A model generated the notes under the pieces. That model ran no database searches and was not told where the DNA came from. It worked only from the letters and a program-made list of their open reading frames with translations. 64,000 nt of DNA, taken from the NCBI GenBank assembly GCA_013115145.1, contig JAAPAO010000050.1, positions 38,784 to 102,783 of the forward strand, read 5' to 3'. Shown one piece after another: positions 1 through 64,000 of the stretch (its first letter is position 1; the number at the start of each line of letters is the position of its first letter). This stretch comes from Perkinsus chesapeaki. Taxonomy: Eukaryota > Perkinsozoa > Perkinsida > Perkinsidae. Both the position numbers and the translations under genes were made by a program.

Positions 1-34
1 GTTGTGTTACACAACGGGATGAGGCATACACAAC

Positions 35-382
35 TTGTGTATCGAGGTGGATTGGTCGGCCTTCAACTGTCAAGGTGTCGTTGTGGCCGTTGCTAGGTGC
101 CTCATTCCGAGGCGCGGTGCCCTAGGCTGGTTGCACCTCCGAGAAAGCAGGTATAATCACTATGAACTCAAAAATGACGCATCAAGCAAAAGTGGTTACG
201 ATTTCTTGATCAATCGAACGGCGAGGCTTTGTTCGGCACCACTATATTTTGGTACTGGGGATCTCACCGAGTTCGAATATGATCAGAAAAGGGGTGTGTT
301 GGTTACCACTATTAACAACACTTCACATACTATGATTGCTGGTAGATGCCCCAAGTGGCCTTCTCCTAATGAGGAGGTATGA
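35..382 (+). CDS. hypothetical protein fragment or exon
   Basis: An open frame of about 115 codons that I do not recognise. It has no ATG at its left end (the first possible start is TTG), so it may be an internal exon or the 3' part of a gene lying left of the window. The composition looks protein-like: mixed residues, cysteines near the start and end, and two N-glycosylation-type sites (NRT, NNT) in the second half. It ends at a TGA followed by AT-rich DNA without genes. It could also be chance. Confidence 0.35.
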   Translation: MCIEVDWSAFNCQGVVVAVARCLIPRRGALGWLHLRESRYNHYELKNDASSKSGYDFLINRTARLCSAPLYFGTGDLTEFEYDQKRGVLVTTINNTSHTMIAGRCPKWPSPNEEV

Positions 383-1954
383 TATATTTAGCGCTTGCGT
401 AATTGCAGTGATTTTATGGATTTTATGGAGATGGTAGCTAATGGTATAGAGCTAATACCTTATTATCTATAGTTATGATCAGATTAGAAAACTGATTGAT
501 GGCGTTTTAATGCCAGTAAATCGTTATCAGACTTAATGTTAGTAAATAGTCGTTCCGTGTAGGAACCCCAATATTACAAGATTAGCTGTATGTGATGTGA
601 CCGATTACTTGTTGACGAATAGCTACGATGCCTTGTATGAGGCTTTGAGAACGCTTTATACTTAGGGTTTTTTTATTGTTACTGTTGCTCGGTCAACCAT
701 TATCACTACAAGCACTAGATGAGCGATCATCCATCTGGCAGAGCTAGTGTTGAGTTAGAAGAAGACGAAGCCTCGGTTCACGGTTCCGTCCATAGTCAGC
801 CCGAAGCCGTACCGCAACAGTAATCATACCCGGATGTGGTTTACCAGATTGGATCTGGTGACTCGTAAGTAATCCATATTTTACGAGAATCTTATCATCC
901 TACTCCACAAAGGACTATCATGACTCTTGACGGATGGTATTCTTCCTACTCGTTCACCACTAAAGATAGTCGATGATAGTCTGTGGAGAATTTACCGAGG
1001 TTACTGTTATAGGTGGCCTGGTGCTCACTACTCAATGTCTCTCAAATCGGAACTTTGACTCGCAATTTTCTTTGGATTTGGTCACTTCATCATCTCGTAT
1101 GGATAAGTGTAGTGCAGCCAGAGGCGGTTAGCTGGCTCGCACTCCGCGCTCTAAACTGAGCTCGCGACGCCGAATCTCTTTGCTTCCCTACCCTGTACGT
1201 GTTCTTGTGATGCGGATGCTCATTTTTGCTGATAGCTATACTTTTATTAACTTTGGTATTTCGATGCCTTACTTCACACTGGCCGGTGCTGGGGAGCGCT
1301 TGCCCGGCGCGTCGACCAGTCGAGTAGGTGTGATTGTCTCGTGCCCGTTGTATCTCTTTATAGTACTAAGCTGACATTTTCTGATGGTGAATCCTTCTTC
1401 GTCTAATGTCCCGACTGTTGGGTGTGCACCAGAAAACGATTGGCTTGATCCCGCTACGGCTACAGCATGCTCTTCCCCCGGGAATCGCGAGTCGGAACTG
1501 ATACATCCTTTTCAGCCCCTATAATGAGTGGTACAGTTGCTATTTTATTGGGTTTGGGTGTCGAGCCTTGAAACATAAGACGCCTTCGATCTGAATCACA
1601 TTGTAACTAAACCTTTGTCAAACATGAATGCTTATTGTCATTTTTGGGGAAGACATTGTTGCTTGAAAATTTGTCAAACTTGCTCGGGAATTAACTGTAA
1701 CGAGCAATATAAAATAGTAAGTATAATATGAGATGTTACATTTGAAACATATAGAGATGGATATGTGAATTGCACATTGTGCAACATTACATCTGATAGC
1801 GGCTCAAGTTATTGGGGAGAGCATCACAAATGGTCCTTCTGGCTCGCAGCGATCTGAAGACTTTGAGATCTGAAGACTTTAAGATTTCCACCACTCTGTC
1901 GATGTGTGGCTGCAATCGGTTGGGAGTGGCATCAGCATGCATCTATTCATAGGG
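383..1954. other. no gene recognised
   Basis: Only short, unconvincing frames are visible. Around 1852-1890 an 18-bp direct repeat built on GATCTGAAGACTTT occurs twice. I see no RNA gene. Confidence 0.4.
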
Positions 1955-2230
1955 TCACCGTATTAGGTTGTTAGTTATCTTTCCTGATTCCTCACTTTCG
2001 CAACTCAAAGGATGTTGAGCACGAACTCCTATAACACCTGAGAAAGTGCGAAGTTTTGTGCCTGAGTTCATTCCTGGACTCCAGAGTCTGGAGATGAAAT
2101 ATTCAGCCATTCCTGACGGTGCCAATGGGAGTACCAATAATGCTTGTGGTCTCTCATATCCATGGTTGACATCACTGGAGCTACGCTCTGGCTCACAACA
2201 CGGGAGGCGGTATGGTTGACAGAAGCACAT
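1955..2230 (-). CDS. weak hypothetical ORF
   Basis: A frame of about 91 codons, not recognised, with an ATG at its right end and three cysteines in the first dozen residues. It lies downstream of the UGGT stop and on the same strand. There is no homology clue and no clear splice structure, so it may be noncoding. Confidence 0.2.
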   Translation of the reverse strand: MCFCQPYRLPCCEPERSSSDVNHGYERPQALLVLPLAPSGMAEYFISRLWSPGMNSGTKLRTFSGVIGVRAQHPLSCESEESGKITNNLIR

Positions 2231-2434
2231 TCATGAGCGTACTCACAGGTGAGAAAATATGCCTCAGAACATGACCACGAAATGGTCTAGATGGCAGTGA
2301 GCCCCACCATGAACCAATCCACTTAGTTCACTGTCGTTTACGCGGGTTATGTGGGTGACTACTTTACTACTTTCAACACTAACAAACATCAACCAATGCG
2401 AAAAAACGCAGTCTTATGTACCGATACGGTCGAC

Positions 2435-5400
2435 CTATAATTTCTCCTCGAGCCGCGCCGCCTGCACTTTAGCAATCAACTTCTGAACCTCTCCCCAGTA
2501 GTCAGACCACTCAGGAATGATCCGTCTCGCCATCTCGGTCTTGGGTTCCTTAGTTAAAGGATTCTGGCACAAATCGATGGTCTTAGCAGTTGCCTTGGCC
2601 TCCTCGCCACACCATGTCTCGCACCAAAGCCAATCAGCCGGCAAGGAATAAATATGAATCTGATGCTGAGCGTAGTTCGGCAAATCCTGGTCAAGATTGG
2701 CCAAAGAGTTTGGGTCTTGAGAAAGCTGGTTGTAAACTGCCCTCAAAGAGTCACCGGCACCAGTCTTCCTAAACCTTGCAAGATCAACCACGAAGAGTGC
2801 TGATATATGATACGGTCGGCCGGCAAGATGGTTCAGCCAGTAGCCCTGTTTCCAGAATCGGAATCCTTCCGTGGACGGGTTCGTGTCGCCCATAGGAGTG
2901 AAGCCGTAGACCTTCCCTTGCAGGTCCATATCCCACAGCTCCCTCACGTCAGCACGCACGACTTGATCAGCATCTATGAAAATTATGCGATTGACGCTAG
3001 GCGGGAAGAGGACGTCCAAGAACAGAATCTTATAGGCCCAAATCAGCCTTTGCTTCTCGGATTGCGGATTGAGCCAGGTCGGCCATTTATACGTCACAAA
3101 ACGATATTCGAAGTTGTACTCCTCAGCGAGTTGCGGAATGAACTCTCTGAACTGCGGGGAGAGGAATTGATCAACAAACCAGAAGCACAGTTTGCTTGTC
3201 GTGTGGTTCCGGACCGATAAGATCATCACCGCCAACAGCTGCTCGTAGAGGTGACCGGACGCGACCGTGAAAATGTGTATCGGGCCGTCATCATCCAGAT
3301 TGTCGTCTTGTTGGTCATATATCATCTCCCGACTCATTTCGGGTTTCAACCTCAACTTCACTGGGTAAGATGGCATCATAAATTTGTTAACATCCACAAC
3401 GTTGGTTCCCATCGCCTCGTAGACCTCTCTCCCCATCGTATCGGGCTTCAGCTGTATTGAATATCTTCCTGGATTGGCGAAGAGTTGGTAGTATCCCAGA
3501 TTTCGTATCACCCAAGTTTCAGCAAGTGGCTTGGAGGTAAGGTCCAGCAGCTGCAACTGAGCACCGTCCGCAGGCCCCCTCGGATGGCCATTAGCATCGA
3601 CATCATACGACTGACCCTCGACGTACAACTGCTTCAAAACATACCTGACAGGATGATGATACGCGTTGCTCCCCACCAGACTTACTGGGCTTCAACTATT
3701 TCTTCATCTGCCGGAGTTATTCTGATATTGTCCATATCAACTCTCCCCTTGCGACTGCTCACTTGCCAGTTCGGCAACACATCCATCCCCAGTGTCAAGG
3801 TGTTCCTTGAGGGCTCCAGGATGAACTCTGCCGCCCCTCCTGCCGTAACACTTCTATGCCAGCTCTTTAAAGGGTACTCTGAATACTTGTCCTGCGGTGT
3901 CAGGACCATTCGAGCGCCAAAACCGTCCAAGACGTCATTCAGATATTTAATCACCATCAAAGCGCTCCTACCAGAGTCGGTTAAAGGATCAATACTGGCC
4001 ACCATCTCCAATACTAAATTCCCGCGCGCCACTAAATTGAAAGCCGCCAGTGGGGTATTTTTAAACGACTTTTGCAGCCCTTCCTCCATCACTTCTCGAT
4101 GAGGATTCTCAACAGCGGCAATTGATTGAACGAAACTGTTCGCCACCGCGCACGCCAATGGCCCCAAACTTCCGCAATTTCCCTGCTCTGCCTTGTACGA
4201 CCCGAAAAGTGCCTCCACGAACTCCTCTAAAATTGGCTCAACCTTGGCTACGTCGAGCTCAAGCTTCTTCCCATTGACAATCATCGTCACTTCCGCAGCA
4301 TCACTCACCCCAGCCGCATGAATGAGCTCTCGAGCAGCCTTCATGGCATCGTCCGATGGAATCTTGCCACACTTGCTCATCTCGAAGTTCCTCAACGCAT
4401 CGAAGCTGTCCACACATCCCTGCAGCCTGCTATTAGTTGCGTCATCGGCTCCTAAAACTGTCATGATAGCGCCGGGGCGACCCTCCAAAAATTTTCCGAT
4501 TTTTTTAACAACCTCAATTTTCGACTCCACATTCTCCTTTCCACCGCCGACCACCACCATAACATGTAGCGGCGTCTCTACAGTTCCAGCTGCCATCAAA
4601 TGCGTCACGCGCCCCAAAATTCTCATCGGCAGCTGAACTGTGCTCTTCTCGTCGGTTTCGTCGGTGAATAATGCCGGATGATAGACCGAAGACAAGTACT
4701 TGACGCTTTTCTCGGGGAAAATAATCTCCCTTATGACGTCGTTAATCTCCTCATCTTCACTGTCCATATTCTCGTCCTTCTGTTTTTCAACATGTCTGGT
4801 GTACCATGCAGCTGCCAATGCCTGGAAATCCTCCCCAATAAACACAGCAGTGTCCGCCAAATTCTCGCTCACCAACCCGTTCACCACGACGCTCGGAAAG
4901 GGCAGACCCTTCGTCGCGGCCCACGCCTGTCCTCTCCTGACTATCTCCGGAACATCCTCTCCACTTTCCGGGAGTTCCTCCAGCAAGACATCCTCACAGA
5001 TCTTCTCGATGCTTTCAATCGTCATCACATCCTCTTCATCACCGTTTGCCGCCCGCACCAGCCCCGCCAGAAACTGCCGAACCTTCTTCATATCTTTCTT
5101 ACGTCCGCTCCCATAAACTTCACCGAAACACTCGGCGGCTCGCGCCCCCTCCGGCGTTCTTGTATCCGGCACCAGCGCTATCCTCGCTGGAAACGGCTGT
5201 GTCATTAGCCTGCCGACCGTTTCCAAGACTTGACTGCGATCAGATAGATCAATAAGAAAAATGATATCGAAAATAACTCTTTTTAGCGGAGCGATGCCTC
5301 TATGACCCATCATCAACATCTGAATGATGATATCCAAATCATCTCCCCAGCGGCTCGTTTGCGGATCTTTCAGAACATTATAAACATACGCCGGTCCGAC

Positions 5401-6902
5401 GCCATCCTCCTCCTCCACAGGTCGCCATTCCAACCGACCAGCAGACGCCACACGTGTTGCTCCTCTGACCATCTCTGCCGCCGCTGCCTCCGACATTCCA
5501 AGTACAACTAGCTCCTCCACGGCCAAATAAATCGGCATCAGCTTCTCCATAATCGGATGAAGCTTTATCATATTTTCATCCATAGGTTCGCCCGAACTCA
5601 ACAAATACGCTCCGGCCTGGGGAACCTTTGCAAGCTCAGCCACTTGCTCTTTGGCCGCACTGCTCACTGTCGCCTCGCTCAGTTCGACGACCCTCCCCGG
5701 AAAATTCCTCAAAATTTCAATTGCTTCAGAAATATTACCACTAGCAGCTTCCAAAAACTGTGCTCCGACCGAAGTCAATTCCCAGGCCTTCAATTTCCGA
5801 TCTGCCGGACTCAACAACTTTTCCATTTTAAGATTCACCTTCGCCTTGGAGAAATCAACATCCGGATATCTCTCCTGCAACCTGCCCCAACACACCCCCG
5901 CCTCACCACATCCGCCGTCGCTTTGCTCCTCGAGCTCGGTCTTGTCACTCTCCGAATCCGCTGAAGCCTTGTATTCGGAGTTCTTTATCGTCAGCCCCAC
6001 ACCGTACCCAGCGATTGCCTCCCGAGGCTTAGCAGCGACATTTCCACCACCGTCACCGTGACGGAACAGGACCCTGCAGCTCTCGCAGCAATTTTCGGTA
6101 AGAGATTTCAGAACTGCAACCGACGAGAGGCTCCTCGCTTCCCCGTAGACGACCGCAGTCGTCACAGAATCTGAAAAAAGTTCTATTCTAGCGGCAGCTT
6201 CGTCCCATTTTCTATGAAATTCCCCCACCGGAATTCGGCGGCCCGATTGCGGTAATAACTATCCATTGCTGGTGAAACGCGCAACCGAAAGCAAGGTTAT
6301 AAACAAATCATCCGGGACACCTCTATCTCCTCCTTGCAGTCGTATACATGCGTTTTGTACGCTGTTAAAGCAGCAGCAGCAGCCAGAATCACATACAAGA
6401 CAGAACCCCCAAGGAGTGAACCCAACGCCCGTCGCCCCGATGCTTTACCTTCGTCACTCCCCCCTCTCTGAATCTCAATCCCTTCGAATTCTTTACTGCT
6501 GGCATTCTGAGATCTCTCCACCACACAGATATCTTCAGCCAGACAACCACTCTTCAAACCGTTCCCGTCAACCTCGACCACCACCGGGGTGTCCCTGTCG
6601 CACTCACGTCGAGCAAATCGATCGAATGATCGATAATATTCCACCATCGGTGAGAAGCATCGATTCTCTACCATAACCTTCAATAACGACTTCGCGTTCT
6701 GGCTCTTCAGCAACTTCTCCGCGGTAATATTCGTAGTGAGATACTCGCGGGCCTGATCCCCTCCCAAATGCGACAAGAATTCAACCGTTTGGGACTCCTC
6801 CTTAACCATCGGCCACGACGATTCCAGCGAGACCTTCACAGTGTGACTGTTAAGAACATCAGCGCCGATGAGGCACACGATGCAGAGATAATCCAATCTC
6901 AT
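2435..6902 (-). CDS. UGGT: UDP-glucose:glycoprotein glucosyltransferase
   Basis: This ER-lumen folding sensor re-glucosylates misfolded N-glycoproteins so that they rebind calnexin or calreticulin. Model: exons 6902-6449, 6170-3686 and 3644-2435, about 1382 residues, somewhat short for the family. The start encodes a signal peptide followed by the UGGT N-terminal motif VKVSLESSWP. The large middle exon holds the thioredoxin-like domains (AVVYGEA, then a YGVGLTIKNSEYK-like segment). The last exon begins with YVLKQLYVEGQ and PRG, then the GT24 catalytic domain (IHIFTVASGHLYE, FIDADQVV with its DxD, NLDQDLPN). The 41-nt intron 3685-3645 (GTAAGT...CAG) explains an apparent stop, so this is not a pseudogene. 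Intron 1 (6448-6171) is the less certain one; its phases fit. The C-terminus reads EEKL rather than a standard KDEL-type signal. Confidence 0.93.
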
Positions 6903-7144
6903 AGTTATAAAAACTGAGACGCGGGAACACAGAGTTTAAAGGACGAATTCGAAGCATTCTCCAAACTCCACCTATATGCCTATTCTCACGGCAAGCAAGG
7001 CTCCGCTGTGATCCAAAGCCTCGGGTACTCCCCCGTAACTCAGCAACATCGATGGTGATGAAAACCCCGTGAAAGGGGGACAATAAAATCTCATAAGGCA
7101 CATCGCATTAGCGCCTAAGCCTCAGCCTACCAAAACGATCACCT

Positions 7145-10100
7145 CTACAAACCCAACTCGGCCCTCAGCTCCCCAGAGACCCTCTGCATCTGAGCTAGCG
7201 TACCCGTGGTGATTCTGATGAAACCTGGGAATCTTCCGTGGATGTCCCTGAAGAAATGAAATCAAGCATCGCCATATAGAGCCCTAGTAGAACAAATACA
7301 CGATGTACTTATAACGCTATGCCGACAGATGCTTTAGCACTGAGATTGGTGAAGCCATGCTATAAACTGCTTAGGTACATAATTAAAGCCTTACACTCTT
7401 CTGTCAAGCATTATTAAAAGCAGATTCGAGTTTCCCTTCAATTTGTAAATATAATATTAAATTAACTATATAACATATACACTGCGACTGGTCAAATTCT
7501 CATCAAGGGTGTAAGAACCAACGAGTTCCCCAAGGATATGTTCCAAATACGTCTACGCTCCAAGTTTCAGAGCCAAACTCCTTATCGGTAATTAAGAAAG
7601 CTGGGCAGAATCGGTCTGGTGGTATAATCCTTCTCTCACAGCTACAATTCATCTTATTGCACGATAAATACCTATTTATCGATCAAATCGAGTATCTCCA
7701 GTGAATGCTTTACCGAGCATGCCACAGAGCGACACGGAAGGGTAGGAAAACTACGTCACGTCTCAGGCTGCTGCTTGCCCGACGCCCCGAAGAAAATGCC
7801 CCTGCCAAGATTCGAACCCACGCCCTTCTACTACCTCAAAAATATGTCCCTCTTAGTCATCCTTTCGACTATATCCACCGGTGACACGCCCTCAGGCATC
7901 TTTACACACAGGAAATTGCCGCCACCTGCCTTCGCCTCGAGCCCCGCCTTCTGCAGATCCTCCACAAGCCAGTCACGAGCCTCGCAGACCTCCTTGGCAT
8001 ACGCCATATAAAAATCACGATTCTTGAGTGCCTCCGATGCGGCCAACTGTGCCAGCATGTTCACCGACTTGGTGTTATATAATTTTTTCATCTCTAAACA
8101 GACAAATATATCTTTTTGCTCGCATGCACACATCGACCTACCTCCGATAAGATCTTCATGAGCCATCAGGAACCCAATTCGGAGCGCCGCCAAGCCGAAA
8201 CATTTCGAAAACGTGCGAGTGACGATGAGATTCGGCAACTTCTGGACAAGACTAGCTGACGACGGCAATCTCGCAAACTCGTGATACGCTTCATCTGACA
8301 GTAAAACACAAACCTGAATGCTCTCCCGAGCTGTAGGGGACACCACAGAGTCCCCTGCCTAAGAAATTGTCGATCCAATACCGCTAAGTTATCACACTAC
8401 CAATCCTGACTGGTAATATGCCAATTCACCCTTGCCTGCCGAAACTGCTCGTGCTTGCACCGTCGAAGATCAAGTAGGATACAAGCGGCATTTTGCGAGC
8501 GTCAGAGTTTCGCGGCTAAGCAAAGCTGATAGTTCTACGTCACAAAACGGTAATCGAAGTTGTACTCCTCAGCGAGTCGCGGGATAAACTCTCTGAACTG
8601 GGGGGGGAGAGGAATTGATCAACAAACTAGAAGAACAGTTCGCTTCTGGTTAGGGTTTTCGTTAGTGAAACTGAGGAAAATCATATTCTCTTGGACGGTC
8701 TCCTATTAACGTCACGATTTCCTTCCAATTCAAAGACTATCATTTTCACCCTTCTTACCGGCAATAATAACCCTTCCAGGATTCTCCTTGCAAACCTTCT
8801 CTATGAAATCAGGATGCCATTCCGTACCTGTCACGCGCCACGAAACTCTGCTATCTATCACACAGTTGTCGCCTTACCAGTCGGATTGTTCGGGGATATC
8901 AAATAAACCACCTTCGGGTCCACCTCGGCGATTTTTCCCCTCAACTCATCTGAGCAAGAACATTCTCATCTTCCCTAGCTTGGCCAACTTTCCCACTTTC
9001 ATCGTTCTTGAACGGATCCTTCAACTCCATTTTCACATGTTGGGCGTGACAGCCATCTATAAAAATACCAACCTGAATCACAGCACACTTCCGGCGGCGC
9101 CTCAGTGACATAGAATATATGCTCTCTGCTTTCTCTTAGACCAGTCCGCCGGACTGGACCAGTCCGGACTAAGTCCGGAAGTTCCCCCGCCGAGTAGCCA
9201 TGCACTCCCTTATGTTGAAGGGGGCAAAAAAGTTACAGAAATTCCATCGAAAATTTTTTCCGGTAAGATATTTTAACAAACCTATGCAGCCATTCTCGGT
9301 TTGTCCATCACAGCTGTCATTGGCGAAAGACATTCGGCTGCCCGACAAACCTCACACTATTCCCACACAGATTGCTATTTGATAGCGACGCCGACCTCTT
9401 CGATAAAATGCACGAATCTCCGAATTGAATTAGCAAGCAGTAGAATCCTTTTATTACTACCTGGGGATAGCTCGGTTGAGGGACCAAAGCCTTGTCGCCG
9501 GGAGCCAGGAACGTATCCATGATCAAACGAAGACCGTCGTCGCTGAGGGAGCAGAATTGTTGACTACATCTATGCTATGGAAGGAAAACACTTCAAACAC
9601 TTAAGCGCACAACTCACGGGCATATTTATCCCTCCGGGAAGATACCTCCGCAAAAGCAAGAAGACTTATTTTATTGATATATATAATATAGGATATAGAA
9701 CTAGTAATATAATAACACTAATACTACATCCGTAAGACTAACGTAAGCCGCTATGACGTCCAAGGAAGTAGTCTATATCCTGTTATCGAGAAGCAGTGCT
9801 ATCGACCTATTAATAGAGCAAGGAGGATACGATAGTTGCTTTGGTATTATACATAATACATGATTAATATGATATTTTAATTTTAATTTCCAACCCTCCC
9901 CCCAGCACTACCTTCCATTATTAACAAGAATATGCTTCCTGTTTAGATTAACATGCTTGGTAATCTCCTCCATACAAGCATCACCGCCCAAGCTAGGATA
10001 CCACGGCAAAGTTAGACGACCATCCTGCGACTGCAGGAAGGATAGTAACCTATTCGTTACAGCCGCCGGAGGAGCCACTGTGGCCTGAGGGATTATTGAT

Positions 10101-10443
10101 TCTGTCAGCATTGGTGTACATCTTCATGTCTTAGGGAGGGATGAATTACTCAATCGATGGTTCGATTCCCAGCCTAGTCAGTTTTCTTCGCATTTATTCA
10201 GCCACTCATCACTATCATATTCTCTACGTATCCAAGCTTGAAGCTCGCAAGATACTACATAGGTCACCTTCCCGCTAATACTACCTCGTTGTAATCCAAT
10301 TTAAGTGCGGCCTTCAAATCTTTACTATCTCTTAACACCTGATTCAGACTATCTGGAGGAGAGTAGACCTTAACATGCGACAGAGGCGCCACTGGACGAC
10401 CCCCGCTGGAACCAGAAAAACGACGAATGCCGACGCGAAGCAT
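7145..10443 (-). CDS. hisC: histidinol-phosphate-type aminotransferase (PLP, class I/II)
   Basis: PLP-dependent aminotransferase. HisC converts imidazole-acetol phosphate to histidinol phosphate in histidine synthesis. Nine exons: 10443-10285, 10084-9912, 9542-9461, 9072-8997, 8949-8878, 8827-8759, 8294-8142, 8093-7835, 7247-7145. All phases close, giving 381 residues. Visible in order: an arginine/serine-rich leader (MLRVGIRRFSGSS) that could be an organelle transit peptide; LKLDYNEA (the family N-E substrate loop); NNGSDDGLRLIMD; SPNNPTG; DEAYHEF; the Schiff-base lysine in TFSKCFGLAALRIGF; and the C-terminal FIRITTG. Intron 6 (8758-8295) carries a copied piece of UGGT, and intron 2 (9460-9073) carries chained palindromes. 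Fold family is sure. The exact substrate is inferred; an aromatic or other subgroup I-beta aminotransferase is possible. Confidence 0.88.
8535..8650 (-). pseudogene. UGGT gene fragment copied into an intron
   Basis: About 115 bp inside aminotransferase intron 6 align to UGGT exon 3 at 3089-3203, in the same orientation, with roughly 90% identity by eye. Shared blocks include ACGTCACAAAACG, GAAGTTGTACTCCTCAGCG and GAGAGGAATTGATCAACAAA. The source encodes part of the GT24 domain (around FVDQFLSPQFREF). A longer G run and several substitutions break the frame. No flanking UGGT sequence is shared. Confidence 0.85.
9141..9178. repeat. three chained 1-nt-spacer palindromes
   Basis: Within aminotransferase intron 2: CCAGTCCG-C-CGGACTGG (9141-9157), GGACTGG-A-CCAGTCC (9151-9165) and CCGGACT-A-AGTCCGG (9164-9178) overlap, so each arm is the inverted copy of its neighbour around a single central base. 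Confidence 0.9.
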
Positions 10444-11170
10444 TTAAATCGATGGACAAAGAAATGCCTGAATCGCCGAGCTCAATCAACGGCCGGCCTA
10501 CCAGTCCCACATATCAAACCTAGCTCACAACCTCCGAACTCTATTACAGGACATCGCGCTAGTGGGAAGACAGTTTACATCCTAACTTACACTGCGACGG
10601 CACCACCTCCCCGACAAGACGACCATGAAGCTGCTAATTGCTAACAGGGGATACTCACGATGTTCCTCGATGGTAACAAAGCATAATACCCGAATACGGT
10701 GAATAATGCAAACCCCAAACTACAAAGCTGCATACGCACTAGTGTATCGATGAACGTGTATATTATCAACAACGAGAAAAAAGTTTTCCACAACAGTACT
10801 TATAATACTACTATAATACTTACTATAAAAATTTTTAACAGACATAATCGGGGTCGACTCGGTAAGACTGCCGGCGCGTCTCCTCAGATTCTTACGGGTG
10901 CGACGGTATCGCCACCCAACCACCCGAGGATGAGGACTAGGGCCAAGTGACGAATTACAGTCTACTCAAGCTCCATCAGTTTCTATAGTACCTACCAGAA
11001 AACCCGAAACCCAAAAACCCGATTAAACTAAAACCCAACAACCGTTCTCTTCCTAAGACTGACTACCCTCACTTCTCAATAATAAAAATAACATGACTTT
11101 TGTAGCACAGAAGAGGGAAATTAGAAGACACTCATCACCGTCAAGGTCGCGGGTTCAATCCTCGGGAGCT
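10444..11170. other. intergenic, no gene recognised
   Basis: A 727-bp gap between the aminotransferase start and the phosphate-carrier stop. The short frames here have no splice or family support. It should contain the aminotransferase promoter, but I recognise no element. Confidence 0.4.
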
Positions 11171-13323
11171 CTATTTTTTCGACACAGCCTGACCACCAGA
11201 GGTCCCAAGACCCATCATAGTCTTCCAGGCGTCATAGATATACCACTGCAAACCGGTAAGAGTACCAATCATAATAATACGCGTTCCTGAAGTATCCAAA
11301 ATCTCCACAGTGCGGAGCTATCCGACCCACCTAATCCCTTCATGAAAAGATTCTTCAATCCTTGCTCCGAGGCCATCTGCCCAAAGCTCTTGCCTTGGTT
11401 CTCAACCTTACCTGAGCCCATGAGTTAATAGCTAGCAGGAATAAAAGTGGGGAAAAATCCCTCGGACAGTGGGGGAAAATCTACCATATTTCCCCCGAGA
11501 AATGCCATATTTCCCCCGAAGCTCAAAGGCCTTCTCACCGAACCACCAAAAGGTTCCTCTAAAACATGCACTAACTTTCTCACATATGTTGATTCAGATA
11601 TCGACGATCTCACATCGTCCCTCCTATGTCGGGCAAGAAGGGAATCTTTTCGGAATATTCCCAAACTTCTGGAAGAAATTCGGTAATGCGATAAGGAACT
11701 TGCCCGGCTCAGATGGAGGTTGCCAGCCAGTCAAAAACAGAGTACGGCGGATACACTTCACACCCATCTCTCACCCATTTGCGAGACCAAATTGTCAGCC
11801 GGCTGGGAGACAATTGCACAGAAAACACCAGCGATGTAGCCCGAGGCGAAAGTAATGCCAAGCTGGGTTCCCTTAGAGTAAGAATCTCTAGGGTTGGTGA
11901 AGACGTGCTTGTAGAACTTCTCAACACAGTACTCGAACCCGACAAACTTCGCCACGGTATACCTGAATCAATTAGGAACATCGCCAGAAACAAACGATGA
12001 TATGAGCGAGACAGCCAAACAGCCCATAGCACAATAAATGCTATTAATTATACAGGGCGCATCAAGGTGAGAGATATAAACAAAATGGCGGAGAAGAGCT
12101 TAATTATGTGTACTATATAGAAAACTACACCGATACAGAATAGGAACAAGAACGCAGAAATTAAATCCACTTAGCAGCGAGCCTAAAATAAGATTAGTTC
12201 GATATCTACAGCTCTATTACGTTTTAACATAATTTACCATTCTCAACAAGCCTTCCCTCCCCTTACGGTATCTGTCTCGACCACAGCGGCACAACACTTC
12301 CAAACGGGAATCTAGTCTCCGCCTTGGTAGCGTTCATCTGCTTCAATGCCGCACCAAAAGCGGTCGGGAACGTCCCAGGTGGGGATGTCTGCACTTTAAC
12401 TTTAATCATTTCCATCGGACAAAGAGCTATGTCGGCAAAGAACTCCGCAGACGCACTCGCACCCGCCCATACGAAGGCTCGGTATCTAATAAATAACAAA
12501 AAGCATTGTTCAACTCATTTCATATAAGAGAATGAAAGATTCCCCAGAGCAACCTCAATCCGACCTCAAGATACGCCACTGAAATCACATACCGCGATCA
12601 TCGCTATGAAACTGTCATCTGGCATTTCCAATAGAAGACACTTCCCCTTACTTGGTAGCATTCTCCTGACCGAGCATGTTAGCATAGAGATCCTTGAAGA
12701 CCTCGTTCAAGCCAAACTTGAACATGCCTTGGAAATGGTAACCAATACAAGTAGGCTCCCATCCCTTGATAAGCATTCTGGCACCTAACAAGAATATATA
12801 AACAAAAATCGCTTCGCTCCGCTAACACCGGTATTGCCAATAAACTCATGTCTGGAAGGCAGAGTTCTTCACCACGCAGTTGCATTTCCGCGCAAAATTT
12901 TTCAAATCTTCAAATCCACATTTTGCCATTTGAAAGAGACGAACAATACCATTTCCCAAACTTCGCGCGAAACCTCGCCAATGAAATTTTGGCAGGTTTA
13001 GAAAATTTTTCAGAAACGATGAAACTCACCTTCTTCAGATGCAATGGTACGAATGCCCGAGATCAAGCTTCTGTACTTAGATGGGTTAACCTGACGACAC
13101 AAAATATCTGCACGCATGCGCAACCCACCGTGCTCACCTGCATGTTGCACTTGACAACATCGAGCGGAGTAACTGCGGTGTGGGTAAGCCCGCAGGCCAA
13201 GGCTCCGCCGGCCAGGCACTTGGCGTAATAGGAGTTATTGTGCGGGATCGCCGGGTTGGCGTAGCGAGCATCCCAGGCGGCAGCAGCAGCTGGCTTGGAC
13301 GATGATGAGCTCTTGGCGGACAT
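11171..13323 (-). CDS. PIC: mitochondrial phosphate carrier
   Basis: Inner-membrane SLC25 carrier (SLC25A3/Mir1 type) that imports phosphate for ATP synthesis. Seven exons: 13323-13138, 13090-13030, 12784-12652, 12485-12267, 11962-11775, 11411-11331, 11286-11171. Total 984 nt and 327 residues, with every phase closing. All three carrier repeats are present with their Px(D/E) signatures: VTPLDVVKCNMQ, LCPMEMIKVKVQ and SQPADNLVS. Phosphate-carrier hallmarks include GLTHTAVTPLD, KGWEPTCIGYHFQG and IGTLTGLQWYIYD. I chose the ATG at 13323 (MSAKSSSSSK); an in-frame ATG at 13362 would add 13 residues. Intron 5 (11774-11412) is unusually long and contains a repeated CATATTTCCCCCGA motif at 11480-11520. 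Confidence 0.95.
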
Positions 13324-14246
13324 GTTGTGTGAAGGGAGAAAAATACGCTGAAAAATGGTCATTGCTATCAGGGAAAAAGACGTTCAACGATTCGAACGAT
13401 TATAGGAGAAGCAGTGCTCTCTCTCCTTCGAAGGAGACTGTGAATAATTTACGCACGATTATAACCTAACAAAGAGGGGAATGGACCTATTTAGTAATTA
13501 CGAAGCATTAACAGGGTACGCATTAGCAATTTTATAAAATCACACAAAATGTATCTTCACCGTGCGCAGTGTTCATGGCGGGTGCTCCACTGAGATGTAA
13601 AAAGCGCCCGCCCCACAGCAGCTTCCCACCGACAGGACCTTGAAACTGCTAAAAATGCAAGGGTGTTGTCTTAGAGGCGAATAAAGCCAAGGTTGAATGT
13701 AAATAATCAACGGAGTGATCTGTTGAGTAGTTCAACAATACTAATAGCGATACTGCAAAATAAATGTGAAAATTTGAGATATTAGTAGACCATTTCTCAC
13801 AGTGGTGATAATCCCACATGAACAAGGACCCAAACCCCATTGAAAATAACACAGCTCCTAATTCAACAGAAAACCCGAATCACAGAGAAGGACCTTCCAC
13901 AATTTTACACCCAGACATCGCCGTAACCGGAATCATCTCAGACCCGGCACAGAAGTCAACAACCTCTGCCGCAGCTCCGCCACTTGACCATACCTGACCA
14001 TTATAATGAATATATAAATAAATGATTTAATTGCAACTGATAATTATTAATAAAAGTAAATGCAATCTCGACTATATCAACAACAGAGGGAAATTTTTAT
14101 CCACCATTTGAAGAAGGCGACAAATCTCGAATGCCCCCAAAGTATCTAAGCCTGTATCTTGGCTTAATCACAACGTATCTAGTGCACGCAAACCCCTGCT
14201 AGATACTTTCTCGAGCTCAACCATTTTTAACAAGCTTCGCTCCGCC
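13324..14246. other. intergenic, no gene recognised
   Basis: AT-rich spacer between the phosphate-carrier start and the CDC5 stop, both on the minus strand. Only short frames are present. Confidence 0.4.
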
Positions 14247-18480
<4,234 letters not shown>

Positions 18481-18735
18481 TTACTATTAAACAATGCCAC
18501 CACCTACCAAATTAGCAGAGATCCAACCAAAGCACCTTCGGGACGGCACCACGTAGAACAGGCCATCTACGTGCAAATGCAGGGAGTCATCTAACATAAA
18601 AAGAGCTCGCCCTAAAATATGGCTTGCAAATATTTCCACAATGAGAATTTATGGTGCGAAAATATTGGTGAGAATTTATGGTTGGAATGAGCATGGTCTC
18701 ACTGTTGGCAGTCCAATTCCAGCCGTTTACTTATC

Positions 18736-19099
18736 ATGCGTATCATACTCTTTGCTGTTGTCCTTCCGGCTCTCGTGTCATCGCTCAATTTGCAAGGGGC
18801 TCGGAAAAAGAAAGATGCTAAGAAGAAAGATGCTGGGAGATCAAGCGATTTTGCTGGGCGTCTAGGTGAAATGCAAGCACGTCAAGACTCGAGTAATGCT
18901 GCCTTTGATGCGAGAAGAGGTAAAAGAAGAAGTCGCGGTGAGATGGGGGACTCGACCGGAGGGAGAAGAGGGGGATCAGATGGCGGTGCTGAACTGTAAG
19001 GAGGGAAAACGCTACACTCTTGACTAGCATATTTTTAGGCTGACAAACATGCTCTCCCAAATGACGACCAATTCAAGGAAAACAACCCGCAAGAAGTAG
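18736..19099 (+). CDS. small secreted basic protein
   Basis: Not recognised. Two exons, 18736-18995 and 19039-19099, joined across a 43-nt GTAAGG...TTTTTAG intron with matching phase, give 106 residues. A clear signal peptide (MRIILFAVVLPALVSS) is followed by a lysine/arginine-rich low-complexity body (KKKDAKKKDAG, RRGKRRSRG, GGRRGGSDGG). It starts 255 bp from CDC5, divergently, so the two may share a promoter region. Without the splice the frame ends at 18999 with 87 residues. A charge-rich extracellular role is a guess. Confidence 0.6.
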
Positions 19100-19146
19100 A
19101 AGCAGGAAGTAGATCAGCCTGTGAGGATTCCATAATACTTGTGACA

Positions 19147-19305
19147 ATGCTTATCAAGGTGTGTGTGTTCATGTTATGTGTTTTGTTGTTGTTGAGTGGT
19201 GAAGTAATGATAAACCGAACCCGAGCAACTTCGCATGCTAACAGTGGTGCTCTTACGTATCTTGACCGAGCTGGATTGCAGCAAAATAGCATCGTTACGA
19301 CATAG
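19147..19305 (+). CDS. short signal-peptide ORF
   Basis: A 52-codon ATG frame starting with a very hydrophobic segment (MLIKVCVFMLCVLLLLSGE), directly downstream of the basic secreted protein. It looks like a first exon or a tiny secreted peptide. No following exon could be assigned. Not recognised. Confidence 0.35.
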   Translation: MLIKVCVFMLCVLLLLSGEVMINRTRATSHANSGALTYLDRAGLQQNSIVTT

Positions 19306-20368
19306 CCCGACCAGTAATCTCACAATGTACAGTGATTCATAGCAGAGCTCCTCACAAGGTGGGTCAGAGCAAACTGTTTGGCTAAGCAAATAACTCGACC
19401 TTAAAAATATCCTGAGAGGCTTGCGGAGCACAACACAGTACAGCCACCCCGCACAAGCTGGTGTCATGGCGTGGAACAACTCAAGGCTCGGAAATGGTGT
19501 AGAACACGGAATGGCTCCTTCGTGGATGTCATCGTCGATTCTTCTGGCGAACTCTCCACAAACCGATATGGGAGTCGTGATACCTGAATTGGAACAGGAA
19601 CTTGTGAACTTGAACTAGTGATAAGGCTGGACTCACAGGATTCTAGGAACGAGACAAACCTGACTCTCCGATGGATATGTAATAGCTTCTCACTGTCAGT
19701 GAGTGACCTGCGATGTGATTAAATCCATTGGCATCTTAACGCATCGGAAAGCATGGTGATGTCCCGAAAAAGGATGCTTATATCTGGTCTGTTCCTCGTT
19801 ATTCATTTATATCGGCAAGACCATGGCTCAACATGCCGCGTCATCGTGGGCTCCGATCATAGAAGAGATATATTGCATTATTTGATAAGAACGCATATTT
19901 GCCGACTGAAATGGTGTAAGCTATCCTAGTGGCTTGCGACAATATTAAATGATGCGAGCTACGTTATGTAGGGTGTCAGTCTGACGCTGGCAGAGAATCA
20001 TAAGAATCTCTCAGTATCTGTGCGCATCTCGGCGATCGCTGCTAGCTCTGACAGTAATTCGACGGGCTTTAATCATACACCCTGTTGGTTAAAGCACACC
20101 GGTTCCTTACGGAATGACACGAGAATCACTGTTGTTCGGAAAAAAGTATTGTCTGACATAGTACGTCGTTGGGCCACAGGGCAGACCTGACTGTCTCCCA
20201 AATACTTGGGGCGCGTCATCGCTCGAGGTTCGACTACTTTGCAGTTGCTTAACCTCAACGGAGTACGGTGTGTTTGATACGTTCCACGCGTATGCTTCTT
20301 GCACTATCTACATGGACCAGATAGAGTTTATCCGGCGTGCTGTCCCTATATAGTCCAGCCACTGCTGA
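19306..20368. other. no gene recognised
   Basis: Frames here are short and lack signal peptides, splice closure or family motifs. Confidence 0.35.
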
Positions 20369-20647
20369 AGCACTGTCTCCAAAGTCTCCAGCTCTCCCGA
20401 CGACCACATAAATCATAAGTCGTGGTGCCGCTACTATTACCAGCCACTATCGAGCGTGAACTCTCATGCCGCGTTTAGTGGCAGATATCCCTCGCTTGAG
20501 AAATGGCGGTTAATGATTTTCGAAGATGCTAGAGTTCAGCGGTTGCCTCTCAATGGGGACTTTCTAGTGACGCCTAGAGACACCATGGAGCCGCACAGTT
20601 GCGCCAAGTGGCATAACATGACGTTGGGTGGCTCAATATGTGAATAA
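20369..20647 (+). CDS. hypothetical exon-like ORF
   Basis: An open frame of about 92 codons without an obvious start, ending in a cysteine near the stop (GGSICE). Protein-like composition with tyrosines and paired tryptophans, but not recognised. It lies 200 bp upstream of the first 13-cysteine gene and may be an exon or a remnant of another secreted protein. Confidence 0.3.
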   Translation, partial: STVSKVSSSPDDHINHKSWCRYYYQPLSSVNSHAAFSGRYPSLEKWRLMIFEDARVQRLPLNGDFLVTPRDTMEPHSCAKWHNMTLGGSICE

Positions 20648-20848
20648 TACTGTATATTTTTCGGGGTCACAGCTCATCGCTCAATACAAATTATCAATGC
20701 CCTATGGGGAGATCGACAAGTATTACACAGCGCTTCTGTGATCGGATCAGTTTTCGTTGAAGTCACGCTTGGAGACAAAGGCTCCATATAATGGGGCGTC
20801 TACCACTAAGCGAGTTTTTCGGCAACTCCCGAGTAAGGAGGCCACTCC

Positions 20849-21573
20849 ATGCAGTCAGCTATGATACACCTTTTGACCGGAATTCTTTTGACATGCTCTT
20901 TATGCACCATGAGGGAACTTAAGCTTCAAGATATTGAGAATATCGCTAGGTATGGAAGTCCACCCATCGTCTTATCCGGATCCCGTTTTCCGTGCACTGC
21001 TCTTCGGACTTTGTGTAATCGCTGAAAACAGTGATCCAGCCTTTGTCCATCGGATGGACTCCATCCGGGCTATAAGTTGCGTTCTCAGGTACAATGCCGG
21101 GCCATTCGTTACCCTCGGAGGTACAGTATCGCAGTTGGGAATCAAGTATTCGTAGCTTTACTTTAGGGGCCTGTTATGATAAGCCCATCGGAAAATGCTC
21201 ATTCAACGATACTACTGGGCGCGTGGAAGGATGTCATTGTTTGGAACCGGCGTTCGTCGCGTTCACACAGGTAGCTTTCTAGAACCATTTACCTGCTATT
21301 CTCTACAGTACCATAAATACTTTCAGGAGAAGACTGGTGATATCTCGGTTATTTGCACTGAAATATGTGATCCAGGGACGTGTCCTAAGGCTCCAAAAAA
21401 GGCTGGCGAGTGTGTGCCAACGTCGCTGCTGCCCGCTTGTCTAGTGACTTGCGTGAACGATAACGTGAGTGAAATGATGAAGTGTGTTACATTGTGTTGA
21501 GTGTCAGGACTGTCTCGATACGGCCTTCTGTAATCCGTTAGGAGATACAGGCATTTGTATGTACCACCCTTAG
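20849..21573 (+). CDS. secreted 13-cysteine protein, copy A
   Basis: First member of a four-gene family in this window, of unknown function. Five exons: 20849-20949 (signal peptide, then LKLQDIEN), 21089-21120 (YNAGPF), 21167-21270 (CYDKPIGKC, then GCHC), 21327-21464 (ICTEICDPGTCPKAPKKAGEC) and 21508-21573 (DCLDTAFC, CMYHP, stop). Total 441 nt and 146 residues. Exon sizes 2 and 3 (32 and 104 nt) match the other copies exactly and all phases agree. There are 13 mature cysteines. This is the most divergent copy, 17 kb from the others. Secretion is inferred from the hydrophobic N-terminus. Confidence 0.82.
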
Positions 21574-22356
21574 CTCTGGTGGTAACTTGACGATGGCTGC
21601 TTCTTCATTTTTTTCAAGTGCGGCCCTGGTATAGTCGTACGCGGTACTGTATATGCCTCAATTGCCGCCTATTAGTTTGTCGTAATGACCGATTATAGCT
21701 AGTTGTAGGTAAACGCGTTTATTACTTACTATTAGTAAGTCCCTGTCAGAGCCACGATGGTGGCTTACTTAACTGCTGGCAATGATGCCATCAGGTCACC
21801 AACGAGGTTTAGTTGCGTTAGCTCACCGTCAATAAACTCCTGGCTATTGTTAAATTGTTGGTAAACTCTTGACACGCTTGAGTAACTTGTGTCTGCCGGA
21901 AATCTTGGGGATACATCATAAAAGGCATCCATTAAAAAAAGCACCGTATATTATCCTTTCATACTACTCGGGAGCCATTACATCGAACGCAATACACCAG
22001 CAAACGTCAACAGTGAGATTCCCGCCATAAAGGCAGGGCAAGCGACCGGCAGATGGTCCCCTGAATCACCAGAAACGTACAGACGCTCCCTTCTCTTAAG
22101 AGACGAACCAATACGTCCTGGTTCCAAGGCCGCCGATCTCTATTAAGATGGACTGGTTGCCACTCTGATTCGAACTGCGATTATTGCTTCCTCAGTAAGC
22201 GTGAAAACAAAGTGGTCCATCAAATGAAGCCTCCCTCACCGTTATGCAACGTGTCATATGCAACGTAACATGATACGTGTTTTCATCATTATGGGGGTTT
22301 GGGAACCATTTTTCTGGTCATAATTCCTCCGAGAGTCACATTCTCATCCATATTAA
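21574..22356. other. no gene recognised
   Basis: The 3' flank begins with TAGCTCTGG...ACTTGACGATG, an element shared with the other family copies. Nothing else can be supported. Confidence 0.4.
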
Positions 22357-22485
22357 TCATCTCCTTCTCTTTGGTGACTCAATCTGGGCCTCGGTAGGTC
22401 TTCTGGTTTCCTTCCAAGACCTGGTCAACAAAAGGCGAACGCTAGCTGATAACACAACAACGACAAAAACGATCGTCATTTCCAT
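22357..22485 (-). CDS. short signal-peptide ORF, twin 1
   Basis: A 42-codon ATG frame with a hydrophobic leader (MEMTIVFVVVVLSASVRLLL) and a basic tail. Its leader is homologous, in DNA and protein, to the frame at 23345-23455. It may be a complete peptide or only a signal-peptide exon; no downstream exon was assigned. Confidence 0.4.
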   Translation of the reverse strand: MEMTIVFVVVVLSASVRLLLTRSWKETRRPTEAQIESPKRRR

Positions 22486-23235
22486 GGCGCGTGCTGATCG
22501 CCGCTAATAGCAGTTTCTCGATATGGTTTACGATATTTATTATTGATATTGATTTACTATAAGTATTCATATCATTTACTATAGACTAGTTGGTACTGAA
22601 TATAGTGTGATATCGTTCGTTCCATTGTTCTACAGCAATTCAGGGACATGCTGGAACGGTAGTTTTTTTCCCTGCTATTTCTTCAAGTTCGTCAACTGAT
22701 ATCAAAACACTGCAGAACTTGTGCTGCACAACCTATTCTGTACGCTGGTACAATTCTCCCTCCTTAACGTTGCTCTATTGCACTCATTGGACTCCCCCAT
22801 CGTTTCTACTGACATGGTTATGTCTCCTTTGCGTTGCTCTCCTGCGTCTACTGGGCTCCCCAATCGTATATGCTGTCACTGTCCTGGTTCCTTTGTGCTA
22901 CCTTTCCCGCGCTGGTTCGTTAGCCTAAATGGGCCCAAAAATTGTGTTGCTTCCAGTATCATGACTACCCCGACTCGGCCATATGCTATAGCGTAAGTGG
23001 TACGATTGTCTGTATGTACGCGCCGCCCTCCACGCGCCTTGTTCATTCACTTCAGTTGGTCATCCCTCTCCACGTCACTCTAGTGCGGCTCTGTTATACC
23101 CTTGCCATCATCATTTTCTCTACGCCTTATGCCACAGTTGCTTATCATTCAACGGTTTTAAGCGGTTCAGCCATCAATGAAGCCGAATCGGCAGCTTCAT
23201 CTGCCGTTTCAAAGCTGTTGAGAGGATTCTCTTTT

Positions 23236-23335
23236 GAGGTATAGTTGGGTTGTTATTAACAACCCAACTATACCTCTCAAAGCTCAGCTACCTCTCAGTA
23301 CTCAAAGCTATTAACAACTTGTTAATAGCTTTGAG
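23236..23335. repeat. two long 1-nt-spacer palindromes
   Basis: 23236-23276 has 20-nt perfect arms around one T. 23301-23335 has 17-nt perfect arms around one C (left arm CTCAAAGCTATTAACAA). They are 24 bp apart and share CTCAAAGCT-like sequence in the gap. Confidence 0.95.
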
Positions 23336-23344
23336 TGCCATCAA

Positions 23345-23455
23345 TCAAGGTGTACTTGGCGATATAACCGAGGGAGTCTTATCTCTAAACTCGTCCAACA
23401 CAAGATGAACACTACTTGACAACAGAACAACCAAAACAACGATCATGATTCCCAT
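23345..23455 (-). CDS. short signal-peptide ORF, twin 2
   Basis: A 36-codon ATG frame with leader MGIMIVVLVVLLSSSVHLVL, paralogous to the frame at 22357-22485. It starts about 120 bp to the right of the pair of palindromes. Not recognised; small secreted peptide or first exon. Confidence 0.4.
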   Translation of the reverse strand: MGIMIVVLVVLLSSSVHLVLDEFRDKTPSVISPSTP

Positions 23456-23716
23456 GAAGCGTAGGGATCGCCACCGATAATAAACGTACAATCAATAGAA
23501 ATCGAGTCTTGTAATTGCTTTCCAATAGCATCGAAAGCCGTGTTGCCATTCACTGCTACCAGCATATCGCCTAAGAGCGGTGAAACAGCTGCGAGAGGCT
23601 CAGTATGAAAACACACCTATTGATAGCGATTGACAAAGCTCATTGTTTTCCATCTCAATTGCGACGGGTGATTGCTTAACGATGGACTCCACTATTCGGC
23701 TTATGCTGACAAACCC

Positions 23717-26700
23717 TCAGAAGAGCAGAGAGTCCTTTAACATACCCGCACTGAAACTCCGATCGCTTCCATCCGAATCCCCACGGTATAGATCTGTCTG
23801 GTCGCACAAATGATAAACGGTACCTCGAGGAAAGCCTCCAACAAAGCTGAACAGTTCTGCGTACTTGACAGTGCCAACGGTTTCACCGAGTCTGTTCACA
23901 TTCCGAAGGACCTTCAGCCCTACCATTGTATCATTGCTCCGCGCTAGATTCACCAATCGGTTTTCGGTATCATCATCACCGACGAGGACTATGCGATCAC
24001 CAATCGCGAGCTGAACGGAAAATAAAAAGGCTCGGTTGTTTCTGCGTAACCAACCTCGCTGTCCGGACTTCCAATTCGAGTGATGACACCGGTCGATGAC
24101 TCAAAGGAAATGCCCCATGGATCTTGGGCAGTTCGTCGGGTGATCACAACAGGCACTACGATCTGCCGTGGTGACACTAAAACGTAAAATGCAGATCGAA
24201 CCCGGATAGGAGGAGCTACTCCAGACGTCGTGCGGGTCATTGCTGGCATGCCGTCGGAACGTAACGACATCAACCTCAACTATCTCATCATCTGTGAGGA
24301 CTTTAAGGATGCCTGGGAAGCCCCACTGATAGCAAGAATCTGGGACAGGGCAGCGACACAACTGCGTACTATAACCCAACATAGCCTCGTTCACCTCGAT
24401 GATGCTTCGCCGCGATGATGCGATCTCCTTCGCATATATCATCTGTCGCCCAGGCCGGTGAGCCCTCTTTTACGCCTTTCACGATCGCCGTAGTGTCCCC
24501 AGAATTCATCAAAGACAAACCCCACAGTATATCCTTGCTTTCCCGCACTAGAGCCACGTGAACCTGACGGAGCAGCTAACGTGCACTCCGATCAAAATCC
24601 TCACCGAACCAGCTGCGGCATTCTCATACAGTTCCGATAGGAAATTCCGCACCAGACGGCTTGTTGACTGCTCGGCAACGGAGGGACTATCCTTCACTAT
24701 GGTTTCCGTGCATTCCAGCGCCTCTAGCCGCTGCTGCGCTGTAAACAGGGACTTCCGCAAAACCTCAGTCACTATAATTTCCTCAACGGGCCTCTGCGGA
24801 AGCTCGCCGTCACCGTTGTTCTCTTGTACGCCGTCGCCGCCAAACGAGGCCCTCTCCAGGGTGGGCGGATCGTTCCGACTGTTGGCTGGCCTAGCGTGCT
24901 TTTCAAGTTCGGCTTCCTTCACTTCGCGTTCAATTATGGGTATCGACTGGGTGAGTTCAACTTGTGAAATCTGCTCCTTATTGCTTCTCTGTTCCTCTTC
25001 GGTTGATATCTTCGCTAGCTTCTTAGGGATTGGAGGCAACGGCGGTGGAGGGCGAAAGTAAGCAGGCTCGGAGATATCGGGAGTCGTCGGCGAGATTCCG
25101 TCAACGCATCGTATCTGACCAACCACACTCCCCTTGGCCACCGATGACAGGCCTGACCAGCTGTATCGTGATGAAGTGTTGATCGGCATCACGAAGCTCT
25201 GCAGCAATATCTTCAATGTCACTTCCTGAAGTGACCAAAGTAACGCACAACCTATTAGTGTTGGACCCTTACCAGATCCGTTTACGGATACTAGGCAGTC
25301 GCCAAAGCCTATCGGAGGGGTTGCTTCTCGAGAAGGTCCAGACACTTCTTTCACCTGAACGACCTTCGCTGTAGTCGAACATATCAACTCACTAGGCGAT
25401 CTGTCGAGATCACGAGGCCCCACAGATCTTCCGCAGATGATCTCGATACAACCGTTGTGTATATTTGCACCTTAAAAGATACCAGCCTCCACTGAGACAA
25501 GGACTTGAGGCTACTTGAGAGTTGCTCCGCAGCAGCACCAAGTGTGCCGATGTCGCTGTAGCCAAATCAAACAGTGACGAAGGGCCAGTCTGGCCGTTAA
25601 CAGATTGAACCTGGGACGTGACTGGTCTTCACGCAGCTTCCAAACGCCTCACTATGTCATCCTCGCGCACACCCGACTCGGCAACTCTCTCATCATCGAC
25701 GGCCAAAACCCTTAGACTGATCGGATCGATCAGCAGGCCCCACGGATCTGTCAGCTCTCGCCGGAAAATGTCCACCTCGAGCCTCCAAGGTAGCGTCACC
25801 ACGGGTATCTAACACGACAACTGAACCAAGAACCCGAGTCTAGGCTTACACCAGTCAAGATTTGGGGCGTGAAAAAGGCGTCTCTCAATTCTGACTCTCG
25901 ATTACTGTGATCTGCCAGTCTAACGTGCAACAACTGGCAATCTACTTCGTGTGGCTTACCCGCAGGAGGTACGAACACGTACACTGTGCTGTCTTCGCGC
26001 TGCTCGGATGACACTATGTGGCACCTAACAAGATTCTGCGAGGAGGCTGTAGGCGAGAATCTTGGCGCACCCAGGAACGATTCGTCTGTAGTCCTCCTCG
26101 ACAACTGAGCTGTTATATTTGCAGACTTCCCCACCGTGCACCACGGATGTAACGACTTGGTCTTCAACGGTCATTCCTGTGTTGGTGGACGGAAGAGTAA
26201 CCGTGAAGAAGTCGAATCTGTCCAATGAAAATGACTATCAATTATAGAAATTATCAACACCTGGCATCTCTGCAAAACTCGAGTTGCACATCTAGCTGAT
26301 CGGTCAATGCCGCACTAACAGCAAGAGGATCGACCTTCCCGTCGCAACTGTGCAGCCGAGATGATATTTCTGAGCAATATCCCCTCCGGTGTGCAGCATT
26401 GGAGTGCCCCACCTATTTCCGCATTCCCTGCGATAGACCCTTCTATAACGTCTTTTACGACTCGGCAATCATGGAGAGTGTAAAGCTGGTTGTCCCAGAC
26501 AAAGCCCCATTTTTCACTGGTACCTACAGTAGACCTCTACTGCTGCGTGCCTGGCCAACTTGAGCCCTTAGAAGCTGCCAAAGCGTATGAAGGAGAAATG
26601 GGCAGCTTTGCAGCAGTACCGACGTAATTTAAAAACAGTAAAATTTACACTCGTTAGCATTTGGACCGAGCCGATACGCGTTCACTGAATTGATCTTTAA

Positions 26701-29120
26701 AGGCTACCAAGGGACCTAAGCGTAATAGAGGGCCAGGGGATAGTGAAATTTATTCCTCCAAGATGCATGTCTTCCAAGGCTGCAATGAGTTGGTGATGAG
26801 CGTGTATGTCATGCCGGAACCCTCTGAGGCTCACAAATTTTACAGCCTTTTTCAGCCCCTTTTTTCTTCTTGAAAAGTATAATCACACAGTGTGATTCAC
26901 ACTGCGATAATCACAGATGAACAGGCCTTCTTCAGACTTACTTTCTCTATGGAGAGACACGGTATACGTTTCTGGCTTATGGAGCAGACCGGTACAACCA
27001 CAGCCGTATACTTCTGCGATATCCCCGAGCTCTCTCTCCTTGGATACCCCCACAATGTCGAGACCCGTCCCATTCTCAGCAACTGTCATCTCCGATTGCC
27101 GGGTAATGCCAATCTATAGCGTATCGTTTGCGCGGCTACCATAAACAATCTCACTTTAAGCGGCCTCCGAATCTTGAGCATCCGTAGGATATCTGTTTGC
27201 ATTGTACAGTCGACAGGCATATCTGAGTAACAGTTCAAATGCTCATACACGATTAAATATCCCGACCTGATACGGTCTCAATAAGATCTCCCGGGCGCAA
27301 GCCCATCCGCCTAGCAGCACTACCAAGTTCTACCCTCTTCACTCGTATACGGTCATCGCGACAGCACCAGTCGAAAGTCGCACCAATTCCTGATAAAGGG
27401 TTACCCGCGACTGGCAACATCAGGAAGGGACTCACCTGTGGACGACCTATCTGGAGATTCAGTGAGCTTCATCGTATAATGCAGCGATCCACCGATCTTC
27501 GGCTTCTCTATCTGCAACTGTGATGATTCCGGCAGACCGCCCTTGAGCAGCTTCTCCTTGCGGCAGACAAGAGCCCTCTCGAAGACAAATACCTGAGGAA
27601 GCAAATATAAATTACAGCCACCACAACTGAGGAGCCATAGGGGCGCGTCGAATGCTCCAGAACTATGCATTTGAGGTTTCTTCTTGGGAAAATATTTCCG
27701 AACTAAATTCCCGTCGTATCCGGGATTCCTAAAACAATTTAATAACGCTATATGTCTTCCTCCGATGAGAGGCCTTAACTAGCCTTAACGCAGTGGTCCA
27801 TGATGAGAGACCTACCGCCTCATAGTCAGTGGCACGCAGAGCATCAGAGAGGTCATCGCCAAACTTCCCATCGACAGAGATCAGGCGGTCACCAATCATC
27901 ACAGTTTCGCCTTTCGTAGACTTGTTGTATAACCTGCATAAAACTCATTCAGAGACTCTTCCAAAACTAGTGCTCACCACAGGGGGCTTTTCTTAGTGAT
28001 CTTGGACAGTACTCGATGACCGGCGCCCCAAAATTGAGGATCCCAATTGAACCCCCAAGGAACTTCGCAGCTAACATTTGCCAAATTGCCGTTCGACCAG
28101 GAGCGAGAGGCCACCTTTTGCGCTGTAGGATTACACTGTACTGAAATGACCCCTCAGAGGGCGAGAATTTCGGGGCTGTAGGTGCCCGCTGATGCTCTTT
28201 CTTCTCGAGGCTGAGCCACTTGGATGTCCGGGGAACTGCAGAGACAGTATTGATCGCCGTAATGATATTTTCTTGTGCCAAAATAAAGCCGAAGAATGCC
28301 CAAACACTTACAGAATGGATCAACCTCCTTTTCGGCAATCTCTCTGGCAGCTGAAATTACAAAACATATCAACCAACGAACAGGCCAATGCTCACCTTCC
28401 AGCCTCTTCCGTTTTAGCCTTTCCTTCGCCTCATTTGCCTTGGCTCTCTCAAAGGCTTCTATTGCCTGAGCACGAAAAGGATGGCGCCGAAGAGAGCGTA
28501 GCCCCGCGGTGAAGTTACATCGAGCTCTCGCCGCTCCTGTTCCCTCATCTTTCTGTAGTGCGACTCTAGAAGCTTCCGTAAGTACCCGGCGTGGGAATCA
28601 ACGTACTTCTCTTGCTGAAGCAGCAGAAGGTAATAGCGTTCCAAACCGCAATGGGCCGCGTGAGACTTCTGGGAGTCAAATTTATTAACATCTATCCAGC
28701 CGGCAAAGCCTACTCACTTTTGCGCTGAGTTGCTATCAGAAAATCGTGCCGCTTAATTGCCAGTTTCTACGCCCCAACAGAACGCGGTCTCATCAACAAT
28801 TTTTCACGCCTTACCGAGCGGGCGAGAGAGTCCTCGAGTGACGTCACGGGTATCTTCATAGGAGCCGTGACTCCAGGGACGACAGAGCCGATCTGCAGCA
28901 GAAGCTCTTGTTAACTGAATATCTTTCAATCTCACAGTAAAAGCCTCTTGGACTTCCTTTATATTTTCAGCAACTCTTTTACTGTCTTTCGTGACGTCTT
29001 CAAAAAGTAACCGCTCGTTTATACCTGCAATGCAGACGTATCCTCAGAAAGCCACTCCCCCAGGTAGTCCTGGCGAATTTCCAGTCTTAAAGTTCTCACG
29101 CAACTAAATCCCCCCGGAAG
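23717..29120 (-). CDS. multi-PDZ scaffold-like protein with N-terminal coiled coil
   Basis: A multi-exon gene; the limits are approximate. The 5' part (about 29.1-28.4 kb) encodes helical, charged segments (ERLLFEDVTKDSKRVAENIKE; LLESHYRKMREQERREL; AKANEAKERLKRKR) likely to form coiled coil. Then follow at least seven divergent PDZ-like modules, recognised by a G-phi-G-phi or WG(L/I/F) strand, an I/V-x-x-V strand, GSPA/GSAA and GD.I..V(N/D)G: for example GSIGILNFG with GDRLISVDG near 28.0-27.8 kb, GSAARRMGLRPGDLIE near 27.3 kb, WGFVWD near 26.5 kb, DPWGLLIDP with QSVNG near 25.7-25.5 kb, GFGDCLVSVNG near 25.3 kb, WGLSL with GDRII near 24.5 kb, and DPWGISF with GDRIVLVG near 24.1-23.9 kb. The last exon ends at 23717. 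A scaffold role is inferred; individual exon edges need transcripts. Confidence 0.65.
26881..26904. repeat. chained 1-nt-spacer palindromes
   Basis: AATCACAC-A-GTGTGATT (26881-26897) overlaps CAGTGTGA-T-TCACACTG (26888-26904), another alternating chain of inverted copies. Confidence 0.9.
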
Positions 29121-29959
29121 AGAGATAAGTGAATTTACTATGGCTAATTGATGAGGGCGGCGGTTCTGAGACTAAGGCGAGGAGGGCCAAGTTGGCCCGG
29201 CCAACATATATTGGAACACCGCGATATACGCTGCTGTTGCCGTGAAGCACAAAATCGACCAAGATGATTGTGGGTTGTAGCCAAAGCTAGGCTTAAGTCA
29301 TTCTGTTTGAATCATTCGATGTATAATCGAGATCCTATCTCATTTATCTAAAGTATTGTGTTGATACTTAGACTATAGCCGTTCCCAATATACCAGAGAT
29401 GCATGTCCTCCGTGATTCAGTCCTGGTGGACTAGTAGTCCTACTTACGTAATGGAAGCCAAAGATTGCTACTAGTCAGCAACCATCCATCAAAGACTCCG
29501 GTTACATCTACCAGTCGACCTCCTCGGACACCCTCTTGGCACTCTGAAAGGGAAGTTCCCGACAAGAAGATGCCCACTATCATTGCTTACTATCTTCCAG
29601 TTGGGGAGAATTCCGGAAGGCAACTCCCTCGCGGTAAATGCATACAAACTTCATACCATGCTTTGATGAGATTCCACAATGACTTCCCTCAGATGCTTTT
29701 GGCAGCCTCGTATCTAGCCATTGCACTCATACCGACACCAAATATGTCGAGCCCGGCAGCCTACTTGCTTTGCTGTGTGGTGGTCCAGTGGGCCACGATA
29801 AAGTCCTGAACGACGAGACAGCTGTGAGAAGATATATACAATGATTCCCGCTAATGTCATTTGCGCTCCCGTGGGCTGGATTTTTCCCGAGTAGTACGGA
29901 GGACATCTGCCCCAACTCCAGCACGCGACAGAGGAGAGTAGCATACAGTCTTTCTTTGT

Positions 29960-30847
29960 TAACCAACCCGATCCGTCGTGCCTCTTGAACTAACGGCTCA
30001 GGCGATCACATTATGAGACCGGCGTCACGCAGGCGGCATGATAAATCACATTGGCGTCCCAAGTCAGCACAAGAGCTTTACAACGATAAGTGCTGTTAAG
30101 GAAATTTCCATCTTACTTGTGCTTCCCTCGTTTCTCCGGTATTGCGCGTCGAATGAACAGATCGAGATATACCGGCGCGCTCTCGTCGGAAAAGTATGTC
30201 CACCATCCGCGGGGTTTCTTTCCATAACCGTCCGTGACCATGAAGACCTATCAGGACAGCAGCTGCTCCGAAATGGAGAACTTTCTTTACCGCAATGCAG
30301 GCTGTGTAAGCTCTCCGAGCTGGAAGGCCCACGACAGTTGCCTCGGTGTCGGCATACGCGGCAGCAGATTGAACGGAGCGACGGCCAGTGCGAGCATCCA
30401 CACATTGCCAGCTGCCACCTGCAAAGGCACCCAACCGAAATCATATATCTATGAAAGTCTTGATAGTGTGGCGATACAATCTTAAGATTCCATTCTATTA
30501 GCAAGGAGACATTCGTGAGGAACGCGTTCCTAAATGAAAAGCAATTTACCTTCTTCTTTAACGCATAGTGCATATGCCTTTGGTTTCAATGTCAAATTCA
30601 GACTGGATGCTTCGGTCCAGCTGGCTCTAGTGTCCTCTAACCCAGGACACTTCCACTCCCTTCCACCTGCCCAGGTGATATAAAGAGTGTCCCGTATAGG
30701 TTGTATCTGCCACAACGACCGTTCCTTGCACGCCGTTCCTGATTTCGTTACCACTGGCCGCCTGGGCCTCGGCAATGGTGGCATTTCCGGCTTAGCGCCA
30801 ACAGGCATGCTATCACCGTTATGTTCGATCGAAAGGGTATCGTGCAT
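29960..30847 (-). CDS. FN3-like domain protein, partial model
   Basis: Exons run from an ATG at 30847 (MHDTLSIEHNGDSMP, then a proline-rich segment) through a conserved-looking stretch with LWQIQPIRDTLYITW, spliced at a GTAAATTG donor near 30549 to GGSWQCVDARTGRRSV and LPARRAYTACIA. A further 43-nt intron leads to VFMVTDGYGKKPRGWW. The W...L...Y.A strand pattern suggests a fibronectin-III-type fold. The 3' end is not resolved. This could be the 5' part of the PDZ gene to its left rather than a separate gene. Confidence 0.4.
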
Positions 30848-30877
30848 TATTTTTTGACAAAAAGAGAAACACAGCAA

Positions 30878-31266
30878 CTGCTCAGCAGTCTCTCATAATA
30901 GCACCGGGAAAAAGTGAAGAATAGTACTTTTAAGAAGTATGTTAGGAGTTGGTAGTTGGCATACGGAAGTTGAGTCGACGATACGGCTGCTCTATATTGT
31001 TTCATGACACATAATTTCTATACAAACCACAACTGCTATTTGATCGGCCTAAATGATTCAGTTACTCGACAACTCGCCGAGGCTCAGTTACTCGTAGTAA
31101 TCATTATACGGTATTAAGAAATATTCTATTTAAGGCATACTCAACGTTGCTTCACAACGTCCTACAGCAAGTCAGTAGGCCTAAACGTTCACCAATAATA
31201 TCAGTCTAACAGATCTACCACTAGCTCATTAACAACTCAAGTATGGCAGCAGAAGGCTACATCAGC
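30878..31266. other. no gene recognised
   Basis: AT-rich spacer with no supported frame, between the FN3-like start and the 3' end of the cyclic-nucleotide-binding-like gene. Confidence 0.35.
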
Positions 31267-33893
31267 TCATAACCAGTTCATGCCGAGACCACTGAATGTC
31301 ACTCTGCCATCCCCTTCCACGACCGCTGCAGTCTCATCTCGAGCACGCCGTATCACCATGATGCCGTGTAATAACCAACAACGTAGGCCACTTAGACGAA
31401 GTTGCGGACCATATGTCGGGGTAGCATAGATGACTGTCTCTCTCTCACCCTTCCGGCAAAAGCCTCCTTTTTCCGCCGCCATACAGAGTCCCGGCGCAAC
31501 CGAGCAATCAAATTATTCCGTGCCTAAGAGTTGGTAATACATAAGAACGCCAACTCGGGCGAGGTTTATCTCTCAAATCTAGAAGAACCACACATTTCTA
31601 GAGCAACTAACGTATTCCAACTGAACACCTCCACCGTACGAATGAGTACAAAGTGGTAGCAAATCCGTAACTGCCGCAAAGTGGTGCCAACGGTGACTAC
31701 TGATGAGTAACGACATATGGTCGGCAAGACAGCATTCGGAAAGTTGCATCGTTGCGTACAACAGGGCCAGCTTATTCCATATCGGACGCGGCGGCTTACT
31801 TCATCCCGTTCACTAGTGATCATTTCCACTAACGGTTTCATTCGCTGCGCTTGGTTAGCATCCGCCAAGTTAACTGGGGGAATAACAAGAAGCTCGCACG
31901 AGAGGGAAACCACTTCGCAGCGACATATGTGAGATACTCCCCAACCACCAACCAATGACTCCAAGCACAGGACATCTCCTGGGACCTAATAAAAGACAAT
32001 TACAAAAATTGCAGTGAACAGCTCGCTTGGTAGCATTAACAAATTCCGATACTTGATACTAGTTATATTCCTACTAGGTGGACCACACAGCGACAATCAC
32101 AGTGTGACTTGCTCGCGGGCTTCCCCTGCTTAGACCAATAGGACCGTATTGCTACAGAGCATATCCTGCCTCAACAACAACAGTATAGGCACTAAATCAT
32201 CTTGGTTCGAATAGATACCAAACAGTGCCATTATCGGCGGTGGGCTACCGTCATACACAGACGGTGTAATCCACGCTGGCTCCTACTGTACATATCTTCC
32301 AATATCTCGACCCAGGATTTTTTATATAATCAGACCATCTCCCAGGGATGATCCTTGCCACTAAAGCAAGCCAAACCCTCCACAGCTCTCTCTCGAGATT
32401 CGAGTACTACATATTTTGGGCAAAGCAAGGAGGCTAAACCGTAAAGCTAATGTAAGTAACTAACTATTTAGTAATCTAAATAAATAAGTAACTAACCGTG
32501 AAGCCTAATGTATACTCTAAGGGGCCATAGTAGCACTATCACCGAGGGGTTGCACAACAATAATGAATTAAAATCTCCCTAACGTAATGAGGTGGTAGAT
32601 GGACAATGAATTCGTAACCAGTCCCGGTTTTCTCTCCCCCACCAGTGTCGTCCTCCACTCCAACTTCTCCTCAGTCAGATATCTTTCGCTCATCATCCCC
32701 AGTGCCCGCAGAATCTCGTGTCTCACTGTCTGAGCCAGCGGGTTCGGTACGCTCAAGCCGAGCTTGTCAGTTCTCTTCAGGACTAGATCCTTATCAAAAT
32801 TCCCCATGCCGATCTTCAAGCAATCATCACTAACAACCTTCAGCTCAAGTTTCCCGCTCATCACAACAACCAGACCGGGTGGATGCTTTCCGCCGCACGG
32901 CTCAAACACTAATTCGTGCAATCGGTACTTCTTTTTTTCAAACACGTTTTCGACTTCGTATCCTCCGATCCCTGTAAACATCCGTGACACGTGCGGTTTC
33001 GAGAACAATGTCGCACAGTCGAATAAAAACGTGCTCAACTCGGCCGCTATGCTGAATCGCAAATTCTCCGCGACTTCGTGAAGCAGGCGGGAGAAGACCC
33101 ACGCAGGAATGACGATGATCTCCACGTGCTCCTGTCCCTCTGCAACATAAATCTCAGATCGAGTTCGGTCCGTCGGGTTGTCGCACAATATCCACTCTCC
33201 GGCACGCACGCCGCCTGTTCGCTCGTAATGAACCCGCCTATCGTCAGCCAGCGCAGCTAAGCCACCTTCGCCAGCAGAGCTATCATCTCGTACGGTTATG
33301 AAGCGATATCGACCGATCCTTCCATGCAGCACAAGGACCACGCAGATAGGGGAGCCCGCTATGGTTACAGGCAGACCAGGATAGCTAACACGAACTTCGC
33401 AAAAATGGACCACTTTCTCGATCATCTCTCGAGTGACCTGAAAAGGCGTTCTAGTCGGAGCTAGGCAGGTGGCCCTCCCTACACCAATGGACCCCAGCGG
33501 AGTCGTGCCGCCATATCTCACAAGGGAGTCGGACACCACCCGCCGCTCGGCCTCTGTGCTGCTGTCCTCATCCAGGAGCGATGTCGCAGTATGTCTCGCG
33601 AACCTTAGTCGTACCTGAAGGACTTCTAGTAACATCTCGTCTCGTGTTTAGCCGCGAGCCATCAAACACTCCGGGTGAGTATGTCAAACAACCGCATGCG
33701 CCACGCAGAACCGCTCCGAGGAAGCAGCGCCAAAATTTGGTTCAAATACTTCATCTGTCGGCGGCATCGCCGTCTCTTGAAATCGTTGACGATCACCTCC
33801 ACCATGATCGACAAGACGTCGACGAACCATGCTGATGCTACTGCCAGGAAGCTCCTTAGACTTACGCCGAGGGTTCTGAGATAACAGACTCAA
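31267..33893 (-). CDS. protein with repeated cyclic-nucleotide-binding-like folds
   Basis: Exon 1 starts at the ATG at 33893 (MSLLSQNPRRKSKELPG) and is spliced near 33.68-33.62 kb into a long exon ending near 32.57 kb. The long exon holds two jelly-roll, CRP/PKA-R-like modules: one around VVLVLHGRIGRYRF with AGEWILCDNP, one around YRLHELVFEPCGGKHPPG and VVVMSGKLELKVV. Farther on, 32.35-31.57 kb contains exon-like frames with a third partial module (PGDVLCLESLVGGWG, then CELLVIPP), and 31482-31267 is a last exon candidate. The canonical phosphate-binding cassette (GE.AL..N.PR) is not evident, so nucleotide binding is doubtful. The first 1.3 kb is more certain than the 3' half. Confidence 0.6.
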
Positions 33894-33989
33894 TCGTTAC
33901 GAAAACCGACGGTAAATAATTATCAAACTGAAAATATTAAAATGAAAAAAATAAACGAAAATGAAAAAATAAATATAAACAGATACGAG

Positions 33990-34073
33990 ATGAGATGACT
34001 CATCTCATGGAAGGATGGACATCATTGAGGAATTAAGGAAGGACCTCATCTGAGATGAAGTCCTTCCTTAATT
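33990..34073. repeat. two 1-nt-spacer palindromes between convergent gene ends
   Basis: ATGAGATGA-C-TCATCTCAT (33990-34008), and 34031-34073 with 21-nt arms, one mismatch, around a single G. They lie between the stop of the TPR-like gene and the start of the cyclic-nucleotide-fold gene. Confidence 0.93.
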
Positions 34074-34148
34074 AGTGTGAGGCAGGTGGACCGTTTAACT
34101 CCATAGTGCTGCAATTAATAAAATGTTACGGGTAAGATTAATTGCTTG

Positions 34149-36860
34149 TTAGTGCTCTGGAGGTGATTCTTGATTTAGGTGAAGAAGTAATATTACCACA
34201 CCACACAACGAACGCCCTTCGTTTACTTTAATTGCTTCATCTTCCATCATAGCCTCCAGCCGCAACTGTTCAATCCTATCCCTGGCCCATACAAAATCTG
34301 CCCACATCTGTGTCTCTCGAAGAAGGAGCTCTCTGAAACACGAACGATAACAGACGTTAGTGCTGCCAAAACTATAGACAGTATTCGATCCTTCTTTGCG
34401 ACAATTCCCCGTGTTAGAAGAGCATGAGTTACTGACACTGTTAAGGGCAGTATCCTTCTCTAGAGGACCTCATCATTTCCAAGCAAAATTCACGTTGTAC
34501 CTCGGAACTATGATTATATTTCAATGAGCCTAGATGAGTGGCGTAACCTGCACATCCTCGTATTGGCTGCTGTCCTTCAGTAAAGCAGACGTCTTCGAAC
34601 TTCAACATCCATACTACCGTTTCTGCCTGAGTCCAGATTTCCCTCGTCCTCTCTGCCGAGCCGGCTCAATAAAAGGCGGCAACGTTTTCCGCGCAGCAGT
34701 AAGGCGAAGAATCATCAATTGTAATGGTGGTGATGTATGATCGCTATCTGTCGCACATGATACCAACCACCACAATCTAACCAAACCTACCATCGTTGCC
34801 GAGTATGAACGACTTGACTGCCGCGTCAGCTGACTTAAAAGCCGACTGGTAATCTCCCAGTCTCATAGAGCACACGGCCAAGTTAAACATCAATACGGAT
34901 TCCACCACCTTCCCTCCGTTAAGCTTTTTTATCCGATCAATGCACCACTGGAATACAAGCCTCGCTCTCTGAGGAACGATCCTCCAAAGCTGCCTTGCCA
35001 GGATTCCTCACCTGAGCGTTTTTCAACCTCTCCATAGCGCACCCCAACGTCCCCATTAGCTCGACGAGGAGCTCCTCGGTGTCTCGAGCCTCCTCCTTCG
35101 CAATTCCCATTGTACTCGCCAAGACGTTGTATCGCTCCGCTTCTGACTGACTGCGGCACACCGTAGCAACCTGAAGTCCCAGAAAGATACGCCTCTATTA
35201 CGTGCACTAGGCCATTGTACAGAATGATCGAAAAAACCGAACAGCTCGCTTGCTGCGAAGTCCGCAGAGATAGATGCTTTTGTGACTTCTGTGATCGACA
35301 ACGTCCAAACCCACTACTCGGGAAGAATCGCTACCGATGAGAATGCATTAAGCGCATCTTCTTGCAATAGAATTATATTATCTGTACAAATCTGCATTGT
35401 ACATAACAACCTTCAAGAACCATTCTTCCATGAGCCCCAATATATCTCAGAAACCTATACAGCTTATCGGGAATATTATACCAAAGTTCCTGGATGGATG
35501 TATCCGATCTGTCCTCTATAAGCACCTTCTATAAGTCTATCTGTATTGCTCCAGGATCGTAAGTTCATACATAGGGTCATCTTAGTCGACAAGAGATGTC
35601 GTAATCGAAATTTTCGCAGATTTCCCCGGCTTCTCAGTACAGTGGTAAACTACTTGTGAAATTTTCACTGCTCGACTGAAGAAAACTAGTAGACATCCCA
35701 ACACAGTTTTTCAAGTGTCCTCCGAACATCATCGTTCTTTCCCATAGTACTACCGCTTTCCTTCCAGTCTCATATACTCCCTCCCAATCGCCTTGGTGAA
35801 TCTTGTGGAACAACGGTCCTTTTTCTATCTTCCCTGGCAGCTCCGTGCGAGCATCAACCGCCAACTGTGGAGATGGGCCGATGACCGCAGGTATTAAATC
35901 GATCGGCAATGGCTGGAACCTAGTCATCCGCCCCGGGGCGCTTTTCGGACGAGCTCGCCTGACCGCCGAAGCTTTCGGGGAAGATCCCCGACGGAACAAT
36001 CGAAACGACTCGGTTCCAGACAGTGTGTTCCTCCTCCTGCGGTTTGTCGGAGTTAGTAAGAAAGGGGTACCCAACTGCATCACTAAGACGCAGAGAGAGC
36101 TCAGGAACAGCCTCAAGCCCAGCAGCCTTACCAGACACACTCAGCGAGCTCGATCGCCGTCGCTGCCCTTTCCTCGGTTGGAGCTTAGGCGAGCGGTTTC
36201 CTTTATCTTTCTTTTGTCTTCTTTCGAATTGATGAGTCTTGCTCCGTTTAGGCGCCTCTGCGGCCGGATCCTCGGCACTGTGTGGTTTCATATTTTTCTC
36301 CAAGAACAAGTGTTTTTCCCAACGAGCGTCCGCAAACTCCTTGCAGTGTTTGATCTGGCAGATCTCTTCGGGACGCGCCTCGACGAGATTGATCAGATCC
36401 ACAATGCGTGACTTCTCTATATCAGTTCTACTGATCGACCTCCTCCCAACACAACTGGGCAGTTCTCTCCGTCCAGCCGGTGTGGTATGAGGCCTCAAAG
36501 AGCCGGCACGTGAGATGCGAGACTGGCTGCGGTCTGCTGCTGCTGTGGCACGATTGCCGTGGCCGGTTAATGACGGCCTCGATCTCACAGGGCTTGTTCG
36601 AATGCTTCTTCTTGATACTATTGATCGTCTAACGAACGAAGAACAGACCAATGGGTAGTGGGGAACTGAGATGCGTTAAAGAGATAATTTTCGAAATCCG
36701 ATTGTAGGATCGTCTTCAACACGTTGAGTAGGATTCTAGAAATAACTAAAGGCCGTACGAGAAACAATTTAACAAGCACAAGCATATGACCCGATAGGTT
36801 AGTGACTTCTCACCTCGAACCCTCTCTGGACGATCCTCGAAGAGACACAAATGAAGACAT
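34149..36860 (-). CDS. TPR/coiled-coil protein with basic N-terminus
   Basis: Not assigned to a named family. Exon 1 is 36860-36814 (MSSFVSLRGSSREGS), joined to a long exon from 36636. This exon is arginine/serine-rich, then has VDLINLVEARPEEICQ and KHCKEFADARWEKHLF, then a basic linker. An intron near 35.93 kb leads to a segment ending in GPLFHKIHQGDWEGVYETG. Later exons carry helix-pair repeats of TPR type, clearest around 34.93-34.80 kb (VLMFNLAVCSMRLGDYQSAFKSADAAV), then WTQAETVVW and a final coil (RETQMWADFVWARDRIEQL) with stop at 34149. Several middle exon edges are unresolved. A scaffolding role is likely from TPR biology, but no partner can be named. Confidence 0.6.
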
Positions 36861-38944
36861 TTTTAAAGAGCTCGGCAGCTGAATGAAAAACGATAAGTAG
36901 CCGCCATTTCAAACCAGCGGCCGCGAGCGACAGAGAGAGAGAAGACAGAGTTTTCATGCTGCAGAATATCGGGCGCGCGAGATCCGTTTTGCGCTGGCAG
37001 TGCAGCTCTTGTCGCGTTCGCCCGTGAATACACACTAAAGTGTCACGGTCACAGTCGAGTCATAGAATACAGTATGTCTAAGTGAGGTTTACGAAGTAGA
37101 CAAGTTTAGTTGTGGTCGTCAATAAGCGGCACGCGTGCACGGACAGCACGTCGCGTGCACGCGTGACACAATCCTAGTGCGCTGTGCATGCAATTGCAGA
37201 AAGATACGGTGCTTCGAGGTTCGGGGCATCAGTGATTGTATCTCATATTAGGTTGTTTTCCACCGCGTTTTTGACCCACCCTCCTCTCCCGGGTTGGACC
37301 TTTTGAGTTTATGTTGCGAACATGGGTGTGTGTCTATGCTCGCAATTTAAACCCATAAGGTCGTGCACACCCTCGCGCCGCGGCGGCCAGTTTACGGGCA
37401 CATAGCCCATCCCTTGGCACGGTTTCCGGGCTTCGGGTTTCGGGCTACTGGTTGTTTACGGGTTCGCCGCTCGCTTGGGTGCACTGCGCTGCCCCATCCG
37501 CCTTCGTGAGAGAGAGTTGGTTGATGACGTAAAACTAACCGAGCCTTTTCCGGCGTTGGACTATAAACTCACGCACACAGAGATGTGAAACGGTTGATCG
37601 TTTTGTGGAGAGTCACAGGCGTCGCGAAATTTCGTGCTTGCGTTAATACCAAGCCGTCCGAAAATCTTCAGCAGTTCGGAAAATGCTGTCTGATTATCTT
37701 GCATTGTGAAATTGCGATCCTTATTCGCGAAATTGATGTCCCTATTTGCGAAAATGATTTCCTTATTCGCGAAATTGGTGACCTTGAACGCGAAATAGGT
37801 TTCTGAGAGGTACAGGTGAGAGAGGCGGTCTCCTTGGATTTACAATCAAGGCTTAACACTAACTCCGCCGCTTGCTTTAGGTTTAGAATCCTAGTCTGCA
37901 AGCAGGCACCGTCAGGAAGACAACAATGACGTGACTATTTTTCTGCCTCGGATGCTCAGATTATCACGAAACGAAGAGTGAAAACTCGTAGCTGTTAAGC
38001 GGAGTTGAAGGCGTTGTTAAGACTTCTCGACCCATCGCGACTGGATTCCTTAGGCTGTCTTACGACAAACTAAGGCTTTGTTACAAATCTGTCACTGATA
38101 AGTCTGTGCATCAGGATTGGGCATGAGTTATGCGAAGCTAACCAGCGCCCACAAGCACAGCTGTCTACTGTGCACAAATCGTCAGTAATCATTACTGATG
38201 ATGTATTATGCATCAGTCATTACAAATACAGGTAACGGAGCAATTGAAATTTCATGATGGGATGAATGCGGTCATAAACACAAAACATATCCGAAAATAT
38301 GCGATAGAAAGAGGATTTCACCGCGATGCAGGCTTGATTCAAGCCGCTTGAAGTTCAAGCCTTGAACGAATTATTCATTCGCCACGCCCCTAGCCACTAC
38401 TGTTGCGAGGATCCACGATGTGAATGAGCGCACAATCAAGGAATAAGCGGCACTCTGGCCCATAACGAAATAACTGTCAGTGCCAGGCTGACACTGCCTA
38501 CTAGTTGACAGTTCACTGATCGTTTTAAGATCCGAGGCAACGGGCCTTCGCTTGAGTGTCAGGGGTGTGGTGTCACCCCACTTATTTGCGGCGCCAACAC
38601 TATATGATTTCCGATCCACGAAATAGCCTAGGCTAGGCTTACCGCACAACTAGTGGGTGAGGGTGAGGTGGACATTTAACGGCCGGGAACAAGAGTTCCG
38701 GGGTTGAAACGTTCACTGAACGTGGTTCAGTCTAAACATGCAGTTTGTGAACTCATCTGCAATCCTTTCACAGTGTTGGAAGATACTGGAGCGATATTCG
38801 AAGAGCTCTATCGTCCGGTTGGAAGGTTATGGCGCGGAGGGCCTCCTTTGGCGACCGCCAAAAATAGCTTAAGAAATACCTCAAGCTCATTCTACTATTT
38901 TCATTCTGAACTCCTGGGGCTTTGCCAACTCAGTCTTTTCAGCC
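36861..38944. other. no firm gene; hairpins and weak ORFs
   Basis: Holds an 11-bp inverted repeat with a 14-nt spacer (CACGCGTGCAC, 37130-37165), a 1-nt-spacer palindrome TCAGTAAT-C-ATTACTGA (38182-38198), and a plus-strand frame at 37585-37806 whose end repeats a LIREI-type unit through near-identical TTATTCGCGAAATTG stretches. A 92-codon minus frame at 38371-38649 looks moderately protein-like but is unrecognised. Confidence 0.45.
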
Positions 38945-39649
38945 ATGTACTTCATCATCCGTATGCTCCCTCTCGTGTGCTTCCTGTGCACTAAGGCAGA
39001 GATAATGCTACAAGACGCCACAAATGGAGAAGGGTAGGGTATTCAGAGTCCGTAGTTGCTAAAGTCAACGTGACGCTGGTAACTAGTTTCTCTTCTCTCT
39101 TCTGTCACCACTCCTTGTGGCGACTGAGTCTCCGCGACTCCCTCGTTATTCCCATTCAACATCTTCAGGTACAATTCAAGCTCGCTAGCCGGCGCTGACG
39201 GTACAGAAAGGCGTTTGGTTCAGTTGCGAGCGTGTGTTTTGAAAATAGGTTCATGCTACGAGAAGCCTATCGGGAAGTGCTACTATAGCAGAATTGCTGG
39301 AGGTGTTGCGGGATGTCACTGCTCGCCACCGGCTCTAGTCGGATACACTACGGTATGTTCCTGTAGCTCGTGAACTAGAATAGTATGTTATTTCAGGCCG
39401 GGATGTTCGATATTGACTTCGTTGTTTGCACTACACCATGTGGTGGAAATACGTGTCCCAAAGCTCCTAAGGGGACGGGCAGTTGTACCAAAGTGTTCTC
39501 CAGATCGATGTGCGTTATCAACTGCAATGACGACGAAGTAGGGTATCATAAACGCCAGCTTCATGGATTCGGAGTGTCAGGACTGCCCAGAAGCTGCCGT
39601 ATGCCACAACTGGGGAGGAGCTACTAAGAGTTGCATGTACCGTCCCTAG
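38945..39649 (+). CDS. secreted 13-cysteine protein, copy B
   Basis: Five exons: 38945-39033, 39169-39200, 39249-39352, 39397-39537, 39581-39649. Total 435 nt and 144 residues, same phases as the other copies. Signal peptide MYFIIRMLPLVCFLC. Mature part: CYEKPIGKCYY, GCHCSPPA, VCTTPCGGNTCPKAPKGTG, CVINCNDD, DCPEAAVCHNWGG and the terminal CMYRP. The sequence TTTTCAGCC lies just before the ATG and would suit a trans-splicing acceptor if this organism adds a spliced leader. Function unknown; a secreted, disulfide-rich role is inferred. Confidence 0.87.
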
Positions 39650-40917
39650 CCCACATCATAACTCGTCGGCGGTCCTTAGTCAGAAGTTTTCAACTCCTGA
39701 CCGTTCATGATGAACGGTTCATCATTGCGGGTCATTTGGAATGGCCCATTTATCTGTCGTCGCATCCGATGCGTCTTAGAAATAACCTTTTTTTGACTAG
39801 AGGCTGCTCCAATGTAAGGCCTCTAGTCACTTGTCATTCATCATTTCATAGTCACCAAGTGTCGGTTTCCTCGCCTACTCAGCTATCTTAGGGAAGAACC
39901 GGTTACCGGGCCTCACGATTTAGTCCCTGGCCAAATATCAATCTGATCCTATCGGTCCTCCGATTGTTGAGTTGTCAATTGGTTTCGCCACGATTTATCC
40001 TTCTTCTCATTCTGAGCTCAGGGAGCTCAATGCCATTGAGTCATTGGATTACCGTTGCCGTGGCGGCAATGCCGTCGGATACACCACTTCTGGTATTCCA
40101 TCCGGGTAGTGAATACAAGGTTGTCCAACTCAAAGAGTCAGACATATATGGAGCCGAAACATCCCGTGGATGCACGGTCCGGGGACAGCTCCTTCCACAA
40201 TAGTCATCTGAGAAATGTTTCCCGCGCTTTACCGCCAACATCAGCTCTTCAAATGAAGACTTAACAACTATCGTCATGTTCTTCGCGTCCGGTACCCTTT
40301 TGATCTGTTAGATCAAGTTGACTCTTTGACAAAGAGTCTTTGTCGAACATGCTCATAATGCTGCATACATCCGGCATGGCGCAAGGAGTCCCCGCACTTG
40401 GTCAGTATGTTGCACAGCAAGCTTTGTTTCTGTTCTCATATGATCACGGAACGATTTGTGGGGATTCACAGTACATCGATCTCTCCACCTTGACTCGGGG
40501 CGGGGGATCTTCAAGACCGGCTCATAGGGCTCTGACTGTTAAATACCGTGACGGGATCTTCCGCTTTCCTTTAGCGGTCGGAGCCATAGAGTTAACTACG
40601 CATGGCTCACTACGCATGGCTCACCGCACAGACCGCACAAAAAATGTATTCGGGTTAAGTGGGTAAATGTGGCATTTCATAACAAAGGCTCCGAGTTGAT
40701 TTTTCAATCACAGGTGCAGCAGTCTGAAGAGCAGTCCTTCAGCCCCACCCGGTGGTCAAACACACAAGAATGACCTGGATGGTTTAAAATCCTCGCCGCA
40801 TAGACCATGCGGTCGGGAGCGGATCGCCTTCGATAGCGAGGAGCATTGTTTAGGGCGTAAGCTTAACACTATTCAACGACCACTTCCAAGCATTCATCGA
40901 TGTTATACTCGCTAACC
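39650..40917. other. duplicated flank with decayed ORFs and palindromes
   Basis: From about 40.15 kb this segment is homologous to 46.15-46.94 kb, upstream of copy D. Both contain remnants of the same frame (VAQQALFLFSYDHGTICG here, GAQQALFLSVDDHRMICG there), broken in the other copy. 1-nt-spacer palindromes: ACCGTTCAT-G-ATGAACGGT (39700-39718), CTCAATG-C-CATTGAG (40026-40040) and GACTCTTTG-A-CAAAGAGTC (40320-40338). An 11-bp inverted repeat with a 14-nt spacer is at 39794-39829. Confidence 0.7.
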
Positions 40918-41633
40918 ATGTCCGGTATGATCTTCCTAATGTACATCATGGGCACCAAGGGAGAACTGAGGGTACAAGATATTGGAAATAGGTAGGAAAC
41001 CTACCGTGGGTAGGAAACCACGTTTGCTAATGGGGCGAGGTAGGAAACGAAGACTCCGTTATCATCCTAGCGGCTAGGACCTAGCCAGATTGCAGACTTT
41101 AGTCCCTTCTTCCTGTATTTGCATCACTCGCTTGCATAACTTGTCAGATACAATCCAGTCTCGATCTATGGTCATCAAGGTGGAGTTTTTCGTTTTCGTT
41201 GCGAATGTGTATGCCGTCAAAAGGTTCATGTTATGAGAAACCCTTCGGCACGTGCATCTATAACCAATCCGATGGCTATGTATACGGGTGTTCCTGCTCG
41301 GCACCAGCTGGTGTGATTTACGCTCTGGTAGTTTTCTAGCCCGGACTGAAGGCATTCACCTGATCTATCTTCCAGACCAAAGATTATGAAATTGACGTGG
41401 TCGCTTGTACTGATGATTGTGATGGAGATTCCTGTCCTAATGCACCTAAAGGGACGGGCAGTTGCGACCCAGTGGGATATGTGGAAACAGCTTGCCTGAT
41501 TAACTGTAAGGATGACAAAGTAAGAAAATATGATTATGAACCCGATCGATGCCTTACACGGTAGGACTGCCTTGAAACGGCCATCTGCTACGACGGGGGA
41601 GGACCTTCTGGCGTATGTATGTACCGTCCCTAG
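40918..41633 (+). CDS. secreted 13-cysteine protein, copy C
   Basis: Five exons: 40918-40991, 41148-41179, 41224-41327, 41376-41519, 41565-41633. Total 423 nt and 140 residues. The first exon is 15 nt shorter than in copies B and D, which shortens the leader (MSGMIFLMYIMGTKG). The body keeps CYEKPFGTCIYN, GCSCSAPA, ACTDDCDGDSCPNAPKGTG, CLINCKDD, DCLETAICYDGGG and CMYRP. The weak leader may reduce secretion; the rest is intact. Closest relative is copy D, including about 350 bp of 3' flank. Confidence 0.85.
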
Positions 41634-43430
41634 CTCTGCTCATAACTTGACGATGAGTGGTTAGCACAGTCCAAGATTATCCGGCACAATGTGGGTAATT
41701 TCACATGGCCTATTTCTCTTTCTGCGCGTTTAACGTGCCGTAGCCAGTCTCGACTAGGTCCCTAATCGTTTATCGTTAATCATTCTATACCATCACAATC
41801 GGGCCGATTGAGAGGCCGAGTGAATTGGTTTCAGGGTTTGCCTAACCCTTGTGGTTCTTTTGTTGTTGAGTTGTCAATAACTTCCCCGCTACTGAGTCAA
41901 ATTTCTCTAGATGAAGTCGGCCATCACCCGACAGTAATTCGACTGTGATTTTCCCTATGGTATTCTGATTTCGTCTCCGAACCTCTGGTAACTCATCTTG
42001 AGGTACGGACTCCTATGGTAGGAGTTACTAACCCCTATAATTCAGAGAAACCATTTAGTAGTATTGGAGATTGATCGAATTTTTCGCTGAAGAGTTGTTC
42101 CAATTTTATGCCAAATCGAAAGGTTTGGGGATTAATTTAATCCATATTTCATATGAAAATATGGAATTCGTTTCACAGCCTGTGGAGTTTTCCTGAGGAA
42201 AACCTGTGAATCCTGTGAATCACAGGATCTAATTTTCCTCAGGAAAACTGTTCCCCCCTCGACCGGCAAGCGAGGGATGTCACAACTTGCTCTGCTCCCA
42301 CTCGATATTATCGAGTGAGCCTGATAGCAAATATCATCGCTTGCCGAGTCGGTAACGCTAAGCGTTTGCTCATACCACTGATATAAGCCAACACTCACGG
42401 TTATAGGCTTCGTATAGGCTGTATGGTTCACGACGGTATCTTGATAGAATATCAAATTGATATTATCAATGATATTATATCAGTGATATAATATCAAGAT
42501 ACGAAAACCATATACAATATGGAGCAATGTGCCAGGAATGAGCATTGAAAGCAGGAGTCAGTATGCTATAGAGCGCTAGACTAGCGCCGCTAGTCGGATG
42601 GATCATTGAAAGTGCCACTCCCTGAGGACGTCGCCTTCCCCTATTCGCTGCTACGCCTCAATCGGCGCTCCTACGGATATGATATCGTCGCTGAACGGTT
42701 TGGTCTGAACCCAGCGAACAGGAGCTAGCGTCTCGGTGTGCATCGCCTTATTTTGTCTAGCTTCTGCTTTATTAAGTTCGCGTCGCCAACTTGGCGATTC
42801 GGACCCACAACACTTGCGGTTAATCCATGCCGTGGATTCCACGGTGGTAACCCATCCGACCCAGTACAACTACGTCCAGTGGCCAGCTGGTCCATTCTTA
42901 TTTTTTTCATTAGTGATGAGCTAATGAGTCATAATGACTCAGTCATTAGTAATTGCTCATTACTCTTTCTGCGCAGGTCTTTATTTCATAGAGTGAGTTC
43001 TCGGACGAACTTGAGTGAGCCAGCGCAGCAGCACGAAATGGCTGTTGGCGGGCGAGGTTTGCTAAGCGAGATTCCAGAACGTTCCAGGAGTGCCGCAGCT
43101 GGCAGGGGGGGCTCGTTGTTCGGTACGGCCCTGCGGAGAAAGCTGAAGCAGGACTATATACACATCTTTACTCTAGCGTTGGAGAGGACGCTCACTCCTC
43201 AATAGCGACTGGTCAGTGGCAGCCGGCAGTCAGCTGACAATACACTCAAAAGATAGGTCATATTAAAATAAATAAAACTTAACGTAATTCGTATATGATT
43301 ACACTCGAATCGAGTGACTCGATCCACTAGCTTCATAAACGGGACAAGCTTGAGTGGGACTGTTTACACAGGCACAATGGGACATCAAGTAACACAAACT
43401 TAGGACGTATCGGCCGCATCCAAAGGACCT
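41634..43430. other. 3' flank of copy C, palindrome cluster, unassigned ORF
   Basis: 41643-41990 matches the 3' flank of copy D. 42180-42500 is dense in palindromes: GTTTTCCT-G-AGGAAAAC, TTTTCCT-C-AGGAAAA, CACTCGATA-T-TATCGAGTG (42299-42317), ATTGATA-T-TATCAAT and a 13-nt-arm palindrome at 42470-42496, the last two enclosed by a longer GTATCTTGATA repeat. A plus frame ending at 43205 has a protein-like C-terminus (LFGTALRRKLKQDYIHIF) but no clear start. Confidence 0.6.
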
Positions 43431-43703
43431 TCAATCATAACACAATCCTTTCATAGATTTCTCAACACGAGCGCCCTGCATTGCAGGACCTGCAATGCCC
43501 AATTTGCCATCGCAAAACGATACATTTTTTGGCCAAGATTGAATCTTGGGTTGTACATCTTCGGGAATAATCCAAAATTGTTCCCGGGAACCGGTAACAT
43601 CCCCAGGAATAATTTGCGAACAAAAATGGGAAGAGTTTGAATCACGGTCCTGTGCATTAGCAAGCCCGAAAAACGCACAAAGCATCGAGACTAACACCGT
43701 CAT
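43431..43703 (-). CDS. small secreted protein
   Basis: A 90-residue single-exon frame from an ATG at 43703 with a convincing signal peptide (MTVLVSMLCAFFGLANAQ). The mature part holds three cysteines and a small internal duplication (SQIIPGDV and FWIIPEDV). Not recognised. An upstream in-frame ATG at 43748 would bury the leader, so the inner start is preferred. It probably belongs to the same class of secreted accessory genes as its neighbours. Confidence 0.6.
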   Translation of the reverse strand: MTVLVSMLCAFFGLANAQDRDSNSSHFCSQIIPGDVTGSREQFWIIPEDVQPKIQSWPKNVSFCDGKLGIAGPAMQGARVEKSMKGLCYD

Positions 43704-43760
43704 TGAACTAGCTACTTCCTGGTCATTGAGTAGGGGAACACGCATCATGGATTATGCATG

Positions 43761-44535
43761 CAGTGGTAGCCTACCACTGGTAGGTTCGATTTATACTCCG
43801 TACCGGAGAACCAGGCCACCCCTAAGCAACGCTGATGCGTAGAAGCGTAGGAAAGATCTTTTGAGAATCTTGAAGACTCTCGAAATACAAGCGTGTGCTT
43901 GCAAGCTGGTCTTTTCTGACCATTATGATGAATACAACAGATAGTTTGTTACAGATTAATTCACAGATTCGCTCGTGGAGCCAATCATCGAAAACCCACT
44001 ACCAACCGCAAAGAATGTGTTGTTGACAGTGTGTCACACAGTTCAGCGGGTCTATATTGTTGTCTCTATAATGCTAAGTTAGCATTGCTTACTTCCCAGA
44101 ATATTGCGGCACGGCTCGGCACCCGCTCTCCAACTCTCTGCCTGATTCTCGATGTACGAGGCACTTATTTCAAAACCTGCAGCTCTGGTCTAACCAGAGC
44201 TGAGAACCCCGTGTCACCGAAGGACGCCTACAGTGAGGTTCTTACTGCACCAGGCTCCAGCAGATCCTGCAGCTGTATGTTTTATCTGTTTCTGATGATC
44301 GCTCCGGAAGTATGATTCTGGGCCAGAATCATACTTCCGGAGCGATGCAGTTGCGGCCGTGCTCGTCTGACAATGTGTACCTTACAAAGGTATGAAATTG
44401 TTGATCGACTGCATAATACGAGATATGATGCCATGCAGTAGATGACTCAAGTAGGAGAAAAATAAGAGCAAGTTCGAATTATAGATGGGCACGTTCCGTT
44501 CTCCGGTGTTGAGTACGGTACGGGCCGTACCGTAC
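43761..44535. repeat. palindrome series
   Basis: CAGTGGTAG-C-CTACCACTG (43761-43779) chained with CCTACCA-C-TGGTAGG (43770-43784); AATGCTAA-G-TTAGCATT (44070-44086); a 24-nt-arm perfect palindrome around one G at 44298-44346; and GTACGGTACGG around one G at 44513-44535. Each has exactly one unpaired central base. The interval has no supported gene. Confidence 0.93.
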
Positions 44536-45072
44536 GGCGTACGGCGAGTTTATCGAGGTGTTACGGAGTGCGGTACGGAGTACGGAGATGGGACATTAAG
44601 TTCACCTCTGGTGGCCAATGAACGGTCGAGGAGAGTAGAGATTGATAAGAGAGATATCCCGGACCATTTAAACTTTTATTTCTCTGAACTATTTACTTTC
44701 ATTCTTTTCGTTACTTATTGCACGCGCACCAATGCGGAAAGAATGCACATGCGTGCATAATGTTCCGAACATTGCCAGCGAGGACACTATGTTGGTTCTG
44801 GGTACTTGGCACTTGACTCGAACACATTCCAACGCTTAAATAACACTCCGCACCGTACTCCATACTGGCCGTACCCTGACGGATGCTCAAGTATAGTTCG
44901 AATTCTATTTTCGAATCGTGCTGATATCGCTCTGTTCCACCGGGGAGTTCCGGCGGGAACACCAAAGGAACATGCGTCGCCCCCGCGACGCTTTTTTTCA
45001 TTGCCCGGATATTTGAACCTCTCCCGAAGCCTTAGTTCCAAACATAACCAACTAACATGGCTATCTCTCGCC

Positions 45073-45125
45073 TACTAATGTACATCGTGATCATTGTCTG
45101 ACAATGATCACGATGTACATTAGTA
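45073..45125. repeat. 26-nt-arm perfect palindrome with 1-nt centre
   Basis: The longest example in the window: 53 bp, perfect apart from one central T at 45099. Its left arm lies inside a short ATG frame with a hydrophobic start (MAISRLLMYIVIIV), and the first base after the left arm begins the stop codon. Confidence 0.96.
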
Positions 45126-45180
45126 TACATATACTCACTATATACTGACTGTACATAGTGACTCACTATTACCTACGCAG

Positions 45181-45293
45181 CCCAAAGCTGCTGGAAGGCT
45201 GCAGACTGCAGTAATGGTGTATGCTATTGCAGGAATGGCAAAATCTGCTCCGACAGTTCCTGCTACTGTTCTCAAAGTGGCGGGCTGTGCTGA
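45181..45293 (+). CDS. 8-cysteine knottin-like exon
   Basis: After a good acceptor (CCTACGCAG) one frame gives about 36 residues with eight regularly spaced cysteines (SCWKAADCSNGVCYC, then ICSDSSCYC) and a terminal cysteine before TGA. The spacing resembles small disulfide-knot peptides. No upstream coding exon of matching phase could be fixed; the hydrophobic frame at the 45.1-kb palindrome is the only candidate and is interrupted. Because the DNA is rich in CTGC, the pattern could partly reflect composition. Role unknown. Confidence 0.35.
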
Positions 45294-46139
45294 CACAGCA
45301 CTGCTGAGACTATCATTCAGAGCAGCGCCTGCTGCAAAGGTGCACTATGTACACTTGCTTCAATGGACGGCGCTCAGCCAGTGGAGGTCTCATTCTCAAT
45401 ATCTCATTTCATAGTCTCGCCCTCAAGCCAAACCCTTCCTAGAGAAGCGCTTCCCATAATAGTGTTCTTAACAGTACACGTTGTTCATTCAATGAACTCC
45501 GTTGTTATATAACTCGACGAGACTTTTCAAGTATTATGAGCCGTTGTGTGTTGAGTTCGGCCGTTGAATGCCCAGTTGACATGGTTGCGTCCTTCCGCCG
45601 TAAGTTAACAGCCACTCGCGCGTCGATAGTGCGACGTTGGACATTCGTATGAGAAATTGATGACTTATAGTGTGAGTTTCATACTATAAAACTATAGAAT
45701 TTACAGCATGACATTCACGCCGCGGGCAATACCAAAGTCACTTTGGCAAAGTGTCCTCAAGGATCTCAACCCCAACGGAAATGAATCTCTCGAGTGCCTC
45801 GACCTTCACGAGCCGATAGTATCGGCCCGATACTCAATAAACACAGCAGAGAGGCTAGTGCACGGGTTAATCACCTGGTACCAGCGGTTGAGTTGAGTCG
45901 ACCAGACACGACCAAGGTTTGGTTACCAAATACTTCGACGCATTAGCGGTACAAGATTGACATCGAAAATCTATGGAGGAATGAGGCACCGACGGACGGT
46001 TACCGACCCCGGCAAGAACCGTGGCCCCGCCAAATACTTTGATTTCCGACTTAGGTCGTAGACTCCACCGCTCGCAGCTCATCCCATGCATCGTTCACCG
46101 AGCATTGGGATAGCCGACCACAGATCATTGAAAATGTCT

Positions 46140-48000
46140 GCGGGCCGCCGATGTATCTTTCTAATACCTGCTCTGGGGACAGCCTCCCCCACAACAGTCA
46201 AATGGGAATTGTTTTTCCGTGTTTCGCGCCGTCAGGATGCGGGAACACGTTCGGAGGGGAGTTGATAACTATTTCCATCTTCTTTACGCCCGACAGACCT
46301 CTCGATCTGATAGTCTATCAATGATAGGTCAAGTGGACCCTTTGTCAAACACGCTCATCAGGCGGCATACAGCCTACAGGGCGCAAGGATCCGCACATTT
46401 GGCGCACGTCACTATGGCGCACAACAAGCTCTATTCCTGTCAGTAGACGATCACAGAATGATCTGTGGGCATAGCGTTTGCGTTCAAGCGATCTCGTTGA
46501 CATGATTCAGGGAGAGGAATCTTCGATGACGAGTCCTAGGCCCTTGAGTCCTCACTATCGTCCCCGGAATCTTCCGATTGCCAAAAGTAGTTGGGGACAT
46601 GGAGTGAACTAGGAATGGCTCACCGCACAGCCCGCACAAGAAATGTATTCTGGTTAAGTGGATATCTTATCCGGATAAGTGTGGTATTTCGGATACGAGG
46701 TTCCGAGTTGATTTTTCAATCACAGGTGTAGCAGTCTGAAAAGAAGTTCTCCTCTATAACCCGGTGGTCAAACATACAAGAGTGGCTTGGAAAGATGCGT
46801 ATCCTCTTAGGCCTTACGGCAGGGAGTGTTGCAAGGACTCGTCGACAGCATGGAGCATTGCTTAAGCTTAGTAAGCTTAGCTTACATTATCCGAGTCCAC
46901 TCCGATCACTTCCAAACCTTCATCAACTCTATACTCGCTTAGCCATGTACGGTATCATCGGCATGATCTCCCTCGTGTGCATCCTGGGCACTAGTGGAGA
47001 ACTAAGGGTGCAAGATATTGTGAATGGATCGAGGTAGGAAATAGAAAGTCCGTCATAAGAGAGAGATTCTAATCCTTCCTTCCTGTACATTCGGGCTTCA
47101 ACATGAAACTCTCATGAGCTACACGTGTCCAGCTTATGTGAATTCTTATTGGCAGGTACAATCCAGTCTGGTTTCGTGCTCCCCAAGGTGAAGTATTTGA
47201 CTCCGATAGTGCATACGTCGTTATTAGGCTCATGTTATGAGAAGCCCATCGGCAAGTGTGTCTATAACAAAGATGCTCATGAGTTAGAAGGATGTCAGTG
47301 CGCGGCACCGGCTCTCGTAGCATACGCTCTGGTGAGTTCAGCGCAGACTAGTGCCCCTTACCGAATTTTTCAGACCGACGATGATGACGTTGATGTCGTC
47401 GTTTGCACTGTCCAGTGTGGTGGAAATCCATGTCCCAACGCACCTAAAGGGACGGGCAGCTGCAACGCAGTGGGCTCCTTATCATTGTGCATGATCAACT
47501 GTAAGGACGACAAAGTAAGAAAACGTGTTTATTGGCCCAATAAATGCGTAGCATGATAGGACTGTCCTGAAACGGCCGTCTGCTACAACTGGGGAGGACC
47601 TTCCAGCAGCTGTTTGTACCGTCCCTAGCTCTGCTAATAACTTGACGATGAGCGCTCAGCCCAATCCCAGACTATCCGGGAGTCCCGGACCGGGACAATG
47701 TGGGTCTTCTTAGATGGCCCATTCCTCTTTCTGCGCGCCTAACGTGCCTTAGCCAGTCTCGACTAGAACCCTAGTCGTTTATCACTAATCATTTCATACT
47801 CTCCACAAGCAGCTTTCCTCGCCTAGGTGGCTAGGGTGGAAAGGGCGATTCCAAGGTTTGCCTAATACCTGTGGGTCTTTTATTGTTGAGTTGTCAATAA
47901 CATTCACGATCCTGAGTCAAAACGCCTCTTAGAATGGATTTCACATGGGCATTGGACTATAAACTCACACACACGCGCCTCTAGATGAAATCGACCACCA
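46140..48000. repeat. segmental duplicate of about 40.15-42.0 kb
   Basis: The region around copy D matches the region around copy C in order on both sides of the gene: upstream (GGGGACAGC...; AAGCTCTATTC/AAGCTTTGTTTC; GGTTAAGTGG), the gene itself, and downstream (TAGCTCTGCT.ATAACTTGACGATGAG; AACGTGCC.TAGCCAGTCTCGACTAG; TTGTTGAGTTGTCAATAAC). Indels between the copies often coincide with palindromes. Confidence 0.85.
46945..47628 (+). CDS. secreted 13-cysteine protein, copy D
   Basis: Best-defined copy. Exons 46945-47033, 47156-47187, 47228-47331, 47374-47514, 47560-47628. Total 435 nt and 144 residues, all introns GT-AG and 40-125 nt. Signal peptide MYGIIGMISLVCILGTSG, then ELRVQDI shared with C. 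Mature motifs: CYEKPIGKCVYN, GCQCAAPA, VCTVQCGGNPCPNAPKGTG, CMINCKDD, DCPETAVCYNWGG and CLYRP. Each cysteine pair or motif sits in its own exon. TTAGCC precedes the ATG. No known domain is recognised. Confidence 0.9.
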
Positions 48001-48213
48001 TTCGAGTCAGACATTTCATCTTCTGACTTCCTCCAAGAGCTTCTGGCAACTCCTTTGAGTCAGTGCCATAGAAAGGTACTCCATCTGGATTTAGTCTGTA
48101 CAACGGCTTGATAAAAGCCAGTTTGTCCAACCGTTGGATTCCAACGACCCGACAAGTGCTCATTTGACTGTGGTGTATCAAACTCAGCACATCTGGCGAC
48201 GCAGAAGAAGTTA

Positions 48214-51200
48214 TTAGTTAGCTGCAGTTTGCCTGACGTTGTCGTAGAAGGCGGCAAGAGAGCTTTCATCACAAGGGATGTCCGGAGAATTAACGGCATT
48301 ATGGAATACGTACGACATCTCTCTAGCTTCTTCAACGATTACCTGTCAAACAAGGTTGGAAATACAATGGACTGCATTCGATGAAGAAGTGCTCATGGAT
48401 CGAGCTTCCCAAAAGTGGCCCACTTTTGCCACTTCTGCCACCCATCTGGGGAGGTGAAACAGCATTATAGATCCTTTCACTATTATAATTTATAAATTGC
48501 CCTACCAGGTAGGGCCCACCTCACCTCTGGCAATCCAGCAATTTTCGCGACATGCATAGCATGGCTTTGTGGGCAGCGACCCTTCGTGAACTTATACAGG
48601 AAGGTCACTGCGCGAGTCACTGGATCTACAAGGCATGCTTGATGGTATCTAAAGTTCAGACTCTGAGCATATTATCGCATCAGAATCGAGCCCAATGTTG
48701 GAAGGTCTTACAGTGCTGTATTGGTGAGGGTATGGTCCTCGGCTAATTGATGGTAGTGTGTGGCAAACAAAGCACGGCATCCTATCTGTTCAGATACCCT
48801 TTCTAGGACAGCATGAGCGATAGCTGCACCGTCAAAAGTAGATGTCCCGCGACCTGATGTCAACAGGTAGTATCAATAAGGTCTATGAGCCGAAGATTAG
48901 ACTCGAATTAGGTCCAGCAGGTTATTAGAATAGGTTACGAGACCTTACCAAGTTCATCGATGACTGCTAATGAGTGTTTAGTGGCATGTTGAAGGACAGC
49001 TCCGGTTTCTTCGAGTTCGATCAGGAAAGTACTTTTATTTTCAAGAATGGAGTCTCGAGCACCGATCCTCGTGAATATGCGATCCACTGGGGTCAAATGG
49101 AACCTGACATACCGGAGTTGTATTTGAAAATCACCAAACAAAAACGCATGCTGGAGAAGAAATAACACTATCCTTACGACGAGGCTGGAACGCGACATCC
49201 AAGTTGCGCGATAATGACAGCTGTGGCGCTGAGGCGAAGCACTGTACCTACGAAAGACATGCAAAACAAGGCTGGCTGCCATCTGAGCTGCAGAGTCAGC
49301 TGCGAGAGAGACAAAAATAGTTCTTAGTCGTACTTTTGCCTCCCATGTTGGGGCCGGTAACGAGGAGGGTAGTCGGACCATTATTATTGCCCATTTCAAC
49401 AGTGTTAGCGACGAACTCTCTACCCGATCGAGAGAGGATGGCCTCTTGAACCTGAATTTACGGAATAACGTCACACGACGTCCTTACAAGCGCCTACGGG
49501 ATGTCTGCCGTTTTGCAAGTTTAGAACGGGAACATCGGATTCGTCTGGATCCACGATACATGGCCGGCACATCGGCCCAGAACCGGGTTGGGAAGCCTCC
49601 GAAAGCGACAGAAGACAGTCTAGTGTTGCCAGTCTGTTAACCTGGGAATTACCAACCCTTTGAGGGCACTCGAGCAACACGCCGGCTCTCACCATTTGTT
49701 GCAGACGTATCGTGTGTTTGTGAAAGTCTTTGAAGAGCTGAGCCATAAAAGGATAAAGACAATCCTTCATTTGCTCTTCAGTTTTCTCCAGCTCATCAGT
49801 CATATCTCTAATCTAATCAGATTAACAGATACCCAAACCACGCAGCACCGGCGGTTCACCTCTTGAGTGAGGAGCCTGACATAGCCTTTCCTCGTACTTG
49901 ACACCTCCAAGCCGTGTTCTTCGGTATTACGTGGGACACTACGCTCAGGAACCTCTATCTCATACCTACCATGCTCCCGTAAACAGTTGAGATTTCGCGG
50001 CCTTACCTGTATTTTACGCTGACGTATTTTACATCAGATGCTTTACAATCCTTCAAGTTTTCACGGCAAATAACTTTAAGCTCCTTTTGCAGATCTGCCT
50101 CAATACTCGCTATCTTAGCTCTCGCTTCGTCGTATGTCGGATAGCAACCTACGAGCCTTAATGGCAGCACTCTCGGGGAATAGGGGAAAAGCAACTTCCC
50201 AACGGACGGCAAGTGACACTGATCCTACTCAAGCTTCATTTTTGTACACAAAGAACATACTTTGATCTTCAAAAGATTTGTTCTAGTGAACCTCGATGGT
50301 TATCTACTTACACTAGACCATATAAAATGCCCAGTCCTGTTTAGTGGAATCTCGTCACATAAATTTCACGGGTCAGATTTCAGTGGAGTACAAAACTCTG
50401 CCCAGGGCGGTACAGGCAGAGGTAATCCTTTTTGTAAAGTTATACTCGCCCTCGCATAAGAATACACTTTCATCAGAAAATGGTGCAGTACAAACTCACA
50501 CACTCCCAGCGGTAGCGACACCTACCTGGCGCGGGAGAGTACCCGGTCGTTTCATTCCCCTGTACTCTGCTTCCCAGATCGTGAAGAATATTGTCAATAT
50601 ATCCTAGCTCTTCCGACGGAACTAGTTCATCTAGCAAAGCCGGTAATTCCGCCCCACAGTCCCGGACCTGACAAAATGTACCAAATCACATTACCACTGT
50701 AACTACTGCGTGAAGTTGAATAACGGAGAGAGCCGGTTGCATCCTTGATATCACAAGCGGGATAAGACGTACCATGGCAAGGCATTCGTCAGCCTTTTTT
50801 AGGGATGTCAATAACTCCATGAACTGTGCAATCCGGGAGGACTCAACCTGCAGCTCGCGCAGTGACAGATATAGCAACAAGTGTACGTCTCACTTCAGCG
50901 TAGAGAACGGCTTTCCTTTCCATTTGCAAACCCAATGCAAAAACTCTGTTTTGGCGTCGCTCAATGTCTGGCAGCTTACCCATCATAGACCGCAGGTCAC
51001 TGAGTGTGAAGCAATAATGCGCCAGAAAGTTTCCAGGGGAAACAAAGTTGAAAGTTGTGCATCGTTATTAACGATGCACAACTTTTTGTTCTTCTGGTTA
51101 ACGATTCGTTAACCAGTAGAACAAAAAGACGTTCACGGCTGCCAGAAAGCACCGTAGTGGGAGAAGAGCTAGGCCTTTTCTAATCATACTCAATAGCGGA

Positions 51201-54200
51201 ACCGTAATATGAACGCTTATACATGTGATGGCATATCGCCTTTTGTGGTTACTAAGCTCGGCAATGTCCGCTTATCGATTAACAGCTTTCTAGTTAGATT
51301 TCAGTATCGAGTAAATCAGTTAGAGCCTGCCGTCGGCTGCAGCAGGAATTCATGGTACGGTTCCGGATCTCGCTCGCTTGAAGAGGTCAAAGGCTAACGG
51401 GCAGGAGCAGGATTTACGCCTTCCATGATTTATTAGTGCATGGAAAACGTGAACGCCGTACTTACCGAACTAAATCTCCTCTTTCGAGGAGCCAGTCGAC
51501 CACATCTAGCCTTCTGTCGATATCTGCCTTCCTTCTCATGGGACAGCACACCCATTGCCTCAAGAGACGCTTCCCAAATGGTGTAACCGTATGGTCCAGA
51601 TGGTCAAGTAATGAGCCCTCCACTTTCCCGTCCGTGTCTAACGAAAAGAATGAACAGCAAGCGGAGGTATTGCTCACTTCGAAGAACCTCCAACTGTTCC
51701 AAGGCATTTGCATCGAGAATCAGTCCACCACCACCCGCGTCGGCTGTTTCCAGTCTCTCCCAGGTAGCGAAGGAGGTAACCTAGATAAAGTGCAACTTTT
51801 CACAACCGGAGAAACTAACCAACTGATAACAGACTATTATTAACACTGTCAATTTAACAGTACAACACGGTTATATGATACCCGTTGCTAAGATGGTAGG
51901 TGCAGTGAGTTATGTTTTCAAACTGAAAATTTCAGTTCACACAAACTTTCGCATCCTGCGCGAAAGTTCCCCCGAATTTCAAGAATGATAATGATGAAAG
52001 TTTTGAAATTCTCCGGTTTTGCTCACAGTTTGGGCCTCAGACGCGCGGCGAGGAGATATCGACAATCGGGTCTTAATGGTCCGGTGAGGGCTGAATGGCT
52101 ATACCAAGCCTATTCGGGGATTGCAATCAGAGATGGGCACAACTGCGTATGTTACGGTCCCGTTCAGTACGAAGAACGTTGATACGACGCGCCATCGTAA
52201 CCGTATAGTAAATTCGAAGTGATGTGAGTACGGGCGCGTATTCGGATCTGAAGGTTCCACCTCGGAAGTTTTCGGGTCCTCGGGTTTATAAACCCATAAG
52301 ACGCTATTTCTCCGAAATCCTGGAGAAGACGGAGAAGCACTACGAGTGAGTCACTGGGTAAGGCTTTCTGTCTACGTCGTAGACTCTACGACTTCACGAT
52401 GAACTCTTGCCGCTGGGCTTCACTTGCCACTGGCAAGTTGCCAGGTGATTTGTCAACATGCAAATGAGTTGAGGTAAGCCTAGACAAGGTAGTAGAAGCT
52501 ACTATCTATGTGAGTGTACTTGGGTATGATCCGATAACAGTAATTGTGTGAATAGCAATGGACAGGAGCCATCGGCCACGGTTACACGCAAAGTGGACCG
52601 GTGAACGTTATCCTCGACTAGAAATTGTATCAGCAGTGGTAGAACATCACTGATGTTGTTCGCACATTATATGAATAATAACAATCGCTATTCTCCGGGA
52701 ATAATGACACCAACAGGGGCGGTGCCATGGAGGAAAGGTTGCCCCGGTAGTGCACCGACCTCTTGCATTCCCTGAGGTTTTCTGGAAGAATAAGGCGGGC
52801 TCCGTTTGATAAGATCACCCGGCTAGCACACTGCGTTGTCTGGGCTAACTACAAACTCACCAATGCTTTCGATGTGGTTGTCACCGAGTTCCGAAGAGTC
52901 ACTGGCAAAGAGGGCACTTTCGCGGCTCACAAAAAGCCCTCTGAACAGGATCCATCTATGGAGAAGATGGTATCGGAAGAGAGTACACTAGTCCTTAGTA
53001 CAGATTGCAGCTCACTGCCACCGGTAAGTCAACTGGTCGGATGAGTGTCGATCCACCCTCGATGGTCCAGATGGTTGGCTCTGATGATGAATCGTCAACG
53101 GAGGTTGGACACCAGAGAGAAACGAGGGGCAGTAAGGGGGTGGTCGCGTGAAAGTTACGGGTTGAAATCCTCGACAGCAGAGTGGCAAAGCCGATTCGGC
53201 TACCCGAAGGCGGCAAGACAGACTTATATACAATATACAAAATAACCGTCTAACCTTACAATATATTCTCAATAAATATTTTAAATATAATTACATTCTC
53301 AATAAAATATATATTCTATTACAAGTACGAGATCAAGTATAGACTATTTTCAGGTTAGACGGAGAAGCTAAAGATCTGCATAAAGCCTTGAGTTCAACGT
53401 TCTATTCCGCAGACAACAATATACTGGCCATAAATGCGTATGCGCCTCTCAAGCTCCTCAAAGATATCGAGGATTCCGTCATCGGCCAATCACTGTTCGA
53501 GTCGCTGACCGAGATTGAAAAAGTATACAATCAGTTATATTCCATGGATGTTCTCGAGGAAGCCTCGAGAAATATTGTACTTTCAAAGTGAGTGCTCATG
53601 TCGGTAGGATCCCTCGATTTGTTCGGGCCGTCAGACAGCGTTTAGAGGTCCAACAGGTATAACCTATACTTTGTGGCCTATATATTTGTGATTTAACACC
53701 GCTCTGTGAAGCCTCCTTGATCAGGCTGCAAGCTGCACTGGATGGAAATTCGCGACCCACGTTACAAATGCTGAAGCTCGTTCAGCTCAGCATGTCCTGA
53801 AGGAATAAAAAAGGTATGATTTTCTCCCATTTTCCCCTCTTCGCAGTAGGAAATCTGATATGGAGACCTTCACTAGCATGATGGTGGGCGTATTTGAGCG
53901 AAGCGAGCGAAGCAACAGTCGACTTGTCTGATGCTTAAATCATTCGTAATTGTAGAGTCTACAATGTAGACTATTGGCGTATGTAATTAAGGACTAAGCC
54001 GGGGTTCTTGCATGTCTTCCGGTTCAACTGGATGACGCCACTGTGGTGTCGCTGCCAATAACTACTCATAATTTACTACTCGTGAATCAGGACAATCGAC
54101 AACTCAACTAAATACAACAAATGCATTTCCGTAGACAAAACTGTTGTGCAACATGACTTAAATCATCAAAGTTCAATGCCTCCATTTAGCAGATTTTCTG

Positions 54201-57200
54201 ACGAAATCGACTGCACATAGACTCAAAGTCTTAGAGCGGGACTCAGTCCCGAGCGACTTATTATTAAAAATCAACCGATCTTGGGACAGCTACATTAGTT
54301 GATGCTTGTGCCATGAGGCGAATGGTTCGGCACTCCCGGCTCGTGAGGAAACTACCCTTTCTCTGTCAAAAATCAGGACTTTTTCGCCAAATTTCCCAGA
54401 CCTCCATAAATCTGGGAACGGAAATCTGAGGAAATTTGGAAACCCGAGAACCCTGGAAGACAGGCGTGTAGGCCAACCTGAACATTACCCGAACCATTTG
54501 CTGTATGTACTCGGAGCATACAGCAATGGTACCTGGAACTGAAGAGTTCTGTACTAAAGTCTTTCTGAATGGCACAAGCTACTATCGAGAAGACGCTCGA
54601 TACTGAGGAAGGACAACGCTTCCGCGTATAATAGCCAATACATCGAGTGCCACCTTGAGAAGAGAGATTTCAATGGCTCCGAAGCCCTAGGGGGGACGTA
54701 AATCATGGAGTGAGACGTATAAGTTGAGTATCTCATAAGCTAGATGTAGAAGAAGGTTATTATCAATATTATTACATCTCTTGAGTATGAGCAGCCCAGG
54801 AACGCTGGCTCGCTAGTAGCGCTGATCTGAGCCCAGTTCAATATACCGTCGGTATAATACCGATAACCAGCCACTGTCACATGAACCCACATAATTCAGC
54901 TGATGATCAGATTGACATGCAGAACGCTCAGCTGAGGTAAGCGTTCTACATATCAATGAAGAAACTGCGTGTATGGTGCTACTTCATGTAAAAAAAACTC
55001 ACATGAGTTTATGGGAATGGTTTACACTGGCAACCAAGTTTTCTCTGAAAACTTTTCAGAAATCCTAACTGTTTGTTGGTTAAAGAACTAACCAGCGGTG
55101 AGCCTAACTTCGCCGTACGACAAGCGGGTGGCCCGCTGCGGGCCGATAGTCCACAGTTTGGACCCCAAACCCTCCCACCGCAAGGAAGGTGGTAGAGTAG
55201 CAGAGAGGAAAGACACGCCAATCTATGGTGGAGATCTGATCGGGTCGATTATCGGGACGCGCCGCGTGTCCGCGTGCCACACGCGGAACCGAGATGCCGC
55301 GGAGCACGGCGGCTTTTTTGTGGGCGATAAGAGAAACCTTTGCCCTCAGCATTGCCTCCGCGGAAGAAAGAGATAATTGGAACAGTTTCTATCTTTTCTT
55401 GATCCAAAATCCGCTAGGCGCACACTTGAAGGCGCAACTCGTTCATGAAAGTTTCGAATTTACACAGAATCAGACGAACGAATATCTCCCAAGACGATAC
55501 CGTGTTCTCACCGATTCATAGAGCATCGCTTGTCGAAGGTAGGAAAGGATAGCTCCACATGCCTTCTGGACCGGAGACGGCTCGGCGGTCTGAAATCGCG
55601 AGGCCACGATCTGCTGAACGAGTTGTTGAGACTTACCAGATCGCGCGCCGCATCCGAGGGAGGGTCCCAGTGCTGCCACTGGGTGACAGACGGATGAACC
55701 GCCAGGCTCTGGATGAGCCGATTCACTGCTGGTGGAATCGATTCTGAAAACACGTTCAAAACACCTTCATCGACTTATTGAATAAAAGTTTGATTACAAA
55801 ACCACTTTGGAGCATCGTGGAAATGGCTGAGCCGGCAAGTTGGCGTTTCAAAACGAAATCTCCCCACGACTCACTCTTGTCTGCTAGCAGCTCTCTCGGT
55901 TGTAGCGTGATGAGAATTGTACGTAATAACTGTCTATCGGGCTTGTCAGCGAACCAGCCATATTTGAAGGTAGATGTCGCACAGTCCACAACACAGCACC
56001 CGAACGAAAGACGTTCACCAAATGTTCCTGTAGAAGACACAAGACGGTCTCCCTTCAGAGGAGTCCCCTGAGCGTTCTGGCTACCTTGCGTTGTAGATTC
56101 ATCCGCGAACCAGAGAGCCATGAGATAATTGGGTTGAGCCGGTGATGGAGAGTTCTTCAGCATCGCTTCGTGAGTCAGCGTTCCCGCAGAGTGTGCCTGA
56201 AGCATCGATAACAGTGATTCCGGTCCGGAATTCAAGTCATTCCGGAATTTCCGGAATGACTTGAATCCACAAACTTGCGTTGTGAGAGTTTCTAGTGTAG
56301 GGATTTCTGTAACAGAAAACCCACTGCAATATGCAATGGCAGTCAAAGACGGCTGCGACAGCTATCGATAATGCGATAACTCACCTGACATGCTTCCCGT
56401 TTAACAACAGCATCGCTTTTCCTGCCCTGGTCCTTTTTCATCTCTCCAACTCTCTCCACTTGCTCCACCACGACTGTTCGGAATCCGGCATTCACCAGCA
56501 TGCTGCTATATTCGTAGAGAGATACCTTCGACAGGGAGAAAATGAATCATTTGCTTGCTCTCATAGGTCATTCGAAATGGCCAATAAAACAAGCTCTATC
56601 TACAAACATTCTTCTTCATAGGTCATTCGAAATGGCCAATAAAACAAGCTCTATCTACAAACATTCTTCTTCATAGGTCATTCGAAATGGCCAATAAAAC
56701 AAGCTCTATCCGTAATCATTGCTAAGGAATGGTCCGGTGGGTGGGTAGGTGCTGAGCCCACTTCATATAATACATGCAGGAGACGAAGATCCAGGGACAA
56801 TCTCGCAAGATAGGGAGAAATTCTCCTGGAGAAATCGCCAAGCCACTATGGCGTTGAGCAGAAGCTTTTATCGAGGCTGGAAAGAAGCTGGAATATCTGT
56901 GAACCTTTTCGTGACTAAGGCTTCATCAGCTGAGCGCGAGTCCAAACTCAGTGTAAAATACACCCTCTGATGCTCCGAAGTTCACTGATAAATCTAAATT
57001 CAACGAGATTTCCCCTACGATACGAAGGTCTACGATGTTCGTCCTGCCTCGACGACGCGTGAAGACCAACATAGAGAGCTCACCTCTGGAAATCCAACAT
57101 GGGGCTTCTTGTTATTCCCCATCCAGCGCAGATTACACGCAGCTTGCGCGAACACAGCGTCATAATAGAAAATCTCGTAGAATTTGCCGACTTTAAAAAG

Positions 57201-58911
57201 TGTAATTTCGTCAAAGTGCTTTGCCTTCACTTCCCAGTACTGCAGCAACATAGGCGTGCAGTGACCTTCTTCTTTCTTTCGACTTGAAGAGTCTGAAACC
57301 GCCAGTGCCTATCAACCAGAATAGCGAAGTTCGGCGGAACCTCTTAAATCTGGAACCCTCATAGTTGATTGATCATAATCAGCATGATCTGGCCTGCGCC
57401 CATTCACATCCGTGAGCTTATCTGGGTGCATCCAGCTCGGATAGGAGTACCTTGACACATAATTAATGACTCTATAGCGGACGATCCCATTACGTATCTC
57501 TTGTCTCATAATAGGCACGGAGACAGGCGGCAGCATAAGGAGGCCATCCTGACATGAACAAACTTTGCCGAATGAGAAAATTAGTAAAAGAAAATTAAAC
57601 ATTGTAATAGGATAATTACATGTTCAGATTTATGATGTTTAGATATGCGTATTTGAGATCATTATTGTTATTAAAAATCTACACCGTTCTATTTGAAACC
57701 CACATGTAAGCGAGCACGAATAAGCAATCACTGCTTCAGTGCGGCTGATCCTTCCAGAAAACATTCACCTTGTGATCCTACTCGGTATACCGAAAAAGTT
57801 GGGCTAGACCAGAATGAGCTGAGACTTTCTTTTCCTTCCGCTCGTCGCCGTGCGCCCAGGCCACTTCAAAGGGAAAAATATTACAATTACAGTTCTATCA
57901 GATTTTTTCGAGCGAGGCACTACTTCAACCAGATCTATATTGAAAGATGTCGGGATCAAAGACACAAAAAGCCGGCATCTTATCCGAGATGAAGAATCAC
58001 ACAAGGCCGGGATTTCCAGGGAACCGGTATCTTATTTTCCAAGTTATAAATTCTGTAGTTTGCCCCATCCTCACCTCTAGCCTTCGCCTCTATTTCCTCC
58101 CTAGTTATTTCTTCCTCGTCGCCATTCGGGCTCTCCATTGGTCTCCTTAACGCGGAAGTTATCGTATTTTCCGGACGCGCCTTCAAAACTGAACGGGATC
58201 GCCAGATTGCCTATCCGACCGTTCCCGAACCAGTACTGTCTGGAACAGCTCCCTGTGCCTCCTCGGCACTATAAAGCATCGCATCGTAGGAGTCAGTCGT
58301 CACGTCCTGCACGACAGTCTCAGCTTCGCGCTTTCGCTTGACAGGAGCGACCTAGGAAGGACTCGAATGCCCACTGGCCCGCAAGCTTGCTACCTCCGCC
58401 GGCTCGCTGTCGTCCGAATCTTCCTCGCTCTCATCGTCTTGAAAAGTTAGCCTTCGCTTCCTCCTTCCGACAATCTCAATAGGTTCTTCATCCTGCACTT
58501 GAGTCGGCTCTTCACTGACGTTCAGAGACGTTCGCCTGACGGGTGCGATACTGCTCGTAGTGGCACTGAAGAAGACACAGGATCCTTCAACGCACGCTAG
58601 CACAACCACCTCACACCCGGTCAGGGCAGCTTGGTCGAAAAGTTGCTCAATGGACTTTCACAAGAATGAAACTCCCGAAATTCACCACGATCCTTCAAAC
58701 TCAACTCCCACTTGGCCGACTTTCCCAACACTTCTCTCTCTCCAACGGCTTACCCGCTGTTAGCAGTCGACGTTGAGGGGGCAGCCATCTCGACATCTCT
58801 CGCATCGCTGGATTTCTCCTCTTCCTTTTTTGGTAATACTTTGAAGAAGGCGAGCAGGGAGCTCTGCCGCTTCCCTCCATCCGACCCAACACTGGAACGC
58901 CGGTTACTCAT
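48214..58911 (-). CDS. MSH6: DNA mismatch repair protein MSH6
   Basis: MutS-family subunit that with MSH2 recognises base mismatches. Exon 1 (58911-58754) carries a PCNA-binding PIP box (QSSLLAFF), as in MSH6. An acidic/basic linker exon ([19 protein letters not shown]) follows; borders between 58.75 and 57.5 kb are unsettled. Then [19 protein letters not shown] (exon ending 57341) and 57265-57084 with the mismatch-reading FKVGKFYE. Next come 56525-56385 (VVVEQVE), 56196-about 55815 (connector), 55.7-55.5 kb, and after a 3.7-kb intron the lever ([17 protein letters not shown], 51.7-51.5 kb) and clamp exons to 49.9 kb. The ATPase has Walker [11 protein letters not shown] (about 49.34 kb), [23 protein letters not shown] and FATHYHQL, and the stop is at 48214 (last exon 48342-48214). 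At least 18 introns; the long ones carry palindromes. Confidence 0.93.
48410..48515. repeat. two palindromes in one MSH6 intron
   Basis: CAAAAGTGG-C-CCACTTTTG (48410-48428) and GCCCTACC-A-GGTAGGGC (48499-48515), both inside the penultimate-to-last intron. Confidence 0.9.
51051..51127. repeat. back-to-back palindromes in an MSH6 intron
   Basis: 51051-51085 has 17-nt perfect arms around a T (left arm AAAGTTGTGCATCGTTA). 51083-51127 has 22-nt arms around a T with one mismatch. The two share CTTTTTG-type sequence at their junction. Confidence 0.94.
52772..53793 (+). CDS. nested plus-strand gene, possible TFIIS/IBD-like helical domain
   Basis: Inside the 3.7-kb MSH6 intron, opposite strand. One exon-like frame (about 52772-53019) encodes a segment with [10 protein letters not shown] and [16 protein letters not shown] and ends at a strong GTAAGTC donor. 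A second begins after TTTTCAG at 53352 and encodes a helical stretch ([40 protein letters not shown]) closing at a GTGAGTG donor near 53590. A short third exon may end near 53793. The helix pattern resembles the TFIIS N-terminal/integrase-binding-domain bundle of LEDGF-type proteins, but this is weak. Start and middle exons are missing from the model. Confidence 0.4.
56230..56266. repeat. 18-nt-arm palindrome in an MSH6 intron
   Basis: Perfect arms (right arm TTCCGGAATGACTTGAAT) around one T. It lies in the 188-nt intron between exons ending 56385 and starting 56196. Confidence 0.95.
56562..56710. repeat. 55-bp tandem repeat in an MSH6 intron
   Basis: Two full copies and one partial copy of a 55-bp unit beginning CATAGGTCATTCGAAATGG, virtually identical, in the intron 57083-56526. 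Confidence 0.93.
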
Positions 58912-59286
58912 TACAATGGACAACCCCTAAGACACGAAGACTCGAAGGCAGGAAAAGCGCTGAGCCTGGCGCCGCCATCGCTAGCTCGGACACAGGGAGA
59001 GACGGCCGTAAGAATCCTACTGCACGCAACCAGCTGCTGTTATAGCGTGGGACGGTCGCGAGGGGAAAAGTTTAGAAGCAGCAGCAGCTACTGCTTCTCG
59101 TTTTTGTGAAGATCTCGCAGATACAACCTACCAGAGATCTCAACAAGTACTAGTATTGCTAGATTGACTGGACTCAACACGACTCGGTGATACTCATGTA
59201 CAAGCACACGGTAGCAGTGATACACAAAAATAAGCACACTCCCAGTGCTTTGAAAATTCATAATGAATGAGCCAGCATGAAAGTCA

Positions 59287-62200
59287 TTAGTCAGAAGCCA
59301 CATTAACCGGGACATCGCGGTAGGTCCGGCGGCGAACCATCGCTGTTGTTTTGCCGCCGCCATACGTCATTGTCCTCAAAAACTCCTTAGCTTTCTCCAT
59401 CTCTTTCACCCTGCGCTTGCTGTCCCACCCTTTCCGATCACCGATAATACTCACAATCTGAAATTCAATAAATTCGGCCGTCTACCCCACCCGCCTACCT
59501 CCGGCAAGATAGCCTTCGTCGCCACAGGATCAACAAACGCCATCCGGGTCCTGTACGCGATGACATCCACCACTGACTCTGCCATCTCTCTGTCAACTGC
59601 CCAGAGCAGCTCCGTACGAAGGAAGCTCTGACATGACACAGCGGAGTAATGCATTCCATTTTATCATGCGAAGGCAAATATTTTCCAGCAAAGTTAGTAT
59701 TGTACAAACACTTCTTGCTCTCCTCCTAGGAACATCAGAATCGGTACCGAAGCGCCCCACAGCCGCACAAGATGGCTACCTGTCTGGGGAGCAGCGGGCT
59801 CAATGTGCTCGTGGTCTGACCGAACTCACATAAGTCTGGTGCGTACGTGCCATAAGACTTGGTGAGATGAACCGCATCTACAACGGTAGTGGTGTATGCC
59901 GACATGACAGCGATTTTTTCATACCATCCAAATCAACACCGTAGCTCCGATTCAGCTCCATCGCCATGCGGTCGGCGAGGACGTCGAAGTCGTATCCGTG
60001 TCCCACAGAGAACCTAAAATAAATCATGCCATCGTCGCCCAACTAAGATGTCATATTGAGTATATTTGTACGTTGAAAAGCATGCAGACTATCTGCCCCT
60101 TACAGGCAGGAGGAGCGTGCAAGGAGAAGGAGGAGTCGAGGTAATTATCTATCCCAAAGCATGATACCATTGCGACGGAGAGGCAATATGGTGTATGCGG
60201 AAAGGTCGGCCCTCCGTGGGGGCCTTTATCAAGATCTTTTATAATTTACCCTAAAGGAGCACTTTACATCTCATAAAGCAGCCCCGTTATTGCTGGGTGA
60301 ATTCACCATTCAAACCTTGGTGAGTTGAACTCACCGTATGACGCTCTGGTCCGGCATAGGCCAGAATAACGCCTCGGCCACACACGGCACAACTTTCAGC
60401 GCGTATCTCTAGTACCCATTTCATCTCATCTACCCTAATATTACTTTCCACCGTGGCTGCCCAGCAGCGCAAGTCTGAATGTCCTGCATCCATGCTTCGC
60501 CGAAACTCTTCCATGATGGTGCTCCAACGCTTTGTTCACACAATCTTCTGCCATTAACCTACACAGCAGCCTCTTCCACAACAACTCAACCCGAATGCTC
60601 TCTACCTGCAAGTGGTCCACTTTCCACCCATAATGCTCACTAAACCTGTCTTGCTGTCGATAACGACTTCGTGATCACGAGACATCTGCAACACTAGCAG
60701 TTAACCGCGAACTCACAGAGGGACGTCGGATTTCCCCAGAAGGAACGCATTCGACGTAACCTTAGTGGTCAAGAGGAATGTATTCGACGTAACCTTAGTG
60801 GTCAAGAGGAATGTATTTTATATCGAAATGTCCATTTCAGGAACACATTTTGCTCCCCAAGGAACATCATTCTATGAGCCCAGATGCTCCCCTAATTGAA
60901 GCCCTTCTCCTACCTTGCTGGTGTCTGCCGCTTTGGGATCTCTAACCAGAGGCCTAAGGCCACTCCAGGCAGCAGTGATGTCCTATGAAAACCGAAGAGC
61001 CTCGCTATCACGGACTGCAGGCTACTTCCCGAATATCGTCTTTGGTGAGGCTCAGATATTTCACGCTCTCTTCGACTATAAAGTCCAATTCAGCAGTGCT
61101 CGGCTTGGGAAGGGCCGTCAGGTCACTTTTAACATCAGTCGTACCAACCACCGTATTCCCTAAACACTAGTTTAATCGACCCAACTTAACAGCCCGCCTT
61201 GCGTGGTAAGGTTGATAAGATACCCTCACAAGCACCAGCGTGGAACAACGAGCAGCGGAGGAAGCCTCTGATACTTGTATGACGGGGAAACCTAGCACCC
61301 GGGGAGAGCTTAACTCGCACTCCAAAAAAATCGGCAAAAATTACTGTACTGAAAATTACTTGCAAATTCTTAAATATGTACTCAATGATTGTGCAGAGTC
61401 GAACTATCCTACTGCGAGAGCCTGTGGAACAAGGATCGCATCTTGAATGTACATTGGTATTACCAATATTATTTATATACTAGTAGTATATAAATAATAA
61501 TGAAGTAGAGAATTCTTCCGAGATTTTCTTCCATGCAAACGCGCAGAGAATAATGTAAATAACAAAGTAATAATGTGGTACTATAATACTACCACATTAT
61601 TGTTCCTTCCCGAACGATTTATCAAACTAACTATTAATTAACGCATCGGATACAAAGTCCCCCATGGTACATCTGAGAGTTACACTCATCAGTATCATCA
61701 CAACTCTAAAGCTCCCTCAAACTGCGAGCTGTGCTCCAAGGCACGACCGAAGTTCACGGCATCCCACATCTGACTACTTTACGAGAATTTTCCAAATCAA
61801 TTTGGCAATTCCGGCACACTCAAAAATTTCGCTCGCCCACATATCAGTAACAAGGCATGAAACGGTTGTAAGATTTTGACAAGTGAGTCTCACCTACAAT
61901 GTGCGTAACATACCCGAGAATGAGCCCTTAACCCGTTCCCATGGTGGAGTTATGATACAATTTGAAAATATTGTACGTTTATTTGGAGAACTGTATCATA
62001 TCGCTGTATATGCTTCCATATGATCCTTCAGCATTTTATCTTATCCCAAGCAACATTGCAGCGCCTCCACTTACCCTCCCAAGGCAGATAGAACAGCACT
62101 CTCCCGTCTGCAGTTTCGGGGATGAGCATCCCACATGCCGGTGACGAATATGACCTAACCAACAACGATCTAGCCATACAGAAATATGCTTTCAGAAGGT

Positions 62201-63825
62201 CAGGATAATAGAAAAGTCATCATAACGCATACACGAAAATACTTCTCTCGATTAGAAGTAAACGTGAAGTTCATTTTGACTAGGACACTCTGGCGTTCCT
62301 CTAAGACTTTCGCTTGCCGATAACTGCCCTCCATGCTACTACTTAGGCATCACCAAATGAGCCCCAGCTGCCGCAGCTACAAGCTCCCTCTCCTCCGGGT
62401 TAGCATCCTTCCGTATAACATCCGAAAAAGGCCCAGTAGCATTGATAACCATTTTGCCAGTAACCTCGAATGTTTCACCAGTAAGCTGGTCCTTAGCCCT
62501 GAGCCAGCGTAAAGGACCTTCCCATACAACCGAGGCCCACCTGACGCCGTTGCACATGCCGTGTTCATCCTTGGTAACATTGAGGACTTCAGTGTGGTTC
62601 GCGATAGTAGCACCAACCCAGCCGTCGATATAATTATCTACCTGTCACGAAAAAACAATACTGACATTATCATCGTCTCAACGGCCCAGCTCTACTGACG
62701 AGCTCAGTCAGCTCGACAAAGCTTTGCGACCTGGTTTTGAAATACGAAGTGCACTTCGAATCAAACAGTCATTTTTTTGCCAGGATAGTAGTCGAAGAAC
62801 TGATACCAGGGCTGAGCTAGCCAGCCCAGTCGGGGATTGGCAGCTGGCGACCATCAAACAGTGTTGGGCATTGGACCACGCGCCCCTTCCTCAACATCTA
62901 CACGTCAGACCATGAACCGCTCAAAACACAAACAAACGAAAGCGACACCCTTTTCCTTACAGCAGCAGTCATAGCGATATGAAGGCAAACTCTCGAGTCG
63001 TTTTGCTGTCCATCATAGTACATCACACTGCCATGTAAGCCTTCATTCTTCAACAATGGGAACTACAATAAGGACGGTTACCCCACTCAACGATCAGCTA
63101 GGCTACCATATGGAGACTGTTGGCTTTGCTGACCCAATACGAGTTGGGCAGGCCCGGTGAAAACAGTGTCGCTACGTTGCCGCAAAACTCGTACCTGCCA
63201 ATAGACCATCACTACCGAGCAGTATGAGTATTTACATCTTGAGTCCGGCCCACATCATACAGATGTCCCAAGGATTGTAGAGTGGCATTAAAATGGCTAA
63301 GGGCTGGGTCATGAAGGGAGAGCAATGGAGCATGTGAGCTCTTTCACGAAGTGCCTGAGAAGGAGGGAAAGCTCATGGCTATATAGCAACGTACAGTATA
63401 GTAATAGGAATGTCATACTACGTCCCAAATTGATAATATCGAATATGATACAAGTGAACTATATGCCGGGAATCTGCACCTTATGGCACAAAATTCCTCA
63501 TCCACACCATGACCACTGTAGTCTATCACATGGGAAGGCCGCCGAAGCGGTTACCGTAAAGGAGAAGTCCTACCTCGTAGACCAAAACAAGCATTTTATA
63601 GTCCATATTGAAAATAGCGTCTTTCAGATATCGAACTCCTCCATGGAGCAGCTTCGTGCCTGCAAGCCACCAATACCAAATATGTCATACCGTAACTCAC
63701 TCCTGCTGCTCGTTCCCGATGCGAAGTCCTCCCGCTCTAGGAGGGCGACTTTAAGGCCACGAGAGGCGCCATCTAGTGCCACTGAGGCTCCTGTGGCACC
63801 TCCACCGATAACAACTATATCAAAC
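59287..63825 (-). CDS. GPD2: mitochondrial FAD-dependent glycerol-3-phosphate dehydrogenase (5' end outside window)
   Basis: Oxidises glycerol-3-phosphate to dihydroxyacetone phosphate and passes electrons to ubiquinone at the inner mitochondrial membrane. Phase-closed exons: 63825-63701 (FAD motif [27 protein letters not shown]), 63659-63574 ([11 protein letters not shown]), 63354-63236 (ALRERAHML), 63194-63107, 63062-62961 ([13 protein letters not shown]), 62641-62343 ([10 protein letters not shown]), 62154-62075 ([11 protein letters not shown]), 61159-61026 (VVGTTD), 60982-60914 ([11 protein letters not shown]), 60685-60606 ([17 protein letters not shown]), 60558-60445 (MAEDCVNKA). C-terminal exons 60.0-59.29 kb hold [19 protein letters not shown] and a final segment ending at 59287; some edges there are open. 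The first exon and targeting peptide lie beyond the right edge. Confidence 0.93.
60749..60814. repeat. 33-bp tandem duplication in a GPD2 intron
   Basis: Two adjacent identical copies of a 33-bp unit beginning ATTCGACGTAACCTTAGTGG. Confidence 0.92.
61467..61601. repeat. two palindromes in a long GPD2 intron
   Basis: 61467-61499 has 16-nt perfect arms around a G. 61569-61601 has 16-nt arms around an A with one mismatch. The smaller ATTGGTA-T-TACCAAT is just left. All lie in the 915-nt intron 62074-61160. Confidence 0.93.
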
Positions 63826-63858
63826 CTAAGGGATATTGAGAATAAAGAAAACAACTTC

Positions 63859-64000
63859 GTGTAACAATAGTTAGTAAACACAGTACAGTTTAAGTGTAAC
63901 AATAGTTAGTAAACACAGTACAGTTTAAGTGTAACAATAGTTAGTAAACACAGTACAGTTTAAGTGTAACAATAGTTAGTAAACACAGTACAGTTTAAGT
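63859..64000. repeat. 35-bp tandem repeat running to the window edge
   Basis: Four identical copies of a 35-bp unit beginning GTGTAACAATAGTTAGTAAA, ending only because the window ends. It lies in the GPD2 intron upstream of the first visible exon. Copy number beyond the edge is unknown. Confidence 0.95.

What the first reader, a model, noticed from the sequence alone, without database searches (positions are those of the whole stretch)
9141..61601. Genome-wide style of palindrome: inverted copies around exactly one base
I count at least 18 inverted repeats with arms of 9 nt or more (three with a single mismatch) whose arms are separated by precisely one nucleotide: 23236, 23301, 33990, 34031, 39700, 40320, 42299, 42470, 43761, 44298, 44513, 45073, 48410, 51051, 51083, 56230, 61467 and 61569. 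Arms reach 26 nt. Dozens more have 7-8 nt arms. By simple arithmetic a random 64-kb sequence should hold about 0.2 with 9-nt arms. Even-length palindromes of similar size are much rarer by eye. Those I could place lie in introns or intergenic DNA, not in supported exons. The fixed one-base centre argues against ordinary transposon ends and points to one recurrent mutational process, perhaps snap-back copying of a 3' end or hairpin opening and repair.
Basis: partly seen in the sequence, partly recalled or inferred. Interest (0 to 1): 0.9.

Follow-up and report, generated by a model that had tools for sequence, protein, structure and literature searches.

The report
Scars of departed hAT jumping genes
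Stretches of DNA from a shellfish parasite, Perkinsus chesapeaki, are dotted with small mirror-image marks around a single base, which are most likely scars left where a hAT-type jumping gene cut itself out and the cell stitched the hairpin-shaped ends back together.

Summary
In the window 47 palindromes with arms of 8 nt or more have a one-base centre, against 1, 2 and 4 at spacers 0, 2 and 3 and 0.8 in a Markov control. In 233,753 bases this template fits perfectly 42 times for octamers and 0-1 times for lengths 6, 7 and 9-12. T follows nTnnnnAn, the published Hermes (hAT) target. Six zigzags have an alignable repeat copy, and each has at least one with a gap of exactly 14 nt that leaves one octamer. 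Seven of 11 long unpaired palindromes have a partner with the same octamer. Best reading: hAT-type excision, with flanking hairpins capped by one base, opened deep and joined mostly by annealing through the target duplication. Fifteen samples imply roughly 4,000 perfect scars genome-wide, yet only five hAT remnant loci and no clear filled site were found.

The parts
21045..21066 (.). perfect 22-nt zigzag scar, octamer GTCCATCC
26882..26903 (.). perfect zigzag scar, octamer ATCACACT
29184..29205 (.). perfect zigzag scar, octamer GGGCCAAC
38331..38367 (.). two overlapping perfect zigzags (38331, 38346), octamers GGCTTGAA and GCTTGAAC; repeated use of one site is an inference
39702..39723 (.). 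perfect zigzag scar, octamer CGTTCATC
40322..40343 (.). perfect zigzag scar, octamer CTCTTTGT
41065..41086 (.). perfect zigzag scar, octamer TCCTAGCC
42449..42497 (.). nested zigzags (42449 perfect; 42462 with 2 mismatches; 42469 and 42476 with 1 each)
42573..42594 (.). perfect zigzag scar, octamer GCGCTAGT
42926..42947 (.). perfect zigzag scar, octamer GAGTCATT
43302..43323 (.). perfect zigzag scar, octamer CACTCGAT; repeat copy L041 lacks exactly 14 nt and carries CACTCGAT
43763..43784 (.). perfect zigzag scar, octamer GTGGTAGG
44517..44538 (.). perfect zigzag scar, octamer GGTACGGC; repeat copy L040 lacks exactly 14 nt (GGTACGGT); tandem array L055 holds the predicted joined string
45732..45753 (.). 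perfect zigzag scar, octamer CCAAAGTG
45812..45833 (.). perfect zigzag scar, octamer GCCGATAC
46864..46885 (.). perfect zigzag scar, octamer AAGCTTAC; repeat copy L028 lacks exactly 14 nt and reads TAGCTTAC
47675..47696 (.). perfect zigzag scar, octamer TCCGGGAC; window repeat copy near 41675 lacks exactly 14 nt and reads TCCGGCAC
52370..52391 (.). perfect zigzag scar, octamer GTCTACGA
52423..52444 (.). perfect zigzag scar, octamer CTTGCCAG
53950..53971 (.). perfect zigzag scar, octamer TTGTAGAC
54842..54863 (.). perfect zigzag scar, octamer TATACCGA
23236..23336 (.). double-hairpin scar: palindromes centred at 23256 (arm 20) and 23318 (arm 18) share octamer GTTGTTAA, with filler between
51051..51128 (.). 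double-hairpin scar: centres 51068 and 51105 share octamer ATCGTTAA
56217..56266 (.). double-hairpin scar: centres 56224 and 56248 share octamer ATTCCGGA
61467..61601 (.). double-hairpin scar: centres 61483 and 61585 (one mismatch), octamer TATACTAC
42172..42228 (.). double-hairpin scar, octamer TTCACAGG, right centre 42219
33990..34073 (.). probable double-hairpin scar: centres 33999 and 34052 share the inner six bases AGATGA; the two outer bases do not fit, one of them at the single mismatch of the right palindrome
   Evidence: read by eye
44759..44773 (.). probable one-sided scar: palindrome centre 44766; repeat copy L040 has 28 nt more here and its right side resembles the right arm
   Evidence: read by eye
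44298..44346 (.). long one-base-centre palindrome (arm 24) without an identified partner; one-sided scar by inference
45073..45125 (.). longest palindrome (arm 26) without an identified partner; one-sided scar by inference

Best explanation
The one-base-centre palindromes are most likely scars of hAT-type transposon excision, probably made when hairpin-capped chromosome ends were opened and rejoined. Inferred steps: an element flanked by an 8-bp duplication N1..N8 is cut out; the transposase nicks one base outside the element on each side, and each flank closes into a hairpin whose cap is a single base, the complement of N8 on the left and of N1 on the right. A nuclease opens each hairpin some distance from its tip. 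Because both flanks carry the same octamer, the opened 3' overhangs are complementary over 8 nt; they anneal and are filled, giving N1..N7 + reverse complement of N1..N8 + N2..N8 (22 nt, 14 nt more than the empty site). If the overhangs are joined end to end instead, two palindromes with filler result; if one end is lost, a single palindrome remains. Shown directly: the 22-nt structure, its 8-bp unit, the nTnnnnAn bias, the 14-nt gaps in repeat copies, and double palindromes that share one octamer. Inferred: the enzyme class, the hairpins and their deep opening.
For: (1) Fixed unit: perfect templates number 42 for m=8 against 8, 1, 1, 0, 0, 0, 0 for m=5, 6, 7, 9, 10, 11, 12; the mirror control gives 0 for m=8 and 5 for m=5 (753 clean bases). 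(2) Complemented flanks: at distance 14, 50 six-mer pairs have both outer bases complemented; other distances from 8 to 30 have 0-11. (3) Target consensus: among 48 perfect octamers N2=T in 23 and N7=A in 24, both in 11 against 2.9 expected; pooled p 1.9e-7. Among 96 unpaired palindromes T at +1 in 44 (p 3e-6) and A at +6 in 49 (p 3e-8); 90 even palindromes give 24 (p 0.33) and 30 (p 0.04). nTnnnnAn is the published Hermes target (PMC10368747, PMC2803484; passages). (4) Empty sites: 132 zigzags with up to 2 mismatches were compared with the fetched loci. Leaving aside a nested site that aligns to its own reverse, 6 zigzags have a spanning copy, and for all 6 at least one copy lacks exactly 14 nt: 43302-L041, 44517-L040, 46864-L028, 47675-window 41675, L012 4184-L046 and -L045, L012 5284-L047; the octamer left matches the prediction at 8, 7, 7, 7, 6, 7 and 7 of 8 bases (L047 read by eye). 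(5) Repeat copy L045 carries its own long scar: cap C where L012 and L046 have G, about 30 nt of left flank inverted, then a second octamer copy whose first base is C where they have G (partly by eye). (6) 18 of 91 unpaired palindromes have a matching 7-base partner nearby, 12 of them with the outer base complemented, against 1.1 in a swapped control. (7) hAT domain remnants: 4 matches to PF05699 and 2 to PF14291, 5 loci in all.
Against: No filled site was found: 8-bp duplications with 10-base inverted ends (at most 1 mismatch) number 0 in the fetched sequence, and a looser scan gives 44 hits with no hAT-like end pair. hAT remnants are few; the one used as a protein query has a single match, and no convincing inverted ends were seen around four of the five loci, the fifth not being fetched. 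The simple short footprint (distance 8) shows no clear excess (6 seen), unlike Ac/Ds in yeast or plants. Two spanning comparisons at 67-69% identity have scattered gaps of 9 (46864 with a window copy) and 16 (47675 with L028). Palindrome 47536 shows no length change against two repeat copies and 2 nt against a third and does not fit, though chance supplies about 0.8 such arms; palindrome 41803 aligns to its copy too poorly to judge. Six of the 18 partners lack the complemented outer base.
Confidence: 0.88

Rival explanations
1. Excision scars of a Mutator-like (MULE) element rather than a hAT. MULEs are present and, as recalled, may also pass through flanking hairpins.
For: 9 MULE domain matches in the genome; one repeat copy with inverted ends (L038) has a 9-bp direct repeat at its borders (by eye).
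Against: Muta1 makes 8- or 9-bp duplications (21 and 39 of 60) with little or no sequence preference, and about 90% of its excisions are precise when the duplication is present (PMC5225508, passages). Here 9-bp units number 0 against 42 for 8 bp and the octamer has the nTnnnnAn bias.
Confidence: 0.05
2. Replication template switching or snap-back priming makes short inverted copies without any transposon.
For: Inverted copying is visible, and some sites are nested as if reused (42449-42497).
Against: It predicts variable lengths and spacers; the unit is 8 bp with complemented ends and a target consensus, and double palindromes share one octamer over distances up to 109 nt.
Confidence: 0.03
3. 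Developmentally programmed elimination: the assembly is a somatic genome from which transposon-derived segments are removed every generation, leaving scars.
For: Many scars, no filled sites in the sample.
Against: Decayed scars are about as common as perfect ones: 42, 37 and 41 zigzags with 0, 1 and 2 mismatches, mirror control 0, 1 and 9 (overlapping sites may be counted twice), so scars seem to be inherited and to age. No germline-soma separation is recalled for Perkinsus.
Confidence: 0.03
4. Library or assembly artefact (fold-back chimeras).
For: Raw reads were not available.
Against: Artefacts would not duplicate exactly 8 bp, complement both outer bases, follow nTnnnnAn, or match empty repeat copies.
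Confidence: 0.01

Closest known systems
Ac/Ds excision footprints in yeast, Arabidopsis and Candida albicans (PMC5873905, PMC1978519; passages)
   Same: Palindromic P-nucleotides of flanking DNA centred on the complement of the base next to the element; microhomology joining of opened hairpins.
   Different: There palindromes are mostly short (at most 3 nt in Candida; up to 20 nt in S. cerevisiae, where 47% of footprints have arms of 3 nt or more). Here the dominant product found is the full 8-nt overlap through the duplication, and short footprints show no clear excess.
Hermes, Musca domestica hAT (PMC10368747, PMC2803484, PMC6900584; passages)
   Same: 8-bp duplication with nTnnnnAn; hairpins on flanking DNA.
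   Different: No element or transposase was tied to the scars here.
Kat1, domesticated hAT transposase of Kluyveromyces lactis (PMC4763223; passages)
   Same: Makes hairpin-capped breaks on host DNA.
   Different: Acts in mating-type switching; no tamed enzyme is shown here.
mPing precise repair through duplication-derived microhomology (PMC4561436; passages)
   Same: The two duplication copies supply complementary ends that guide joining.
   Different: A Harbinger-type element modelled with staggered cuts in a 3-base duplication; its repair is mostly scarless.
Short template switches that create local inverted copies (recalled, not looked up)
   Same: Short inverted copies in a genome.
   Different: No fixed 8-bp unit or target consensus expected.

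Membership tests
hAT excision footprint | 8-bp target-site duplication | tested here: met
   42 perfect templates at 8 bp, 0-1 at 6, 7 and 9-12 bp; empty copies keep one octamer
hAT excision footprint | target consensus nTnnnnAn | tested here: met
   N2=T 23 of 48, N7=A 24 of 48; unpaired palindromes likewise
hAT excision footprint | palindrome of flanking DNA centred on the complement of the base next to the element | tested here: met
   one-base centre; both outer bases complemented at distance 14, 50 pairs against 0-11 elsewhere
hAT excision footprint | hAT transposase encoded in the genome | tested here: inconclusive
   5 remnant loci by PF05699 and PF14291; none shown intact or tied to the scars
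hAT excision footprint | resident element with inverted ends and 8-bp duplication at unexcised sites | tested here: inconclusive
   no convincing candidate in the fetched sequence, which is under 1% of the 35.4-Mb assembly; the source element stays unidentified
hAT excision footprint | hairpin intermediate | not testable with these tools
   needs biochemistry
MULE excision footprint | 8- or 9-bp duplications without sequence preference | tested here: not met
   9-bp templates 0 in 233,753 bases; clear preference
Merlin | DDE_Tnp_IS1595 transposase, 8-9 bp duplication | tested here: not met
   no PF12762 match in the assembly at E 0.001
Dada (known in P. marinus) | 6-7 bp duplication in multicopy RNA genes | tested here: not met
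   6- and 7-bp templates 1 each; no Rfam match in the window; PMC3706591 passages

The most novel reading that the evidence does not exclude
Perkinsus mends hAT-type breaks by a dominant route in which deeply opened hairpins find each other through the 8-nt complementarity that the target duplication provides, writing a self-dating 22-nt scar; thousands of such scars record a long history of jumping by elements that are now almost gone from the assembly, or by a host-tamed hAT enzyme.
Probability: 0.4. Interest if true: 0.75.

Novelty: new variant of a known kind. Interest (0 to 1): 0.62.

Why it matters
hAT excision footprints are known mostly from laboratory assays. Here they can be read from raw genome sequence as a structured 22-nt signature that gives the site, the original 8-bp target and, through mismatches among its three copies, a rough age, even where no transposon copy is found. 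The zigzag would explain why the unit is rigid while hairpin opening varies: joining through the duplication gives one product wherever the nicks fall. Zigzags with 0, 1 and 2 mismatches number 42, 37 and 41 (mirror control 0, 1 and 9), as steady formation with decay would give. Scans of other genomes with this template could reveal past hAT activity where no element survives, and Perkinsus could be used to ask how hairpin ends are opened and joined in alveolates.

Tried and rejected
Snap-back copying and template switching: rejected because of the fixed 8-bp unit. MULE, Merlin and Dada: disfavoured. Programmed elimination: disfavoured by decayed scars. The repeat at window 44480-44895 with GTTCGAAT on both sides looked like a filled hAT site, but its right border differs in another copy and it was one of 13 pairs with 9 or more of 12 end bases matching in the same scan, so it is not claimed. 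The inverted-end repeat at window 42846 has a 9-bp direct repeat in one copy (L038) and none by eye in another (L039), and is not taken as the source. Inverted ends around hAT remnants: none convincing at four loci; one exact 8-bp repeat in L021 has ends matching at only 10 of 16 bases. Rfam: no family in the window. The simple distance-8 footprint: no clear excess.

Rows dropped: L003 and L004 were left out because L021 and L015 hold the same DNA, and repeated sequences were counted once; one search left out centres within 100 bases of an end (91 of the 96). Six-mers of two letters or fewer were left out. The printed alignments were cut at 18,000 characters; one search repeats the comparison systematically.

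Papers: passages only were seen in PMC8101967, PMC10368747, PMC2803484, PMC3499496, PMC1978519, PMC6900584, PMC4763223, PMC5225508, PMC5873905, PMC4423477, PMC3706591 and PMC4561436; others only as search listings. Searches listed no paper whose title or abstract start reports such scars in Perkinsus or a genome-wide survey of this scar type; the closest is PMC4423477, a genome-wide survey of DNA transposon excisions in rice. Most subscription papers are not in the library.
Full report
What is there. The window is a 64-kb piece of a 102,783-base contig in a 35.4-Mb assembly. A protein search with part of the UGGT gene near its left end returned a 100% match named Perkinsus chesapeaki on a contig of the same length, so the organism is this parasite (of clams and oysters, as recalled). 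Sixteen of the 18 listed sites have perfect arms of 9-26 nt, the other two have one mismatch.

The order behind it. Centres lie in pairs exactly 7 nt apart: 28 pairs in the window, no other distance up to 40 nt more than 3. Most such pairs make a 22-nt zigzag: octamer T without its last base, the reverse complement of T, then T without its first base; 22 are perfect in the window. With the unit length free, 233,753 clean bases of window and sampled contigs hold 42 perfect zigzags at 8 bp, 1 each at 6 and 7, none at 9 to 12; 5 bp gives 8 with 5 in its mirror control, which is near chance. The mirror control at 8 bp gives 0.

Target consensus. In 48 perfect zigzags (22 in the window, 26 in loci L005-L025) the octamer has T at position 2 in 23 and A at position 7 in 24; both together 11 against 2.9 expected. 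The 96 unpaired palindromes show the same bias at the matching places, 44 and 49. The control of 90 even palindromes gives 24 and 30, the second slightly high (p 0.04). The pattern is nTnnnnAn, the preferred target of Hermes (PMC10368747 and PMC2803484, passages).

Empty sites. In a systematic comparison, 132 zigzags with up to 2 mismatches (window and L005-L025) were searched against the fetched loci. Apart from a nested site aligning to its own reverse, 6 zigzags have a spanning copy. Each has at least one copy with a gap of exactly 14 nt: window 43302 with L041, 44517 with L040, 46864 with L028, 47675 with the window copy near 41675, L012 4184 with L046 and L045, and L012 5284 (one mismatch) with L047. 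The octamer left matches the prediction at 8, 7, 7, 7, 6, 7 and 7 of 8 bases. In addition the tandem array L055 holds the predicted joined string for 44517 letter for letter, although BLAST did not align across it. Two further comparisons at 67-69% identity have scattered gaps of 9 and 16 and are inconclusive. The repeat copies that could be compared are those I fetched, not all in the genome.

Long palindromes. Of 91 unpaired palindromes away from sequence ends, 18 have a 7-base partner at the expected side against 1.1 in a swapped control, 12 of them with the outer base complemented. Of the 11 unpaired palindromes with arms of 12 or more, 7 have such a partner, and one more (61483) is found by the next test. 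Requiring both complemented outer bases and at least 3 P-nucleotides on both sides gives 39 cases at distance 14 and 8 at larger distances, with 1 in the uncomplemented control; the case at distance 198 may be chance. The window cases are 23256/23318, 51068/51105, 56224/56248, 61483/61585 and the pair ending at 42219. These look like two hairpins of one event, with 3 to 25 P-nucleotides, joined end to end. In L045 a further case can be set against its relatives: the cap is C where L012 and L046 have G, about 30 nt of left flank is inverted, and the second octamer copy begins with C where they have G (partly read by eye). Some unpaired palindromes with 7-8 nt arms coincide with zigzags carrying 1-2 mismatches, that is, decayed ones.

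Mechanism. hAT transposases cut the non-transferred strand first and close the flank into a hairpin (PMC6900584, passages), and in Ac/Ds footprints the palindromes are centred on the complement of the base next to the element (PMC5873905, passages). The one-base centre, the complemented outer bases and the 8-bp unit follow from that. The new point is the dominant product: if both hairpins are opened several bases from the tip, the two 3' overhangs are complementary over the octamer, because both flanks carry the same duplication, and annealing would give the 22-nt zigzag wherever the nicks fell. The short footprint without P-nucleotides (distance 8) shows no clear excess, 6 cases. The hairpins, the enzyme and the nuclease are inferred.

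How many and how old. Fifteen 10-kb samples taken by contig number (132,404 clean bases; two of them mostly masked) hold 15 perfect zigzags, 5 of them in one sample. This scales to about 4,000 in 35.4 Mb; a Poisson range worked out by hand is about 2,200-6,600, and the clustering makes the true uncertainty larger. Zigzags with 0, 1 and 2 mismatches number 42, 37 and 41 with a mirror control of 0, 1 and 9: nearly flat, as expected from steady formation and decay. At 3 mismatches it is 92 against 61, but at 4 and 5 the control exceeds the observed (440 against 360, 2,005 against 1,764), so counts beyond 2 mismatches are not used. The window is about three times richer than these samples.

What does not fit or is missing. 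No filled site was found in the fetched sequence. hAT domains are few: 4 matches to PF05699 and 2 to PF14291, 5 loci, and the one used as a protein query has a single match. The assembly may lack young repeats, or the elements may be nearly extinct, or a tamed enzyme may act. Palindrome 47536 shows no length change against two repeat copies. The pair 33999/34052 shares only the inner six bases. Palindromes 44322 and 45099 have no partner found.

Verdict. It is a new variant of a known kind of scar, notable for its number, its rigid form and the scarcity of its maker.

Noticed in passing
window 2435-6258, minus strand: UDP-glucose:glycoprotein glucosyltransferase gene (100% to P. chesapeaki FOL47_008079, 59% to P. 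olseni).
   Followed up: partly
window 48935-56361, minus strand: Pieces with MutS domains V and II, perhaps one gene.
   Followed up: no
window 39246-41901 and 46340-47921; L028: Family of diverged repeat units, 67-72% alike, with a further copy on contig C79.
   Followed up: partly
window 42846; L038, L039: About 1-kb repeat with inverted ends; L038 shows a 9-bp direct repeat GGATTCTGC at its borders, perhaps a MULE relic.
   Followed up: partly
window 44480-44895: Repeat rich in TACGG near its ends, flanked here by GTTCGAAT on both sides; not beyond chance.
   Followed up: partly
window 15003-15248, 56561-56710, 63859-64000: Tandem arrays with periods 15, 55 and 35.
   Followed up: no
window 36000-56000: Palindrome clusters are much denser here (5-16 per 4 kb) than at 4-20 kb (0-1 per 4 kb).
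   Followed up: no
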